Shown piece after piece: positions 1-64,000 of a stretch of DNA of 64,000 nt. Both the position numbers and the translations under genes were made by a program. The DNA lies in the NCBI RefSeq assembly GCF_001280565.1, contig NZ_LGRO01000001.1, forward strand, positions 2,852,001 to 2,916,000. Reading direction: 5' to 3'. Within the stretch, counting starts at the first letter, position 1. Every line of letters begins with the position of its first letter. The notes beneath the pieces were generated by a model. It did no database searches. It was not told where the DNA came from and saw nothing but the letters and a program-made list of their open reading frames with translations. This DNA comes from Sulfobacillus thermosulfidooxidans. Lineage in GTDB: Bacteria; Bacillota; Sulfobacillia; Sulfobacillales; Sulfobacillaceae.

Positions 1-2
1 AT

Positions 3-749
3 ATACCGCCAGAAAGCCCCCGTGAAGAGGCCCAACAAATGGTCATGGGAGCTTGGTCTCTTCAGCCTCCCACTCGGTATGAATGGGCGAAACAGGCTCT
101 AACGATTGATCCGCATTGTAGTGATGCATATTTAATTCTTGCTGAAACCACATCGACATGGCGCAAACAACGCCGGTATTTTGAACAAGCAGTGGCTGCG
201 TGTGATGCATGGATTGGCCCTTATCAAGAAACCCTAAAAAAAGAAGGCGCTCCGGCTTCATTATATGGCATCGTCGAAACGCGGCCCTGGTTTCGTAGCA
301 AAATGGCCTTGGCTCGGATTTTGTATGAGGGCGGATTTTTTAGTGAAGCCTTAGACATTTATAACGAAATGCTCAAATGGGATCCTGAGGATCATTTGGC
401 CGTGCGTTACGATTTGATTGAACTCTTTCATGACCAGGATGATATTGATAGGTTAGTTGCGTTGCTCGATCAATTTGCTGAAGACACGACGACGTTTATG
501 GCCTATGAAAGATTATGGGTTGCTGTCTATTATCAAAGCGATGATATGTTAGAACAATTGAATCACGCTTACGAGGCCAATCCCTACTTCGTCGAGGTGA
601 TAACTAATAGGGTATTGCCTTCGGATTCGCCTTATCTCACAGTTGGCAGTGTAGACGAAGCGGCGGCCTATTTTGATATGGCGGTACCGTGGTGGCTCAA
701 ACGCCAAGATATATTAGCCTGGGTTGTGACGCATTGGCCGCGAACCTAG
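3..749 (+). CDS. TPR-like repeat protein, 5'-partial
   Basis: The reading frame is open to the left edge of the window (codons from base 3 read IPPESPREEAQQ before the first ATG at 39), so the N-terminus lies outside. The visible ~248 residues are helical with TPR-like pairs, for example WAKQALTIDPHCSDAYLILAE and ALDIYNEMLKWDPEDHLAVRYDLIEL (given in parts: ALDIYNEML, WDPEDHLAVRYD). Such repeats usually mediate protein-protein contacts; no catalytic motif is visible. It ends at a TAG followed within 10 bases by a hairpin. The partner and cellular role cannot be told from the sequence. Confidence 0.75.
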   Translation: MPPESPREEAQQMVMGAWSLQPPTRYEWAKQALTIDPHCSDAYLILAETTSTWRKQRRYFEQAVAACDAWIGPYQETLKKEGAPASLYGIVETRPWFRSKMALARILYEGGFFSEALDIYNEMLKWDPEDHLAVRYDLIELFHDQDDIDRLVALLDQFAEDTTTFMAYERLWVAVYYQSDDMLEQLNHAYEANPYFVEVITNRVLPSDSPYLTVGSVDEAAAYFDMAVPWWLKRQDILAWVVTHWPRT

Positions 750-755
750 AATAAA

Positions 756-808
756 ACACATGATCTCATGCTTTTTTTCGCATACCTTCGGCGATGAGAA
801 TCATGTGT
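756..808. terminator. Hairpin between convergent genes
   Basis: ACACATGAT (756-764) pairs with ATCATGTGT (800-808), extended by CTCAT/ATGAG with one bulged A. The loop contains a run of seven T. It lies between the ends of two convergent genes, so it probably acts as a bidirectional transcription terminator. There is no clean T-tract after the right arm. Confidence 0.5.
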
Positions 809-843
809 CATTTAAAGTTTAAAACGTCTGCATCTTGACACAT

Positions 844-1776
844 TTACAATTGGCTCGTATCGGTAAGATCGGGTTTACGAAAACTTCTTAGTGAAAAATA
901 TCGCTGATTTTGAAAAGGTTTACCATGATGAACCACATCACTAGCAAGAGTCAACGTGTCTTGATCGTTTGGTGACGACAGAAAATATATGTCATGTCGT
1001 TCGCCAAGACGCGAATCGTTCTGATTTTGCATTGCGTTTATCAAAGTATTCAAAGAGGCAGATGAATTAGGGCTCGGGGTCAATTCCACATTGGACAAAT
1101 GATTAAGAATCTTGGGGATTTGGTTTTTAATCGTTTTGTTCAAATAAAATCCCATATGGGAAGCCTCTCGAAATGTACGGTTTGGTTGGCAAATGTATGC
1201 ATGATAGTCATGATAGTCTTTCCATGCTACTCGAGCTGGCACAATGACCACCATCGGTTCGGAGTGATGAATCAGCCCTGCTTCTTCAAGAAATTCGGTA
1301 AATTCGACGAGCAAATACCGTTCAGTTGATGTTAATCGCAATGGTGATTCTTGTGGATCCAGAAGACCGACTAGGACATCATACAAGGTATTAAAGTTAC
1401 TCCAGACCACACCGTGGTGATGGTACTTGACTAACGCGGCTGGTTCAGTGGCATCCGGTGTGAGAACGATAAGGCGTTGAAGACTTGTTGCCGTATTATT
1501 TAAGAGTTGAATATGTGCTTGAATTTGTTTTTCATTTACCGCATTTGTGACGCGTTTGACTTCGAACCAGTAGCTAAATGAGCTCGATATTCGGGCATCA
1601 GGGCGAGACGTGTTTCCTTGGGGTTGATTTTCAAAGACTATCAAATCGGTTTCCGGTTCCTCAATGAGCGTTTGGATAATAAATTGCATAACTGGCATTC
1701 TTAATTGTTTTAATACCGCCAATAACGTGGATGTGATTTGGTTTTCAGGTTGACTATATGTGGAAAAGATTGACAT
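844..1776 (-). CDS. PD-(D/E)XK nuclease-like protein
   Basis: 310 residues from the ATG at 1776, chosen because GGGAGGT sits about 6 bases upstream; an earlier in-frame start would bury this site. Around residues 59-74 the motif PD-(11 residues)-EVK (RPDARI...FEVKR) fits the PD-(D/E)XK nuclease core, preceded by acidic residues at 39-43 in a helix. The family covers restriction, repair and transposon nucleases, so the exact role is open. It could be an orphan restriction-like or a degenerate, non-catalytic member. No methylase or other defence gene is adjacent; the gene stands alone, convergent with the TPR-like gene. Confidence 0.55.
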   Translation of the reverse strand: MSIFSTYSQPENQITSTLLAVLKQLRMPVMQFIIQTLIEEPETDLIVFENQPQGNTSRPDARISSSFSYWFEVKRVTNAVNEKQIQAHIQLLNNTATSLQRLIVLTPDATEPAALVKYHHHGVVWSNFNTLYDVLVGLLDPQESPLRLTSTERYLLVEFTEFLEEAGLIHHSEPMVVIVPARVAWKDYHDYHAYICQPNRTFREASHMGFYLNKTIKNQIPKILNHLSNVELTPSPNSSASLNTLINAMQNQNDSRLGERHDIYFLSSPNDQDTLTLASDVVHHGKPFQNQRYFSLRSFRKPDLTDTSQL

Positions 1777-2126
1777 AGTGACCTCCCTTTCCTTCAAAAT
1801 AAAATGTGGATTTTTACAAATTTGACATGATCATTATATCTTTATGGGTTTATCGAGCTAAAGAAGTTTTTTGGAAAAATCTATTATTTTTGCCGGTAGA
1901 TTACAAGTCATTCTCGGGAATCGCTTAAAAACAGTTCCATCTTGATGTCCATAACCATTTGGAACAGAAGCCCTATCTAGTAGACTTAGAAATATAGCGC
2001 AAATCTTAAATTTGCTTTTGTAAAGTCAATACCGTGAGCTGACAATGCTACGACTCTGGGCGATAGCAAGTTTGTCTGCAAAACCGTAGGACTAAAAGCC
2101 TTGGTAATGGATGTGGCTCTAAGGAG

Positions 2127-2234
2127 ATGAGAATAATTCCTATTTTATGGGGGACGTGGGCTGGATCTGTATTTACGGGACTTGCCGTGGGATCAGCCAT
2201 CTCCCAAATAACAAATGCTATTGCGCCGGATTAG
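2127..2234 (+). CDS. Possible 35-aa hydrophobic peptide
   Basis: ATG at 2127 follows AAGGAG directly (AAGGAGATG, so spacing is unusually short). The peptide (MRIIPILWGTW... ending NAIAPD) has one hydrophobic, glycine-rich segment that could span or enter a membrane. It follows a stretch with short inverted repeats. No family is recognised. It may be chance; the tight ribosome site argues against efficient translation. Confidence 0.22.
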   Translation: MRIIPILWGTWAGSVFTGLAVGSAISQITNAIAPD

Positions 2235-2465
2235 GTTCCTAAAAGATTAGTCGAATCAATCTTCAGGAGGCAATGCGAGAGTAAGTCGAGATGAACAGTT
2301 ATCGTCTACCCATTGTTGTCGTCTCAGGTCGGGTTCTTACGAAAAGTTTCGGCGATGCGAAATATAAAGTTCTTGATGAGCGGAATTCCTGAATAACATT
2401 GAGGTTATGGGTTGCACAGGAGATTAATCGAGTGGTTGAGATCATGTATTGGCTGACAAAACAAG

Positions 2466-2492
2466 AAGACCTGTTCACCACCAACAGGTCTT
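2466..2492 (-). terminator. Hairpin after slipin gene
   Basis: AAGACCTGTT (2466-2475) and AACAGGTCTT (2483-2492) form a perfect 10-bp stem with a 7-base loop. Read on the minus strand it lies 54 bases past the slipin stop and is followed by CTTGTTTTG, a weak T-rich tail. Confidence 0.55.
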
Positions 2493-2545
2493 AGCCACAT
2501 AAAATAAATGGAAATGGCAATGATGCCGGGCGTCTACCGAATATG

Positions 2546-3358
2546 CTAGACAGGCTGAACGAGAGCTTCTTTCAGCAGTTCAGTTGCCATGGCTGTGGCA
2601 TTTTCGGTCGGGATGATGTCATTCGAGCGCATCATATCCATTAACTCCGTAGGTAAAAATAACAAGGTATTTTTATCTGACTTGACCGCTTCTAACAGCA
2701 CGTTAAGACCTCGTAGACGAAAGGCAACGGTGGACGATTCATATAATTTTGCCGCCTTCACAAATTCCTCGGCCGCGACGACTTCGGCTTCTCCGTAAAT
2801 GCGTCTCGCACCTTTTTCGGCTTGTGCTTGGGCCTTCCGGCTTAAGATGTCTTGCAGTGAAGCAGGAATTTCCAAATCACGAATCTCTACGTTTTGCACC
2901 TCAATCCCCCATGATGCGGCACGAGCCCGGATTTGGGCGGCGATATCTTCGTCTAGGCGCCTTTGATCGGACAACAGTTGTTCTAAATCACTGCGACTGA
3001 CGATGTCGCGAAGGGTGGTTTGTGCTGCCAAGTCAATGGTGGCTTGATAGTTTTTCACTTCGATCATGGCTTTCTTGACATCGACCACTCTCCAAAACAG
3101 GACAGCTAATAATGTAACGGGAACTTTGTCCTTCGAAAGCGTTCCCTCTGTGCGAAATTCTGTCGTCGTTATGCGCTTATCGACGATAACGGCTCGCTGA
3201 AACCCGCTCCACACAATATGAAGACCGGGTCCCTGATTGTGAGTATATTGGCCAAGCGTAAAAACGAGCATTTCATCCCACTGTTTCACGATTTTGACCG
3301 AGGTGATGGCATAAATCAAGAGAACAACACTAACAGCCGCAAGGGCGATATCAATCAT
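2546..3358 (-). CDS. Slipin / stomatin-like SPFH-domain protein
   Basis: 270 residues from ATG 3358, preceded by AAGGAG at 7-base spacing; the open frame continues far upstream but that part is not protein-like. Residues 1-22 form one membrane anchor (MIDIALAAVSVVLLIYAI), followed by the SPFH/band-7 domain (QWDEMLVFTLGQYTHNQGPGLHIVWSGFQ, shown by QGPGLH and VDKR), a helical stretch rich in Ala/Glu (KAQAQAEKGARR) and a short tail. Slipins organise membrane microdomains and often partner with an NfeD-type protease; no NfeD gene is adjacent here. It is transcribed alone, divergent from the NCS1 permease. Confidence 0.85.
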   Translation of the reverse strand: MIDIALAAVSVVLLIYAITSVKIVKQWDEMLVFTLGQYTHNQGPGLHIVWSGFQRAVIVDKRITTTEFRTEGTLSKDKVPVTLLAVLFWRVVDVKKAMIEVKNYQATIDLAAQTTLRDIVSRSDLEQLLSDQRRLDEDIAAQIRARAASWGIEVQNVEIRDLEIPASLQDILSRKAQAQAEKGARRIYGEAEVVAAEEFVKAAKLYESSTVAFRLRGLNVLLEAVKSDKNTLLFLPTELMDMMRSNDIIPTENATAMATELLKEALVQPV

Positions 3359-3966
3359 CGGATAACTCCTTCTATATGAACTCGGTACTCTAATGAGATC
3401 TTGGGTTTCCTGAGGCGTCACGCACATTCGCGGAGATACATTGAGTATACGTCTTTTTGCCACAAAGATGTAAAAATTAAAAATATTGCGATCTAATAAT
3501 AATGAATGCGAAGGGTATTGATAAATTCTAAGGAGTAAGAGCTCATGCGAGTTTATGGTTAAGGTGTCGATGAAAATCGACGAAACGTAATGACGACAAA
3601 CATGACTCATTATTGATCGGATTCGGGGATTAAGGTGAGAATGCCCAAGAAGATTACCGTGTGAATACGTGCTGAAGTTTGCTCTGCCCCATAACCCACT
3701 CGCTCTATTTTCCATGAGTGAATTAATATTCATATGGTATGCATACCGCAACACGATGGAGTCTGGTTGGAAATGGAGATAATTGACATATTTACAGTTT
3801 TTGGTGGGCGTATTTTGTTCACATAACCAAATTTATGACGCGGCTCTTGATACTCAATATTAAATAAGTATACAGTTAAAGAGGAATGATACAACCTCTT
3901 GTGGTACCACGTCCATTCAATCAATGAGTATAGACAACATGTCGTTTGACATCGGAGGAGATTTTC
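3359..3966. promoter_or_regulatory. Divergent intergenic region with a 12-bp palindrome
   Basis: About 600 AT-rich bases between the divergent slipin and NCS1 permease genes. The perfect palindrome GGTATGCATACC (3736-3747) stands out as a possible operator for a GntR- or similar dimeric repressor. The two long ORFs crossing this region on the minus strand have no recognisable protein character. Confidence 0.4.
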
Positions 3967-5523
3967 ATGGCACAAAAACAAATTACGGCTAAAGATCGCC
4001 GTGAAGACTACGCATTGCGTTATGTTCCCGAAAGTTTTCGCCTTTGGCACTGGTCGAGTATCTTTAGCGTTTTTATCGGCGTGTCAACCGCGATGTTTTT
4101 TCTTGCTTGGGGTGGACAGCTCACCTTGGAATACGGGACTTGGCCCACAATATGGGGAATGGTTTTTGGGGTCCTGTTAATTGGTTCCGTGGGTTTCTTC
4201 TTCAGTTGGGTCGGCAGCCGCACAGGACTTGATAGCGACCTTATCACCCGAGGCAGTGGCTATGGATTTATGGGGTCCGCCATTGCATCCTTGGTGTATA
4301 GCTTTAACTATATTATGTTCTTTGCATTTGAAGGGTCGATTTTGGTAGCGGCACTTCAGACAGCCGCTCCGCATGTTCCCATTCTCGTGTGGGAACTCCT
4401 TATCGGCGTAACGTTTTTGGTTTTAGCGATTTGGGGAATGAGTTTTCTCAGCTGGCTGATGTGGGTCACATTGCCCATTTATGTGATAGCTGTGGCCTTA
4501 GTCTTTTCTCATGCGGCCCATGTGAGTCATCCGGTTCCCTGGCTGTCCTATAAGCCCGCCCACGCCCCATCCACGTCGGCTGGACCCATTTTTCTGCAAT
4601 TGGGCGCGACCGTATTCGCCTTGATTAGTATGGCGACGCAAGGCGCCGATTTAGGACGTTTTGTGCGGAAAAAAGATCAACTCGTGGGCTCGATCTTTAA
4701 TGGCTATGTGGTGATGATTGTCACATTTCTCGGAGTGGTTCTTCTTGGTTCATATTTTGGATTGGAATTTCATCAAACGAATCCAGGAACGTATTTTAGT
4801 GGGGTTTTAGGAATTGGCGGCGTCTTGACCGTCATCATTACTCAACTGCGAATCAATACGATCAATGTTTACAGCGGATCGTTAGCCTATTCGAACTTCT
4901 TTTCGCGGGTATTTCACTTTACTCCGGGACGCCAGTGGTGGGGAATCCTGACGGCAGTGCTCGGCACATTGCTGATGATGGGCAACATTTTTGCGCACAT
5001 GCTTCAGGTCCTAACGTTTGAAGGTGTGTTTATTATTGCCTGGGCTATGAGCGTGGTATCGGACACGATCTTTAATAAGTGGTTACTCAAAATTAATCCG
5101 CGTCCTTATGAATACAAGCGAGCCTTTCTTCCTCATTTTAACCCAGTGGGAGTCGGAACACTGCTCTTGGCGCTTGTTTTTGCCGCACCTTTAGCATTTG
5201 GGATAGCAGGTCCTGAAGGAGAAAGTTTAGCGCCATTTGTGTCAGCGGGTCTTGGGCTGATTTTCCCGCCCATTATTGCTTTGGCATTAAAAGGAAGGCC
5301 ATATCACACCGCCTCTTCGGCGACGGTTCCCGAGACTTCCGAAACAACGCTTCAGTGTATACGGTGTCATGAATATTTTGAGACGATTGACATGGTGATG
5401 TGTCCTTTTCATGAAGGGGCTTTATGTTCTGTGTGCTGCGGATCGAACGCGGAATGTCATGATATGTGCAAAGCTGAGCCCAATATGGAGTTGACAATCA
5501 AAGTCGAACAACCCTCGATTTAA
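3967..5523 (+). CDS. NCS1-family permease with Cys-rich C-terminal tail
   Basis: 518 residues from ATG 3967 (GGAGGAG at 3954-3960, 6-base spacing). About twelve hydrophobic segments and the N-terminal pattern NCS1 transporters share (RYVPESFRLWHW, then GSRTGLDSDLITRGSGYG) point to a nucleobase, allantoin or hydantoin symporter. The last ~60 residues are soluble and Cys-rich: CIRC-H, CPFH, CSVCC, CHDMC. From memory, a similar CSxCC...CHDxC block occurs where NCS1-like permeases are fused to histidine kinases; here no kinase follows. It heads an apparent operon with DUF1445 and hyuAB, so the substrate may be a cyclic amide. Confidence 0.85.
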   Translation: MAQKQITAKDRREDYALRYVPESFRLWHWSSIFSVFIGVSTAMFFLAWGGQLTLEYGTWPTIWGMVFGVLLIGSVGFFFSWVGSRTGLDSDLITRGSGYGFMGSAIASLVYSFNYIMFFAFEGSILVAALQTAAPHVPILVWELLIGVTFLVLAIWGMSFLSWLMWVTLPIYVIAVALVFSHAAHVSHPVPWLSYKPAHAPSTSAGPIFLQLGATVFALISMATQGADLGRFVRKKDQLVGSIFNGYVVMIVTFLGVVLLGSYFGLEFHQTNPGTYFSGVLGIGGVLTVIITQLRINTINVYSGSLAYSNFFSRVFHFTPGRQWWGILTAVLGTLLMMGNIFAHMLQVLTFEGVFIIAWAMSVVSDTIFNKWLLKINPRPYEYKRAFLPHFNPVGVGTLLLALVFAAPLAFGIAGPEGESLAPFVSAGLGLIFPPIIALALKGRPYHTASSATVPETSETTLQCIRCHEYFETIDMVMCPFHEGALCSVCCGSNAECHDMCKAEPNMELTIKVEQPSI

Positions 5524-5566
5524 CTTCTAAGGCGTCTGGGGTAATCGTAAGCTGAGGGGTGATGAC

Positions 5567-6376
5567 ATGATGGATTTGGCTTCCCTGACGGCCGTTGAAG
5601 CCCGAGATCTTATCCGCAAAGGGTCTTTTAACGGTCCTACCTCAGGTATGGCTTTAGGCTATGTTCAGGCCAATTTGGTGATCTTGCCAAAACACCTGGC
5701 CGATGACTTTTATGAATTTTGTCAAAAAAATCCGGCGCCCATGCCTGTTTTGGACCGGTGTGAACCCGGCGATTTTATTCCCCGCACCGTCGCACCGACA
5801 GCGGATTTGCGCACCGATCTGCCCCGGTACCGTGTTTACCGGAAGGGGGTATGCACGGAGGAACCCACTGATTTGAGGGCCATTTGGGCTGATGATTTTG
5901 TGGCTTTTGTTTTAGGGTGTAGTTTTACCACTGAACAGCAGTTGCTGCACCATGGGGTTCGGTTACGGCATTTGGAGCAAGGAAGAAATGTGCCCATGTT
6001 CAAAACGTCAATACTGTGTCAGCCATCACACGATTTTCACGGACCATTGGTGGTTTCGATGCGGCCGATTGCCAAAGACCAGGTCGCACGAGCTCAGGAT
6101 ATTACGTCCCATTATCCGTTGGCTCATGGAGCTCCTGTGCACATCGGCGATCCGGCCGCACTCGGGATCTGGGATTTAAGCCATCCGGATTATGGCGACG
6201 GCATTGAGCTAAAGGATGATGAGGTGCCGGTGTTTTGGGCTTGCGGAGTCACTCCGCAAGCGGTGATTGAGCAGATCAAACCGGACATTGCCATAACCCA
6301 TGCGCCTGGGCATATGTTTATTACCGATTTGCGGGATGATGACATTCGTGATTGCGAGTTCATGGCTCTCGGTTGA
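5567..6376 (+). CDS. DUF1445 protein, D-glutamate cyclase-like
   Basis: 269 residues; start ATGATG at 5567/5570 behind GGGGTGA. The sequence matches the UPF0317/DUF1445 family over its whole length (RDLIRKGSFNGPTSGMALGY near the N-terminus, FVLGCSFTTEQ in the middle, ITHAPGHMFITDL at the end). Bacterial members are often labelled putative hydro-lyases; the vertebrate homologue DGLUCY turns D-glutamate into 5-oxo-D-proline. It lies 43 bases after the permease and 23 bases before hyuA, and an oxoprolinase-type enzyme follows, which fits cyclic-amide metabolism. The reaction here is inferred from family and context. Confidence 0.8.
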   Translation: MMDLASLTAVEARDLIRKGSFNGPTSGMALGYVQANLVILPKHLADDFYEFCQKNPAPMPVLDRCEPGDFIPRTVAPTADLRTDLPRYRVYRKGVCTEEPTDLRAIWADDFVAFVLGCSFTTEQQLLHHGVRLRHLEQGRNVPMFKTSILCQPSHDFHGPLVVSMRPIAKDQVARAQDITSHYPLAHGAPVHIGDPAALGIWDLSHPDYGDGIELKDDEVPVFWACGVTPQAVIEQIKPDIAITHAPGHMFITDLRDDDIRDCEFMALG

Positions 6377-6399
6377 CAAGGTCAGAGGATGGTGATGGT

Positions 6400-8382
6400 G
6401 TGATCCGTGTCGGCGTTGACGTTGGCGGTACTTTTACCGATTTTTGGGTATTTGATGGAACCGATGTCCGTCAGCATAAGGTGCTATCCACCCCGAAAAA
6501 TCCGGAAGAAGCCGTGTTGCAAGGATTAAAAGATCTCCAAATAGTGGATTCGGCGTTGATTATTCATGGGTCGACGGTCGCAACCAATGCCTTTTTAGAA
6601 CGCAAAGGAGCGCGCGTCGCACTCGTTACCACGGCGGGGTTTGAAGATGTGCTTGAGATTGGCCGGCAGAACCGGATTGGTATTTATGATCTTCACGTGA
6701 AAAAAGCTGATGTGTTCGTGCCTAGGGACGGACGTTTTGGCGTCAGCGAGAGGATAACGTGGGATGGGCAAGTTCTGATATCCCTTAGTTCAGGGGAATT
6801 GGATAATCTCGTCCAACGTCTTAAGACGTACAGGCCGGATGCACTGGCCATCGTCCTCTTGCACTCTTATGTTAATCGGGTTCACGAAGAGCAGATCGTG
6901 AAAGCTCTTGCGACGGAATATCCCTATATTTTTGCCTCGGCCCATGTTAATCCAGAACATCGAGAATATGAACGAACGAGTACGACCGTGATTAGCGCCT
7001 ATGTGGCACCCATCGTCTCCGGCTATTTAGACAAGTTGTCTCAGGCCACCGGACCCTCTCTTCGGGTCATGTCCTCTGCTGGGGGACATATGTCCCCTGC
7101 CCGGGTCTTGGATCAGCCTTCTTCCATGATGCTATCCGGTCCCGCAGGCGGGGCCGTGGCGTCTTGGGAAATTGCCAGGGCGCTGGGCTATGAAAAGATT
7201 GTTACTTTTGACATGGGCGGAACCAGTACGGATGTCGCGATGATTTCGGGAGGGATTCCTATTACCCGCGAGATGCACTTTGATCATCTTCCCCTTCGGG
7301 CACCAATGGTCGATATTCATACCGTGGGAGCGGGAGGCGGTTCGATTGCATCGTTTGACCGGGGCGGAAATCTTAAAGTGGGTCCCCAATCGGCTGGGGC
7401 GTTGCCAGGTCCTGCTTGCTACGGGCGCGGTGGAAATCATGTGACGGTAACCGATGCCAATTTATTGCTGGGCCGACTTGACGGGGATCATTTTCTCGGG
7501 GGCAAGATGACCTTGGATGTCAGGGCCTGCGAAAAGGCTTTTGAGCTGCTGGTAGATGACGGACGCCAACAGGGAATCGAGACGTCCCCGGATGAGTTGG
7601 CGGAAGGCATTCTTGAGGTGGTGAATGCGGCGATGGCACGTGCCATTCGACGGGTAACGGCCATGAAAGGGGTCGATCCCGCACAGTTTGTGCTCTTTAG
7701 TTTTGGTGGCGCAGGGGGACTGCACGCAGTCCAGTTGGCGAATATGCTCGGCATTGAGGAAGTGCTTGTGCCCTTAGATGCCGGTACGTTAAGTGCTCAG
7801 GGACTTGCCAGATCCCAAGCCTATGCGGATTCCTTGGTGAGCATTTTAGAGCGCATGGATGAGATAGAGCCCGAAGATATGGCAAGAATATGGAATCATT
7901 TGCAAGAACATACCGTCCGGCAACTGCAAAGTGAAGGGTATGAGAGTGACCAAATTCAGTCATCCTTTTTCTTAGATCTTCGCTATAAGGGAGAATCCTA
8001 TGAAATTCTAACTCCGTGGCAAGGGAGTTTAGCCGATACGGCCGAGCGCTTTCATCAGCTCCACGAACAATATTATCTTCAATCTCAAAGAGATTTACCG
8101 GTGGAATGCGTCAATGCGTATGTGCGTTCAGTGTCTTTGGATGACCCACTACCCTTGCCTCTTTGGCCTAATCATGCAGCGGGCAAAGCATTTACCACCC
8201 GCAAGATGCGGTTTTCAGGAGAACTGATGAGTGCTCCATGCTATCAGCGTACAGACCTTGGGCCAGAACAGCACATAGAAGGGCCGGCGTTAATCATTGA
8301 GCCGACCTCAACGATTTTAGTGCCACCAGCGTTTCAAGCCCAGGTTGATACCTACGGGATTATTCATATTACCCCACAGTGA
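6400..8382 (+). CDS. hyuA: Hydantoinase / 5-oxoprolinase subunit A
   Basis: 660 residues from GTG 6400, the codon directly before IRVGVDVGGTFTDF, the phosphate-binding motif that opens all HyuA proteins. A second actin-like ATP site is seen as VTFDMGGTSTDVAMI and the glycine-rich HTVGAGGGSIAS. Length matches the family (about 650-700). HyuA with HyuB hydrolyses ATP to open 5-oxoproline, hydantoin or related rings (or, as acetone carboxylase relatives, carboxylates ketones). The hyuB start follows 37 bases on, so both are translated from one message. Substrate is not decidable from the sequence. Confidence 0.9.
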   Translation: MIRVGVDVGGTFTDFWVFDGTDVRQHKVLSTPKNPEEAVLQGLKDLQIVDSALIIHGSTVATNAFLERKGARVALVTTAGFEDVLEIGRQNRIGIYDLHVKKADVFVPRDGRFGVSERITWDGQVLISLSSGELDNLVQRLKTYRPDALAIVLLHSYVNRVHEEQIVKALATEYPYIFASAHVNPEHREYERTSTTVISAYVAPIVSGYLDKLSQATGPSLRVMSSAGGHMSPARVLDQPSSMMLSGPAGGAVASWEIARALGYEKIVTFDMGGTSTDVAMISGGIPITREMHFDHLPLRAPMVDIHTVGAGGGSIASFDRGGNLKVGPQSAGALPGPACYGRGGNHVTVTDANLLLGRLDGDHFLGGKMTLDVRACEKAFELLVDDGRQQGIETSPDELAEGILEVVNAAMARAIRRVTAMKGVDPAQFVLFSFGGAGGLHAVQLANMLGIEEVLVPLDAGTLSAQGLARSQAYADSLVSILERMDEIEPEDMARIWNHLQEHTVRQLQSEGYESDQIQSSFFLDLRYKGESYEILTPWQGSLADTAERFHQLHEQYYLQSQRDLPVECVNAYVRSVSLDDPLPLPLWPNHAAGKAFTTRKMRFSGELMSAPCYQRTDLGPEQHIEGPALIIEPTSTILVPPAFQAQVDTYGIIHITPQ

Positions 8383-8419
8383 CAGACATCTTGGACCTAT
8401 GAAGGGAGGCTGCTACGAA

Positions 8420-9997
8420 GTGAATGCCGTGAAGTTAGAAGTTTTTAAGCACCTGTTTCAAGCTGTTGCGGAAGAAATGGGCGAAACCTTAAAACGCACC
8501 TCTCACAGTCCAAACATTAAAGAAAGGCGAGATTATTCTTGTGCGGTCTTTGACACCGATGGCAAGATTATTGCACAAGCCGAGCACATGCCTGTTCATT
8601 TAGGATCCATGCCTGCGAGCGTGGCGGCAGCCCTTGAGCAATTCGTACTAAAACCCGGCGATACCGTGATTCTGAATGATCCTTATCACGGAGGAACCCA
8701 CTTGCCGGATGTGACGTTGGTTGAAGGGGTATTTGTCGAGGGAGATGACCATCCAGTCTTTTATGTGGCTAACCGCGCTCATCATGCCGACGTCGGTGGT
8801 ATCAGTCCCGGCAGTCTTCCTTTGGCTACCGAAATGTACCAGGAAGGATTGATTATTCCCCCCATCTTATTGCGACGGCAAGGGAAGATGAACGAGGACG
8901 TCTTGAAACTGATATTACGCAATGTGCGAACACCTGACGAGCGTCTTGGCGATTTGTCGGCGCAGTTGGCTGCGAACCAGGTGGGAGCACGTCGCCTTCT
9001 TTCATATATCCAAGATCACGGGTTAAATGCAGTGCAAGCCTATGCCAAAGGTCTTCAGGATTATGCCGAACGGGTTACTCGTAGTCTTATCCAAGATATT
9101 CCTGATGGCTATTACCGCTTTGAGGATTTCTTGGATGACGATGGCCAAGGACATCATCATATTGCTATTCGCGTCGGCATCACGATCCAAGGAGATCACG
9201 CGATGATTGATTTTTCGGATAGCGATGGCCAGGTTGCAGGGAGTGTGAATGCTGTTCGAGCCATTACGGTCAGTGCCACCTTTTATGCGTTTCGCGCCGT
9301 GGTCTATGAAGATATCCCCAGCAATGAAGGAGGGTTTCGGCCTTTAACGATTGTTACCCGTCCCGGCACCGTGGTGGATGCCACAGTGCCGGCTGCGGTG
9401 GCAGGAGGTAATGTGGAAACCAGCCAACGCATTGTTGATGTCGTGCTCGGGGCCTTAGCCCAAGCACTGCCGGAAAAAATTCCCGCGGCAGGTCAAGGGA
9501 CCATGAACAACATTACCCTAGGCGGCTTTGACACTCGAAAGGGCGACAGAGCCCGCGCATTTGCCTATTATGAAACCATTGGAGGAGGGGCCGGGGCGGG
9601 TCCTGGTTGGGATGGAGCTCACGGGGTTCATGTGCATATGAGTAATACGATGAACACGCCTATAGAGGTATTGGAACGTGAATTACCCTTGCGCATCGAA
9701 AGCTACCGTCTTCGTCGGGACAGTGGCGGCCAAGGACGGTTTCGGGGGGGGGACGGTATTGTCCGCATCTATGAAGCTTTGACGCCCATTACGGTCACTT
9801 TGTTATCAGAACGCCGGGAATTTGCTCCCTATGGACTTGGGGGAGGTGAACCGGGGAAACGAGGAAAAGCGAAACTGATTCCCATGGGTTCTCATGAGCC
9901 CATCTCATTACCTGGTAAGTGGCAGGGAACTATGCAGACAGGTGACCGATTGGAAATTTTTACTCCCGGAGGTGGCGGATGGGGCAAAGCGGATTAA
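8420..9997 (+). CDS. hyuB: Hydantoinase / 5-oxoprolinase subunit B
   Basis: 525 residues from GTG 8420; AAGGGAGG at 8402-8409 lies inside the frame of the earlier ATG at 8399, so the GTG is preferred. Family features run in order: EEMGETLKRTSHSPNIKERRDYSCAVFD split as EEMGETLKRTSHSPN and ERRDYSC, NDPYHGGTHLPD, ANRAHHADVGG, GGNVETSQRIVD, GGAGAGPGWDGAHGVH and the closing FTPGGGGWG. The ring-opening partner of HyuA. The gene ends the operon; 354 bases downstream is a strong hairpin. Confidence 0.9.
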   Translation: MNAVKLEVFKHLFQAVAEEMGETLKRTSHSPNIKERRDYSCAVFDTDGKIIAQAEHMPVHLGSMPASVAAALEQFVLKPGDTVILNDPYHGGTHLPDVTLVEGVFVEGDDHPVFYVANRAHHADVGGISPGSLPLATEMYQEGLIIPPILLRRQGKMNEDVLKLILRNVRTPDERLGDLSAQLAANQVGARRLLSYIQDHGLNAVQAYAKGLQDYAERVTRSLIQDIPDGYYRFEDFLDDDGQGHHHIAIRVGITIQGDHAMIDFSDSDGQVAGSVNAVRAITVSATFYAFRAVVYEDIPSNEGGFRPLTIVTRPGTVVDATVPAAVAGGNVETSQRIVDVVLGALAQALPEKIPAAGQGTMNNITLGGFDTRKGDRARAFAYYETIGGGAGAGPGWDGAHGVHVHMSNTMNTPIEVLERELPLRIESYRLRRDSGGQGRFRGGDGIVRIYEALTPITVTLLSERREFAPYGLGGGEPGKRGKAKLIPMGSHEPISLPGKWQGTMQTGDRLEIFTPGGGGWGKAD

Positions 9998-10350
9998 GGT
10001 AATAGCATCAGCAAGTGTGTAATATTATGGAATAAGTTGAATAATGAAAACGAATTAAAGAGTTATTCCTGTCGAGGAAAATATTTGACATCAATGCGGG
10101 AAAACATGGGACTGTTGGGGACAAATGGAATGATCTGAAACGGATATTGGAAATAAGCGCGAGATATGGGAGATGGATGGCGACTGCAGTATCCAGATAA
10201 TCTATCAGTCTTCAACAACTGCAGTGCTCCTCAGCCATTGTGGACGTCGGGAACACACCGAAGTGGCATGGACTTCTCTTCAAATTGCTTCGAAACACAT
10301 GTGGTCACCTTAGGATTAATGTGCCTAATGACGATTTTAGAGTATTTATG
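9998..10350. other. Intergenic, nothing recognised
   Basis: About 350 bases between hyuB and the hairpin at 10351. A 62-codon ORF on the plus strand has no RBS and no protein character. An imperfect repeat ACTGCAGT occurs twice (near 10182 and 10219) but without a clear role. Confidence 0.4.
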
Positions 10351-10395
10351 GTGAGAAACCGGGGAAATGGATGGGTTACTCCGCCGGTTTCTCAC
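10351..10395. terminator. Strong hairpin, likely bidirectional terminator
   Basis: GTGAGAAACCGG (10351-10362) and CCGGTTTCTCAC (10384-10395) form a perfect 12-bp stem. It sits 12 bases past the stop of the minus-strand isochorismatase gene and also downstream of hyuB, so it can serve both directions. Confidence 0.7.
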
Positions 10396-10407
10396 GTCTA
10401 GGGATTT

Positions 10408-11139
10408 TTATCCTACTTGTTGGCTTTTATTTTCTGCGGGAATAAATGCGCTAAGAGTTTCGATTACGGCGTCGGAATCACTGACTGCTCCAAAAATACC
10501 ACCTTGCATACGTATCATATTAATAGCAGCGTGGTGATTTGCGATTTCTGTGGCACCGGTGCAATCTTCCAGTATCACGCACTCGTATCCTCGATCGTTA
10601 GCTTCACGCATCGTTGTGTGGACACATACGTCGGTTGTAATACCAGTAATGATGAGATTCTTAATGTTGCGTAATTTTAACAATAAATCTAAATCTGTAG
10701 CGAAAAATGCTCCTTTTCCGGGTTTATCAATAATCATTTCTCCTTGCTGAGGATAGAGCTCCGGAATTATATCCCATCCGGGTTCTCCTCGAACCAGAAC
10801 TCGACCCAATGGACCTGGATCGCCAATTCCCGCAGACATTTGGCGACTTCGCCATAATTTATTGGCCGGAAGATCGGACAAATCTGCTCGATGACCTTCG
10901 CGTGTATGAATAATTGTAAAACCCGGTATCTGTCGCACAGTAGTCAAGACTCGCTGAATAGGTTGAATTGCACGGGCGGTCAAGGTGATATCGTAGCCCA
11001 TCATATCGATATAGCCACCCTTACCACAAAAATCTCGTTGCATATCGATAATGAGTAGTGCGGTATTTGTCGGGCTAAGAGATGCATCAAAGGGCCAAGC
11101 ATAAGGATCAGATCGAATTAGATGCGTGGGATATGTCAT
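10408..11139 (-). CDS. Isochorismatase-family cysteine amidohydrolase
   Basis: 243 residues from ATG 11139, with GAGGAGG upstream; its ATGA overlaps the stop of the upstream permease gene. The catalytic triad of the family is visible: Asp32 in [11 protein letters not shown], Lys in DKPGKGAF, and the nucleophile Cys in [12 protein letters not shown]. The length and the [16 protein letters not shown] pattern resemble N-carbamoyl-type amidases (biuret, ureidoacrylate, N-carbamoylsarcosine hydrolases) rather than true isochorismatases. Coupled to an NCS1 permease, it probably hydrolyses an imported amide and releases ammonia. Exact substrate unknown. Confidence 0.85.
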
Positions 11140-12422
11140 GGCAAATCCTCCTCTAATGCCATATTTTGTGCTAAAGATGGAGCGCGAACAAATTGTGGAG
11201 CAGCCAGTGCATAAATTCCAAAAGACACAACCATTCCAATAACCGCGTCGGAGAGACCAGGGGCAGTTAAATGTGCTGTCAACGATGCAATCGCTCCAGC
11301 AGCCCAACTGATAAATGCTATTTTGGGTACCGTCACGTCAGAATTCTTAAACACCGTAAAATGAGCAATAATCGTTCCTCCAATGCCGGGGATAATAACC
11401 CCGAGAAACGACAACCATGTTGCCAATAAATTCCACATTCCGGCAGCGGCAGCTGTAATACCCACAATACCAAGGAAAAATGCCATCCACCGTAACTTTT
11501 TACCTAAAATATGGGACCATCCGACTGCGGCATTATATAAACAGTGCGAACAGACGGATCCTGAATTGATAAATAAGAAGGCTGCAGCGATGATTCCCGC
11601 GAACGGACCGAGATGGGCTATGACAGCGGAAAAATCTCCATTAGAAGACGCTCCGGCCGCGGTGACAACTGCTCCGAAAAACATCGATAAGAAGTTTGCA
11701 AAAGGGAAAGCCGTAAATGTTGCTATTACAGCATCTTTGGAAGATCGAGCCCATCTAGTAAAATCAGGAGTCATGGTTCCCGAATCAATGAATAACGCAA
11801 TCACCATAGTAACCGCGAGACCAAAACTAATGCCGTCCGTTGCGTGCCCCGAATATTGAATGACATGGGCCCACGTGGTGTGGGTTAGGGCAATTTTCAC
11901 TGCGTAACTGCCCATAATTAGGAAAAAAGGTACGGATAAGGCGCCGATAACGGACAAGGCCCGGACACCAATAATAGTGATAATCATGAACAGAATGCCT
12001 GCAAGAATATCAACCCACAAAACACTCGTCCCCAGAGATCCATGTAAACTCGCGCCTGTCAATCCAGTTTGTACGGCAAACCATCCTATAACGATCGTGG
12101 ACAATAGCCCGGATGTTACTCGATATCCTTTAGCCCCAAATACTCGTGTTGCGACCAAGGCAAATGACATACCAGTTTTGGCAGCAATAGAACTTTGCAT
12201 AGCCACATAAGCAAAAAGGATTAAGTTGCCAATTAACATTGCCAAAACGCCAGTGCGAAATCCTAATGCATTAACAATACTTCCCCCTACCAATGCGCCA
12301 GTTATGACCATTGGAAACCCGATCCAAACCAACGATACAGATAGTAGCGATTTGCGTCGAGGAATCGGGACCGGTTGATGTTCAAATTCGTTTTCTAACA
12401 GTGTTCGTTCTTCGTTCACCAT
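11136..12422 (-). CDS. NCS1-family (cytosine permease-like) transporter
   Basis: 428 residues from ATG 12422 (GGAGGTG upstream). About twelve hydrophobic segments follow a charged N-terminus; [19 protein letters not shown] and the Asp/Gly-rich [17 protein letters not shown] segment resemble the CodB branch of NCS1, which imports cytosine or related nitrogen heterocycles by cation symport. Translationally coupled by a 4-base overlap to the downstream amidohydrolase. Only distantly related to the NCS1 protein at 4-5.5 kb and without its Cys-rich tail. Divergent from a PucR regulator, its likely controller. Confidence 0.88.
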
Positions 12423-12579
12423 GGAATTCACCTCCACAAAAATCTTACACACAATTACATAAACATGTCATTGTATCGGTGTATTAAATCAAAGACGTGA
12501 CATTTATTAGTCGACTACAATGAAATATGTGTAACATGTTGTGTAAAATATTTGTTAGGTTTGTGATGGGGGTTGTGGA
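12423..12579. promoter_or_regulatory. Shared promoter/operator region of permease and pucR
   Basis: 157 AT-rich bases between divergent starts. AACATGT occurs at 12462 and again within the palindrome AACATGTT at 12533-12540; TTACACA near the left end mirrors TGTGTAA near the right end. These symmetric pairs are plausible binding sites for the adjacent PucR-type regulator. Spacing and sequence are seen; binding is inferred. Confidence 0.4.
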
Positions 12580-14070
12580 ATGGTTCGGGTTGGGGATCTT
12601 TTGAATTTGCCAAGTCTAGAAGGAGCAACCATTGCCGTGGGCAGTGGGGGACAAACTCGTCCCGTTTATAGCGCAAATGTTATGGCTGTTCCTGACATCG
12701 CAATGTGGGCACAACCTGGCGATTTCCTTATAACGACCGGATTCATTTTTAAGGATCAACCTCATGTGTGGTCTAGTTTGGTCCAGCAATTGGCTGATGT
12801 TGGCGTAGCAACCTTGGCGTTTAAACCGGGACGATTTGTTGATGAAATACCAAAGGAATTACTTCAGGCTGCCGAAAAGTTTCAACTGCCAATTGTTTGG
12901 CTTCCTGAGCACGTGATATTTTCTCGTGCGGTATTTGAAATTGTTGAATATATTTTAAGTGAACGGCTCGCTTCCGATTATCACCTAATGACTATAATGC
13001 GGATGGGACTCGATCATGGATTGGAAGCTGTGGTGCATGAACTTAGTCGTCATTTTAACCGTTCTGTGGGGCTCTTTTCCTCCGGTGGAGACTTGCTAGC
13101 AAGTAGTAGGTTGGGTGAATCGACCATGAGTTTGCCACTTTGGATGCATGAGGAGGTGCAGACAAAGTATTCAGAAAATATGGTGAAGGTCATATCGATG
13201 CCTGAGAAATCAGATGGAAGCTCGATTTTATTGGCTCTCGGCCCGCGATTAGACAATGATCCTAGACATCAAGGGGACGTTTATATCATTCGCAATATAC
13301 TATCGGCTATCCTCGTTCAACGGGAGATTACTTCGTCTGTTGAGCAAAAATATCGTGATATGTTTTTTCGAGATTGGTTTCACGGTCATCGTTATGATAA
13401 CCAAGAAATCGAATCGTGGTCGAGGCGGTTAGGTATCTATTTGCCTCGACCTTTCCGTATGATATCCATTATTTCTTCCAATGAAGCTTTGTGGCATACG
13501 TGGACGCGACTTGTCAAAATGGAACCTTCACTCGCAGCGAAGGGAACTTTAGCAGGAGATGACATCCTCCTAATAGAGCGTGCTGATGAAATCGCATCAT
13601 CTCGTCTTAGTGGTATTTTGGATGCATTAGACATTTCGTTTGTAGGCGGATGGAGTGCAGAACATGCAGACTGGCAGGAAGTGTCTTCGGCAATAAATGA
13701 GGCGCGAACAAGCCGAATCATTGCTGTTGAAAAACAAGGGACAGGTTTGCTAGCTTATGATCAATTGGGAGCTGAATTGATCCTGCATGAACTCAGCAAA
13801 AGTTCACAAGCTGCGTCATTTTGCCAAAATCTCTTTGCTCCGTTATTGCAATATGACCATCAGAATAATACAGATCTTTTATTGACGTTAAAAACATATC
13901 TTGAATGTCGGCGAGTCAAGGATACTGCCATAAAACTTTATACGCACTATAATACTGTCTTATACCGTTTGGCACGTATTCAGGAAATATTGGGCATGGA
14001 TTTAAATGATCCCGAAGTTCAATTTGTTCTGCAGTTAGGCATTCGGATGATGCCATACTTTGACTCGTAG
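12580..14070 (+). CDS. PucR-family transcriptional regulator
   Basis: 496 residues from ATG 12580, behind GGGGG. The N-terminal ~130 residues match the purine-catabolism regulatory domain (VRVGDLLNLPSLEGATI, PGDFLITTGF). The C-terminal ~60 residues hold the PucR-type helix-turn-helix (LLLTLKTYLECRRVKDTA, HYNTVLYRLARIQEILG). PucR proteins activate nitrogen-compound catabolic genes in response to pathway metabolites. Divergent placement next to the NCS1 permease-amidohydrolase pair suggests it controls that pair and itself. Confidence 0.88.
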   Translation: MVRVGDLLNLPSLEGATIAVGSGGQTRPVYSANVMAVPDIAMWAQPGDFLITTGFIFKDQPHVWSSLVQQLADVGVATLAFKPGRFVDEIPKELLQAAEKFQLPIVWLPEHVIFSRAVFEIVEYILSERLASDYHLMTIMRMGLDHGLEAVVHELSRHFNRSVGLFSSGGDLLASSRLGESTMSLPLWMHEEVQTKYSENMVKVISMPEKSDGSSILLALGPRLDNDPRHQGDVYIIRNILSAILVQREITSSVEQKYRDMFFRDWFHGHRYDNQEIESWSRRLGIYLPRPFRMISIISSNEALWHTWTRLVKMEPSLAAKGTLAGDDILLIERADEIASSRLSGILDALDISFVGGWSAEHADWQEVSSAINEARTSRIIAVEKQGTGLLAYDQLGAELILHELSKSSQAASFCQNLFAPLLQYDHQNNTDLLLTLKTYLECRRVKDTAIKLYTHYNTVLYRLARIQEILGMDLNDPEVQFVLQLGIRMMPYFDS

Positions 14071-14086
14071 TTGTGGTCGTTTTTTC

Positions 14087-14205
14087 TTAACATGACTCTC
14101 GACGTATAAGTTGTCCGGATAGAATCACGGCGGCGGTATCCTCTAGTAAAGTGGTTACCATGCTAACACCATTGTAAATGGCGCTGCCCGTGCCGAATTT
14201 GGGTG
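14087..14205 (-). pseudogene. Possible remnant of a cation-diffusion-facilitator gene
   Basis: On the minus strand a ~38-codon stretch ending in TAA at 14087 reads ...NGVSMVTTLLEDTAAVI, which resembles the VTVLLEDTAALIG segment of CDF cation transporters. A TAG lies a few codons upstream and the frame stops shortly after, so only debris would remain. The match is short and from memory; treat as tentative. Confidence 0.25.
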
Positions 14206-14559
14206 GCTATGCCAAGAATAGGGATAAGACCTGAGCTTTTATGAAGAAAATAAAATCGCTTCCCTTCGCGAGATGGATTTTAGCGGCTCATTAGAATCAT
14301 TGGAACGAAATGAACAAACAAGGCATTGTGGGACGTCGACTCGAGAATTGGTACGACAATAATCCATGGCTCAATGCAGATGATGGAGTATGTCTTGAAC
14401 ATCTAGTCCAAGCGGCCAATACGACGAAACCGCCCAATTATCAGCAAATAGTAGCTTTTAACCAGCAACGTGTCTCCTGGCGGTGGATCACTTTCAAGAA
14501 GCCGAAATCGGTCCTAATCGTTTCAGCATACATGGTCGTTAAGAAGTGCTGTTGACAAT
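14206..14559. other. Intergenic with one doubtful ORF
   Basis: An 81-codon ORF (14310-14555, +) has no good ribosome site and no recognisable family; its middle (QQIVAFNQQRVSW) is only mildly protein-like. It ends just before the terminator at 14560, so a small gene or a gene tail cannot be excluded. Confidence 0.3.
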
Positions 14560-14602
14560 ACCCGAGGAGTCTTCCCAATGAATCCTCGGGTCTTATTTTT
14601 CT
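14560..14602 (+). terminator. Rho-independent terminator
   Basis: ACCCGAGGA (14560-14568) pairs with TCCTCGGGT (14583-14591), 14-base loop, followed by CTTATTTTTCT. A textbook intrinsic terminator on the plus strand, isolating the GAF-PucR gene from upstream transcription. Confidence 0.8.
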
Positions 14603-14711
14603 CTAGGGATTTGTATCCTTGCCTAAAATTTTTACGGTTGTTTTGGGCAAAGCGTGATAAGGTAATATTAATATTTCATTAATATTCGGATGTTTTTCGG
14701 GAGCGATCGCT

Positions 14712-16349
14712 ATGGTCCCATATGATATTCCTCCGGCGACGATGGAGAAATTACTGGCTGTAGCCAGAACCCTGACCTCGCATCGCGATTTAGACGGTGT
14801 ACTGCATGATTTGCTGCAAAGCAGTTTGGACTTGATTCCGGGAGCGGATTTTGCTTGTGTGTTTTTGTATGATCCCCATGAGAATGCTTTGATCCCGGTG
14901 GGCGGAGTCGGTTTTGATCTCAACATTATGAAAGCCGTGCGCTTAAAACCTGGGGAATCGTTAACGGGCAAAGCTTTTTCGCAAAGACGGGCTGTTCTCT
15001 TGCCTACGCCCGAAGCAATTCGACGCGCACAAAGCAATTTAAGTCCAGAGCATGACCAATTGGTCCGGCAAGCCGTCGGGCGTCCGTCAAATCCGGTGCG
15101 GAGTTCAGTGGCTGCGCCGCTGATAATCGGTGAAAAGACAGTGGGTGTGCTTGTCGTCGACAACTATGATACGGATCGCGATTTTAATGAACGGGATTTA
15201 GCGGTGGTGACGGCACTGGCCGATCATGCGGCCGTGGCGGTGGCGAATGCGCAAGAACATGCCCGTCGCAAAGCCATTTCCCAGGAACTGCAAAAAACTC
15301 TCAACATTCAAAAGCAACTTTTAGCCAGTTTGGTAACGGAAAAAGAGGGACTCACGGGATTGACCCAAACGCTATGGCGGCAAATAAACCACCGGTCGAT
15401 TAGCGTGCATGATTGGAATCACCGGCTGGTCGCAAGAATGGGGGAGATGCCGACGACCTCCCAGAGTTATATTGTGCAAGCGGGAGGGCAAAAACTCGGT
15501 ACGCTGGATATTGGGGGAGGACCTCTGACGAGACTTGAACGGGTTGCGGTAGATCAGGCATTGCTGCTCTATGCTATTGAGCTCTTGCGCCAACAATCTT
15601 TAGAACGCGAACGTCGACACATCCAAACGGATCTCTTTCACCGCATTTTGGAGGGGGACCAATTTTCGGTTAATGCCTTGGCCAATCAATATCACCTCAG
15701 TAATCAGGTGTGGGAATTTGTCTTAATTGGGATGCTTTCTCAACACGGCGAATTATCTGATGCGATAGCACAAGAATGGATGGATTGGTTAAATCATTTC
15801 CACATTCCTCATAGTGTGATGCAAAACACGATCGTGCTGATTTTAACTTCTAGTAATCAAGAAAGATTTCAGCATTATTTTGAGAGGCGGCAAGGTTCTT
15901 GGCTGAGTATTTGGAGTGAACGTCAACATCATGTGTTAGCCATGAGTGATGAATTTGCATCCGTATTACGGCTTTGGCGTTTTTTTCAACGATATCCGTT
16001 ATTAGTGCCATCACATACTCGAGCCATTAGAGTGCGTGATTTTCCGGAAGTGAAAATCTGGGAATCCGTACCCAAAATATTGCGTGATGAATTTGTGCAA
16101 CAAGTTCTGGGCCCTATTGGGCACGATGAGATCCTGCTTTCGACATTGCGCGCCTGGATTTTCTCAAACCGTTCTTATTCGGCGGCCAGCCAAGTCTTGC
16201 AAACGCATCCCAATACTGTCAGGTACCGTATGGATAAAATCTCGCATCTTCTTGGACGATCATTGGATAACGACCGGGATGTGATGCTATTAAGGATGGC
16301 ACTGATATGGGAAGGAGACTGGGAATCCCTCAACTATGCGGTGCGCTGA
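14712..16349 (+). CDS. GAF-domain PucR-type transcriptional regulator
   Basis: 545 residues from ATG 14712 (GGGAG about 9 bases upstream). Residues ~10-180 form a GAF sensor domain (LDLIPGADFACVFLYD, SSVAAPLIIGEKTVGVLVVDN), then a coiled linker (QELQKTLNIQKQLLASLV), and a C-terminal PucR/CdaR-like helix-turn-helix (LRAWIFSNRSYSAASQVLQ, THPNTVRYRMDKISHLLGR). It probably senses a small molecule and controls the following peptidase and peptide-importer genes, which run in the same direction. Ligand unknown. Confidence 0.85.
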   Translation: MVPYDIPPATMEKLLAVARTLTSHRDLDGVLHDLLQSSLDLIPGADFACVFLYDPHENALIPVGGVGFDLNIMKAVRLKPGESLTGKAFSQRRAVLLPTPEAIRRAQSNLSPEHDQLVRQAVGRPSNPVRSSVAAPLIIGEKTVGVLVVDNYDTDRDFNERDLAVVTALADHAAVAVANAQEHARRKAISQELQKTLNIQKQLLASLVTEKEGLTGLTQTLWRQINHRSISVHDWNHRLVARMGEMPTTSQSYIVQAGGQKLGTLDIGGGPLTRLERVAVDQALLLYAIELLRQQSLERERRHIQTDLFHRILEGDQFSVNALANQYHLSNQVWEFVLIGMLSQHGELSDAIAQEWMDWLNHFHIPHSVMQNTIVLILTSSNQERFQHYFERRQGSWLSIWSERQHHVLAMSDEFASVLRLWRFFQRYPLLVPSHTRAIRVRDFPEVKIWESVPKILRDEFVQQVLGPIGHDEILLSTLRAWIFSNRSYSAASQVLQTHPNTVRYRMDKISHLLGRSLDNDRDVMLLRMALIWEGDWESLNYAVR

Positions 16350-16675
16350 CGCTTCCGGCATTATGATTGTATTTGTGGTCGGTGAAACCCGCGGAGTTTG
16401 ACCGATTCAATCCACTTCAAGGGATGTGATAAAAAATGGCCTGACTGATTGAAGGGTATGGAAGGCCATTCAACCCTCATGTCTCATAAATATGCATTAA
16501 GATTTTTCATTGCAGTTTTAATTATGATTAGCAGATCAAACAATTTTAGAGAAATGTTGCTTGTAATTTCATACAAATAACTCGGGACATTATTATATGG
16601 GATTCCATATCGGTCACTGGGGGACAATCCTTATACTTCATGCATATCCAACATGAAGGAGAGGATTCAGTCAGA
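16350..16675. other. Intergenic with inverted repeat
   Basis: Upstream region of the M20 gene. AATGGCCT (16435-16442) and AGGCCATT (16463-16470) form an 8-bp stem that may be a weak terminator after the GAF-PucR gene; no T-tract follows. The rest is AT-rich and probably carries the promoter of the downstream operon. Confidence 0.4.
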
Positions 16676-17839
16676 ATGTCTATCCACCATGAGGCCTCTG
16701 AATTATCCACCCAGTTAACGACATGGCGAAGACATCTCCATGCTCATCCTGAAGTCAGCTTTCAAGAATTCGAAACCCAAAAATATCTTTTGGATCAATT
16801 AGAGAGTTTAGGTCTGAAACCCTACCGGATAGGCCAAACAGGGGTAGCTGTCGATATAGGTGAAGGATCGAAAGGTGTGGCCATACGGGCGGATATTGAT
16901 GCCTTGCCCATCCAGGAAGAATCTAACTGGCCGTTTCGATCCGTAAATGACGGCGTGATGCATGCCTGCGGACATGACGGTCATACCGCTATTCTTCTTG
17001 GCGTCGCCAAGATATTAGCCTCAAGGCAAGATCAATTACCCGGACGAATTCGATTAATGTTTCAGCCTGCTGAGGAGAAGATACCGGGAGGCGCAAAGCT
17101 TCTTATCCAAGATGGCGTATTAGACGGGATCGATCGTGTATTAGGATTGCATCTTTCTTCAGACATGCCTACTGGTACAGTAGGAGCGGTTGTGGGGGCT
17201 CAGACTGCGAATGCCGACAGTTTCACTATTGATATTGAGGGTCAAGGCGGGCACGGTTCCCAACCCCATTTATCTATTGATCCTATTATCGTGGGGTCCG
17301 AACTGACATTGGCCATTCAAAGCATTGTGAGCCGCAGTATGAATCCTCGCAGTCCAGTTGTCGTGACGATCGGCACCTTTCACAGTGGAGCGAATTTTAA
17401 CATCATTGCTCCCCGCGCTCGTCTGACGGGTACAGTCAGGACTTTTAGTGTGGAAGACCGCCGCCAAGTCCGGCGCCGTCTCGAAGAATTGGTGGCGCAT
17501 ATTAGTGCTGCCCACGGTGCGCATGCGGTCTTAGACTATGTTGAAGGCTATCCCAGCGTCACAAACAGTGAACGTGAAACTTCAATTGTCCGTGAGGTTG
17601 CTGCGAGATTGCCCGGAATTCAATCATGGATGGACATTGAGCCTCTTATGGCCGGAGAAGATTTCTCTTATTACCAAGAAGTCTGTCCGGGAACCTTTTT
17701 CATGTTAGGGTGCCGCAACGAAGAACAAGAAGCTATCTGGCCTCACCACCATCCCCGCTTTACACTCGACGAAAACGCTTTGCCCTTGGGGGTATCACTA
17801 CTTTCGGAAACTGCCTTGCAGTACTTGCTTTTGCCGTGA
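16676..17839 (+). CDS. M20-family amidohydrolase / peptidase
   Basis: 387 residues from ATG 16676, with GGAGAGG 11 bases upstream; an ATG 36 bases earlier lacks a ribosome site. Metal-binding motifs of the hippurate hydrolase/IAA-amino acid hydrolase branch are present: RADIDALPIQEE, MHACGHDGHTA, FQPAEEKIPGGAK and the late EDFSYY with a C-terminal PHHHPRF. These enzymes cleave N-acyl amino acids or peptides in the cytoplasm with two metal ions. It heads a run with DUF1028 and a peptide-type importer, consistent with use of an imported acylated amino acid or peptide. Confidence 0.88.
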   Translation: MSIHHEASELSTQLTTWRRHLHAHPEVSFQEFETQKYLLDQLESLGLKPYRIGQTGVAVDIGEGSKGVAIRADIDALPIQEESNWPFRSVNDGVMHACGHDGHTAILLGVAKILASRQDQLPGRIRLMFQPAEEKIPGGAKLLIQDGVLDGIDRVLGLHLSSDMPTGTVGAVVGAQTANADSFTIDIEGQGGHGSQPHLSIDPIIVGSELTLAIQSIVSRSMNPRSPVVVTIGTFHSGANFNIIAPRARLTGTVRTFSVEDRRQVRRRLEELVAHISAAHGAHAVLDYVEGYPSVTNSERETSIVREVAARLPGIQSWMDIEPLMAGEDFSYYQEVCPGTFFMLGCRNEEQEAIWPHHHPRFTLDENALPLGVSLLSETALQYLLLP

Positions 17840-17876
17840 GTGAAATCAGGTTGTCTTTATTACAAGGAGGAACCCG

Positions 17877-18590
17877 ATGAAGATTAATACGTTTTCAATT
17901 ACCGCACGATGTTCTGAAACAGGCCAATTGGGTATTGCGGTGTCCACAAAAGTTCCCGCGGTGGGCATGTTGTGCCCATTTGTAGAAAGCGGAGTTGGTG
18001 CTATAGCGACACAATCGTTTGTGAATCCCTATTTGGGAATTTGGGGACTTGAATATATGCGGCAAAATCACAATGCGGAAGAAACCCTCGAATTCCTTAA
18101 AACGCTAGACCCCGGGTTTGACTACAGACAGCTTGCGATTGTGGATCGATGGGGGAACGCGGCGGCTTTTTCGGGAAATGCCTGCGATACCTGGTATGGC
18201 CATCGTGTTGGGCCCAACTATGCCGTAGCGGGTAATATGCTCGTCAATGAAGACACGATTTTAGCCATGGAGCAAAGTTTTCAGCGTACAGCAGGCGAAA
18301 GTTTGGCTGAACGTCTCATTAAGGCACTTTTAGCGGGACAAGAGGCGGGGGGAGATAAGCGTGGAAAGCAGTCTGCAGCTCTTAAGGTCTTTGGAACAGA
18401 GTCTTACCCGCTCTTAGAATTGCGCGTAGATGAGCATCCCGACCCCGTTCAGGAATTATGGCGAATATACCAGGTAGCCCAAGAATCGTTAATTCCCTTA
18501 ATTGCTATGTTGCCAACACGTGAAAGTCCAGCTGGACACTTTGATTTTGAAGAATCTCGAAAACGGGGGTTATTGCAAGATGGACGTTAA
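17877..18590 (+). CDS. DUF1028-family (Ntn-hydrolase-like) protein
   Basis: 237 residues, ATG 17877 behind AAGGAGG. The sequence follows DUF1028 over its length (TFSITARCSETGQLGIAVST, VGAIATQSFVNPYLG, VAGNMLVNEDTI). Family members adopt an Ntn-hydrolase-like fold and are often next to peptidases and peptide transporters, as here; the reaction is not established to my knowledge. The 3' end overlaps the start of the substrate-binding protein gene by 11 bases, so the two are translationally linked. Confidence 0.85.
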   Translation: MKINTFSITARCSETGQLGIAVSTKVPAVGMLCPFVESGVGAIATQSFVNPYLGIWGLEYMRQNHNAEETLEFLKTLDPGFDYRQLAIVDRWGNAAAFSGNACDTWYGHRVGPNYAVAGNMLVNEDTILAMEQSFQRTAGESLAERLIKALLAGQEAGGDKRGKQSAALKVFGTESYPLLELRVDEHPDPVQELWRIYQVAQESLIPLIAMLPTRESPAGHFDFEESRKRGLLQDGR

Positions 18591-20190
18591 AACAAAATCG
18601 CGGGTCATTGTAATGGCGACAATCTTGTCATTGTCACTGCTTGCCGCTGGATGCGGATCCACGTCAACAACGTCGTCATCTTCTCCAAGCGGCGGGACGA
18701 GCAATGGCAAGTTAATTATTGGTTACGAAGCGGATGCAACAAGCCTTGACCCGGGGCAAGTCACCGATATCAATTCTGGACAAGTTCTTAATCAGATGTA
18801 CGATACACTTGTTCAGTATAATTCTCAAGGACAGCTCATTCCCGATTTGGCCACATCGTGGTCGTCATCTCCGAATCATCTTCAATATACATTTACGTTA
18901 CGTAAAGGTGTTCGATTTTCTAATGGCGATCCATTGACTCCCGCCAGTGTTGTCTATTCATTTGAACGGATGTTGAATCCTCAAAATCCAGGATATAAAT
19001 ACGGCCCTTATCCATTTGGCGCATTTTTCTATGGGGATATCTCAAATGTCACCGCGGATGGCAACGATAAAGTAATTTTTAGTCTGAAACAGCCAGAAGC
19101 CTCATTTCTTCAAAGTTTAACCGTCCTTACTGGCGCCATTGTGGATCCGAAGGTCGCTCTCCAAGATGGAAAAACTTTTTCGTTGCATGGCGCTGGAACA
19201 GGACCATACATGCTGGAGTCATGGCAAAGAGGGCAACAACTTGTCTTAAAACCCAATCCTTATTATTGGGGACCAAAACCCCAGTTATCCAAAGTTGTTT
19301 TTGTCCCTATTGTTCAATCATCAGAACGTGCGACCGACCTCGAATCCGGTTCGGTGAATATGGTGGTCAATCCTGCTCCCGTGGATTTGTCACAAATTCG
19401 TGCGGCGGGTGATGTAGTGCAAATGCAAGCTGGTCCGCATATTTGGTGGATTGGGATGAATCTGTTACAAGCACCCTTTTCCTCCGTTAAAGTTCGTCAA
19501 GCGTTGAATTATGCGATTAATCGTACAGCGATCACCAAAAATATCTTGTACGGCACCGGAATTCCAGCCGATCAACCCTTGTCACCGGATCAAATGGGAT
19601 ACAATCCTCATGTCAATCCCTATCATTATAATCCGCAAAAAGCCAAACAACTTTTAGCAGAAGCGGGATATCCCAATGGCTTCACAGCTACACTACTAGT
19701 TCCGACTTCAGGATCCGGTATGCAAAATCCCGTATCCATGGCGACAGCCATTCAGGGTGAATTAGCTCAGATTGGAGTAAAAATTAACATTGAACAAATC
19801 GATTGGGGTACATTTTTAAATAAAATTGCGGAAGGAGCAAAAGCGGCGAATCTCCAAATGTGGGAATTGTCGTGGATGGACTCTGCTGTCGATCCGTCTT
19901 TGGTCTTAAATCCTTTGCTGGCTTCCTCGTCATGGCCCCCGGGATTTAATACGGGCTTCTATAAAGATCCTCGGGTCGATGCCTTGCTGCAAGAAGCGGA
20001 ATTAACACCTTCCGATAGCGAACGGGCAAAATTGTATCAAGAAGCCGAAGCGCTAATCAATCACGATGCCCCATGGATTTTTGTGGACCACGCTAAAGCG
20101 GTTGTGGCTTATTCCCCTTCCGTAAAAGGATTTCACCTTAATCCGACATTTCCGTTCTACATTAATCTGCGCGGAGTCTCTATGAAATAG
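18580..20190 (+). CDS. Peptide-type ABC transporter substrate-binding lipoprotein
   Basis: 536 residues from ATG 18580, where the lipoprotein signal begins (charged KTKSR, hydrophobic LSLSLLAAGC with Cys as lipid anchor). The longer open frame would place this signal internally. The mature protein matches the SBP_bac_5 family: LIIGYEADATSLDPGQ, YTFTLRKGVRFSNGDPLT, VRQALNYAINRTAI. It captures oligopeptides or related solutes outside the membrane for the two permeases that follow 19 bases on. Confidence 0.9.
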   Translation: MDVKTKSRVIVMATILSLSLLAAGCGSTSTTSSSSPSGGTSNGKLIIGYEADATSLDPGQVTDINSGQVLNQMYDTLVQYNSQGQLIPDLATSWSSSPNHLQYTFTLRKGVRFSNGDPLTPASVVYSFERMLNPQNPGYKYGPYPFGAFFYGDISNVTADGNDKVIFSLKQPEASFLQSLTVLTGAIVDPKVALQDGKTFSLHGAGTGPYMLESWQRGQQLVLKPNPYYWGPKPQLSKVVFVPIVQSSERATDLESGSVNMVVNPAPVDLSQIRAAGDVVQMQAGPHIWWIGMNLLQAPFSSVKVRQALNYAINRTAITKNILYGTGIPADQPLSPDQMGYNPHVNPYHYNPQKAKQLLAEAGYPNGFTATLLVPTSGSGMQNPVSMATAIQGELAQIGVKINIEQIDWGTFLNKIAEGAKAANLQMWELSWMDSAVDPSLVLNPLLASSSWPPGFNTGFYKDPRVDALLQEAELTPSDSERAKLYQEAEALINHDAPWIFVDHAKAVVAYSPSVKGFHLNPTFPFYINLRGVSMK

Positions 20191-20209
20191 CGGAAAGAGG
20201 TGAGAAGGC

Positions 20210-21163
20210 ATGGCTCAATTTTTAATTCGTCGCTTTCTCTTGTTGATTCCTGTGATGTTTGGCGTCACCGTCCTGATCTTTTTGGCACTCCATTTGGCCC
20301 CCGGTAATCCGGCGCAATTATTACTCGGTCCCATGGCGACGCCGAGTCAGCTTCATGCGATAACGGTCCAATTGGGATTGAACCAACCTTGGCCTGTGCA
20401 ATATAGCAAATGGGTAATTGATTTGCTGAGAGGAAATATGGGCCAATCGATTCAACTACATGAGGCCGTAACTCCCCTAGTGTTTGCAAAATTGAAAAAC
20501 ACCTTGATTTTAGCGAGTGGCGCGTTTGTCTTATCCTCAGTTGTCGGAATCAGTGTGGGCGTGATAGCGGGAATTAAGGAAAACTCGTGGATTGACGTGA
20601 TGGCGAATGTAGCCAGTTTTACCGGACTGAGCGTACCGGTATTTTGGCTGGGATTAGTGGCGATTTTGATTTTCGGCTTAAAGTTACACTGGTTTCCCGT
20701 TACGGGCATGTATGCGTTGGGAACGTCGGGATCATTGGGACAATTGCTGAGTCATTTAGTGCTTCCTGCCGCCACCTTAGCGGTGGCGCCAGGGGCCGTG
20801 ATTGCGCAACTCACCCGAGTGGCCATCATTGAAGAAAGGCACCAACTTTATGTGAGAACAGCCATCGCTAAGGGCCTGAGCGTTAATAAAGCGGCCGTTC
20901 GTCATGCTCTCCGGAATGCATGGATTCCCATTGTTACCACGTTGGGATTAGAAGTGAACTATTTAATTGGAGGAGATGTGTTGGTCGAGAATATCTTTAA
21001 TTGGCCTGGAATCGGTCAGTTGTTGGTGCAGTCCGTTTTAGCCAGGGATTATCCAACGATTCTAGGTGCGTCTGTTGTATTGGCTACGATATTCGTTCTT
21101 GTCAACTTTGCGATTGACGCGGTTTACCCGTTAATTGATCCCCGGGTGAAAGCCAATGGCTAA
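20210..21163 (+). CDS. Peptide-type ABC transporter permease, DppB-like
   Basis: 317 residues. The N-terminus (FLIRRFLLLIPVMFGVTVLIF, shown by RRFLLLIPVMFGV) and LNQPWPVQYSKWV are hallmarks of DppB/OppB. Six membrane segments; the ATPase-docking EAA loop is around AIAKGLSVNKAAVRHALRNA. It forms a heterodimer with the next gene product, whose start overlaps its end by 8 bases. Confidence 0.9.
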   Translation: MAQFLIRRFLLLIPVMFGVTVLIFLALHLAPGNPAQLLLGPMATPSQLHAITVQLGLNQPWPVQYSKWVIDLLRGNMGQSIQLHEAVTPLVFAKLKNTLILASGAFVLSSVVGISVGVIAGIKENSWIDVMANVASFTGLSVPVFWLGLVAILIFGLKLHWFPVTGMYALGTSGSLGQLLSHLVLPAATLAVAPGAVIAQLTRVAIIEERHQLYVRTAIAKGLSVNKAAVRHALRNAWIPIVTTLGLEVNYLIGGDVLVENIFNWPGIGQLLVQSVLARDYPTILGASVVLATIFVLVNFAIDAVYPLIDPRVKANG

Positions 21164-22040
21164 TGGACTAGAAGTGAGTAATATTCCCGAAACGACCTTA
21201 CTAGAACAGGAAACAACATCGGCACGGCGTATTCGGCGGAATGGATATTTCGTGGTCGGGAGCAGTATCGTGGTGATTCTCATCCTGCTCAGCATTTTAG
21301 CGCCTTGGATTAGCCATATAAATCCCAATATCACAGAATTGAGTGCACCGTTACTGCCTGTAGGAACTCCGCATCACTGGTTGGGCACGGATCAACTAGG
21401 CCGTGACCAGTGGACACGTGTTCTCTATGGGGGACGAACCACTTTGTTATCGGGAATCTTGGCATCCGCTATCTCAACTTTTGTGGGGGTTATCATGGGT
21501 GTTATTGCCGGATATTCCGGTTGGATTGTTGACACGGTCATCATGCGTTCGATGGACATTCTGATGAGTTTTCCGTTCATTTTGCTCGCCATCTTAATTG
21601 TTGCCTTTTGGGGGCCATCCACATTTCATGCATTGTTGGCGATCGCGGTGGCAAATGTTCCGTTTTTTGCCCGGCTGATTCGTTCAGAAGTCTTAAAGGT
21701 TAAAGAACTCGAGTTTGTTACCGCGTCTGTAGCCATTGGTGCTACGCAATGGAGGATAATATTTCGGCACGTGTTTCCGATGTTAGTCCCTTATATTATT
21801 TCCACTTTGTTTATGAATGTCGGTTTTATGATAAGTCAAACAAGCGCTCTGAGTTTTCTCGGATTTGGAACGCAACCGCCAACCGCTGAATGGGGGGCCA
21901 TGTTGGCCGAGGCACAAACCTATTTGTCTGTGCGGCCGGGTGTTGCCATTGTTCCAGGTATTGCTATCGTAATCGCTGTGGTGGGATTCAATTTACTCGG
22001 TTTGGGTTTAAAACAACTTCTTTATTCCTCTCATTCTTAA
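21156..22040 (+). CDS. Peptide-type ABC transporter permease, DppC-like
   Basis: 294 residues, ATG 21156 overlapping the DppB-like gene. Typical DppC features: N-terminal membrane segment, HWLGTDQLGRDQWTRVLYGG, and the EAA loop ATQWRIIFRHVFPMLVPYI. The matching ATPase genes (DppD/DppF) do not follow; the next 600 bases hold only decayed sequence, so ATPases must come from elsewhere in the genome or were lost. Confidence 0.9.
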   Translation: MANGLEVSNIPETTLLEQETTSARRIRRNGYFVVGSSIVVILILLSILAPWISHINPNITELSAPLLPVGTPHHWLGTDQLGRDQWTRVLYGGRTTLLSGILASAISTFVGVIMGVIAGYSGWIVDTVIMRSMDILMSFPFILLAILIVAFWGPSTFHALLAIAVANVPFFARLIRSEVLKVKELEFVTASVAIGATQWRIIFRHVFPMLVPYIISTLFMNVGFMISQTSALSFLGFGTQPPTAEWGAMLAEAQTYLSVRPGVAIVPGIAIVIAVVGFNLLGLGLKQLLYSSHS

Positions 22041-22244
22041 AAGAACTTAAGGCGCATTGTAAAGGGGGGGGTCTTTCGATAGCTCCGAGATGATTAGGCA
22101 GTCACTTCGTGAAAATTTATCAATGTGGTATTGCGCGCCCCACTGTCATATTGACGCGGGGCGAATTTACGAGTTGTATGAGGTTTTTATTCCTGCCCAA
22201 AGCCCTTTGTTTTGAAGAAGCTTGTGTGGGAGTAAAAGAAATAA

Positions 22245-22525
22245 CTAAGCAGAGAGAGTCCCATGATTTGGACATTTGGTCACTGTCTCTTGGTTTGTGA
22301 CTTCATCCTGAGATATTCCAACAAATCTTTGAGATGGGTCAATAGTCTTATCGACGGCGGTATTTAACGCCTGGTCCGTTTCGATGAACTGAATAAAACC
22401 CAATTCGGTTTTCTATGTTGCCGGGTAAAATGTTGAAATTCCTTTCCGTTCTTCTGTAAAGGGGTTACCAATAGATATAAGTCTTCTGAAGTGCGTAATA
22501 AGTAATCAGATGAGGGAAGGAACAT
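22245..22525 (-). pseudogene. Small gene broken by a frameshift
   Basis: From ATG 22525 (minus) the frame reads MFLPSSDYLLRTSEDLYLLV and on to FQHFTRQH, then runs out of sense. After a shift at an AGAAAA run it continues as KTELGFIQFIETDQALNTAV, IDPSQRFVGISQDE, to a TAG at 22245. Joined, this is ~93 residues with even protein character, so a single frameshift in a small real gene is likely. The layout recalls SseB-like domains but I would not name it. The plus-strand ORF over the same bases is probably its shadow. Confidence 0.4.
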
Positions 22526-22592
22526 CCACGCATGTGAGCACTTCGATGCGGTAAGTCAAGTAATTATTTGGAACACTTAGAGGTGGTTGAGC

Positions 22593-22682
22593 ATGCTGAT
22601 TGAGGAATTGACGTGTGCCACTGAGCAATTAGCACGTCGAAAAACTGCAATAGAGAAATCCCATGACCGCAAAACGTTTTAA
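22593..22682 (+). CDS. Possible 29-aa upstream ORF
   Basis: ATG 22593 follows GAGGTGG at good spacing. It encodes a short charged peptide (MLIEELTCATEQLARRK...) and ends 20 bases inside the next ORF (22663), so the two could be translationally coupled or be one gene split by a frameshift. No family is recognised. Confidence 0.3.
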   Translation: MLIEELTCATEQLARRKTAIEKSHDRKTF

Positions 22683-22920
22683 AGAAAACATTAACACGGT
22701 TATTCAGAATGTTGATACCATAGAAAACATTGTCAAGGCCGGTAACATTGCCATTGAATCGGCTCTTATGGCTATCTGCGTTGAAGCTAGCGATCGTGAC
22801 CGATTGATCCTGGCGTTGAACATGATTTCCAGGAAGATTTCCGACAACTACATTTCGCCGAATACTTTGTCGGAATTGCGGACATGCGAAACACTTCGAA
22901 AAGAATATCCTGTTTCTTGA
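22663..22920 (+). CDS. Hypothetical 85-aa helical protein
   Basis: 85 residues, start ATG 22663 with weak AGAG upstream. The sequence is predicted largely helical (FKENINTVIQNVDTIENIVK, RDRLILALNMISRKISDNY) and soluble. No motif or family is recognised. It overlaps the preceding small ORF by 20 bases and sits in a stretch of gene debris next to an insertion sequence, so it may itself be a remnant. Confidence 0.4.
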   Translation: MTAKRFKENINTVIQNVDTIENIVKAGNIAIESALMAICVEASDRDRLILALNMISRKISDNYISPNTLSELRTCETLRKEYPVS

Positions 22921-23098
22921 AATAATAGATCCCGTTTCCTAAGGTCTATCCTAGAAATTGGAGTGACTTTCAATCCTTGCCTTCCATAATAAATAAGAAA
23001 GCAATGATGAGGCTCATGTCGGAACATCAGCAAGCCTTAAAAAAACTGCAATCATGAGGTTATTGAGTCTTGTCGTCATGATGAAACGAGGCTACAGG

Positions 23099-23185
23099 CT
23101 ATTTTGGGGGGAGAAGGAATGTTAAGGACCCGGCTTCGATCCAATGATATTTAGCCCATCTTTGACTGCCGTATTCTAACTCCTC
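23099..23185 (-). pseudogene. C-terminal part of gene split by IS
   Basis: Minus-strand codons directly outside the left IS end read EELEYGSQRWAKYHWIEAGS then LTFLLPPK and a TAG at 23099. They continue exactly in frame the 123-codon gene part that stops at the right IS end (24980). Together they give a 151-residue protein. The fragment has no start of its own. Confidence 0.65.
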
Positions 23186-24979
23186 TTCCGCACGTGATGG
23201 GTGAAAGCCGTGGAATTTATCCCGAGGGTCTAGGGGGCACCTGCGTGTAAATCGTGTCCGTAAAACCTAATGCGGCCAAAATGGCCGCCACCGATTGGGT
23301 ATGAACCGCCGGAACAAAGAGTTGACGAGTCTGGGCATCCAGCGGCACGACAATCAGTCCGCGCAGATGATGTAACACCTCCTGCCCGGTGGGCCGCGCC
23401 AACAGACCGCGAGTCGGCGTGGGAAGGGGCGGGGCCTGCCGGGCCCGACGTTCGATGAGACTGAGCACCAAGGCGGCGAGCAAGAGCACATAACCTAGGG
23501 CTTCCACCCGTTCCGGCTTTTGCACATAGAGCGCATCCACAAAGGCCGGGTCTTTTAAAAAGCGAAAACGGTGTTCGATGACCGTCTGGCCTTTGTATTC
23601 TTCGAGTAATCGGCGGGCATCAAAGGAGGAGGCCGGCAGATTGGTGATTAAGACAAACGTCGCCGCCCGGTCCTGTGCCGCCTGCACGCGTTGCGCATCG
23701 ACTGCCCCAATGGTGGGATGGACCCGGTATACCGTGGTGGTAGCCGGTTCGGGGGCATCGTGGCGGGGACGCCCGCGGGTTGTGCGTTTGGGGACCTGCG
23801 TTTCCGCGACAACCGTCGCCTCGACATGATGCCATTGGGCGGTGGCCCGCCAAGCGGCCACGGCCGCTTCGGCATCATGAGCACAGGCAAACACGGTCTC
23901 CGCGAGGCGAGTCGCCGCCCGGGTTAACTGGTTATGGGCCCGTTCGACCTGGCGGGCGATGGTGTGAGCTTTCCGCTCAGCTAGATGATCGGAGCGATAA
24001 ACCACGAGCCGATAGGATCGGCCCTCAATTTCGCCGGTCTGTTCTGCGGCCGCGTAGGTGGCCGCATCGGCCCGCTCCCCGATTTTGCCGAGGGGAACCC
24101 AGGCGTTGGCCGCCAAGGCGGCCGTCTTCGCATCGTGCGCGGCTCGAAATGTCTCCGGACAACGCGAGAGAAAGCGGAGTGAACGGTCAGCCATTGCCTT
24201 TAAGTTAGGACCTGTGATGAGAGCGGAATCGGCCACGTAGACCAGTTGTTGCAGTTGCTGAGGCGAAAAGTAATCGTCTAAGGCCGCAATCATCTCGGCA
24301 TTGAGGGTTTTATCACTCAGATTCCCGTCTTGCACCGTGCCTACCACCGGAATGCCTTCTCGGGTCCCCAACAGCGTCAGGAGAATTTGACGCAGATCGG
24401 GACGATGATCCTTGGAATGGCCATAGGTGGGATGCACTCCGGTCTCGGATCCGGTGTCCGGATACGTGCCATAGACCGAGCGGGTCGTACTATCCCAGTG
24501 GACAAACACCGGACTATCGGGCGTCCACACGTGGTCGTGCAAGAGCGCTCGCGTTGCAACGGCACTGAAGACGGTGGCGCCACCGGCGGCGGCAACTTTA
24601 TCCAGAGCCCGTCCGAGGGCATCATCCGTAAAATCGGCCGCGGTGCGGCCGGATCCAAACAACAAGGGCACATCGGTTAACTGCAATGGCTCGTGGACGC
24701 GATACAGAGGTCGACGAGCGGTCAGCAAATTGACGACGAGCGCGAAAATCCGTTCGCCGGGCGACAGGTGGCAACGCTGCGAATCCCACGCAACGGTCTG
24801 ATTTATGGCCTCGACGAATCCAATTTCTTCACAGAGGGCTCGGATGACCGGTCCAGCCCCCACAACAACGGGTGTCGGCATGGGTGTGTTCATAAGAGAT
24901 TACTTCGCCATGCGACACACAATCTCCTTTGCGATCAGCCCAAAAAAAATAATTTTTTTTGTTCCCGCCACGTGCGGAA
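23186..24979 (-). mobile_element. IS1634-type (IS4 superfamily) insertion sequence, 1794 bp
   Basis: Ends are imperfect inverted repeats: TTCCGCACGTGATGGG (23186) and, on the other strand from 24979, TTCCGCACGTGGCGGG; 11 identical bases followed by a partly matching stretch. It carries one transposase gene and is clearly richer in GC than its surroundings, a sign of transfer. No target-site duplication is visible (CTCCTC left, AGTAAG right). It interrupts a small gene. Confidence 0.75.
23217..24893 (-). CDS. IS1634-type DDE transposase
   Basis: 558 residues, intact. DDE-type catalytic positions can be read as the first Asp in VFVHWDSTTRSVYG, the second in LVYVADSALITG, and the Glu in the C-terminal YKGQTVIEHRFRFLKDP block that is typical of IS1634/IS4-superfamily transposases. 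The start ATG is 86 bases inside the right IS end, the stop 31 bases inside the left end. The frame is unbroken, so the element may still be active. Confidence 0.85.
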   Translation of the reverse strand: MNTPMPTPVVVGAGPVIRALCEEIGFVEAINQTVAWDSQRCHLSPGERIFALVVNLLTARRPLYRVHEPLQLTDVPLLFGSGRTAADFTDDALGRALDKVAAAGGATVFSAVATRALLHDHVWTPDSPVFVHWDSTTRSVYGTYPDTGSETGVHPTYGHSKDHRPDLRQILLTLLGTREGIPVVGTVQDGNLSDKTLNAEMIAALDDYFSPQQLQQLVYVADSALITGPNLKAMADRSLRFLSRCPETFRAAHDAKTAALAANAWVPLGKIGERADAATYAAAEQTGEIEGRSYRLVVYRSDHLAERKAHTIARQVERAHNQLTRAATRLAETVFACAHDAEAAVAAWRATAQWHHVEATVVAETQVPKRTTRGRPRHDAPEPATTTVYRVHPTIGAVDAQRVQAAQDRAATFVLITNLPASSFDARRLLEEYKGQTVIEHRFRFLKDPAFVDALYVQKPERVEALGYVLLLAALVLSLIERRARQAPPLPTPTRGLLARPTGQEVLHHLRGLIVVPLDAQTRQLFVPAVHTQSVAAILAALGFTDTIYTQVPPRPSG

Positions 24980-25348
24980 AGTAAGTTCTAACATGTCCTC
25001 GAGAAAGTTCTCCGTGATGATAGCCTCAGCACTCCAAAGATTTTGCGGCATGGGTGGAAACTCTATGACCCAGACAAAGATACGGTTGGGATCAATGTTT
25101 TGTTGCCTAAATGCCACACAAATACTATTTCCAATGGGCGAGACCGTCATGATGGTATAGGCAGGAAGGCCTAATCGACTGTTTGTGGACTCTTGCAGTT
25201 GTTCCAAAACCACCACACACACGGCTTCCACCAAATCGCGCACGGCTGCAATTGTTCTCCTTTTCTCATGTTTTCGAAATAGAAGTTGACCGACTTTGAG
25301 AAGACGGCTGGCTATTTGACTCGATAACTTTCTTTTCTTTTTATGCAC
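24980..25348 (-). pseudogene. N-terminal part of hypothetical gene split by IS
   Basis: Starts at GTG 25348 (HKKKRKLSSQIASRL) and reads 123 codons up to DMLELT at the IS border; the open frame then runs 14 meaningless codons into the IS. The protein part has a basic N-terminus, a helical region and a beta-rich segment (YTIMTVSPIGNSICVAF). Not recognised. Its missing 28 residues lie at 23099-23185. Whether the truncated product is made is unknown. Confidence 0.6.
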
Positions 25349-25503
25349 ACTATGCCCTTTGGGGACAGCAAAGACACAGTCATGTCCCTGTCCTGGCCAC
25401 AGCTGTCAACTAGACATGATCAACAAGGTTAAATGTGGACTGACCCCATGCTATCGTCGGCCTTCCCTTGATTTTTGTGCAAAACGTTATGTGAGATTGA
25501 TGA

Positions 25504-25872
25504 TTAGAGTGATTCGAGAAATTCCAGGCGATTGCCGAACGGATCGAACAAGTAAAACCGTTTAGTTCCGGCGACTGTTTCACCTTCGATGGGATGAATA
25601 CCGGACGCTTCAAGATATTGACGAAATTGGTCGAGATTCTTCACGTAAAAGGCAGGATGGGCTTTAGTGGCAGCGACAAAGTCCTTTTGAATGCCGATAT
25701 GAACTTGCTGAGAGCCACACTGAAACCACATGCCGCCGCGTTTACGAAGAATGTCCGGTTTGGGTATCTCTTGCCATCCTAATATTTGTCCGAAAAACTG
25801 GCGGGCTTCTGCCTCACCGTGTTCGGGAATAGCCAATTGAATGTGATCAATTCCTACAAAAGAAAAAGACAT
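25504..25872 (-). CDS. VOC / glyoxalase-family protein
   Basis: 122 residues from ATG 25872 (AGAGGAAAG upstream). One vicinal-oxygen-chelate unit: VGIDHIQLAIPEHGEAEARQ with the first metal His, GGMWFQCGSQQVHIGI, and the closing FDPFGNRLEFLE with the last Glu ligand. Single-domain VOC proteins dimerise and serve as glyoxalases, dioxygenases or resistance binders; the role here is undetermined. Stands alone. Confidence 0.85.
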   Translation of the reverse strand: MSFSFVGIDHIQLAIPEHGEAEARQFFGQILGWQEIPKPDILRKRGGMWFQCGSQQVHIGIQKDFVAATKAHPAFYVKNLDQFRQYLEASGIHPIEGETVAGTKRFYLFDPFGNRLEFLESL

Positions 25873-26194
25873 AATGCATCTTTCCTCTCATCGACTGACA
25901 GACAATCAAATCTTCAAAAATATTTTAACATTTCATGGAGGATTCTTTGAGAAACTCTAGAATGAAAAAGTAAACTGGCATTGGTGGATGTGTCTGTGTT
26001 TGCCTCTCAGAGGTGTAAGACAACAACACCGATGGAAAGGATAAGGGGAGATAGAATAGAGAGGTATTGAGTGAGGTATTCCAATAAAAAAGCCGTCATG
26101 ATTTGATAGTGAAAATAAAGACTATGACACGGACAAAGATGATAAAAAGATGGAGGATGAATAGATCCCATTGGAAAAGAAAGGTGAACATTCT
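25873..26194. promoter_or_regulatory. Divergent intergenic region before lutABC
   Basis: About 320 AT-rich bases between the divergent VOC and lutA genes, presumably holding both promoters. No clear operator palindrome or regulatory RNA was seen. Confidence 0.35.
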
Positions 26195-27034
26195 TTGAAG
26201 TCGGTCCAGTTATTTGTCACCTGCTTGATTGACATGGTGCGGCCTGAAGCCGCTATTTCTGCGGTGCATGTGTTAGAACGCCGGGGGATTGCTGTCGACT
26301 TTCCCGAAGATCAAACCTGTTGTGGACAATTCAGCTATAATGCCGGTTACGCTCATGAAGCGGCTTTATTAGCCCGCCATTTCATCGAGGTGTTCGAAAA
26401 TAAGAAGAAGGAGCCGTCACAAGACATTGTGGCCTTGTCTGGATCGTGTGCGGCGATGATTCAGCATACCTATCCTGAACTTTTGTATCGAGATGCCTTG
26501 GAGCATGGAGATTCGCCCGACATTGCTCAACAGTGGAAAGAACGGGCGATAACATTGGGCGAACGCACCCATGAATTGAGTCTATGGCTCCATGCCAATG
26601 TACCGAGTGAAGAAAGCTCAGAAGTTAAGGTTAAGACTGCCTATCACATGGGATGTCATATGAGACGCCTTTTAGCTCACAGTGAAGACGCTATGTCTTC
26701 CCTGCGCGATTACGGTATAGAAGGAGTGGAACCCAAAGATGGGGATCAGTGTTGTGGGTTTGGCGGTACTTATAGTTTTACGGAACCCTTGATTTCGACA
26801 GCACTAGCCGATGCCAAATTAGACGCGGTACAGCAGCTGCTTCAGGATCAGAAGAACGAGATTATCTGTCTAACGAGTGCAGACTTGGGCTGCCTTTTGC
26901 ACCTAGAAGGGCGTCTTAGACGCACGTCTTCCTCTTTTCCCGTCTGTCATGTGGCGGAATTGATTGACCTCGCCGATCAAAACCGGTTAACAGTCGACAC
27001 CATAAAAATGCTATACGGAGGGAAGGAACAATAA
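26195..27034 (+). CDS. lutA: Lactate utilisation protein A (Fe-S subunit)
   Basis: 279 residues from TTG 26195, chosen because AAGGTGA lies 7 bases upstream and the protein then starts KSVQLFVTCLIDMVRPEAA as LutA does; an earlier TTG at 26171 is possible. Two CCG-type Cys-rich motifs bind the Fe-S/flavin partner: DQTCCGQFSYNAG, and DQCCGFGGTYSF preceded by YHMGCHMRRL. LutA with LutB and LutC forms the membrane-associated complex that oxidises L-lactate to pyruvate. Its stop abuts the lutB start. Confidence 0.9.
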   Translation: MKSVQLFVTCLIDMVRPEAAISAVHVLERRGIAVDFPEDQTCCGQFSYNAGYAHEAALLARHFIEVFENKKKEPSQDIVALSGSCAAMIQHTYPELLYRDALEHGDSPDIAQQWKERAITLGERTHELSLWLHANVPSEESSEVKVKTAYHMGCHMRRLLAHSEDAMSSLRDYGIEGVEPKDGDQCCGFGGTYSFTEPLISTALADAKLDAVQQLLQDQKNEIICLTSADLGCLLHLEGRLRRTSSSFPVCHVAELIDLADQNRLTVDTIKMLYGGKEQ

Positions 27035-28501
27035 ATGGCAGGTGAATTGCCCTATGATGTCAGACCGTGGGCCGAAAGACGGGATCAGGCCCTGAACGAT
27101 CAGATTATGCGGAAGACCATTGGACGGGTGACCCGACGGTTTTCGGCGGCAAAGCGTGAAGCCTACCGCAAAAATCCAGACATTGAAGCTTCACGAGAAC
27201 GGGCTACCTGGCATAAGCGTAAGGCGATCCATGAGTTGCCGGAACTGATAGACATATTAAGACAGCGCATTGAAGACCATGGGGGGAATACGTATTTGGC
27301 TGCGACGGCCCGAGAAGCCGTAGAGAAGGTTGTGAAGATTGCGCAAGAAGAACATGTCTCGTTGGTCATCAAAAGTAAGTCGATGGTGACAGAAGAGATC
27401 GCGTTAAATCCCGCTCTCGAAGCGGCCGGGATTACGGTGCGCGAAACCGATTTAGGCGAATATATTATTCAGTTGGCCCACGAGAAGCCGTCTCACATTT
27501 TGGCGCCGGCTGCTCACCGTAACCGTCAGCAAATCGATGCATTGTTTCAAGAAGATGCGCGCATGCATCACATCAGACCCCCTGTTAGTGATGGGATTGC
27601 AGATTTAACGCACTATGCCCGGGAAAGATTGCGTCAAGAATTCTTACAGGCTGAGATGGGCGTCACGGGGGGTAATTTTCTGGTGGCGGAAACTGGCACA
27701 CTCGTCATCATTACTAATGAAGGCAATGCCGATATGGTTACCTCGTTGCCGCGCGTTTTAGTATCGATTGTCGGCGTCGAAAAAATTGTTGAGGACTGGG
27801 CGTCATTGATCGATCTCATTCAGCAGCCCGCGATGAGTGGCATTGGACGGCACCTGTCATCATATACCACTATGGTTCATGGTCCCAAACAGCAGGGCAT
27901 GGCCGATGGACCGGAGAAATGGTATGTGATTTTGGTCGACAATGGCCGGATGGCATTACGCGATACCCCATTTGAAGAGGTGTTAACCTGCATTCGTTGC
28001 GGCGCCTGTTTGAATGTCTGTCCGGTTTTTCGGCAAGTGGGCGGACATGCCTACGGCAGTGTGTACCCAGGGCCCATTGGAATTGTAGAAACGCCGTTAT
28101 TGACAGACTTGACAATCTTGCCAGAGTTGCCGTCCTCATTATGCACGTTGTGTCATGCTTGTGAGGAAGCTTGTCCGATGGAGATAAATCTCCCCAAGCA
28201 TATCGTTACCCTCCGGCAGATTAAAGTCAAAAGACAAATGAATAAGGGAATTCAGGACTGGACAATGCGAACATGGGCGCGGTTTTGGATGACGCCAAAA
28301 GGATATCACCGCTCCATTCGCATTGCCCGGTTAGGACAAAAATGGTATCAAAAGCCTGGGCAAGCAAGCCTTCACAATGCGCCGGGAATATTTGGGGGAT
28401 GGTTTGAAACCCGGGATATGCCGCCCGTCGCTGCGGAAACTTTTCATGAGTGGTGGAAAAATCATCAGCCATCCACCACAAAGGGATTGCCAAATCCGTA
28501 A
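27035..28501 (+). CDS. lutB: Lactate utilisation protein B (Fe-S oxidoreductase)
   Basis: 488 residues; ATG immediately follows the lutA stop. N-terminal LUD domain (LVIKSKSMVTEEIALN, GGNFLVAETGTLVIITNEGN shown by AETGTLV) and two C-terminal 4Fe-4S motifs: CIRCGACLNVCPVFRQVGG and CTLCHACEEACPMEI. The central electron-transfer subunit of the lactate-oxidising complex. Length is normal for LutB. Confidence 0.92.
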   Translation: MAGELPYDVRPWAERRDQALNDQIMRKTIGRVTRRFSAAKREAYRKNPDIEASRERATWHKRKAIHELPELIDILRQRIEDHGGNTYLAATAREAVEKVVKIAQEEHVSLVIKSKSMVTEEIALNPALEAAGITVRETDLGEYIIQLAHEKPSHILAPAAHRNRQQIDALFQEDARMHHIRPPVSDGIADLTHYARERLRQEFLQAEMGVTGGNFLVAETGTLVIITNEGNADMVTSLPRVLVSIVGVEKIVEDWASLIDLIQQPAMSGIGRHLSSYTTMVHGPKQQGMADGPEKWYVILVDNGRMALRDTPFEEVLTCIRCGACLNVCPVFRQVGGHAYGSVYPGPIGIVETPLLTDLTILPELPSSLCTLCHACEEACPMEINLPKHIVTLRQIKVKRQMNKGIQDWTMRTWARFWMTPKGYHRSIRIARLGQKWYQKPGQASLHNAPGIFGGWFETRDMPPVAAETFHEWWKNHQPSTTKGLPNP

Positions 28502-28521
28502 TCGAGAGGGGAGTGCCGGCT

Positions 28522-29127
28522 ATGGATAATGTCATTGAACAATTTGGGCAACGGTGGCAGGGCGGTGGGGGCAAGTTTATCTACGTCAACAACGCTTGGG
28601 CGTTGTCCCGTGAACTGGAGGGGATCATTGCAGCTTATACTGATGAGCAGCAATCGTCCCGGCAAGAATTGATGCCGATTGCGGTCTCGGGATATCTTCC
28701 CGGGTGGACAGAGGATGATATGAAATCCCTGCTTCCTTCCGCCCAAGTCTTTTTTTGGAGGCAAGGAGACGATCCACGCATTTTTCGCGAACGCTGTGCG
28801 CAAGCTGTCATCGGCATGAGTTCTTGCCTCTGGGCTAGTGCGGATGCGGGCAGTATCGCGGTGTCAGCGACAGAGGACACCAGTTTACTGCCCACGTTAC
28901 TCCCGCCGGTTCATATCGTCCTGTTACGTGCATCACAAATTGTGCCGACATTTCAGGAAGCGATGGCACAGATGTATCAGCAGGCACAGACCGAAAAACA
29001 CTGGCCGTCTTTGCTTAAAATTATTGCGGGTCCCAGTATGACTGGGGATATTGAGGGACAGCTCATTATGGGTGTTCACGGTCCCCAAGATGTTTATGCG
29101 GTTGTCGTGGATGAAGAAGAGCCTTGA
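28522..29127 (+). CDS. lutC: Lactate utilisation protein C
   Basis: 201 residues from ATG 28522 (GAGAGGGGAG at 28504-28513). LUD-domain protein; the family pattern is seen in SSCLWASADAGSIAVSA and the C-terminal IAGPSMTGDIEGQLIMGVHG then GPQDVYAVV. It completes the lutABC operon. Neither a lactate permease nor a LutR regulator is adjacent. Confidence 0.9.
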   Translation: MDNVIEQFGQRWQGGGGKFIYVNNAWALSRELEGIIAAYTDEQQSSRQELMPIAVSGYLPGWTEDDMKSLLPSAQVFFWRQGDDPRIFRERCAQAVIGMSSCLWASADAGSIAVSATEDTSLLPTLLPPVHIVLLRASQIVPTFQEAMAQMYQQAQTEKHWPSLLKIIAGPSMTGDIEGQLIMGVHGPQDVYAVVVDEEEP

Positions 29128-29631
29128 ACCGAAAAGGATGGGAGCCGAGGTAAACCGCTGTGACAGGGCGGAATTGGGGCGAGTAACAATCGGTGCTGTC
29201 TTGAAAAAATCCTGAGGAAAATACGGCATGAAGCCCTGTGTCTCGAGTGAAAGATATAGAGAGTTCAGTACTTTTATAGCAAACTCTTGTGATAATGAGG
29301 ATCGGGGCGATGATCGATACGCAGAAATGTGTTTCTGCGTAGGAAGTTTTTTTGGGGCACAAAAACTTATTAATCTTTTTCCCATATTCTCGGATCAGCT
29401 CTTCACAGATCCTCATGCCGGTAGCTTCCATTATTTTGGGATGTCATATCAACATTTGCAGCTGGCGGCTTAGAAAACAATCATCATTCCCATCTTTCAA
29501 ATTTAAACCAGGCGTTATGAGAGAAGGGCAAATAAGTGTGATGGTTCGGGCTCTTTTCGTCTGCAGTGATGAAGAGAGCTTGAGCATGATAAGATAGAGC
29601 AACAACAGACGATCAATCATTGGGGTGGTTT
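29128..29631. other. Intergenic, no gene seen
   Basis: About 500 bases between lutC and dam. Apart from the terminator at 29319 I see only ORFs without ribosome sites or protein character on either strand. Confidence 0.4.
29319..29353 (+). terminator. Rho-independent terminator downstream of lutABC
   Basis: ACGCAGAAA (29319-29327), loop TGTG, TTTCTGCGT (29332-29340), then AGGAAG and seven T. A compact perfect hairpin 190 bases after lutC. Confidence 0.75.
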
Positions 29632-30474
29632 ATGAAGCCTTTTCTGAAATGGGCGGGAGGAAAATACCGCTTGATTAACCGGATTCGTGACCGGCTTCCC
29701 CAAGGCACCCGTCTTATTGAGCCTTTTGTTGGATCGGCAGCGGTATGGCTCAATACCAACTACCCGCAAGCTTTATTAGCCGATAGTAATGGGGATGTGA
29801 TCCGTCTTTACCAAACTCTTAAACAGTATGGAGAATCGTTTATTGCGTATTGCCGAACCTTTTTTATTCCTGCGAACAATGCGGCGGAACGGTATTACAC
29901 GTTACGGGACCGCTTTAACCAATTGGACTCTCATGACGAGTGGGAAAAAGCGGCGTTATTTTTGTATTTGAACCGTCATGGCTATAATGGTCTTTGCCGC
30001 TATAATGCCGCAGGGGCTTTTAACGTGCCGTTTGGCCGATATGCCCATCCCTATTTTCCCGAAGAGGAGATGCGCTATTTTGCGATGAAGGCCCAAGCCC
30101 AAGATGCCCAATTCATTCACGCCGATTTTAGACAGGTGATGGCTCAGGCTCATCTTGGGGACGTCATTTATTGTGATCCCCCCTATGTGCCCCTATCTGA
30201 GACCGCTAACTTCACGGGCTATGCAGCAGGAGGTTTTTCGTCCCGTGATCAAGAGGATTTGGCCCTTTTGGCTGAAGAATTGTCCGAGCACGGTATTCCT
30301 GTGCTGATTTCGAATCATGCCACCGTATTCACCGAGAAAGCCTATCAGCATGCCGCAGTCGATTATTTTACTGTTCAACGTTTTATCAGTTGTGACGGTA
30401 ATAATCGACATGGTGCTCAAGAACTTTTAGCATTGTTTACCCCCCTAACCGATAAAAATGGTCGCGTTTCATAG
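29632..30474 (+). CDS. dam: Dam-type DNA adenine-N6 methyltransferase
   Basis: 280 residues from ATG 29632 behind GGGGTGG. Class D12 (Dam) methylase: N-terminal MKPFLKWAGGKYRLI, SAM motif around LIEPFVGSAAVWLN (one residue different from the usual FxGxG), catalytic DPPY in GDVIYCDPPYVPLS, and the NRHGYNGLCRYN block that binds target DNA. Family members methylate GATC or similar sites. No restriction enzyme gene is adjacent, so it looks like an orphan methylase with a possible role in replication, repair, gene control or phage defence. Confidence 0.88.
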   Translation: MKPFLKWAGGKYRLINRIRDRLPQGTRLIEPFVGSAAVWLNTNYPQALLADSNGDVIRLYQTLKQYGESFIAYCRTFFIPANNAAERYYTLRDRFNQLDSHDEWEKAALFLYLNRHGYNGLCRYNAAGAFNVPFGRYAHPYFPEEEMRYFAMKAQAQDAQFIHADFRQVMAQAHLGDVIYCDPPYVPLSETANFTGYAAGGFSSRDQEDLALLAEELSEHGIPVLISNHATVFTEKAYQHAAVDYFTVQRFISCDGNNRHGAQELLALFTPLTDKNGRVS

Positions 30475-30762
30475 AATCCTTCTATACAAATCCCCTAAAA
30501 CCATTGCCATTGCATATATCTATGTCGCCACTAGAAGAGACTATCAGATTTGTCATGTCCCAAACAGAAGAATAGCAGGGTTGTTTATCATTCTTATAGG
30601 AATGCTTCCAATTGACTATAAAAATTGTAGTTACCAAGTCTTTATCCTCGTAAAATGTTGACACGGATTATCACAAGACCAAGAATTAAAGTTAATTCGA
30701 CGGGATTCGGGCGATTTCGTCTGCATCGGCTGTCAGATTATTTTGATTTAAGGAGAGATTTC

Positions 30763-32520
30763 ATGGTCGAAATCTTTTTGACAGGTTCTCCAATGTCTTT
30801 GAATGACCAAAATCTTGCGGAGGGTTTGGCACTCATTGGGTGGACCGATCAGGATACCCGTCAAATTGCTCAGATCCCATGGACCCAAGTCGCCATGTCC
30901 GTCGTGCCGTCTTTTATTCAAACGTTAGCCGCACATCCGACTTTTGACCGTCTGGTTTTGGCGCATAGTTCCTATCCAGAACTCCAACGTCTGGTGTCCC
31001 GCTATTTAAAAAGTTTATCCCGTTCCCCGACTACTCGTCTGGCGATTCATATCGCGCAACGCATTGGTACCTTACACGTGCAGATGGGACTGAGCTCTCT
31101 GGCCTTTTTAGCGGCTTATTGGAGTCTGTTTCATGATGTGATCCAAAGTGTTTCCACATCCACTCCCGAAAATGTCCGCTGGCTATGGGCCGAAACTGCC
31201 GCGAAACGGATGGCATGGGATTTATTGGTGATGAGCAGTACGCAGTCCGGGTATTTCGCGGTACATGATCCTCTTACCCATTTACCGAACCGTTGGGCGA
31301 CAGAACAACAGCTTCTCGCGCTGATGCGCCAGCGTGAAGACATCCTAGTGTTATTTGCAGATTTGAATGGATTTAAGGCGGTGAATGATACCTACGGGCA
31401 TGACGCAGGCGACCAGGTGTTACAGGAAGTCGCGAAAAGATGGCGATCCGTTTTACGGGCAAGTGACTGCCTTGGACGATGGGGGGGTGATGAATTTCTT
31501 TTGGCATTACCCGGAGGGGGAGCAATTCCCTCGGCTTCGCACATCATTGATAAGTTGCTAAACGTTTTACAGACGCCGATTGTGATACCGGGACATCCTC
31601 CTATGAGTGTCTCGGCTTCTTTTGGGAGCGCACTGTTTCCGCGTGACGGGGTCACGGTTGGGGAGGTCATTCACCGGGCCGATCAACAGCTCTATGAGGC
31701 GAAAAGAACCCGTCAGCGTTGGGTTGAATATCCCGTCAAAGGTTTGACGGGAACGGTCCAATGGGTGTACCGCATTCAGCAGGCCTTAGGAACTGCTGAT
31801 ATTGTTGTCAACTATCAACCTATTATCGATTGGGCAAGCGGACAAGTCCACGAATGGGAAGCCTTGGTGCGCTACCGGGATGCGGATGGTCACTTACACT
31901 ATCCGGGCGAGTTTTTGCCAGCGATTCACAATCATCATGTCTTACACCTGTTGGATTGGGCCGTCATCGAACAGGTGTTCCGTGATCTACAAGAGTGGGC
32001 ATCTTGCGGTTATATCACGCGGGTGTCAGTGAACGTGACGAGTGCCGATCTTTTACTGTCGGACTTATTTTCTCAGCTAGACCAATGGCATGCCCACTAT
32101 CCCTCCGTACGTCCCGACCATCTCGGGTTAGAAATTCTGGAATCCGCGGCGTTAGTCAATCCAGAACATATGGGAGCTGTTTTGCAGAGTCTGCGACAAC
32201 AAGGTTACCGGATCGCCTTGGATGATTTTGGGACTGGATATAGTTCCCTCAGTCATCTTCAACGTCTGCCGATTGATTATGTGAAAATTGATCGCAGTTT
32301 TATTCAGGATTGGCAATCACCCGCAGGACGCGGCCTGATTCAAGCCATGATTGGCATGAGGCAGCCCTTTGGTTATGAGACCATTGGCGAGGGCGTGGAA
32401 ACACTGGCACAACATGAGTCCTTACGCGCTTGGGGATGCACCTTGGCGCAAGGATGGCTCTATAGTCCCGCACGAGACCGGAACCATGTGCCTTTTTGGC
32501 AGTGGGTGGGTGATAACTAG
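30763..32520 (+). CDS. Globin-coupled diguanylate cyclase/phosphodiesterase
   Basis: 585 residues from ATG 30763 (GGAGAG upstream). Residues ~20-160 match the protoglobin sensor domain, with the proximal haem His at ~105 in RIGTLHVQMGLSSLAFLAAY. The GGDEF domain has an intact active site (LGRWGGDEFLL, ~241) and the EAL domain has its motif at ~366 (EWEALVRYRD) and DDFGTGYSSL. Haem-bound O2 or NO probably tunes c-di-GMP making or breaking. Both catalytic signatures look intact, so the net activity cannot be told. Single gene, followed by the CRISPR leader. Confidence 0.85.
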   Translation: MVEIFLTGSPMSLNDQNLAEGLALIGWTDQDTRQIAQIPWTQVAMSVVPSFIQTLAAHPTFDRLVLAHSSYPELQRLVSRYLKSLSRSPTTRLAIHIAQRIGTLHVQMGLSSLAFLAAYWSLFHDVIQSVSTSTPENVRWLWAETAAKRMAWDLLVMSSTQSGYFAVHDPLTHLPNRWATEQQLLALMRQREDILVLFADLNGFKAVNDTYGHDAGDQVLQEVAKRWRSVLRASDCLGRWGGDEFLLALPGGGAIPSASHIIDKLLNVLQTPIVIPGHPPMSVSASFGSALFPRDGVTVGEVIHRADQQLYEAKRTRQRWVEYPVKGLTGTVQWVYRIQQALGTADIVVNYQPIIDWASGQVHEWEALVRYRDADGHLHYPGEFLPAIHNHHVLHLLDWAVIEQVFRDLQEWASCGYITRVSVNVTSADLLLSDLFSQLDQWHAHYPSVRPDHLGLEILESAALVNPEHMGAVLQSLRQQGYRIALDDFGTGYSSLSHLQRLPIDYVKIDRSFIQDWQSPAGRGLIQAMIGMRQPFGYETIGEGVETLAQHESLRAWGCTLAQGWLYSPARDRNHVPFWQWVGDN

Positions 32521-32829
32521 GGAGCGCAGGGTATTAATGGTTCGTCACTAGCTTTCACATTACCACAATGCTAAAAAATAAATATGAATATAGAAAGTTC
32601 TTAACCCTCTACCATCGCAATTGTCAAACGCACATCGATTCTCGTTCCAATCGATTACCATAATTTTATCGTCGATCGGCAGTAGCGCAAAAACCCCCGG
32701 AGATCGACGACACATCGAAAAACCCGAAAATCCTTATGGGGAAAGCGTTTCGAAGAATCTACAAATATTATTTCCTTTTATTCCCAAATAAATACTGGTT
32801 GACACTCTAGACAGGGCGCAGCAAAATGG
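32521..32829 (+). promoter_or_regulatory. Probable CRISPR leader
   Basis: About 310 bases, AT-rich in part, without a gene, directly before the first repeat. The array orientation (repeats end ATTGAAAC on the plus strand, the usual crRNA 5' handle) places the leader on this side. No promoter could be pinned down. Confidence 0.5.
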
Positions 32830-34323
32830 GTTTGTAGCCTACCTATGAGGAATTGAAACGGAGCCATCCGGAACGTCGAATCGCGTTCCGAATGGTCGGT
32901 TTGTAGCCTACCTATGAGGAATTGAAACTTTTTTCGGGAAGCCCCTTTTCTTCGAGTTTGCGGAAGTTTGTAGCCTACCTATGAGGAATTGAAACTGACG
33001 ACGATGTAATATAGATATAGAACCATACACCATGTTTGTAGCCTACCTATGAGGAATTGAAACAACCCCGACGCGCAAAAAGCCTCGGGCGCCGCCCAGT
33101 TTGTAGCCTACCTATGAGGAATTGAAACTAAATTCCCCCGCAAATCCTGCAATAATATCCCTGGTTTGTAGCCTACCTATGAGGAATTGAAACCACGCCT
33201 TCACTCCACGACGGATAACACTGAACGCCGTTTGTAGCCTACCTATGAGGAATTGAAACAACAGGAGCGGCCCCCGGCTATCGCGGAAAAAACTCGTTTG
33301 TAGCCTACCTATGAGGAATTGAAACTCGGCTCAACATAGGTTGAACTGGTTCCCTTTTTTCGTTTGTAGCCTACCTATGAGGAATTGAAACCGACACGGA
33401 TTCGGCGGCATACGACATGGACAAGCCTTTTCGTTTGTAGCCTACCTATGAGGAATTGAAACAAGCAAGTGTTTCAAAAGAAAAAAGAGGTCGTGATTAC
33501 GTTTGTAGCCTACCTATGAGGAATTGAAACATCGTAAGTTCCAGTTTCCTCATGAACCCACCGCCGTTTGTAGCCTACCTATGAGGAATTGAAACCGCCG
33601 CGTCGGTGGGGTCCCACGCGACCTCGAACCGTTTGTAGCCTACCTATGAGGAATTGAAACGGTCCTGGTCCGGCACAGGACTTCGCGGTAGATGCGGTTT
33701 GTAGCCTACCTATGAGGAATTGAAACGCAGTCGAGCGGCGCGTATGGCGCCCGGAATCCGTGTTTGTAGCCTACCTATGAGGAATTGAAACACTATTTCG
33801 CGTGAAACCTTATTAGGATTAAAGCAAGTTTGTAGCCTACCTATGAGGAATTGAAACCCGTCATCGAAACATCGCCCGCAGCCGAAACTTGAGTTTGTAG
33901 CCTACCTATGAGGAATTGAAACACATTTCCGGGGTGCAATTCTACAACGAATTTCTTCGTTTGTAGCCTACCTATGAGGAATTGAAACCGCCCATCCATG
34001 GGAACATCCGCATAAGTCAACGTGTTTGTAGCCTACCTATGAGGAATTGAAACACGCATACCGCCGCGCATCCACGACCGCCGCATACGTGTTTGTAGCC
34101 TACCTATGAGGAATTGAAACCTGCTCAAGTGAACGATATAAAGTTAGCCATACTGAGTTTGTAGCCTACCTATGAGGAATTGAAACATTTCGACGGCACG
34201 CTGCATGCGGGCGGCCAGCTCCGGAAGTTTGTAGCCTACCTATGAGGAATTGAAACCGTTCACGTCCGAAATCATAGCATCAGGCGCATATAAGTTTGTA
34301 GCCTACCTATGAGGAATTGAAAC
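32830..34323 (+). CRISPR. CRISPR array, 23 repeats / 22 spacers
   Basis: A 30-base repeat (begins GTTTGTAGCC, middle TACCTATGAG, ends GAATTGAAAC) occurs 23 times, first at 32830 and last at 34294-34323. As far as I can read by eye all copies are identical, including the last. The 22 spacers are 35-41 bases long and all different. The ATTGAAAC end is typical of type I-A/I-B and III systems of thermophilic Firmicutes, and implies transcription to the right. No cas gene lies within the window on either side, so adaptation and effector genes must be elsewhere. Confidence 0.98.
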
Positions 34324-34564
34324 TATGGGATTTAAAAAATGTGGTCCTTAATTTGCGTTCTTTTTTGTGATCAGCACAGAGGTGTGATTGTGGGCGGATT
34401 GATTGTTAACGGCCTTATCTTTGTCAATTGACCAAAATGTCTCTTGCAATTTCTCAAAAACTTGCCGAGTTAGGGATTCCCTTCTGTGTAGTTGCCAGAT
34501 TGAAGGTATATAGCCCCAGTTCCCAACGGAACCGGGGCTATTTGCGATTAACAATATTAAGATA
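34324..34564. other. Distal flank of the CRISPR array
   Basis: 240 bases between the last repeat and the SOR stop. Contains a near-perfect hairpin at 34510-34541 (separate entry). No degenerate repeat copy was found after the last repeat. Confidence 0.4.
34510..34541 (-). terminator. Hairpin downstream of sor
   Basis: ATAGCCCC, A, GTTCC, loop CAAC, GGAAC, C, GGGGCTAT: a 13-bp stem with a single A-C mismatch, 24 bases beyond the SOR stop on the minus strand. No strong T-run follows, but position and stability fit a terminator that also separates the CRISPR array from sor. Confidence 0.6.
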
Positions 34565-35485
34565 TTACGAGTGCAAGTACTCCCGCCATGACGTGTCTTC
34601 CATCATCGGGCTCCATAAAGTGACGTATGGTCCTCTAATCAATGTCTTTAATACCTTATCATGCTGAGCTCGGTAACGCGTGTTGACGACCACTCGGGAG
34701 ATGCCGAATTGGGCGGTAGCGAGGTCTTGCCATTCCATGTGCACGACATACTCCCGGGGTGTCGGAGCGGCTTGTAAGGTCTCAAAGTTTCCTGCTTGTG
34801 CACGCGGTGGATAATCGCCAAGGGTTTGCAACGCTTGATGGATTCCTTCGGGCGTTAGCTGCAAACTACCAATGGCTGATGCGCCAATTTGCTTCAGGAC
34901 CATATAGCCGAGGAATCCCGGAGCCTTCTTAAACATTTGCATAAGATCTTCTATAGCCGATTCGAAGGCGTTTTCCATCCCGGGAATAATGGTGTGCTCA
35001 GATGCGGCAATGACACGTTGGCCATAGGGCATCGATACCGCAGGAACAGGTTGTCCTGCCATGAACTGACTGCCTAATGTCGCGGGCACATCTGTTAACG
35101 CCATGTTTTCGGGCAAGTCACTGCTGACAATTTCATAAATTGGTTCCCATGGACCTTCAATGACCATGCCTAAACAACTGGAGCATAGCCGGAAAATCGA
35201 ATCAAATTGCTGTACATGCATTTCCTCGTGGTCTTCCCACCGCTTCCACATGGTGTATTGGCGAATTCCAAGAGGATTGAGAGTTTGGCGCATGTCCATT
35301 TCGGCTCCGCCATATCGTCCTCCCATAGGGAAAACACCAATTTGCACATGGTTTTGAAACCCAACAAACCCGGAATGATTGGCTGTGACCATACAAACCT
35401 TGGGACCCACCGATTCGAATAGCCGAAAAGAATCGGGGTGATTTGCAACTTTTGCGCTATTAATCGCGATAAAAGGTTTTGGCAT
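34565..35485 (-). CDS. sor: Sulfur oxygenase reductase
   Basis: 306 residues from ATG 35485 (AAAGGAG upstream). The cytoplasmic enzyme disproportionates elemental sulfur with O2 to sulfite, thiosulfate and sulfide without cofactors. All known key residues of the Acidianus enzyme sit at the same numbers: Cys31 (PKVCMVTA) that binds the persulfide, iron ligands His86 and His90 (WEDHEEMH) and Glu114 (GPWEPIYE), and Cys101/Cys104 (FRLCSSCLG). Length equals that of archaeal SORs (about 308). The enzyme forms a 24-subunit hollow sphere in characterised species. It is a single gene, divergent from the hydrogenase operon. Confidence 0.96.
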   Translation of the reverse strand: MPKPFIAINSAKVANHPDSFRLFESVGPKVCMVTANHSGFVGFQNHVQIGVFPMGGRYGGAEMDMRQTLNPLGIRQYTMWKRWEDHEEMHVQQFDSIFRLCSSCLGMVIEGPWEPIYEIVSSDLPENMALTDVPATLGSQFMAGQPVPAVSMPYGQRVIAASEHTIIPGMENAFESAIEDLMQMFKKAPGFLGYMVLKQIGASAIGSLQLTPEGIHQALQTLGDYPPRAQAGNFETLQAAPTPREYVVHMEWQDLATAQFGISRVVVNTRYRAQHDKVLKTLIRGPYVTLWSPMMEDTSWREYLHS

Positions 35486-36207
35486 AGTGCGTCTCCTTTC
35501 ATATTTGGTGAAGTTGGGCCTAAACCCGAGTACAGTGTTGATCGACTGTAGTATCTAGACAATATCTCATAAGTACTTTAATGTTTAAAAGTTTGAATAA
35601 CTGTGCAATACAGAAATTCAATGATAACTAGTCATATCAGTTGTATATTATCTGGAAGTCCCGATTAAGGCCGATGTTAAAGGTTTTGAAACGGTGTTGG
35701 GGATTATGATTGGAGATTGTCTATTGATGACACCGCACAAATAGGAGAAGCCGATGAAGCTTTCATAAGAATTGTCGAAATAAAGTATAAAACGACAGCA
35801 ACTGATTGGAGTAATAGGAAAGAAGGAGTTCGGACGGAAGAGATAGCGTCGGGGTCTCGTCTGAGCAATGTGAATGCGTTGTGGACATTTGAATTATCCG
35901 CGCCTGAAGAAAAACTATAGTGTGATAACACAAGAAAAATGTTGTCGTTTTTACTGTACTTATGAAAGAAATAAATGAGCGAAATATAAGTCGTGATAAC
36001 TAATGCGTGAGAATCGCCAATATAGAGAAAAAATATAGAAAATTGTATTTACGATGTTGATAAACAGTTCAGGATAAGTTTATATTAGTGTTAACGGATC
36101 TCCCATCTAAGTTTAACTAGCATGAATTAGTGATCCGGTTATGTCAATATTATTACTTCGATTAATCCCGTTTTCATTAACCTTAACAAATTAAGGGGGG
36201 ACTTTTT
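35486..36207. promoter_or_regulatory. Divergent promoter region of sor and hydrogenase operon
   Basis: About 720 AT-rich bases between two divergent energy-metabolism genes. A 67-codon ORF from TTG 35717 (+) has some protein character (IGEADEAFIRIVEIKYK) but a poor start. CGGATC (36095) and GATCCG (36132) form a loose inverted repeat upstream of the hydrogenase genes. The AT-rich 36000-36190 stretch probably holds the hydrogenase promoter, though no clear -35/-10 pair is assigned. Confidence 0.4.
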
Positions 36208-37224
36208 GTGCCCGATCCGATAGTCCATGTGATATGGATTAATGCAGGCTTGAGCTGTGACGGCGATTCCGTAGGATTAACCGCGGCAACCCAGCCCAGC
36301 GTGGAAGATTTAGCGCTGGGATATTTGCCGGGAGTTCCTAATGTTCGCTTTCACTGGCCCTTAGTCGATTACGATAATGGGGATGAACTCATGGCATGGT
36401 GGTGGAAAGCCGCGAATGGTGAGCTCGACCCTTTTGTGTTAGTGGTTGAAGGTTCGATTCCCAATGAGAAGATTCATGCCGAAGGATATTGGGCGGCGAT
36501 GGGGAATAATCCCGAAACCGGTCAACCTATGACGACCAATGAATGGATTGATAAGCTGGCACCCAAAGCATGGGCGGTTTTGGCAGCCGGCACGTGCGCG
36601 AGTTATGGCGGTATCCATGCCATGCAAGGCAATCCTACGGGCGCTATGGGAATTGCGGATTATTTGGGATGGAATTGGCGATCGAAGGCGGGCGTACCCA
36701 TTGTGTGTGTGCCGGGATGCCCCATTCAACCTGATAACCTCTCCGAAACGATTCTTTACCTCCTCTATCAAGCCGCGGGATCTGCTCCCATGATTCCTCT
36801 TGACGATCAATTACGACCGCAATGGCTTTTTGGCCGGACAGTGCATCAGGGGTGTGATCGCGCTGGCTATTATGAGCAAGCCGATTTTGCCGCCGAATAT
36901 GGCTCACCCAAATGTATTGTCAAACTCGGATGCTGGGGTCCGGTTGTGAACTGCAATGTGCCCAAGCGAGGATGGATGGCGGGTATTGGGGGCTGTCCTA
37001 ACGTCGGAGGCATTTGTATCGGGTGTACCATGCCCGGCTTCCCGGACAAGTTTATGCCCTTTATGGACGAACCCCCTGGAGGAAAGATGTCGTCATCTGT
37101 CATCTCTCTCTACGGGAAATTGTTCCGGAATTTGCGTTCTGTCACCAATGACACGTTGAATCATGAACCGTCTTGGCGGCATGCCCGGGCTGAACTGACC
37201 ACAGGATATCAAAAAGTATGGTAA
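36208..37224 (+). CDS. hhyS: [NiFe] hydrogenase small subunit, group 1h type
   Basis: 338 residues from GTG 36208 (AAGGGGGGA upstream). No Tat signal peptide. The proximal-cluster motif reads INAGLSCDGDS: where most small subunits have CxxC, this has Cys17-x-x-Asp20, the Asp-ligated 4Fe-4S arrangement described for the oxygen-insensitive actinobacterial-type hydrogenase of Ralstonia. Further Fe-S ligands: GTCASYGG, VCVPGCPIQPDN, HQGCDRAGYYE, KLGCWGPVVNC, GGCPNVGGICIGCTMPGFPD. Together these mark the group 1h (former group 5) uptake enzyme that can use very low H2. First gene of the operon. Confidence 0.92.
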   Translation: MPDPIVHVIWINAGLSCDGDSVGLTAATQPSVEDLALGYLPGVPNVRFHWPLVDYDNGDELMAWWWKAANGELDPFVLVVEGSIPNEKIHAEGYWAAMGNNPETGQPMTTNEWIDKLAPKAWAVLAAGTCASYGGIHAMQGNPTGAMGIADYLGWNWRSKAGVPIVCVPGCPIQPDNLSETILYLLYQAAGSAPMIPLDDQLRPQWLFGRTVHQGCDRAGYYEQADFAAEYGSPKCIVKLGCWGPVVNCNVPKRGWMAGIGGCPNVGGICIGCTMPGFPDKFMPFMDEPPGGKMSSSVISLYGKLFRNLRSVTNDTLNHEPSWRHARAELTTGYQKVW

Positions 37225-37243
37225 TTGAAGGGAGGACAATGAT

Positions 37244-39055
37244 TTGGCTACAACGGAAGACAAAGTGAGCAGTCAACAGACAGGCACCAATGCGAAACTT
37301 GTCGAAATGGCGTGGGATCCGATTACCCGCATTGTCGGAAGCTTAGGGATATATACCAAAATCGACTTTGAGAACCGTGAAGTGGTGGAATGTCATAGTA
37401 CGTCTTCGATTTTTCGAGGCTACAGTATTTTCATGAAAGGCAAAGATCCCCGGGATGCCCATTTTATCACCAGTCGTATTTGTGGCATTTGTGGGGACAA
37501 TCATGCCACTTGCGCTGTTTATGCGCAAAATATGGCGTTTGGGGTCAAACCGCCATCGCTGGCCGAGTGGATTATCAATCTTGGAGAAGCTGCGGAATAT
37601 ATGTTTGACCACAACATCTTCCAAGAAAACTTGGTGGGTGTCGATTTTTGTGAGCAAATGGTCCGGGAAACCAACCCGAGTGTTTGGGCAAAAGCCCAAA
37701 AAACATCGGCTCCGCACGCTGATATTCATGGATACAAGACCATTGCCGATATCATGACGGCGCTCAATCCTTTTACGGGGGAATTATACCGCGAGGCGCT
37801 TCAGGTAAGCCGATACACCCGGGAGATGTTTATCTTAATGGAAGGTCGGCATGTTCATCCCTCCACGTTATATCCCGGTGGTGTGGGAACTGTGCCGACC
37901 ATCCAGTTATTTACCGACTACATGACAAGGCTCATGAAATACATCGACTTCATGAAGAAAATGGTTCCTCTTCATGATGACCTTTTTGATTTCTTCTACG
38001 AGGCATTGCCCGGCTATGAGGCCGTCGGGCAACGCCGGATTTTGCTCGGCTGTTGGGGCTCCTTCCAAGATCCCAATGCCTGCGATTACGATTATAAGCA
38101 TATGACCGACTGGGGCCGCAAGATGTTTGTGACGCCGGGTATCGTCGTCGACGGCAAACTCCTGACCACGGATTTGGTCGAAATTAATCTCGGGATGCGC
38201 ATTTTGTTGGGATCGTCCTATTATGGCAGTTGGGAAAATGAAGAACGCTTTGTGACCCATGATCCCTTAGGCAATCCCGTTGATAAGAATCACCCGTGGA
38301 ATCAAACCACGATTCCGAAGCCGCAAAAACGCGACTTTAACAAGAACTACAGTTGGGTGATGTCGCCCAGGTGGTATGACAAATCCTCGGGCGATCATCT
38401 CGCATTAGATACCGGGGGCGGGGCCATTGCTCGTTTATGGGCCACCGCACTCGCGGGACTTGTGGATATGGGGACGGTGAAAGCTACGGGTCACTCCGTC
38501 CAAATTAATTTCCCCAAGACGGCATCGTTTGGCGAAATGCAACTGGAATGGAAAATCCCGAAGTGGAGTAACGCGATTGAACGAGACCGAGCCCGCACGT
38601 ACTTCCAAGCCTATGCGGCAGGGGCGGCCCTATACTTCTTAGATCAAGCGATAGCTGAAGTAAGAGCTGGCCATACCACGGTATGGGAACCTTTCAAAGT
38701 GCCAGAAGAGGCTATCGGCTGCGGATTCCATGAAGCTGTGCGGGGCGTGCTGTCGCATCATGTCGTCATTCGTGACGGGAAAATTGCGAACTATCACCCC
38801 TATCCTCCCACGCCCTGGAATGCCAATCCCCGGGACATTTACGGGACTCCGGGACCGTATGAAGATGCGGTGCAAGGCACACCCATTTTCGAAGAAAATG
38901 GACCGGATTCTTTCAAAGGCATAGATATTATGCGCGCTGTCCGGAGCTTTGATCCCTGTTTGCCTTGTGGCGTGCATATGTATGTGGGCAATGGCAAAAC
39001 CGTTGAGGTGAATCATTCTCCCACTTATGGTGTCGGCTGTGCCCCTGGAGAGTAA
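37244..39055 (+). CDS. hhyL: [NiFe] hydrogenase large subunit, group 1h type
   Basis: 603 residues from TTG 37244 (GGGAGG upstream). The two Ni-Fe site motifs are intact: L1 RICGICGDNHATC near residue 80 and L2 FDPCLPCGVHMYVG at the end. A C-terminal extension of about 20 residues follows L2 (ending SPTYGVGCAPGE); the endopeptidase encoded at 50571 presumably trims it. EMAWDPITRIVGSLGIYTKI and SSIFRGYSIFMKGKDPRDAH are typical of the group 1h branch. Oxidises H2 and passes electrons to the small subunit. Confidence 0.93.
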   Translation: MATTEDKVSSQQTGTNAKLVEMAWDPITRIVGSLGIYTKIDFENREVVECHSTSSIFRGYSIFMKGKDPRDAHFITSRICGICGDNHATCAVYAQNMAFGVKPPSLAEWIINLGEAAEYMFDHNIFQENLVGVDFCEQMVRETNPSVWAKAQKTSAPHADIHGYKTIADIMTALNPFTGELYREALQVSRYTREMFILMEGRHVHPSTLYPGGVGTVPTIQLFTDYMTRLMKYIDFMKKMVPLHDDLFDFFYEALPGYEAVGQRRILLGCWGSFQDPNACDYDYKHMTDWGRKMFVTPGIVVDGKLLTTDLVEINLGMRILLGSSYYGSWENEERFVTHDPLGNPVDKNHPWNQTTIPKPQKRDFNKNYSWVMSPRWYDKSSGDHLALDTGGGAIARLWATALAGLVDMGTVKATGHSVQINFPKTASFGEMQLEWKIPKWSNAIERDRARTYFQAYAAGAALYFLDQAIAEVRAGHTTVWEPFKVPEEAIGCGFHEAVRGVLSHHVVIRDGKIANYHPYPPTPWNANPRDIYGTPGPYEDAVQGTPIFEENGPDSFKGIDIMRAVRSFDPCLPCGVHMYVGNGKTVEVNHSPTYGVGCAPGE

Positions 39056-39140
39056 AAGCTCCCAGGATTTTTCTCACGGCATCACGCTATAGCTCAGATT
39101 GAAGGGACATGAGACATATCACGGAGAAGGAGGTGCGCAC

Positions 39141-39254
39141 ATGATCCAAATGATGTTCACGCTCGCGTTTTTAGCGCTCGTGATATGGCTAGGGAAACTC
39201 ATTTTGCAGTCATTACCGGATATGCAACGTTATGTGCGAATGCGCAATATGTAG
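39141..39254 (+). CDS. 37-aa single-span membrane protein (DUF6893-like)
   Basis: ATG 39141 has an excellent AGGAGGTG site 6-8 bases upstream, yet the gene is only 37 codons and easily missed. The peptide has one hydrophobic helix (MFTLAFLALVIWLGKLIL) followed by LPDMQRYVRMRNM, which resembles the LPDIRRYxRxRxM ending I remember for the small DUF6893 proteins beside group 1h hydrogenases. It may anchor the signal-less soluble hydrogenase to the membrane or link it to the quinone pool; that role is inferred. Sits 85 bases after hhyL, 41 before hypF. Confidence 0.75.
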   Translation: MIQMMFTLAFLALVIWLGKLILQSLPDMQRYVRMRNM

Positions 39255-39295
39255 CTCATGAAAACGGTTAAAGACGGAGTGAGGGGAGCGAGCCG

Positions 39296-41608
39296 ATGGA
39301 AGCGTATCCTGACGATCTCTTTACAGAAAGGCGACGTCTACGTATTGCCGGATTTGTGCAAGGCGTGGGATTTCGACCCTTTGTCTACCGGGCAGCCCAA
39401 CACTTAGGACTTACCGGCTGGATTTACAATGATAGTCAAGGGGTGTGCATTGAGGTCCAAGGGCCTTCATGGGCCCTGCAGCGTTTCCACGAACACTTGC
39501 TTTCTAAGACTCCGCCTTTAGCCCGTATTGACCACATTGAGGAAGATCCTGTCGCCATTCAAGTGGGAGAGCAGGACTTCGTCATTCAGCAAAGTGTCCA
39601 GGGAAAAGATCCCTTAGCATTGGTAAGACCGGATGCCTGTGTCTGCCCCGAATGTCTTCAAGAGATGCATAATCCTAAAGACCGCCGTTATCGCTATCCC
39701 TTTATTAATTGTACGAATTGTGGGCCCCGTTACACGATTATTCAAGGTGTTCCTTATGACCGGGCCATGACGACGATGGCAGGTTTTGTGATGTGTCCCG
39801 AATGCCAAAGGGAGTATGACGATCCTTTGGACCGCCGTTTTCATGCTCAACCGAATGCGTGTCCCCGTTGTGGTCCGCAGGTGGTCTTTGAGAGGGAACA
39901 AGAAATTTCTGGCGATCCTTTTCGACTATGGGCTGAAGCCATTTTGTCAGGCCAAATCGTCGCTGTCAAAGGTTTAGGAGGCTATCATTTAGCCTGCAAC
40001 CCGTTTGATGAGCAGGCTGTAAAGCGCTTACGTCAGCGCAAGCGGCGTTACGGCAAGCCCTTTGCGGTAATGGCGAAAGATCTTGAGGTGGTTGAGCGTT
40101 TGTGCCACGTCAGCGCCAGCGAAAAAGCGTTATTAGCGTCGGTCGAACGGCCTATTGTGTTATTGCAGCGGTTGGACTTCGGGTTGCTAAGCCAAGATGT
40201 GGCCGGTGCTTATCGAACTTTAGGTGTCATGCTGCCTTATACCCCACTGCACGTCTTGTTACTAGAGGCGTTAGACGGTCTGTTGCCATTACCTGTGGTT
40301 GTGATGACCAGCGGCAATTTCAGTGACGAGCCCATTGTCACCGATAACGCGGAAGCCAAAGACAGGCTCAAAACCGTGGCTGATGCTTTTGTCCATCATA
40401 ACCGACCTATCTATATCCGCTGTGACGATTCCATTGTGAAGTTAGCCGCAGACAATCATCCTCAACTATTACGGCGTTCACGGGGATACGTGCCAGACAT
40501 TATTGAAAGTGACATCCAAGGTCCCCCTCTTCTGGCTGTCGGTGGCGAACTCAAGAATACCTTTGCGTTTTACCAACAGGGCAAAGTCTATTTGAGCCAT
40601 CATTTGGGTGATCTGGAAAATATGAAGGCTTATGAAGCCTTTGAGCAAGGCATTCAGCATTTTCAGCGTCTGTTTGATTTGAAGCCTAAATATGTTGTGC
40701 ATGACTTGCATCCGGGCTACTTGTCAACGACTTTTGCCCAACAAATGGGTCTACCGACCATTGCCGTCCAGCATCATCATGCCCACGTTGCTAGTGTCAT
40801 GATGGAACATCATGTAGATGGTCCCGTCATAGGACTAGCCTTCGATGGGACCGGATATGGTCCGGACAAAACCATTTGGGGTGGAGAAGTGCTATTAGCT
40901 ACTTTATCCGGATTTGAGCGTGTAGCATCTTTAAAACCAATGCCTTTGATTGGAGGCGACCGGGCGATTAAAGAACCGTGGCGCATAGCGTCAGCACTGT
41001 TAGCTCAAATCTTTACCCGGGACAATTATCCAGAAGACCTGGCCGTGATTCAGCAAATTGGCGCTCCATGGTGGCAGGTTGATGCCTTGGCGAGAAAAAC
41101 TCACTCTTCTTTTTCTGTCTTAACATCGAGTATGGGCCGGTTATTTGATGCCGCGGGTGTCCTTATGGGGTTAGGGCCTAGGGCCAGCTATGAAGGAGAA
41201 GTGGCGATTATGTGCGAGATGGCTGTGCAAGACGAAGACGTTTCTTCTTATCCCTATGCCATTTTATGTGAAAGTCCTGGCCATTGGCGCATGGATCCAA
41301 TACCCATGATTCAAGAACTCTTGATCGATATCACCCGCCGGGAATCTTTATCTTTCATGGCGACCCGCTTTCATCAGACCATCGCTGACATGGCGGCTGA
41401 TACGGCCGATCTCGTCCATCACTATTACGGAATCGATCAGGTAGTGCTAACTGGGGGTGTCTGGCAAAACCAAGTGTTGACACGCCTTACCTTAAACCAC
41501 TTACAGGAAAGAGGATTAAAAGTGTATCTCAACCACATCGTTCCCCCCAATGACGGTGGATTAGCATTAGGACAAATTGGCATTGGGTGCATGATGGCCC
41601 GTAATTAA
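39296..41608 (+). CDS. hypF: Carbamoyltransferase HypF
   Basis: 770 residues, full length. Domains in order: acylphosphatase-like (RLRIAGFVQGVGFRPFVYRA), two zinc-finger units (CVCPECL, CTNCGP; CPECQ, CPRCGP), YrdC-like ATP domain (KGLGGYHLACNPFDEQAV), and Kae1-like carbamoyltransferase domain with the metal motif HHHAHVASVMMEH. It makes carbamoyl-adenylate from carbamoyl phosphate and loads it on HypE for CN ligand synthesis. ATG 39296 follows GAGGGGAG. Confidence 0.95.
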   Translation: MEAYPDDLFTERRRLRIAGFVQGVGFRPFVYRAAQHLGLTGWIYNDSQGVCIEVQGPSWALQRFHEHLLSKTPPLARIDHIEEDPVAIQVGEQDFVIQQSVQGKDPLALVRPDACVCPECLQEMHNPKDRRYRYPFINCTNCGPRYTIIQGVPYDRAMTTMAGFVMCPECQREYDDPLDRRFHAQPNACPRCGPQVVFEREQEISGDPFRLWAEAILSGQIVAVKGLGGYHLACNPFDEQAVKRLRQRKRRYGKPFAVMAKDLEVVERLCHVSASEKALLASVERPIVLLQRLDFGLLSQDVAGAYRTLGVMLPYTPLHVLLLEALDGLLPLPVVVMTSGNFSDEPIVTDNAEAKDRLKTVADAFVHHNRPIYIRCDDSIVKLAADNHPQLLRRSRGYVPDIIESDIQGPPLLAVGGELKNTFAFYQQGKVYLSHHLGDLENMKAYEAFEQGIQHFQRLFDLKPKYVVHDLHPGYLSTTFAQQMGLPTIAVQHHHAHVASVMMEHHVDGPVIGLAFDGTGYGPDKTIWGGEVLLATLSGFERVASLKPMPLIGGDRAIKEPWRIASALLAQIFTRDNYPEDLAVIQQIGAPWWQVDALARKTHSSFSVLTSSMGRLFDAAGVLMGLGPRASYEGEVAIMCEMAVQDEDVSSYPYAILCESPGHWRMDPIPMIQELLIDITRRESLSFMATRFHQTIADMAADTADLVHHYYGIDQVVLTGGVWQNQVLTRLTLNHLQERGLKVYLNHIVPPNDGGLALGQIGIGCMMARN

Positions 41609-41655
41609 CAGCGCAAGACAGAAATACAGGCAAATGTAAAGAGGAGGAATGGGTG

Positions 41656-41928
41656 ATGTGTTTAGCAATTCCTGGGCGGGTTACGGAGATTGTTGACCGG
41701 GAACGAGACATTGCCAAAGTCGATGTGACCGGGATTAAACGCAATGTGAGTATTACGCTATTAAAGTCATTGGGGATTGAACCCGGAGACTGGGTCCTCG
41801 TTCACGTCGGATTTGCCATGAGCAAAATTGATGAGCAAGAAGCCCAAGAAACATTAGCGATGCTGCAAGAATTGGGAACGTCACTCGATGATGAATTTGA
41901 TTTGTGGGATACCTCGCAAATTGAATAA
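41656..41928 (+). CDS. hypC: Hydrogenase maturation chaperone HypC
   Basis: 90 residues. The start is ATG 41656 rather than the GTG three bases earlier because HypC needs Met-Cys at the N-terminus (MCLAIPGRVTEI); GAGGAGG lies 8 bases upstream. Cys2 shuttles the Fe(CN)2CO unit from HypD to the large subunit. Length and the IKRNVSITLL/GDWVLVHVGFAM pattern are standard for HypC. Confidence 0.95.
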   Translation: MCLAIPGRVTEIVDRERDIAKVDVTGIKRNVSITLLKSLGIEPGDWVLVHVGFAMSKIDEQEAQETLAMLQELGTSLDDEFDLWDTSQIE

Positions 41929-41959
41929 ACCCTCAAGGGTTCCGTGATGAGGTGAGACC

Positions 41960-42544
41960 ATGATGACCGACCAGGAATTAGACGCGATAGTGGATCGGTA
42001 CTTTAACGAGTCCGAGAGGATTGCTCAAGCCTTTTTTGACAAGGAATCGGAGCGCCTTGCCCATGCTTGTTATCAAATGGCCCGACGATTTCATCATCAG
42101 GGAAGGATTTGGACATTTGGTGACGGCTTTTGGACCACTGATGCTCAACATGTCGCGGTGGAATTTGTGCATCCGGCGATTGTGGGAAATAAGGCGTTGC
42201 CGGGCATTTCCCTGAGCAATAACAATGCCTTACTCACCAGTCCGGATTCGGATATGAAATACGCGTATGGGCTAAAACGCTTGGCAAAATCCCAGGATAT
42301 CGCGCTGGGTTTTTCCACAGATGGGCAAACTCGATCGATTTTGCAAGGACTTGCCCAAGCTAAAGCGATGGGGATGTTGACGTTGGGGTTATCGGGTGCA
42401 CCGGGATTTAAGGAGTCGTCGGCCGACTTTATTTTCACGGTTAATAGCCCTGATCCGTTATTAATTCAAGAGACCCATGAACTCGTATGCCACGTGTTTT
42501 ACGAACTGGTGCATGTGTTTTTGGATCAGGAGGTGCTGTTATGA
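41960..42544 (+). CDS. SIS-domain protein (GmhA-like), hydrogenase-linked
   Basis: 194 residues. A single sugar-isomerase fold related to phosphoheptose isomerase, but the phosphate loop is altered: WTFGDGFWTTDAQHVAVEF instead of the usual GNGGSxADAxH. The second half keeps LGFSTDGQTRSILQGLAQAKA and a typical GLSG loop. It ends with ATGA overlapping the next gene. SIS proteins occur in actinobacterial-type hydrogenase clusters, as I recall, without an agreed function; carrying the degenerate loop it may bind rather than isomerise. Confidence 0.8.
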   Translation: MMTDQELDAIVDRYFNESERIAQAFFDKESERLAHACYQMARRFHHQGRIWTFGDGFWTTDAQHVAVEFVHPAIVGNKALPGISLSNNNALLTSPDSDMKYAYGLKRLAKSQDIALGFSTDGQTRSILQGLAQAKAMGMLTLGLSGAPGFKESSADFIFTVNSPDPLLIQETHELVCHVFYELVHVFLDQEVLL

Positions 42545-42798
42545 ACTCTTCCTCACCTCTATTTGTGGCAGTTCCAGGACTGCCGATTTACGAGGCTCAT
42601 TGTGTGACCTGTTCTGATGAATTGCAGAAATTTCGCGTGGTTGCGATTGATACCGATCAATGGATAGCCCACGTGAGGGGAGACAACGAAGACATCTGGA
42701 TAGATATCACCTTTGTTCCCGATCTTCAAGTGGGCGATGACGTGTTATGCCATGGGGGTACTGCCCTGGCTAAAGTGACAGAAGGGAATGACAAGTGA
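42541..42798 (+). CDS. Second HypC/HupF-like chaperone
   Basis: 85 residues from ATG 42541, overlapping the SIS gene stop by 4 bases; the longer open frame starts inside that gene. The family pattern is shifted inward: AHCVTCSDELQKFRVVAID, then VGDDVLCHGGTALAKV, matching the HypC/HybG/HupF fold with CxxCSD in place of the N-terminal Met-Cys. It may be a chaperone specific to the group 1h large subunit or for another step, acting beside the canonical HypC at 41656. Confidence 0.8.
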   Translation: MNSSSPLFVAVPGLPIYEAHCVTCSDELQKFRVVAIDTDQWIAHVRGDNEDIWIDITFVPDLQVGDDVLCHGGTALAKVTEGNDK

Positions 42799-43481
42799 TG
42801 AGCCAGTCTCAATCCGGTTCGGAATTTGATCAGTTATTTTATCCAGGGTTGTTTGCCAGTCCCAAGACTTCCGTGAATGTCGCCGACGTTTTGCAGCAGG
42901 TCACGATGTCTACTCGGCAAAAATGCCAAGAGACAATCGCCTTACGCCGCGAAATTCATCAAAATGCCCATCATCAACTGGTTACGGCGGCTAAAGCTAT
43001 GGCCGAGCGTTTTGCTCAAGGTGCTATGTTGCTAGCCATGGGCAATGGCGGCAGTAGTACCGATTGTCAAGATCTGGTGGCGGATTTTATGGATCTTGAC
43101 AAATCATCCGGGCTGTCTTTGCCGGTATTGGCGTTGACCCATGATGTGGCTGCGATGACTGCGATCGCTAATGATGTGGGTTTTGAGAATGTGTTTGTCC
43201 GCCAGGTGATTGCTTTCGGGAAACCCGGGGATATCGCGATGGGATTTTCCACAAGTGGTAATTCAGAAAATGTCGTGTTGGGTCTGGCTCAAGCCAAGCG
43301 TCAAGGTCTCTTAACCATCGCCATTTCGGGGTATGATGGCGGGAAACTTGCCCAGAATGCGGCCATTGACTACTGCTTTGTTGCCCGCAATGAACACACA
43401 CCGCGTATCCAAGAAGGACAAGCGACCATTGCCCACATTCTTGTCCGACTCGTCAAAGCCCTCATGACATCAAGGTCCTAG
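42798..43481 (+). CDS. SIS-domain phosphoheptose isomerase-like protein
   Basis: 227 residues from ATG 42798, whose start overlaps the preceding TGA (TGATG). Unlike its neighbour at 41960 it has the intact GmhA loop AMGNGGSSTDCQDLVADFMD and GFSTSGNSENVVLGL. GmhA converts sedoheptulose-7-phosphate to heptose-7-phosphate for surface glycans, but position inside a hyp operon and an extra ~60-residue N-terminus argue for a hydrogenase-related role. Both SIS proteins could form a mixed oligomer. Confidence 0.82.
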   Translation: MSQSQSGSEFDQLFYPGLFASPKTSVNVADVLQQVTMSTRQKCQETIALRREIHQNAHHQLVTAAKAMAERFAQGAMLLAMGNGGSSTDCQDLVADFMDLDKSSGLSLPVLALTHDVAAMTAIANDVGFENVFVRQVIAFGKPGDIAMGFSTSGNSENVVLGLAQAKRQGLLTIAISGYDGGKLAQNAAIDYCFVARNEHTPRIQEGQATIAHILVRLVKALMTSRS

Positions 43482-43496
43482 GAAGGGAGTGGTTTG

Positions 43497-44621
43497 ATGC
43501 AATTTATTGATGAATACCGAGACGAAGAATTATCCAAGAAAACTGCGAATGAAATTGCGCGATTGGCCAAAGGGCGCGACATCAAAATCATGGAAGTCTG
43601 CGGGGGGCATACGCATACGATTTTTAAGCATGGCATTGAAGATTTATTGCCGCCAAACGTCGATTTAGTGCATGGGCCAGGATGCCCAGTTTGTGTTCTG
43701 CCTATGGGCCGAGTCGATGATGCCATGGCCATTGCCAGCCAGCCCGATGTCATATTTACCACCTTTGGCGACATGATGCGGGTGCCGGGTTCTCATGGCA
43801 GCCTTTTGGATATCAAGGCTGATGGTGCCGATGTCCGCTTTGTGTACTCGCCCTTAGATGCGCTTAAGATTGCCAAACAACATCCGGACAAAGAGGTTGT
43901 TTTCTTTGCCGTGGGTATGGAAACCACCGCGCCGTCCACTGCGGCCACATTGTTACGCGCCAAAGCTGAAGGCATTAAGAACTTTTCGGTGTTTTGCAAC
44001 CACGTTTTGATTATCCCGGCGTTGAAATCACTACTGGATTCTCCCGATCTTCGGCTTGATGGATTTTTAGGCCCGGGACATGTCAGCATGGTGGTGGGTA
44101 TGCGTCCTTATGAATTTGTGGCACGTGATTATCACAAGCCCGTAGTCATTGCCGGATTTGAACCCCTCGATATTATCCAGTCAATTTATATGGTGGTGAA
44201 ACAGATTGCCGAAGACCGGGCCGAGGTAGAAAACCAGTATACACGCGTGGTGCGTCCGGAAGGCAATGTCATGGCCCAAAAAGCGATGGCCGAAACCATG
44301 GAACTGCGGCCGTTTTTTGAATGGCGAGGGCTTGGGTTCATTAATTACAGTGCATTTCGCTTGCGGGATGCATTTCGGGACTGGGACGCGGAAATCAAGT
44401 TTCATGTTCCTGGTGTCCGCGTTGCGGATCCCAAGGCGTGCCAATGCGGTGAGGTCCTCAAAGGAGTCATCAAACCGTGGCAGTGTAAAGTGTTCGGCAC
44501 GGCGTGTACGCCTGAGACACCCATTGGCACATGCATGGTCTCTCCCGAAGGGGCTTGTGCCGCGTATTACAACTATGGCCGATTTTCCATGGCCCAAGAA
44601 CGCAAAAATTTATCGTGGTGA
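43497..44621 (+). CDS. hypD: Hydrogenase maturation protein HypD
   Basis: 374 residues from ATG 43497 (GGAAGGGAG upstream). Hallmarks: MEVCGGHTHTIFKHG, VHGPGCPVCVLPMG, FCNHVLIIPAL, and C-terminal Fe-S ligands CQCGEVLKG...KVFGTACTPETPIGTCM (shown in pieces). HypD, with HypC, is the scaffold where the iron receives CN and CO before insertion in the large subunit. Normal length. Confidence 0.95.
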   Translation: MQFIDEYRDEELSKKTANEIARLAKGRDIKIMEVCGGHTHTIFKHGIEDLLPPNVDLVHGPGCPVCVLPMGRVDDAMAIASQPDVIFTTFGDMMRVPGSHGSLLDIKADGADVRFVYSPLDALKIAKQHPDKEVVFFAVGMETTAPSTAATLLRAKAEGIKNFSVFCNHVLIIPALKSLLDSPDLRLDGFLGPGHVSMVVGMRPYEFVARDYHKPVVIAGFEPLDIIQSIYMVVKQIAEDRAEVENQYTRVVRPEGNVMAQKAMAETMELRPFFEWRGLGFINYSAFRLRDAFRDWDAEIKFHVPGVRVADPKACQCGEVLKGVIKPWQCKVFGTACTPETPIGTCMVSPEGACAAYYNYGRFSMAQERKNLSW

Positions 44622-44679
44622 TGCCTTGACCGGCTTGTGATAAGGCGACTAGAACCTCAGTACGGAGGAGGAAACAAAC

Positions 44680-45774
44680 ATGGCCGAATCGAACGCGTCC
44701 GATGTTCTCGCGAAAATTGAAAAAGCCCAAGAAGCGCGACGCAAAAGAGCGGTGTTACGGGAAACTCACGTGACGATGAGTCACGGCAGCGGGGGGAAAG
44801 CCACCCATAATCTGATTGATGCCGTCTTTGCTCAAGCCTTAAGCAACGCCTATTTAGACCGGATGGAAGATAGCGCGGTGATGCCGTGGGATACGTCTTC
44901 TTCGAAGATCGCGTTGACGACCGATACCTATGTAGTGAGCCCGATTAAATTCCCCGGGGGAGACATTGGTTCGTTAGCGGTTCATGGGACTATCAATGAC
45001 TTAGCCATGGCTGGAGCGATGCCTTTGGCATTATCAGCCGGGTTCATATTAGAAGAAGGATTTCCTATTGAAGAATTACGCGACATTGTAAAATCCATGG
45101 CCGAGGCGTCTTTACGGGCCCATGTTCCGATTGTTACCGGAGATACCAAAGTCGTTCCACGCGGTAAAGGGGATGGTATTTACATTAATACCGCTGGAGT
45201 TGGGCGGTTATTGCCTGAGGCTTCTTTGGGCTATGACCGCATTCGGGTAGGCGATAAGGTGATTGTGAGTGGCGATTTGGGAGATCACGGCATTGCGGTC
45301 ATGTTAGCGCGCGAGAGTCTCGATATTGATGCCGACATCACAAGTGATAGCGCACCTCTGCACCACATCGTCTATGACCTCATCACCCATTTAGGATCTT
45401 CTATTCACTGCCTTAAGGATCCGACGAGAGGCGGGTTGGCGACCACATTAAATGAATTGACCCAATCCAGCCGCTTGGCCATAGGACTGCAAGAACGGAC
45501 GATCCCCGTCAAGGACGTGGTCAAAGGCACTTGTGAATTATTAGGTCTCGATCCTTTAACCATCGCTAATGAAGGCAAACTGATTGCGATTGTCGACGCA
45601 CACGTGGCAGATGAGGCATTAGCCATTATCCGTTCTCACGAATCAGGACACCACGCCCAGATTATTGGAGAGGTTTTACCAGAACCCGAGGGCATGGTGT
45701 TTATGCATACCGATATTGGCGGGATGCGTGTCTTAGACATGCTCGTCGGTGATCCCTTACCCCGGATTTGCTAG
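44680..45774 (+). CDS. hypE: Hydrogenase maturation protein HypE
   Basis: 364 residues, GGAGGAGG upstream. PurM-like ATPase with the N-terminal THVTMSHGSGGKATHNLI and VTGDTKVVPRGKGDGIYIN; the C-terminus is the invariant PRIC, whose Cys carries the thiocarbamate dehydrated to thiocyanate. Donor of CN to the HypCD complex, partner of HypF. Stop is 9 bases before hypA. Confidence 0.96.
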   Translation: MAESNASDVLAKIEKAQEARRKRAVLRETHVTMSHGSGGKATHNLIDAVFAQALSNAYLDRMEDSAVMPWDTSSSKIALTTDTYVVSPIKFPGGDIGSLAVHGTINDLAMAGAMPLALSAGFILEEGFPIEELRDIVKSMAEASLRAHVPIVTGDTKVVPRGKGDGIYINTAGVGRLLPEASLGYDRIRVGDKVIVSGDLGDHGIAVMLARESLDIDADITSDSAPLHHIVYDLITHLGSSIHCLKDPTRGGLATTLNELTQSSRLAIGLQERTIPVKDVVKGTCELLGLDPLTIANEGKLIAIVDAHVADEALAIIRSHESGHHAQIIGEVLPEPEGMVFMHTDIGGMRVLDMLVGDPLPRIC

Positions 45775-45783
45775 GAGGACACT

Positions 45784-46176
45784 ATGCACGAATTGTCATT
45801 GGCTATTCCCATTGGCGAATATGTCTTGCAGGAATCACAAGGGCGAAATGTCGAGGAAATTGTTCTGAAGGTGGGGAGACTGAGCGGAATTGTGCCGGAG
45901 GCCTTGGATTTGGCGTTGCAAGTGGTGCTGCAAGCCAGCTGTGCGGAAAAGGCCTGTATTACCTACGAATGGCAAGACGGTGAAGGACAATGCCGTTTTT
46001 GTCATACCCGTTTTTCTATGAAGGACGTCTTAGATGTTTGTCCAGACTGCGGACAAATGGGCGCGAAGATTTTAGCGGGTACCCAAATTCGCTTGATAGG
46101 TCTTCGCTTTGCTCCCCGTCTTGATACATCGCCAGAAGAAACACACACCACCCAAATGACAATCAACAATTCCTGA
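45784..46176 (+). CDS. hypA: Nickel metallochaperone HypA
   Basis: 130 residues, AGGAGG upstream. The N-terminal Met-His-Glu nickel site (MHELSLA) and zinc site CRFCHTRF...CPDCGQ are intact. Longer than usual by a ~15-residue polar tail (TSPEETHTTQMTINNS). Delivers Ni to the large subunit with HypB. Confidence 0.93.
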   Translation: MHELSLAIPIGEYVLQESQGRNVEEIVLKVGRLSGIVPEALDLALQVVLQASCAEKACITYEWQDGEGQCRFCHTRFSMKDVLDVCPDCGQMGAKILAGTQIRLIGLRFAPRLDTSPEETHTTQMTINNS

Positions 46177-46232
46177 TCGCAATAAACCAGGATAAGCAGG
46201 AGGAGAAAGAAAAAACAAGGAGGGTATTGACG

Positions 46233-47045
46233 ATGTGTGCAACATGTGGTTGTGGCAATGATGCGGAACATGTGGGCATTGAAGGTCAGGAACTGACTGC
46301 CCAGCATGAGCATGCTTTTTGGACAGAGGGAAGCTCTCGTCCGACAAATCAGGAAGGGGGAGGGCACGACCATAAAACTCTGGAAATTGATGTGTTATCG
46401 GTTAATAACCAAAATGCCCAGAAAAACCGTCAGGCTTTTCACGCGCATGGTATCACGGCGATTCAAGTGCTCAGTTCGCCGGGATCGGGCAAAACCACTT
46501 TATTAGAGCACACAGTTGGACGTTTGCAGAAAGATCAGATCACCATGGGGGTCTTAGTCGGCGATCAACGAACTGACCAAGATGCCGAACGCCTGCGGCA
46601 AGCGGGATGTGAAGCCAAGCAAATCACCACCGGCAGTGTTTGCCATCTGGATGCCCATATGGTCGCGCATGCGGCTCAGCATCTGAGCTCCTGGCCTGAC
46701 ATTTTGTTTATTGAAAATGTTGGCAACCTCATTTGTCCGGCGCTGTTTGACTTGGGGGAAGATGCTCGCGTTGTGTTATTGAGTGTGACCGAGGGCGAGG
46801 ATAAACCTGTTAAATATGCCGATATGTTTGTCACTGCGGATTTGGTATTGGTCACAAAAGTCGATCTGCTTCCCTATTTAGATGTGTCCTGGGAGCGTTT
46901 TTATCAGGTGATTCAAGAAGTGAACCCGGGAGCGAAGATTCTTCCGATTTCGGTGAAAACGGGTGAGGGAATGGGTGAATGGATAGCGTGGCTTTTATGG
47001 CAAAAAGAGCGAGCGCGCTTGACCCACCCGCTATCAACCCATTAA
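46233..47045 (+). CDS. hypB: GTPase HypB
   Basis: 270 residues from ATG 46233 (AAGGAGGG, 8-base spacing; a TTG two codons earlier is less likely). N-terminal high-affinity metal motif MCATCGCGN, no long His-rich stretch. G-domain: P-loop [49 protein letters not shown]. Binds nickel and couples GTP hydrolysis to its transfer during hydrogenase maturation. Confidence 0.95.
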   Translation: MCATCGCGNDAEHVGIEGQELTAQHEHAFWTEGSSRPTNQEGGGHDHKTLEIDVLSVNNQNAQKNRQAFHAHGITAIQVLSSPGSGKTTLLEHTVGRLQKDQITMGVLVGDQRTDQDAERLRQAGCEAKQITTGSVCHLDAHMVAHAAQHLSSWPDILFIENVGNLICPALFDLGEDARVVLLSVTEGEDKPVKYADMFVTADLVLVTKVDLLPYLDVSWERFYQVIQEVNPGAKILPISVKTGEGMGEWIAWLLWQKERARLTHPLSTH

Positions 47046-47099
47046 TGGGACGTAAATCCCGAGAATCAAATGGCTTACAGATTAGAGGGGGGAGACATA

Positions 47100-48002
47100 A
47101 TGGACGCCATGACGACCCAGTTTGAAGCACTCGTTGAAGCGGTTGACCAACGACTCGAGTCGATAGAAAAGACCTCGGTACCTGGATTTCGTCAGCAGGT
47201 TGGTGAATTGGTGAATGATTTACTAGAAATGTACCGCATGGGATTCGAGCAAGTGATGTATTACGCCCGCTCGTATCCTGACCTGCCACAAAAATTCGCC
47301 GACGATCCCGTGTTAGGACCCTTGTTGATGATTCATAATATGCATCCACTGTCTTTTGAAGAGCGGGTTCACAAAGCTTTAGATAACGTGCGACCTTATT
47401 TAAAGACGCATGACGGCAATGTGCGATTACTTTCGGTGGAACAAGGCATTGTGAAACTCGCCTTAGAAGGGCATTGCCACGGGTGCCCGTCATCGAGGGT
47501 CACGATTAAGACAGCTATTGAACAAGAATTGATGCGCTGGGCTCCCGATATGTTAGACCTCATAGTCGAAGGGGAGGACAATGTCCTAAGCATTGATCCG
47601 GATGATGCCCGGCGGGTGGTGATTCCATTAAGCGCAGTGCAAGGAGTAACAACCGAGAATAAACGGCCCAAAGGATGGTTTCAATTAGACAACATTACCA
47701 GCTTGTTGCCCGGGCAAACGCATAAGAGCCAATTAGAGGACCATCCTCTCATTATTGCCCGTCTTGGCGACGAGTTCTTTGCCTATCACGATTTCTGTCC
47801 CCAGTGTCACCGTCTGAATGTGTTGGTTCTCATCACGAATGATGATCTATCCGCCAGTATTTTAGAATGCCAGTCGTGTCAAACGCAGTATGAGCCGAAA
47901 AAGGCAGGGCGCGCCGTGTCCCAAGCGTCGCTGCATCTAGAGCCATTGCCGCTTTTGCTTGAAGGACATACCGCGCGCATTGCCATACCTGTAGCCGAAT
48001 AG
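47100..48002 (+). CDS. NifU-like Fe-S protein with C-terminal double-CxxC domain
   Basis: 300 residues from ATG 47100 (AGGGGGGAG, 6-base spacing). An N-terminal helical part (~1-90), then a NifU C-terminal domain (VRPYLKTHDGNVRLLSVE, HCHGCPSSRVTI with CxxC), then a region around 220-280 with CPQCH and CQSC spaced as in a Rieske-like or zinc-ribbon fold (FAYHDFCPQCHRLNV, LECQSCQTQYE). Because ligands are CxxC pairs rather than CxH/CxxH, a classic 2Fe-2S Rieske centre is unlikely. Probably an Fe-S assembly or electron-transfer accessory for the hydrogenase. Confidence 0.82.
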   Translation: MDAMTTQFEALVEAVDQRLESIEKTSVPGFRQQVGELVNDLLEMYRMGFEQVMYYARSYPDLPQKFADDPVLGPLLMIHNMHPLSFEERVHKALDNVRPYLKTHDGNVRLLSVEQGIVKLALEGHCHGCPSSRVTIKTAIEQELMRWAPDMLDLIVEGEDNVLSIDPDDARRVVIPLSAVQGVTTENKRPKGWFQLDNITSLLPGQTHKSQLEDHPLIIARLGDEFFAYHDFCPQCHRLNVLVLITNDDLSASILECQSCQTQYEPKKAGRAVSQASLHLEPLPLLLEGHTARIAIPVAE

Positions 48003-48014
48003 GGAGGAAATGAT

Positions 48015-48635
48015 ATGGGACGATCGATTTTGCGTGTGAAAAATTGGGTGCGCGAAGAGCCGGTTAAGGGAGAGGATGAGGTTTGTGAAGTGTGCAATCG
48101 TCTGATTCCTGCTCACGACCACCGCCATTTATTGCGTTTACAAACGGCTCAAGTGGTTTGTGCGTGCCCACACTGTGCTCTTCTCTTTGATGCACCGGGG
48201 CAAAATCAGTATCAAACCATCCCCACTCGGATCAAGAAACTGGATAGGGCGATATTGGGTCAGGATTTTTGGGATGTTATGAAGGTTCCCGTGCATCTCG
48301 TGGGTATCATTAAACGGCGCGGGGGCCAAGCGGAGATTTTCTATCCAAGTCCGGCAGGCGCCGTCAGTGGCGGCCCCATTTCTCAAGGGTTTCTAACACC
48401 TTCCTTGCAACAGGCTTTGGGCTCTGTGAGCGATGAGGTTGAAGTCCTGCTGATCGCGGATCTTGCCGGAATGAGTGAAGGATTCCTTATCCCATTGGAC
48501 CGGTTTTATGAACTCATTGGGCTGCTCCGGCTAAGTTGGCAAGGCCTTTCCGGAGGAAATGAGGTGTCCCGCCGTATTCACCAATTCTTTGACCAATTGG
48601 CCCAACAGGCAGGAACCCGAGGAGGTCTAGTATGA
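48015..48635 (+). CDS. DUF5947-like protein, hydrogenase accessory
   Basis: 206 residues, GGGAGG upstream. N-terminal CEVCNRLIPAHDHRHLL with a second pair CACPHCALLF suggests a metal or Fe-S site of four Cys, followed by an alpha/beta domain (VPVHLVGIIKRRGGQAEIFY). It matches what I recall as DUF5947, found in group 1h hydrogenase clusters next to DUF6084. Function unassigned. Overlaps the next gene by 4 bases. Confidence 0.7.
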   Translation: MGRSILRVKNWVREEPVKGEDEVCEVCNRLIPAHDHRHLLRLQTAQVVCACPHCALLFDAPGQNQYQTIPTRIKKLDRAILGQDFWDVMKVPVHLVGIIKRRGGQAEIFYPSPAGAVSGGPISQGFLTPSLQQALGSVSDEVEVLLIADLAGMSEGFLIPLDRFYELIGLLRLSWQGLSGGNEVSRRIHQFFDQLAQQAGTRGGLV

Positions 48636-49282
48636 CGGAATCGGTTCAATTTGCCATTGATGGCGTATCATTGGTCCGCAATGCGGCGATGCCGACGCTA
48701 CAATTTCTGATTAATATTCGAACCACACCACCTGTTAATCATGTGCACGCGATGATCTTGCGCGTGCAAATACAAATCGCCCCGAGGGGCAGATCCTATT
48801 CCGAATTTGTGCAAAATCGCTTGCTGGATGTTTTTGGCACGCCCGAGAGATGGCATGAAACCATGCATAATTTTTTGTGGGCGCAATCTTCTTTGTCTGT
48901 TCCGCGCTTTGAACATCAAACCACCATCGAGTTGCCCGTTGTGTGTACCTATGATTTTGATGTGTTAGCCGTGAAATACTTACAGTCTTTGGATACCGGG
49001 ATGATTCCCATGGAATTTTTGTTTAGCGGGACGTTATTTTATCACGATGCCCAGCTGGGGGTGCAAGTGCAGCCCATTTCCTGGAATTGTGAAGCCGCTT
49101 TCCAATTACCGGTGACCATTTGGCGCGAACTCATGGCTGCTTATTATCCTCATCAGGCATGGATTCGGATTGATCAAGATCTTTTTGATCGGCTTAATCT
49201 ATTCCGCAGCCAACATGAAGTGTCCACATGGGATGATGCCTTAAGGTTACTGCTTGACCGAGAAACGGAAAGGAGATCTTAA
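48632..49282 (+). CDS. DUF6084-like protein, hydrogenase accessory
   Basis: 216 residues, ATGA overlap with the gene before. Recognisable by LRVQIQIAPRGRSYSEF, FGTPERWHETMHNFLWAQSS, ELPVVCTYDFDVLAVKYLQS, FLFSGTLFYHD and the final STWDDALRLLLDRE. This pattern agrees with DUF6084 of actinobacterial hydrogenase operons. Mostly beta-sheet by appearance; no catalytic motif. Role in assembly or electron transfer is inferred from conserved context only. Confidence 0.72.
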   Translation: MTESVQFAIDGVSLVRNAAMPTLQFLINIRTTPPVNHVHAMILRVQIQIAPRGRSYSEFVQNRLLDVFGTPERWHETMHNFLWAQSSLSVPRFEHQTTIELPVVCTYDFDVLAVKYLQSLDTGMIPMEFLFSGTLFYHDAQLGVQVQPISWNCEAAFQLPVTIWRELMAAYYPHQAWIRIDQDLFDRLNLFRSQHEVSTWDDALRLLLDRETERRS

Positions 49283-49286
49283 GTTC

Positions 49287-50267
49287 ATGAACTTATGGCA
49301 AAACACCGAAAAAATTGCTGATGCCGTGCTTTATGAAGGATATGCCTTATATCCCTATAGGCCCAGTGCCATCAAAAATCAACAGCGATGGACATTTGGA
49401 CGCATTGTTCCCGAGATTTATCACCAACGAACTCAGTCGACAGATCCCTGGTTTCGCCGGGCCACAACCTTATTACAAGCCTCCTCTTTAGCCATCACCG
49501 TGCGTTTACGCTTTTTGCAAATTGCTGAGCCGCCGCTTTCGCCAAGTTTCCCGTCCGTGCCCTGGCAACAAGCGTTGCCACGAGATTTTACCTGGACTAT
49601 TACCTCATTGCCGTGGGCCAAAACGATGGAGATCCCCTCGTCATTGGAGGAGGCGGGCGATGTGAAAAATATCGTTTTTCGCGTCGAAATTGATGGAGAT
49701 CTGTTCCGTAGCGACCCAGAGCCCGTATGGATTTTGACCACAACAATTCGCAATGTGACACCAGATATTTCGGCATTTGATGAAGCTTCAGCCCTACGGC
49801 ACTCCCTGATTGCGACGCACTGGCTTTTATCGACCGATACGGGCAAATGGATTTCATTGCTCGATCCCCCGAGCTTTCTGGAAGACACAGTGGGGGCATT
49901 AACGCAAGAGGGGGTGTGGCCCGTGTTGGCCGGTGATCAGCAAGATGGAAAAATTTGCTTGGTCTCGCCAATTATTTTGTACGATTATCCCACGATAGCA
50001 GAAAACAGTCCCGGAGATTTCTTTGATGGTGCGGAAATTGATGAAATGCTGGCACTGCGGATCATGACTTTAACCGACGAAGAAAAAAAGGAAGCAATGC
50101 GTGCCGATCCGAAAGTTCAGGCGTTATTGGAGCGTACCCAAAATCTCTCCCGTGATGATCTTTACCAATTACATGGTATGGCCTACCGCGTATCACCAAA
50201 CTCGTCCACCCCGTCTTGTGAGATAGGCGGGAAGATGAGGGATAAGGAGAATAGCCATGATGAGTGA
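49287..50267 (+). CDS. Uncharacterised hydrogenase-cluster protein
   Basis: 326 residues from ATG 49287 (AGGAGA upstream). N-terminus ADAVLYEGYALYPYRPSAIK and C-terminal half LVSPIILYDYPTIAENSPGD, FFDGAEIDEMLALRI are strongly conserved-looking blocks that I associate with hypothetical proteins of group 1h hydrogenase loci. No known domain or membrane segment is visible. The end overlaps the next gene by 11 bases. Confidence 0.75.
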   Translation: MNLWQNTEKIADAVLYEGYALYPYRPSAIKNQQRWTFGRIVPEIYHQRTQSTDPWFRRATTLLQASSLAITVRLRFLQIAEPPLSPSFPSVPWQQALPRDFTWTITSLPWAKTMEIPSSLEEAGDVKNIVFRVEIDGDLFRSDPEPVWILTTTIRNVTPDISAFDEASALRHSLIATHWLLSTDTGKWISLLDPPSFLEDTVGALTQEGVWPVLAGDQQDGKICLVSPIILYDYPTIAENSPGDFFDGAEIDEMLALRIMTLTDEEKKEAMRADPKVQALLERTQNLSRDDLYQLHGMAYRVSPNSSTPSCEIGGKMRDKENSHDE

Positions 50268-50574
50268 AAGAGATGAAGCGTCAAATCCCTTTGATTTTTG
50301 GCAAGATGCCAAAGAGGCTCCTATCAAGGCTTTCTTAGACGGTCGAGCACTTCATCCCGGAGCGCACGTTCTGCTCCATCCCAAAAAGCATCAGGATATT
50401 TTTGATGCCGTGCTGGCGGGCAAGCTGGCGACGGTGGAGTCTATTCAAGAGGACTGGGAAGGGCGTATTTATGTCGTTGTCACCGTCGACGAAGATCCTG
50501 GCCGTGATTTGGGTCAAGAACAATTGGTGGGGCACCGTTTCTTCTTTGATTTGGATGAGGTGTCGTGGCCATGA
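50257..50574 (+). CDS. Uncharacterised 105-aa hydrogenase-cluster protein
   Basis: 105 residues, ATGATG start behind AAGGAGA and overlapping the preceding gene. The core GAHVLLHPKKHQDIFDAVLA, GKLATVESIQEDWEGRIYVV, VDEDPGRDLGQ and HRFFFDLDEV is compact and beta-rich, like small proteins encoded just before the hydrogenase protease in related clusters. Function unknown. Overlaps the protease gene by 4 bases. Confidence 0.75.
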   Translation: MMSERDEASNPFDFWQDAKEAPIKAFLDGRALHPGAHVLLHPKKHQDIFDAVLAGKLATVESIQEDWEGRIYVVVTVDEDPGRDLGQEQLVGHRFFFDLDEVSWP

Positions 50575-51071
50575 CCCCTTCTATGGAACCGGCCATTTTG
50601 GTTGCCGGGATTGGGAATATTTTTTTAGGCGATGACGGATTTGGAGTCGAAGTCATCAGACGTTTGATTGGGCGACCCTCTCTCATGCCGATGTTGGTAT
50701 TTCAGGATTTTGGTATTCGCAGTGTCGATCTCGTCTATGCCTTGCATAAACCTTGGAAAGCCGTGATTTTGGTGGATGCGTATGCTCATGGAGAGAAACC
50801 GGGACATTTACAAGTTATTCATATCACCGAGGAGGATATTCCCACGTCAGCTCCGGTGATGGATGGTCATAGTCTTAATCCCTTAATCGTCCTGGTCATG
50901 GCAAAACAGCAAGTTCCTGATCTTCCTCCCGTTTATCTCGTGGGTTGTCAACCCCTGACATTTGGCCCTGAAGAAGGGTTGATGGAGCTTAGTGCTCCGG
51001 TTGAGGCGGCAATAGAGGGGGCGTGCCATCTCATTACCACCTTAGGACATCAATTGGCACAAGAAGAATAA
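50571..51071 (+). CDS. Hydrogenase maturation endopeptidase
   Basis: 166 residues from ATG 50571 (ATGA overlap with previous stop). Family motif VAGIGNIFLGDDGFGVEVI with the nickel-sensing acidic residue, VDAYAHG, and the later MDGHSLNPLIVL with a conserved His. It cleaves the C-terminal extension of the large subunit after Ni insertion, closing the active site. Of the HycI/HupD/HoxW type. Confidence 0.9.
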   Translation: MTPSMEPAILVAGIGNIFLGDDGFGVEVIRRLIGRPSLMPMLVFQDFGIRSVDLVYALHKPWKAVILVDAYAHGEKPGHLQVIHITEEDIPTSAPVMDGHSLNPLIVLVMAKQQVPDLPPVYLVGCQPLTFGPEEGLMELSAPVEAAIEGACHLITTLGHQLAQEE

Positions 51072-51141
51072 GACCTGTTAGGAGAAGATGCAGCCAGGTC
51101 ATTTCGGTAATTTTTAATCATTCGAATAGGAGGAATAGAAG

Positions 51142-52260
51142 ATGAAAGAATCCGCATCGACTTGGCAGGATGTAGCCACTGTGGAAAAGGCTGAGTTAGT
51201 GGATATGGCCCAAAATATTTTTGAAAGTTTGGTCCATGCCATCGATGATTTAGGAGGACACCAGCTCGCGCAAAATGTTAAGGAATTTGCCGGGGTCCTC
51301 GAGCAACAAATGACCCAGGGGAATTTCCCCTTAGCAGGGACCACGACGTTGATTGGGGAAATGTGGCAAAGTTTGTCGCCGCGTTTGGGAGATTGGGCGA
51401 AGGGAATATTGGGTTCTCAAGGATTTCAGGATATTTTAAATCTCATTGCTTCCGGCCAATTATCCTCCGATCTGTTGGCTCAAATTGCTAAAATGTCTGA
51501 CAACAAGCAAGTTGCCGCTTTCCTTCGTAATTTATCCATGCAGGTGAGCCCATGGCAAGATAAGATGGTCGATCAAATTGTGCAATGGGCGCAAAGTGAA
51601 CATGTGATGAATGCCGTCCTGCTTTTAGCCCGGGCCGAGTCTTTGATGCAGCTGGTATTGAGCCAAGAAGTCATGGCTTTGGCGGAACAAGTCAAACAGG
51701 CCACCCCCGCACTTTTACGACTGACCGAATTGTTATCCCAAAAAGAATTTGCGGAAGTGGTGGAATTTAGCCAACGGGCCATGAAAAACCCTAAACTTCT
51801 GACCCTGCTTGAAACTTTGGAAAATCATATCGATACCGCCAATCAATTACTGAATTATCTCAGCCGGTTTGAAGAACGGGGAGGTTTGCAAGTTATCGAA
51901 CGGATTATGGATGCGTTTTCGGGTGATGACGTCAATGTGGAGACGTTAGCGAAATTGCCAGCTATTACGAATAAGGGCATTGAGTTTGCGGATTGGGCTT
52001 TGAACAGCGGATTACCGGAACTGACCCAAAATATGTTACTCGCTATCGACGTCAGTTTAGCCGAAGCCAAAAAAGACACCACCAAATATGGTGCGATGCG
52101 TCTAGTCGGGGCCTTAAAAGATCCGGCCATTCAAGACGGCATTAAAGTGGGAATGGCGTTTTTACGCCATTTACCCAATATTTTAACGCTGCCGCCAAAA
52201 TCACAACCAAAAGCGGATACTCATACGTCAGAACATGAAGTTGCCGCGACGGAAATTTAA
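51142..52260 (+). CDS. DUF1641-domain helical protein
   Basis: 372 residues, AGGAGG upstream. Almost wholly helical with repeated leucine-rich segments; the C-terminal TTKYGAMRLVGALKDPAIQD then GIKVGMAFLRHL is the DUF1641 signature, a domain often found beside formate dehydrogenases and hydrogenases. Probably a structural or membrane-interaction partner. Last gene of the hydrogenase operon; no terminator was seen before the next permease. Confidence 0.8.
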   Translation: MKESASTWQDVATVEKAELVDMAQNIFESLVHAIDDLGGHQLAQNVKEFAGVLEQQMTQGNFPLAGTTTLIGEMWQSLSPRLGDWAKGILGSQGFQDILNLIASGQLSSDLLAQIAKMSDNKQVAAFLRNLSMQVSPWQDKMVDQIVQWAQSEHVMNAVLLLARAESLMQLVLSQEVMALAEQVKQATPALLRLTELLSQKEFAEVVEFSQRAMKNPKLLTLLETLENHIDTANQLLNYLSRFEERGGLQVIERIMDAFSGDDVNVETLAKLPAITNKGIEFADWALNSGLPELTQNMLLAIDVSLAEAKKDTTKYGAMRLVGALKDPAIQDGIKVGMAFLRHLPNILTLPPKSQPKADTHTSEHEVAATEI

Positions 52261-52322
52261 TCGCCGAAATGGGGTCACGATGACAAAATAAGAGGATAAC
52301 AAGGGAGATTTTACGGGGGAAG

Positions 52323-53774
52323 ATGGCAAAAAGAGTGGGCTTATTGAAAAAATCAACGCGCCCTGCCGTGTGGGGATTAACCCTTCCTGATCTATCAAGC
52401 TTGTCTATATCCAGTGTGGCGCCGCTATTTAGTATGGCGGCAGCCGGTCAGTTGTTGGTTCAACTCGCAGGGGCCGAGGTGCTTTGGGCCATTTTCGCTG
52501 TCGCCATTCCCTTTGTTTTTAGTTCCTGGATTTTTCGCCTCTTGAACCATCATTTTCCCAACGCCGGGGCTTCCTATCATTGGTCAAGGCGGGTCTTAGG
52601 GAGACGAGTTTCGCAATTCCAATCCTGGATTTTGATGATGGCCTATTTTTGGTCCATCCCGCCTATCATGATTCCAGCTGCTGAACAAAGCCTCAGTTTA
52701 TTGGGAATTGCGCGGCCCGGCGCATGGGATGTGGTGGGTTTTAGCCTTTTATGGATCAGTTTTGCCGCTACTGTTCTGCTTTTGGGAAGCCGGGTTACAG
52801 CACGCGTTACGCAAATGTTTTTGTTGGCTGAAGTGCTCGGTGTGACGGCAATGATGGTGATAGGCCTTGGGCATTGGCACCCGGTGATCATGACCCCCGC
52901 CGACAATACGGCTCATTTGAGCGTCAGATGGCAACACATCGTCATTGCCATGGTGGTGGCGGCAACCATTGTCGATGGCTGGGAAATCGATAGTTATGCG
53001 GCCGAAGAGGCGACAAAACCTCGGATTACGCCAGGGACGGGGGGAATCATTGGGGCCTTGATGGTGTTAGCCTATTATGGACTATCATGGTCAGTGATGT
53101 TGCATAATGTGCCTCTCTTTGTCCTCGAAAGCCATCGGGATGTATTGATGACGTGGGCCCAAATGGTGATTCCCTCTGTGCAAAGATGGGCCTTAATCCC
53201 CATTTTGGCATCCACTGCTGGATCACTATGGTTAACAACCTTTATTTTGTCCCGGGCTTTATTCGCGATGGGGCGAGATCATATCTTGCCCTCCGTATTG
53301 ACGCGGTTCAACCGCTTTAAGGCACCGATTTGGGCCGTCATCACTCCTTCTTTTGTGGCGTTTGGGATTGTCTGTGTGAATTTGCTATGGACGTCGATCA
53401 CCAGCTGGTTCAACTTGGTTTTAAGTTCAGCGGGGTTTTTCTTAGTTTTGGAATTTCTTTTTGACAGTATTACCGCATCGGTGTTCTTAAGCCGGCAACA
53501 TAGGATGAGTTTGCCCCACGGTTTCGATGGGCATCAGCACCGCTTTCTTCAAATCATTTCTTGGATAACGTCCCTATGGTTACTGACGATGACCGGCTTT
53601 TTCTTAATATATGGAGGGCAAGTCATTGGCAAAGGGATGGATGGCGTCGTGGGAACCCTCCTTTTAGCTGGGCTTGTATTCGTGCTGATTCAAAGAAAAC
53701 ATGAGGGCTTAGAAACTCTGTTCATTTTTGAGCCCGAAACGGTGATGATGAAAACCTCGTCTCCCAAACAATAG
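52323..53774 (+). CDS. APC-superfamily amino-acid permease
   Basis: 483 residues. About twelve membrane segments with the opening WGLTLPDLSSLSISSVAPLF and the FPNAGASYHWSRRVLG loop typical of APC transporters (GASYxW). Substrate, probably an amino acid or polyamine, cannot be told. Only 62 bases after the DUF1641 gene, so it may be cotranscribed with the hydrogenase operon by read-through rather than by function. Confidence 0.85.
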   Translation: MAKRVGLLKKSTRPAVWGLTLPDLSSLSISSVAPLFSMAAAGQLLVQLAGAEVLWAIFAVAIPFVFSSWIFRLLNHHFPNAGASYHWSRRVLGRRVSQFQSWILMMAYFWSIPPIMIPAAEQSLSLLGIARPGAWDVVGFSLLWISFAATVLLLGSRVTARVTQMFLLAEVLGVTAMMVIGLGHWHPVIMTPADNTAHLSVRWQHIVIAMVVAATIVDGWEIDSYAAEEATKPRITPGTGGIIGALMVLAYYGLSWSVMLHNVPLFVLESHRDVLMTWAQMVIPSVQRWALIPILASTAGSLWLTTFILSRALFAMGRDHILPSVLTRFNRFKAPIWAVITPSFVAFGIVCVNLLWTSITSWFNLVLSSAGFFLVLEFLFDSITASVFLSRQHRMSLPHGFDGHQHRFLQIISWITSLWLLTMTGFFLIYGGQVIGKGMDGVVGTLLLAGLVFVLIQRKHEGLETLFIFEPETVMMKTSSPKQ

Positions 53775-53796
53775 ATCGAGGATTTTCCCTCTCATA

Positions 53797-54177
53797 TCAC
53801 AAGAGGTGCACGACTCGTGCGACATTCTTGGTCTTTTTGTGCACACCACGCACGCTGACCTTCGAACCGACCTTGATTTGGCTGAGCTTTATTGGAGTCT
53901 TTTGCGCGCGGTATTTCGTATGAGACATCAAAAGAAATGTCCAGATGGTGTCCCTGGCAGTTTTGAGTACGAGTTGTGTCGACGAGATTTCTGACACTGT
54001 TCCTGTGACGCGAAGAATATGAGCATGGTGATGTGTTGGCCTTTTTGAAGATTTGTGTGCAATAGAGGTCTTGGTAGATGGCTGAGGAGGGCTCGACTGG
54101 GTCGAACCGCATCCCGCCAGGCTTAAAGGCAGGAGGGAAACAAATAGAATAGAAATTATCAAGCGACGAAAAAGCAT
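53797..54177 (-). CDS. Small lipoprotein
   Basis: 126 residues from ATG 54177; a TTG four codons earlier also exists. Lipoprotein signal FRRLIISILFVSLLPLSLAG followed by the lipid Cys (LAGC). A Ser/Pro/Thr-rich linker and a His run (THHHAHIL) lead into a beta-rich domain (VTGTVSEISSTQLVLKT, VGSKVSVRGV) resembling DUF5666/OB-like modules. Faces outward; function unknown. Convergent with the permease, 22 bases apart. Confidence 0.7.
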   Translation of the reverse strand: MLFRRLIISILFVSLLPLSLAGCGSTQSSPPQPSTKTSIAHKSSKRPTHHHAHILRVTGTVSEISSTQLVLKTARDTIWTFLLMSHTKYRAQKTPIKLSQIKVGSKVSVRGVHKKTKNVARVVHLL

Positions 54178-54392
54178 ATAGAATCTCAACCTTTCTCAAC
54201 TTGTTTAAGTCATGGGATCTTGAAGCGTTATCTACTCAGAGACGATGGGCTGTGACAGGACAGGACTTGCATGGCATAACCCATAGAACGCGAAAGATCT
54301 TAAGGGTAATGAGCTAAGTCGACGGGTGGTGCAATATTGCACGTGTCCTATAACAGAGACAAGCCATTGGCAGAAGGCACCAGTTTTTTGAT

Positions 54393-55565
54393 CTAACCAT
54401 CATACCGGAGGGCATGGATGGGATCTAAGGCTGAAGCTTTGATGGCGGGATAAAGGCCAAAAATCAGACCGACTGCCGTACTAAAGACAAAGCCCAGCAT
54501 TAGAGCTGCCGGAGAGAAGATGGCAGGGGTTTTCAAAATAACCGGGATAACACGCATAACGCCGAGACCCAAGAGAATACCCATTAACCCGCCTACCAAA
54601 CTCATTGCCATGGACTCTAAAAGAAACTGAAGAAGGATATCTTCGCGGGTGGCGCCAAGTGCTTGGCGGATACCAATTTCTCTCGTTCGTTCCGTCACCG
54701 AAACGAGCATGATATTCATGATGCCTATGCCCCCGACAATCAACGCCACGCCTGCGGTGCCCGCCAACAAGTCCGTGAAAGTGGCCCGTGTGGCTTGTAA
54801 AGTTTGAAGCACTTGATCCTCGGAGGCAACACTGACGGCACTCGTTGATCCGAATTGGTTGCTATAGAGATTGGTGAGATAATTGGCTGCCAAGTTGGCT
54901 TGGTCGGGGTTTTGCGCTTTCACGATCACCTGGCTCAATTGATTGGTTCCCAACAAGGATTCACTCACGGTAATCGGGATAAATATGGTGTTGTCTTGAC
55001 TGGCGCCAGGGCCCTCACCAACGGGATTAAGAACACCGACAACGCGAAATTGCTGGCCTAAGATCATAATGGATGATCCGATAGGATTCTCTCCATTAAA
55101 TAAAGAGGTGGCTTGATTGGCCCCTAAGACGGCGACAGGTTGATCCTGGCTGACCTCAAGTGATGTCAGAAAATGACCGGCTGCGATCGATACAGAACCT
55201 AGCTCAAGATAGCCGGCGGTCGTGCCGTCGATGGGCCCGCTGACTTGAGTGGATGGGGACAGGGTTGATATTTTGGCGCCTGCTGTCATCTCGGGAACGA
55301 CCACGTCCGAAAATGGCAAGACATGATGTATCAGGGTCGTTTCACTCATCGGGAACGGCGTGCCGGAGGCTGGCGACACAAACAATACGTTAGTTCCAAG
55401 GGTTTCAATCCGGGAGGTGACTAAAGACGATGCACCTTGACCAATGGCCACTAAGACAATCACGGCAGCCACTCCGATAATCACGCCTAACATTGTGAGA
55501 ATAGCCCGTAGTTTATTGCTCATTAATCCTAAGAAAGCTAGAATCAATCCATCTCGCCATGTCAT
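54393..55565 (-). CDS. MacB-like ABC transporter permease
   Basis: 390 residues. MacB/FtsX architecture: N-terminal membrane segment (LRAILTMLGVIIGVAAVIVL), large extracytoplasmic domain, and three C-terminal segments (GGIGIMNIMLVSVTERTREI, GIRQALGATREDI). ATG 55565 overlaps the ATPase gene by 4 bases. Mechanotransmission-type exporter core with the ATPase and adaptor next to it. Confidence 0.9.
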   Translation of the reverse strand: MTWRDGLILAFLGLMSNKLRAILTMLGVIIGVAAVIVLVAIGQGASSLVTSRIETLGTNVLFVSPASGTPFPMSETTLIHHVLPFSDVVVPEMTAGAKISTLSPSTQVSGPIDGTTAGYLELGSVSIAAGHFLTSLEVSQDQPVAVLGANQATSLFNGENPIGSSIMILGQQFRVVGVLNPVGEGPGASQDNTIFIPITVSESLLGTNQLSQVIVKAQNPDQANLAANYLTNLYSNQFGSTSAVSVASEDQVLQTLQATRATFTDLLAGTAGVALIVGGIGIMNIMLVSVTERTREIGIRQALGATREDILLQFLLESMAMSLVGGLMGILLGLGVMRVIPVILKTPAIFSPAALMLGFVFSTAVGLIFGLYPAIKASALDPIHALRYDG

Positions 55566-56251
55566 GGTGTCTGTTTCACCTCACGTGTCGTCAATATCAC
55601 TTGCCCATCTGCGATCTGGATTTTTTGATGGCAGCTTTGGGCGATTTCCTGGCTGTGTGTGACAATGACCACAGTTTTTCCCTGATGATTTAAGTGTGTC
55701 AGCAAATCCATGATCTCTAAGCCCGTCGCATGATCCAAGTTGCCAGTGGGCTCATCGGCCAAAATCAACGGAGGGTCCCCAATCAGCGCCCGCGCAATGG
55801 CCACACGCTGCTGTTGGCCCCCGGATAATTGCGAGGGGCGGTGATGAAGTCTATGAGCTAAGCCAACTTGCTCTAAGGCCGTTTTGGCCTGTTGTCGGCG
55901 CCGGGATAAGGGCACACCCCGGTACACCAGGGGCAATGCCACATTATCTAGAGCGGTTAATCCTGGAATCAGCTGAAACGATTGGAACACAAAGCCAATG
56001 GTGTCATTGCGCTTGTGGGCCCATTGTTCGCGGCTAAAATGGCTGACATCTTCACCTCCTAACCAGTATTCTCCGCGAGTGGGGGTATCGAGCCCTCCTA
56101 AAATGTTGAGGAGGGTGGTTTTGCCCGAACCGGATGGTCCTACGATCGCGGCGAGCATGCCTTTGGGAATTTCAAATGTGATGTCTTTAAGGACCGGATA
56201 GACTTCTTTGCCGAGATGATAGTCTTTATAAACTGAGATGAGACGAATCAT
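55562..56251 (-). CDS. MacB/LolD-type ABC transporter ATPase
   Basis: 229 residues. Walker [18 protein letters not shown]-loop GFVFQSFQL, signature [16 protein letters not shown], Walker [14 protein letters not shown] and switch His in VVIVTHSQE. Overlaps both neighbours by 4 bases, so adaptor, ATPase and permease are translationally coupled. Confidence 0.93.
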
Positions 56252-57729
56252 TTTGATCCGCCTTTCCTTCCCGCGGCTTTCCCTTTATGAAGAGCTCTGC
56301 CTTTGGCTTTGAGATGGAGTTTCCCACTGGGTGAGGTCAATACGGCGGTAATGACCTGGTCGTGCACTTTTAACCGCTTGGATTTGACGGCAGCTGTGGT
56401 GGCATTTTCCAAAAGCACATGGACGGGGATGCGCGTTACCTGTCCACTTGAAGCTAATACTTCGACAAAATTGTGGGAACCCCGGCTATGAAGACTGGCT
56501 AGAGGAACTAATAGAGCATTATGCACTGTTTTGACCACGATGGAAACTTGTGCACTCATGCCGTAGCGGATACCGCCCACATTGTTCAATGTCACATTTA
56601 CAGGAAAATTGGCAACCCCGTTGCTGTAATTGCCGATAGGGGCAATGCTTTGAACAGTGCCCGAAACCGCTTTTCCAACCAGGGCCGGTAAACTTACTGA
56701 GACGCTTTGACCCGGATGAATCAAATTAATTTGGGTTTCTGGGATGGGGACGGTAACCATCTTGGTCTCGCTGTCTAAGGTCAATAATTTAGCGCCGGCC
56801 TGGGCGGAAGAATTTAACATTGTGACCTCGCCAGAGAAAGGCGCCTTGATCACCAGGTTCGCTAACGCCTGCTGTTCTTGCAGAAGTGTTTGTTGGTCCC
56901 GTTCCAGTTGGGCTTTAGCTTGATCTAAACTCGCTGCAAGTTGCGATTGGCTATCTTGTGACATGATTTTGTCTAACGCCGCTTGTAAGCCGGCGACTTG
57001 ACTTTCGTCACCCAAAATTTTGCTGGTTAAACTGGGGGACGAAAGCGTCAGAATCGTTGTGCCCGTGGTGATTTGTTGGCCTACGGTCACGTTCACGCTC
57101 TGAACAGTTCCTTGACACGGGGAGACAATTGTCTTACCTCCCACAGTTGCGAGCACTTGTCCTGACGAAACGCTTTCGCCCACGGGAGCGACTTGCGTCA
57201 GGGTTCCTGCGACAGGGGAGGTGATGACACCTTGGGACTTTGCCTGAGCTAACTGGTCTTCAGCTTGTTGCAGATTATCTTCGGCTTGGGTAATACTGGC
57301 TTGTTGAGCCGCCCTATAGGTGGAAGAGGATAGGAGATTCACTTGGTTTTGATCATTTAAAACGGCAGCATTTTGCGCGGCCACTTGACTGGCCAGGGCC
57401 GGATCGCTGAAGGTTGCAAGAATTTGCCCCGAGTTTACACTTTGTCCTAAGCTCACATTTAGTTGGCTTAAAGAGGCGTTAGCCGGAATTGAGACAGTAT
57501 AAGTTTCAACCGGCACGATTTCTCCGGTGGCCGAATCGGTTTGCGATAAGTTGCCTTTTTGCACCATTGCTGTGAGAAATTTTGCGGGAGCCGGCGGACG
57601 GGTTGACCGAATGACAATGTAGGTAAGAGCCGACAGGACCAATAGGGTTCCCCCAGCTAATATCACGACACGCCGGTATGGGAGAATACGTTTTTTCAGA
57701 GATGATGCGGGTATATTCTGATGGATCAT
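56248..57729 (-). CDS. HlyD/RND-type membrane-fusion adaptor
   Basis: 493 residues from ATG 57729 (GGGGAG, 7-base spacing). One N-terminal membrane anchor (VVILAGGTLLVLSALTYIVI), two biotinyl-lipoyl half motifs (PANASLSQLNVSLGQSVNSG, APVGESVSSGQVLATVGG), a coiled coil (LAASLDQAKAQLERDQQTLL) and beta-barrel domains; a basic tail rich in Lys/Gly ends it. A third lipoyl-like repeat (VQSVNVTVGQQITTGTTIL) makes the hairpin longer than usual. Works as the extracellular adaptor of the MacB-like exporter; in a monoderm cell this resembles peptide-efflux systems. Confidence 0.88.
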   Translation of the reverse strand: MIHQNIPASSLKKRILPYRRVVILAGGTLLVLSALTYIVIRSTRPPAPAKFLTAMVQKGNLSQTDSATGEIVPVETYTVSIPANASLSQLNVSLGQSVNSGQILATFSDPALASQVAAQNAAVLNDQNQVNLLSSSTYRAAQQASITQAEDNLQQAEDQLAQAKSQGVITSPVAGTLTQVAPVGESVSSGQVLATVGGKTIVSPCQGTVQSVNVTVGQQITTGTTILTLSSPSLTSKILGDESQVAGLQAALDKIMSQDSQSQLAASLDQAKAQLERDQQTLLQEQQALANLVIKAPFSGEVTMLNSSAQAGAKLLTLDSETKMVTVPIPETQINLIHPGQSVSVSLPALVGKAVSGTVQSIAPIGNYSNGVANFPVNVTLNNVGGIRYGMSAQVSIVVKTVHNALLVPLASLHSRGSHNFVEVLASSGQVTRIPVHVLLENATTAAVKSKRLKVHDQVITAVLTSPSGKLHLKAKGRALHKGKAAGRKGGSK

Positions 57730-58070
57730 AATCAAGCTCCCCTAGGCCCTATAAGGGTCTCATAAAATTACTGACAACATACAAAAATGGAAAACCTATT
57801 CATAAGGGTACTTTCATCAGATTGAAAAAACTACAAGGGAATCCTGAAGAAACACTGAATTTAATTCGCCAATCGAACGAATAATCCAGCATGCACTCAA
57901 TTGACAGTAATTAAAAGGCGAGAATAAAAGTCACAATTAAAAATTGTTGACGGCCTAATGCGATACGTGTCAACTTTCAAAAAGAGCAATGATTTGTAAA
58001 GGTGCACAAAAATTTAGGAAATCGCGCTAGTTATAATGAGTTAATAAAATAAACATTGGGGGATTGCATG
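57730..58070. promoter_or_regulatory. Divergent promoter region of efflux operon and nirBD
   Basis: About 340 AT-rich bases. TATAAT at 58032-58037 is a good -10 candidate for nirB, 33 bases before the ATG at 58071, though no matching -35 at standard spacing is seen, which fits an activator-dependent promoter. GGGGGA at 58058 is the ribosome site. Confidence 0.45.
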
Positions 58071-60473
58071 ATGAAGCGTTTGGTAATTATTGGACATGGT
58101 ATGGCAGCAACCCGTCTTGCTGAACGAATTGTGGACATTGCCCCCAATATGTATGAAATAAGCATCATTGGTGAAGAAAGATTTCTTGGATATGATCGTA
58201 TCCAGTTGTCTCATGTACTGTCTGGAAATGTTAATCCTACCGGTTTATTGCTTAAAGACGAACAATGGTATCACGATCATGGCATTACTGTGAAAACCCA
58301 CCATAAAGTTATCGAGCTGCATCTGAAAGACAAAAAGATACGAACGGAGCAAGGTTTTGAATTTGCATATGACGAGTTAGTACTGGCAACGGGATCATCA
58401 GCCTTACGGATTCCCGTTCCGGGTGCTCATCTTCCCGGAGTGATGACTTTTCGGTCTTTAGATGATTGCGAAACGATGATTCAAATGGCGCGACAGCAAC
58501 GAAATGCCGTTGTGATTGGTGGAGGATTATTGGGTTTGGAAGCTGCTCATGGTCTGAATGCATTGGGAATGAACGTCACGGTCGTACACGCCGTCTCCAC
58601 ACTCATGGAACGCCAATTGGACTGGCACGCAGGCAAACTATTAGAGCGTGAACTGCGTAATCAGGGCATTGAGGTAGCCATGGATGCAAAGACCACTGCG
58701 ATCCATGGTGATCATCATGTTGAGTTCGTGGAGTTATCGGATGGGCGTAGGATTCAGGCGGATTTAGTTGTCATGGCAGTGGGGATTAAACCCAACGTGG
58801 ATTTGGCTAAAGCATCAGGAATTGTTGTGAATCGTGGAATTGTAGTCGATGACTTCATGCGAACGTCGGAGGCTCATGTGTGGGCCGTCGGAGAATGTGC
58901 CGAGCATGCTGGCGTCATTTATGGGATTGTTGCACCGCTCTATGAACAGGTTGAAGTATTGGCGAAAAAACTAGCGCAAATTCCCGTAGAGTCCTATAAA
59001 GGATCCGTGCCAGTCACCAAATTAAAGGTCTCGGGCGTCGAAGTATTTTCGGCTGGTGACTTTCAAGACGATGACCACTCTAACACATTGGTGATGATGG
59101 ATGGTTTGAGGAATCGCTACAAAAAAGCGGTGTTCCGCCAGAAACAACTTACAGGAGTTATCCTCTACGGAGATACGACGCATAGTGCTAGATACTCTTC
59201 ATTAATACGTCAAGGGGCAACATGGGAAGACCTCGAAAAGGCTGGCCTTTGGGGAGATAAGGCGGAATCCGCATCCGTATCGACTGTAGAGACATGGAAC
59301 AATGACGATATTGTTTGTGGATGCATGGGCGTTACTAAAGGGACCATTTTGAATGCGATCAAGACAAAAGGATTGAGTTCTGTTGACGAGATTCGGCTAA
59401 ATACCGGAGCTTCGCGGTCATGTGGAAGTTGTCGTTCTCTCGTTGGCCAATTACTGACGTATGTGACGGGGAATCAAGTCGAAGATTCTAACCGGCTGTG
59501 TGCCTGTACGGATTTAACGCATGAGATGGTTGTCGAAGCAATTCGTTCGTACCATCTCTATCAGGTTCATGACGTCATGAAACAATTGAAATGGAAAAAC
59601 TCCGAAGGATGTTCAAAATGTCGCCCCGCTCTGAATTATTATGTACGCATGGTGTGGCCTGCTAAGGCAGACGACGATCCCCAGTCGCGTCTTGTTAATG
59701 AACGTCTTCACGCCAATATTCAGCGAGATGGAACATTTTCTGTCGTTCCCCGAATTTATGGTGGGGTAACTAATTCCGAACAATTAAGGAAAATTGCTGA
59801 CGTCGCTGATAAATATCATGTTCCCATGATCAAGATTACGGGGGGTCAACGTATTGACCTGTTGGGAGTTCGCAAAGAAGATTTACCGGCTGTCTGGGAA
59901 GATCTTGGTATGACTTCTGGCTACGCATATGGAAAAGCCATGCGAACCGTGAAAACATGTGTGGGAACCGAATTTTGCCGTTTCGGGACACAAGATGCCA
60001 TAGGTGCTGGAATTCGCCTCGAACATGCCTTAGAAGGACTAGATACGCCTCATAAGGTCAAAATGGCTGTATCGGGTTGCCCACGAAATTGTGCGGAGTC
60101 GACCGTCAAAGATGTTGGAGTCATAGGGGTCGAAGGCGGTTTTGATCTTTTTGTCGGGGGCAATGGCGGAGCTAAGGTGCGTGCGGCCGATTTTCTTATA
60201 CGTGTACGGACAGAAGATGAAGTTGAAGAATGGGCATTGGCCTTTTTACAGTATTACCGGGAAAATGCCCGGTATATGGAACGAACCGCAACATGGGTTG
60301 AACGAGTAGGAATCGAAGAAATTCGTAAGACTTTAGAAAACACTGAACAACGCGTTGCTTATGCCCAGCGGTTACGAGACACGTTATCACGGTGGCGTGA
60401 TCCGTGGCAAAGGATTGTGAGTACGGATGAAGAGCGTCGTTACTTCCAGACTGTGCACATTCAACCATTTTAA
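58071..60473 (+). CDS. nirB: Nitrite reductase (NAD(P)H) large subunit
   Basis: 800 residues from ATG 58071 (GGGGGA, 7-base spacing; the ATG three bases earlier is also possible). FAD/NAD-binding half (LVIIGHGMAATRLAERI, VVIGGGLLGLEAAHGL), two BFD-type 2Fe-2S segments (DIVCGCMGVTKG...SCGSC; CACTDL...CSKC), ferredoxin-like half-domain (GGVTNSEQLRKIADVADKY) and the 4Fe-4S/sirohaem site (TCVGTEFCRFGTQDA, VSGCPRNCAEST). Reduces nitrite to ammonia in the cytoplasm with NirD. Length is typical. Confidence 0.95.
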   Translation: MKRLVIIGHGMAATRLAERIVDIAPNMYEISIIGEERFLGYDRIQLSHVLSGNVNPTGLLLKDEQWYHDHGITVKTHHKVIELHLKDKKIRTEQGFEFAYDELVLATGSSALRIPVPGAHLPGVMTFRSLDDCETMIQMARQQRNAVVIGGGLLGLEAAHGLNALGMNVTVVHAVSTLMERQLDWHAGKLLERELRNQGIEVAMDAKTTAIHGDHHVEFVELSDGRRIQADLVVMAVGIKPNVDLAKASGIVVNRGIVVDDFMRTSEAHVWAVGECAEHAGVIYGIVAPLYEQVEVLAKKLAQIPVESYKGSVPVTKLKVSGVEVFSAGDFQDDDHSNTLVMMDGLRNRYKKAVFRQKQLTGVILYGDTTHSARYSSLIRQGATWEDLEKAGLWGDKAESASVSTVETWNNDDIVCGCMGVTKGTILNAIKTKGLSSVDEIRLNTGASRSCGSCRSLVGQLLTYVTGNQVEDSNRLCACTDLTHEMVVEAIRSYHLYQVHDVMKQLKWKNSEGCSKCRPALNYYVRMVWPAKADDDPQSRLVNERLHANIQRDGTFSVVPRIYGGVTNSEQLRKIADVADKYHVPMIKITGGQRIDLLGVRKEDLPAVWEDLGMTSGYAYGKAMRTVKTCVGTEFCRFGTQDAIGAGIRLEHALEGLDTPHKVKMAVSGCPRNCAESTVKDVGVIGVEGGFDLFVGGNGGAKVRAADFLIRVRTEDEVEEWALAFLQYYRENARYMERTATWVERVGIEEIRKTLENTEQRVAYAQRLRDTLSRWRDPWQRIVSTDEERRYFQTVHIQPF

Positions 60474-60526
60474 AAAGTAAGCAACAGGATAATCAAAATC
60501 TCTTGGTAAAGGAGATGTTTTGCACC

Positions 60527-60892
60527 ATGGCATGGATTAAAGTCTTGCGGGTTTCTGACGTGGCACCACAAACGGGACGGAAGGTGGTTGTAGGAAATTG
60601 CCATCTTGCCATATTCCGGCTACGGGACGGTACCCTTCGAGCCATCGCTAATCAGTGCCCCCATCGACAAGGGTCACTGGCTGATGGGATTGTTAGTGGG
60701 CACCACGTGTATTGTCCGCTCCATGATTGGAAAATCAATTTGAATAGCGGTTGTGCTGAAGCTCCCGATCAGGGGGAGACTAGTATTTTTGCCGTAAAAG
60801 TCGTTGAGGATCATGTTTACATTGAATTAGACGATATGGCGTTGGCTATGTGCACAGGTGTCTCACAACCGGTATTCTCTCAATCTGAATAA
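60527..60892 (+). CDS. nirD: Nitrite reductase small subunit, Rieske-type
   Basis: 121 residues from ATG 60527 (AAAGGAG upstream). Rieske 2Fe-2S ligands are intact: NQCPHRQGSLADG (C-x-H) and VYCPLHDWKINL (C-x-x-H). Partner of NirB, 53 bases downstream of it. The last 13 bases overlap the convergent TrpD-like gene. Confidence 0.93.
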   Translation: MAWIKVLRVSDVAPQTGRKVVVGNCHLAIFRLRDGTLRAIANQCPHRQGSLADGIVSGHHVYCPLHDWKINLNSGCAEAPDQGETSIFAVKVVEDHVYIELDDMALAMCTGVSQPVFSQSE

Positions 60893-61938
60893 GGTTTCCA
60901 TGCTTGCCACCTTTGGAGTATCTTTTGGGCTTGCCCTGTGTCTAAGAGGTAGCGGGCCAACTCCACGCCTTGCTGCCAAGTGGATGTACAGCGCGAAAAC
61001 CATAACCGCACTCCGGCATTATACACGACTAGATCACGCAAGGGATGAGGATTTCCGGATATTATATGGAGTATCGCCTGAGCTTGTTCGGATGGAGAAA
61101 GGTTTATGCGATTTATTGTTGGCATTAATCCCATTTCCCCGGGATTAATAGTTATTTCTTCCGTATGGTCACGTGTGACTTTCCATAGAACACTGGGACG
61201 GTGAACATAGAGATCTTCGGAACCTTCTACTCCTTGTACCATCAAAATTTCTTGATATGTGATCCGGGATAACAGACCGAAAATGGCTCGACGCTGTGTG
61301 AGATGAAAAATTCCTATGATAAGACGCGCGTGATTGGCCGGATTTAACGTCTTTTCAACGGTATTCAATAATGTCCGAAAGTATAGTTCTTCCCGGATTG
61401 GCCGGAGTCGTCGAAGAGGAGCACACACGGCTTCCACATCGAGAAATGAGATGCCAAGCTGTTGATAAGTGCACTGAATATCTTGTGCACTGGTACCCAA
61501 CGGCAAGTGAAGAGCCGTTAAGACATCAAAAAGCCCTGTGCCTTTTTTAGGAGGCAGGGGGCTTTTGACGCCGTGAAGTAATATGGGAACGCCTGCAGCA
61601 CGAACAATCAGAGCGGCCGGGATGGTTGCAAAAAAACTATTTTGTCTACCATCGAACGGGCCAGCCGCATCAAGACCTTGAACAATTCGCCCGGAATCCG
61701 AATTAAGTGTCACAACATGTAAGCGCAATGCATTAGAAAAGGCGAACAGCTCCTCAGAAGATTCCGTCTTAATGCGTTCGCTAGCTAAAAATGCACCAAT
61801 TTGGGCAGGAGTAGCTTTGTTCTCAATGATATACCGAGCAGCCAAGTGGGCTTCTTCTAACGTGAGATCGCGAGAACCTTTTCGTCCCCGTGCGATTTCT
61901 TTTAGTAGATCGGAAAATTGTAACTCCACAGTTCGCAT
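60880..61938 (-). CDS. TrpD-like (YbiB-type) phosphoribosyltransferase-family protein
   Basis: 352 residues from ATG 61938 (GAGGA upstream). Homologous to anthranilate phosphoribosyltransferase over its length: N-terminal helical domain (LTLEEAHLAARYIIENKATP, QIGAFLASERIKTESSEEL) and a Rossmann-like domain. The usual TrpD GTGGD loop is replaced by GLDAAGPFDGRQNSFF, so classic PRPP-anthranilate chemistry is unlikely; it belongs with TrpD2/YbiB nucleic-acid-binding paralogues. Flanked by nitrite genes, perhaps with an unknown role there. Confidence 0.8.
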   Translation of the reverse strand: MRTVELQFSDLLKEIARGRKGSRDLTLEEAHLAARYIIENKATPAQIGAFLASERIKTESSEELFAFSNALRLHVVTLNSDSGRIVQGLDAAGPFDGRQNSFFATIPAALIVRAAGVPILLHGVKSPLPPKKGTGLFDVLTALHLPLGTSAQDIQCTYQQLGISFLDVEAVCAPLRRLRPIREELYFRTLLNTVEKTLNPANHARLIIGIFHLTQRRAIFGLLSRITYQEILMVQGVEGSEDLYVHRPSVLWKVTRDHTEEITINPGEMGLMPTINRINLSPSEQAQAILHIISGNPHPLRDLVVYNAGVRLWFSRCTSTWQQGVELARYLLDTGQAQKILQRWQAWKPYSD

Positions 61939-62059
61939 CGTTCCTCATTTCTGGGATAGGTAAAAACATTAAAATCACGTCTTGTCAAATGGGTGTGAAA
62001 AGCGCCGTTTCCTGAGAGCTGTCTCAGTGCGTTGTTTTTCGGCTTCTGCAGGTAATTTC
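61939..62059. promoter_or_regulatory. Upstream region of the TrpD-like gene
   Basis: Short AT-rich upstream region that probably holds the TrpD-like gene promoter before the transposase relic begins. Nothing definite seen. Confidence 0.3.
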
Positions 62060-62718
62060 TGCCGCGCGTCCGCCTCGGACTACAGTTTTTCCATAGACAT
62101 TTGACTGAAATACCCCCGGGGAACGCGGCGGACTCCGCGGAGGCCTTGGATGACAAGATGCCGCAGAAAGGCGGTTCAGATGGGGCCCTCTTCACGGAGA
62201 CCGAAGTCAAACCCCAAGTTCTCGTGGCCCCCCGACGGGGTGACGCCAGTCGCGACTACGAAGGCCATGCTGACGACACGGTCGCCGTCGCGCACTTTCA
62301 GATGGGTACGGCCCCTCCCAAGGACGTTGTTTGAACTGAGTGAGGCACTCGTCGAGACCTTGGCACAGCGAGGACACCTGTGATTGGCTGATGCCCATCA
62401 TGCCCAATAATTGCACCAACTGATCCCCTGTGCGTGTCCTGACGCACGTAGGTCTCTTGAATGATCCCGACGAGGGTTTTCCCCACTGCGCCGCCGGGAT
62501 TCGAGAAATTCGGAATAGTCGGTCCCCTGCAGGAGCTTGGGAATGGCGAATCGAATCGTGCCGACGCGGGTATCCCACGTCCGGGAGCGATAGCCATTTC
62601 GACGGTTGGTGCGGGTTTCGGTCCGCTCATGCGGACCGGCGCCCATGTGCAGCGTTCCAACGCCTCGCGCAGGAATCCGTATGGTCGGATAGACGCCTTG
62701 CGTAATAGATCGAGTCAT
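62060..62718 (-). pseudogene. IS256-type (Mutator) transposase relic
   Basis: On the minus strand, pieces of an IS256-family transposase appear in order but in different frames: HERTETRTNRRNGYRSRTWD and VGTIRFAIPKLLQGTDYSEF (from ~62650), then LVQLLGMMGISQSQVSSLCQ, then HLKVRDGDRVVSMAFVVATG and ENLGFDFGLREEGPI ending in TGA, then AFLRHLVIQGLRGVRRV joined directly to YFSQMSMEKL from the protein C-terminus. Several frameshifts, an internal stop and a large internal deletion make it dead. It is GC-rich compared with its surroundings, as expected of imported DNA. Confidence 0.75.
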
Positions 62719-62735
62719 GGCACACTAGGGGTAGT

Positions 62736-62794
62736 CATCCCATTCGGAATCTCCTTATAGATTTTCACCGATCTCTAGGAAACCGAATGGGATG
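62736..62794. repeat. 12-bp inverted repeat beside the IS256 relic
   Basis: CATCCCATTCGG (62736-62747) and CCGAATGGGATG (62783-62794) are perfect inverse copies, 35 bases apart, just upstream of the transposase start. Could be an IS end nested against another copy, or a hairpin that shields the transposase from outside transcription. Confidence 0.5.
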
Positions 62795-62841
62795 CCGTAT
62801 TGTCCAAACAAAATCTGGAAACGCAGGTGATTCAGTCCGCG

Positions 62842-62871
62842 CCTGCCCCTCGGCTGCGCATTCGGGGCAGG
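62842..62871. terminator. GC hairpin after the NarK-like gene
   Basis: CCTGCCCC (62842-62849) and GGGGCAGG (62864-62871) form an 8-bp GC stem 36 bases beyond the stop of the minus-strand transporter gene. No T-run follows, so terminator function is only likely. Confidence 0.4.
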
Positions 62872-62906
62872 ATCCCCAAATTTACACCTTGTCAGTATGC
62901 GGGATA

Positions 62907-64000
62907 TTACGATTCTAAATCGAGATCCAATGCCGTTTCGGATTTTAACACAGGTGATGCGTTTAGGGATGGCCGGTTGAGGTAGACCAACGCTCCAAGA
63001 CCCATCAGCGCTAAAATTGTGAGAATGATAAAACTGGTAGGGGCGTGATGCACACCACCGACCATCGCCATCACTGGTGGGATAATAAATCCTCCTAGTG
63101 CACCGAGTCCGCCAATAATCCCGGCGGCTCCGCCCACGGCATGGGGAATTCGGAAGGGAACAATTTTGAAAACAGCTCCGTTTTGAATTCCCATCCCTAC
63201 AGCAATAATCAGAATGCTTATCATGGCATCCGTTACGGTTCCACTTTGTGTAACAAATGCGGCACCAAATGCGATAGCCAATAACGAGCCTGCAATAACG
63301 AACATGGGAGAGATTCGATCAGCTAACCAACCTCCTACGATTCGGATTAGGGATGTCGTTAAAGTAAACAGTAAAGTAAATAGCCCTGCTTTGACTAATG
63401 GAACATGAAATGTGCCGACCCAGAAGGATGGTAACCAGGCGACGAGAGCTAGAAATCCACCAAAACTAATGAAATAAAGATATGTGAGAGGCCATGTGGC
63501 TGCTGTGCGCAATGCTGTTAAGAAAGGACTGGTGGTTTTGTTGGGCTTAAGCAATGCGACAGAGGGAGATTCACGCGCGTAAATCCCTATGCCGATAACC
63601 ATCAATAGCGCCCAAAGACTATAGGCAGGAATCAGTCCAATATGGGCAAAAGCAAACGGCAATAACAGGGCAAAAATGCCGGGGGCGAGATTACCGAGGC
63701 CAGCATATAATGCGAGAGCTGTTCCTTGGCGAGTGTGTGGTGCCGCTTGTGATACTTGGGCAATACCTACGGGAAATGTGGCAATGCCAGCGCCGACAAG
63801 AAATCCTAAAATTAATAATAACGGAAACAGACCGTTCATATGATGTGGATAGTGTGTGGCCATGACCCAAACAATACCTAATAGTCCGAGAACTGCCGCT
63901 GTCAGCAATGTTAAGAAGGGGATTTTAAAGCCGCGACGATCAGCCCATGCTCCAAAAGGTAAACGAAGGAGAGAACCCGATAAATTCGCAACAGCCGCCA
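62907..64000 (-). CDS. narK: NarK-like nitrate/nitrite MFS transporter, 5'-partial
   Basis: The minus-strand frame is open to the window edge; codons beyond residue LTAAVLG upstream read ANLSGSLLRLPFGAWADRRG, the conserved MFS loop of NNP-family NarK proteins, so the start is outside. About 365 residues with ten or so membrane segments are visible; GIATFPVGIAQVSQAAPHTR and the second Gly-rich signature (AVGMGIQNGAVFKIVPF) fit nitrate/nitrite porters. Closeness to nirBD supports nitrite or nitrate uptake for assimilation. C-terminus is intact. Confidence 0.85.
   Translation of the reverse strand, partial: AAVANLSGSLLRLPFGAWADRRGFKIPFLTLLTAAVLGLLGIVWVMATHYPHHMNGLFPLLLILGFLVGAGIATFPVGIAQVSQAAPHTRQGTALALYAGLGNLAPGIFALLLPFAFAHIGLIPAYSLWALLMVIGIGIYARESPSVALLKPNKTTSPFLTALRTAATWPLTYLYFISFGGFLALVAWLPSFWVGTFHVPLVKAGLFTLLFTLTTSLIRIVGGWLADRISPMFVIAGSLLAIAFGAAFVTQSGTVTDAMISILIIAVGMGIQNGAVFKIVPFRIPHAVGGAAGIIGGLGALGGFIIPPVMAMVGGVHHAPTSFIILTILALMGLGALVYLNRPSLNASPVLKSETALDLDLES

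Follow-up and report, generated by a model that had tools for sequence, protein, structure and literature searches.

Group 1h [NiFe]-hydrogenases, credited with much of the soil uptake of atmospheric H2, are described as membrane-associated enzymes with an unidentified anchor, and their attachment and quinone access were called unresolved in 2019, 2020 and again in 2026 (PMC6883350, PMC7174314, PMC13332983). One example is the Hyd-1h of Methylacidiphilum, reported to be associated with the membrane without an anchor and to lose its high affinity once off the membrane (PMC7174314). For high-affinity hydrogenases of other groups, small companion proteins have been described. Huc of Mycobacterium smegmatis (group 2a) is reported to be tethered by a small non-catalytic subunit, HucM, a coiled-coil tube of about 188 residues (PMC10017518), while groups 1l (HylTM1-5) and 1m are encoded along with short single-helix transmembrane proteins, of 82-92 residues in group 1m (PMC9561532). 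As to Sulfobacillus, the presence of a 1h hydrogenase, noted in the initial annotation, had already been reported for S. thermosulfidooxidans in 2014 (PMC4378227) and in 2022 (PMC9561532). The 'group 5' cluster of Justice et al. (2014, PMC4378227), with 16 subunits, no signal peptide and an electron acceptor described as unclear, is very probably the cluster analyzed here, from the same or a sibling species; the available text of that report contains no mention of a micropeptide, of a split unkA/unkB, or of a core set shared across phyla.

The window, a 64,000-nucleotide stretch of the S. thermosulfidooxidans genome, carries a complete group 1h [NiFe]-hydrogenase cluster at positions 36208-52260 of the + strand, with genes in the following order:

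36208..37224, +, hhyS, small subunit (Pfam NiFe_hyd_SSU_C and Oxidored_q6; 5aa5_A, E 9.1e-176; C17xxD20 ligand pair)
37244..39055, +, hhyL, large subunit (5aa5_C, 1140.6 bits; 82.4% identical to the protein encoded on C. necator H16 pHG1)
39141..39254, +, DUF6893 micropeptide, 37 aa, candidate membrane anchor (PF21833, E 2.2e-13, 50.4 bits, cut-off 24.6)
39296..41608, +, hypF (Pfam)
41653..41928, +, hypC (Pfam)
41960..42544, +, SIS protein 1, member of a SIS-hypC2-SIS trio (Pfam SIS_2)
42487..42798, +, hypC2, second HypC-like protein (Pfam HupF_HypC, 31.5 bits, cut-off 28.5)
42795..43481, +, SIS protein 2 (Pfam SIS_2)
43494..44621, +, hypD (Pfam)
44680..45774, +, hypE (Pfam AIRS and AIRS_C)
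45784..46176, +, hypA (Pfam)
46227..47045, +, hypB (Pfam cobW/HypB/UreG)
47070..48002, +, hhyE, NifU-like domain with CxxC and C-terminal domain with two more CxxC (Pfam NifU, E 4.4e-20)
48015..48635, +, DUF5947, probable metal or Fe-S binding protein (Pfam)
48632..49282, +, DUF6084 (Pfam, E 5.1e-81)
49254..50267, +, unkA, here a gene of its own, encoding the N-terminal part of a two-domain protein (ortholog comparison; no Pfam family)
50257..50574, +, unkB, encoding the SH3-barrel-like domain at the C-terminus of that two-domain protein (ortholog comparison; no Pfam family)
50565..51071, +, large-subunit maturation protease (Pfam HycI)
51142..52260, +, DUF1641-like gene, outside the 1h core, a passenger or add-on specific to the lineage (17.8 bits, below the cut-off of 21)

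The count of nineteen genes given earlier is reached by counting the 37-aa ORF at 39141-39254; the itemized list that accompanied it sums to 18 and omits this ORF. All six Hyp proteins, the two SIS_2 and two HypC proteins, NifU, DUF5947 and DUF6084 find support in Pfam, and the SIS-hypC2-SIS trio is present in 11 rows of our locus table, the window counted among them.

The closest characterized relative is the actinobacterial-type hydrogenase of Cupriavidus necator H16 (HofKG, PDB 5aa5), also of group 1h. HhyL matches its large subunit (5aa5_C) far beyond chance (E = 0, 1140.6 bits, 82% identity) and carries the motifs RICGICGDNH and DPCLPCGVH. Its identity to complete 1h enzymes of actinobacterial and acidobacterial origin is 72-82%, as compared with 25-28% for the five further hydrogenases detected on plasmids, and it is on this comparison that the class assignment, as originally proposed, rests and holds, the quick HhyL tree containing 1h rows only; in that tree, HhyL of the window and of its sister species (G315) form a lone branch. 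HhyS, 72% identical to its C. necator counterpart, is far nearer to 5aa5_A (E 9.1e-176) than to the Huc subunit 7uur_D (E 6.7e-32). It begins with VPDPIVHVIWINAGLSCDGDS, with CxxD at residues 17-20 as in 5aa5_A, in whose structure the proximal Fe-S cluster is bound by three Cys and one Asp; C17 and D20 each reach 94% conservation over 85 rows, a set that includes truncated sequences. No twin-arginine (Tat) signal was seen in the HhyS N-terminus on inspection by eye, and the description of a signal-less small subunit with CxxD is thus confirmed. Judged by these sequences, the encoded enzyme is a group 1h ("actinobacterial-type") hydrogenase that lacks a signal and is cytoplasmic. The C. necator locus shares with it the CxxD, the accessory block and the DUF6893 peptide (unannotated in the gene table), but its unkA and unkB are fused and its SIS gene is single, against split unkA/unkB and two SIS genes in the window, and its gene order differs from that of the window, in which the Hyp genes sit between hhyL and hhyE. 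The best matches of individual genes point in different directions, the Hyp genes to Ktedonobacteria, hhyS to Acidobacteriota and hhyL to Burkholderiaceae. The hhy cluster occurs in 2 of 34 genomes of the window's family, a patchy presence that suits gain by transfer, though loss could account for it too.

Comparison with 84 other hhy loci defines a class-specific 1h gene set, a common block composed of hhyS, hhyL, hhyE, DUF5947, DUF6084, a two-domain protein without assigned function, the protease and the DUF6893 peptide. HhyE is encoded in 83 of these loci, DUF5947, DUF6084 and unkA in 78 each, and the protease in 77, with many of the missing genes belonging to loci cut by contig ends. The accessory genes, DUF1641 excepted, do recur in other 1h loci, and a core set can be defined by comparing loci, as had been suggested, though the comparison does not depend on the Sulfobacillus locus. 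The idea that eight or more accessory proteins have no agreed function stands as to the broad set, but not as to the number: one split protein was counted twice, HhyE has knockout data, and the DUF1641-like gene, for which no homolog was found in the 84 loci, was rejected as a core accessory. The latter gene is found at the same position, 92% identical, in the sister species, its product fails the Pfam gathering cut-off (17.8 versus 21 bits), and it may have a lineage-specific role. The two genes originally listed as uncharacterized, unkA and unkB, turn out to encode the two domains of a single orthologous protein, which is fused into one gene in 49 loci and split in 29 and in the window. We discount a sequencing frameshift as the source of the split, because the sister species and the 29 loci, even if some of these come from metagenome bins, where errors may occur, are split likewise. 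In the AlphaFold2 model of unkAB (pLDDT 82), the C-terminal domain resembles SH3 barrels (PetP, 2n5u, Z 7.8, rmsd 3.4, 76 aligned), and the N-terminal domain finds its best match in DrmA (7s9v, Z 11.3, rmsd 4.4, 191 aligned); these matches between a predicted fold and known ones are too weak for functional assignment.

The best lead from this comparison is the DUF6893 peptide, overlooked because it is so short. In the window it scores 50.4 bits against PF21833, over the gathering cut-off of 24.6, and has one predicted transmembrane helix and a tail, PDMQRYVRMRNM, that ends at the stop, with AAGGAGGTG upstream of the ORF. Eight base differences separate this ORF from that of the sister species, with the encoded peptide identical and the ribosome-binding site kept. 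Among 75 loci whose sequence runs through the protease and 400 b or more beyond, the peptide was detected in 72 by HMM and in one more (L076) by eye; in five of the 73 loci with a hit, the match reaches no better than E 3e-3 to 3.3e-2. It was not found in the stretch examined of L052 and L089. In three loci (L035, L074, L125) the copy lies several kb from hhyS, past the Hyp genes or upstream. The 74 peptides (73 loci and the window), which span phyla, all end with a Met at the stop, a count partly favored by how the model was built; Arg at -8 and Tyr at -7 are each present in 73, a hydrophobic helix is indicated in 71 by an average hydropathy of 1.6 or more over the best 17 residues, and the tail carries more positive charge than the head in 62 peptides, as much in 6 and less in 6. 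As to fusions with other hydrogenase proteins, a single stop-to-stop frame shared with the protease (L060) was seen and was not taken as one. We found no paper on DUF6893 in the open-licence literature; one may be in print elsewhere.

The peptide is under purifying selection (pN/pS 0.17, six independent pairs), and it co-occurs with HhyL. In a draw of 197 Actinomycetes genomes, HhyL is present in 38, DUF6893 in 33 and both in 30 (Fisher p 9e-25), so that DUF6893 is found in 30 of 38 genomes with HhyL versus 3 of 159 without; in the 28 of these 30 in which one contig carries both, the two are spaced by 3.3-5.9 kb on one strand. Of the eight HhyL genomes without a PF21833 match, one (G391) has gene fragments only, two (G424, G440) have weak DUF6893 copies, three (G409, G441, G515) encode a hydrophobic peptide whose tail is altered and extended, and in two (G453, G505) no DUF6893 was found in the stretch examined. 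Likewise, among 121 genomes drawn from an acidobacterial class, seven encode a 1h HhyL, seven DUF6893 and six both (p 1.3e-8). Within the window's phylum, DUF6893 is present in 1 of 299 genomes, the window's own, and 69 of the 299 match HhyL at E <= 1e-20.

We put the chances at about even that group 1h has its missing membrane anchor in DUF6893 ("HhyM"), a single-helix peptide of approximately 38 residues whose invariant C-terminal tail would dock HhySL at the menaquinone pool and thereby enable or set high-affinity use of atmospheric H2. HypA-F assemble the NiFe(CN)2CO center and the protease trims HhyL, which splits H2, while HhyS conducts electrons via three Fe-S clusters, the proximal one bound by three Cys and one Asp; HhyE, DUF5947, DUF6084 and the two-domain unkA/unkB protein round out the class-specific set. 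The DUF6893 helix would insert into the inner membrane with its C-terminus inside, the conserved basic tail at the chain terminus would dock HhySL, by itself soluble, either alone or together with HhyE, and the docked enzyme would hand electrons to menaquinone, with possible effects on both quinone reduction and H2 affinity. By analogy, DUF6893 would correspond, as a separate chain, to the anchor helix at the C-terminus of group 1d small subunits and to the group 2a HucM, which differs in being a coiled-coil tube where DUF6893 has one hydrophobic helix; the short proteins of groups 1l and 1m resemble it by description.

It is possible, if rather unlikely, that the cluster is of the ordinary group 1h kind and that DUF6893, outside the finished enzyme, serves at the membrane in assembly, in regulation or in recruiting the protease. 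The gene usually adjoins the protease or Hyp genes, and in one decayed locus (L116, genome G434) it persists beside them with hhyL lost, a single case that is uninformative on function; in the window, however, it lies directly 3' of hhyL, in three Verrucomicrobiota loci (L045, L054, L056) it lies 5' of hhyS, and the invariant chain end and the single helix resemble a structural tether. We are more doubtful still that HhyE serves as both electron acceptor and membrane contact, with DUF6893 dispensable. The HhyE homolog of M. smegmatis is reported to be required for H2 uptake, based on a knockout, and to co-migrate on native gels with both hydrogenase subunits, HhyL and HhyS (PMC6883350), and the window HhyE has all three CxxC pairs, the NifU-like one and two C-terminal. 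Yet the NifU-loop CxxC is missing in 41 of 83 informative sequences, no Cys pair is present in the two regions checked in 42 of 84 (one of these, L050, incomplete), only 26 of 84, the window protein included, have the two C-terminal pairs, and no hydrophobic helix has been reported in HhyE. As half of the HhyE proteins are unable to carry the proposed NifU-loop Fe-S cluster, HhyE is, by its sequences, hardly a universal Fe-S relay, and attention therefore moves to the seven invariant Cys/His of DUF5947 (C24, C27, H36, H38, C49, C51, C54; 79 sequences). DUF5947 is a probable metal or Fe-S binding protein; a search with its AlphaFold2 model (mean pLDDT 87) returned no fold match at E <= 0.001 and none with Z >= 5. 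That the DUF6893 ORF is untranslated, or its conservation incidental, is most improbable: it is unannotated in four annotated plasmid records, whose gene tables are incomplete, but it belongs to a curated Pfam family spread over phyla, with its low pN/pS and a ribosome-binding site maintained.

Overall, with a conserved peptide of about 38 residues encoded in nearly every hhy locus, the candidate anchor DUF6893 offers a concrete and cheap test of the question of how group 1h hydrogenases attach to the membrane.

The hydrogenase cluster of the window, part of a genome of 3.83 Mb in three contigs, comprises 19 genes, all of the same direction, and the features discussed here are as follows:

34565-35485, minus strand, sulfur oxygenase reductase gene upstream of the cluster (PF07682, E 9.6e-145)
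36208-52260, plus strand, hydrogenase cluster
39141-39254, plus strand, 37-codon DUF6893 gene (PF21833) between hhyL and hypF
39296-45774, plus strand, hypF, hypC, SIS1, hypC2, SIS2, hypD and hypE
41960-43481, plus strand, SIS-hypC2-SIS trio
48015-48635, plus strand, DUF5947 gene
51142-52260, plus strand, DUF1641-like gene adjoining the protease gene

The large subunit, HhyL, shares 82.4% identity with its counterpart in the actinobacterial-type hydrogenase of C. necator (structure 5aa5), all other hydrogenases in the PDB scoring far lower, and the small subunit, HhyS, retains the CxxD pair typical of the class; thus the initial annotation was correct in placing the enzyme in group 1h. The enzyme is of a known kind, published before for S. 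thermosulfidooxidans, as a 'group 5' cluster (Justice et al. 2014; PMC4378227) and in a 2022 list alongside RuBisCO IE and CODH (PMC9561532). The presence of the sulfur oxygenase reductase gene, taken with what has been published on Sulfobacillus gene content, points to this species or a sibling as the source of the window. A second [NiFe] large subunit, of another group, is encoded in the same genome (L001, G000:C1:2108353-2109873; 634 bits to PF00374). As to distribution, HhyL is found in 2 of the 34 genomes of the family, both from the window's genus (8 genomes searched), and in an even draw of 299 phylum genomes the window's own genome alone gave a full-length 1h match, the second-best match being 44% over 161 residues. 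A tree built from 94 HhyL rows groups the window with its sister species on a branch that holds these two alone.

The window was compared with 84 other loci, these being the best 80 of 547 confirmed matches in bacterial and archaeal genomes, a choice favouring close relatives, and four annotated plasmid records. By iterated HMMs, hhyS was detected in 84/84, hhyE in 83/84, DUF5947, DUF6084 and unkA each in 78/84, and the protease in 77/84, many of the missing genes being due to contigs that end early. The order is near-constant (hhyS-hhyL-hhyE-DUF5947-DUF6084-unkAB-protease-DUF6893), many actinobacteria having DUF6893 ahead of the protease; the window's DUF6893 directly follows hhyL, and its Hyp genes divide the core block in two. 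The two halves unkA and unkB share one reading frame in 49 loci and are separate in 29 others and the window, the split position falling in a linker (341-372) that is disordered in a model of the fused protein. DUF1641 was found in 0/84 of these loci; the DUF1641-like gene has a 92% identical copy in the same place in the sister species (G315). One planctomycete bin (L089) has hhyS in three pieces and no match for hhyE, DUF5947, DUF6084 or DUF6893, reflecting either decay or assembly error. Five loci (L117, L119, L120, L122 and L123; genomes G409, G440, G441, G505 and G515) make up a diverged actinobacterial lineage; some of them have unkA/unkB placed 5' of hhyS or hhyL, three have altered DUF6893-like peptides, and DUF6084 had no match in the stretches fetched.

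The SIS-hypC2-SIS trio, whose second HypC is divergent, occurs in 11 table rows, the window included, the others being five Chloroflexota loci (mostly Ktedonobacteria), three actinomycete, one Acidimicrobiia and L068 or a similar locus. The top matches of hypF through hypE are in Ktedonobacteria and related Chloroflexota loci, in contrast to those of hhyS and hhyL, and the maturation module and the enzyme may have separate histories.

As to the path of electrons, H2 uptake in M. smegmatis requires the NifU-like protein HhyE, proposed as electron acceptor or, alternatively, as a maturation factor (PMC6883350). The CxxC of the NifU loop is present in 42 HhyE sequences and absent in 41 informative ones, while both C-terminal CxxC pairs are found in 26, the window's among them. 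Thus the window's HhyE may carry a cluster, but, judging from those 41 sequences, HhyE cannot do so throughout group 1h. DUF5947, with no match to a known fold, is a stronger candidate for the role of universal metal or Fe-S protein in the system, and likely is a metal or Fe-S protein, since its seven Cys/His residues (C24, C27, H36, H38, C49, C51, C54), forming CxxC, HxH and CxCxxC, are invariant in 79/79 sequences (the window and 78 homologues).

The DUF6893 gene of the window has a strong ribosome-binding site and a Pfam match; its relatives are unannotated in 4/4 annotated plasmid records. Among the 75 loci that contain the protease and extend 400 bases or more beyond it, 72 have an HMM match, one further copy (L076) was added by eye, and none was found in the stretch examined at L052 or L089. 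The 74 peptides (median length 38) all end in Met, and Arg in position -8 and Tyr in position -7 are each found in 73/74, a uniformity that is in part a selection effect, as these same loci served to train the HMM and five of the matches are weak (E 3e-3 to 3.3e-2). Pfam's independent model agrees, placing 20 of 24 hhy-bearing genomes above its cut-off. In the Actinomycetes draw, a clade of three genomes (G409, G441, G515) encodes at this position a hydrophobic peptide whose tail is altered and extended, and their relative G440 retains RYIRIEKM at the stop. A hydrophobic stretch is present in 71/74 peptides, and two of the three exceptions are due to the choice of start, which truncates the helix. 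Compared with the head, the tail carries more positive charge in 62 peptides, as much in 6 and less in 6; taken together, these counts predict that the C-terminus is cytoplasmic.

The peptide of the sister species is identical despite 8 base differences in the ORF, whereas the preceding spacer has diverged, indels included; pN/pS is 0.17 (six independent pairs). Among 197 Actinomycetes genomes, PF21833 matches 30/38 with HhyL versus 3/159 without, two of the latter being partial matches (G359, G378) and the third (G434) a decayed locus (L116, 8057-16967), in which most of hhyS is gone, two fragments remaining, and hhyL to unkAB are missing, with DUF6893, the protease and Hyp genes still present. 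In an acidobacterial class (121 genomes), the counts are 6/7 with 1h HhyL versus 1/114 without, the single match partial and below cut-off; G660 of this class, whose hydrogenase is 34% identical and belongs to another group, has no DUF6893. In the window's phylum, DUF6893 is found in 1/299 genomes, the window's own, with [NiFe] matches in 69 of them.

Two papers describe group 1h enzymes as membrane-associated, with the anchor not identified in the accounts they give (PMC13332983, PMC7174314), and the Methylacidiphilum enzyme loses its high affinity once off the membrane (PMC7174314). Short transmembrane proteins also accompany hydrogenases of groups 1l and 1m (PMC9561532), and HucM ties the group 2a hydrogenase to the membrane (PMC10017518). 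The DUF6893 peptide has practically no metal ligands, and for such a peptide the most economical role would be that of the anchor of HhySL, a proposal to which we give even chances. Of the points raised here, this hypothesis is the one that merits a bench test.
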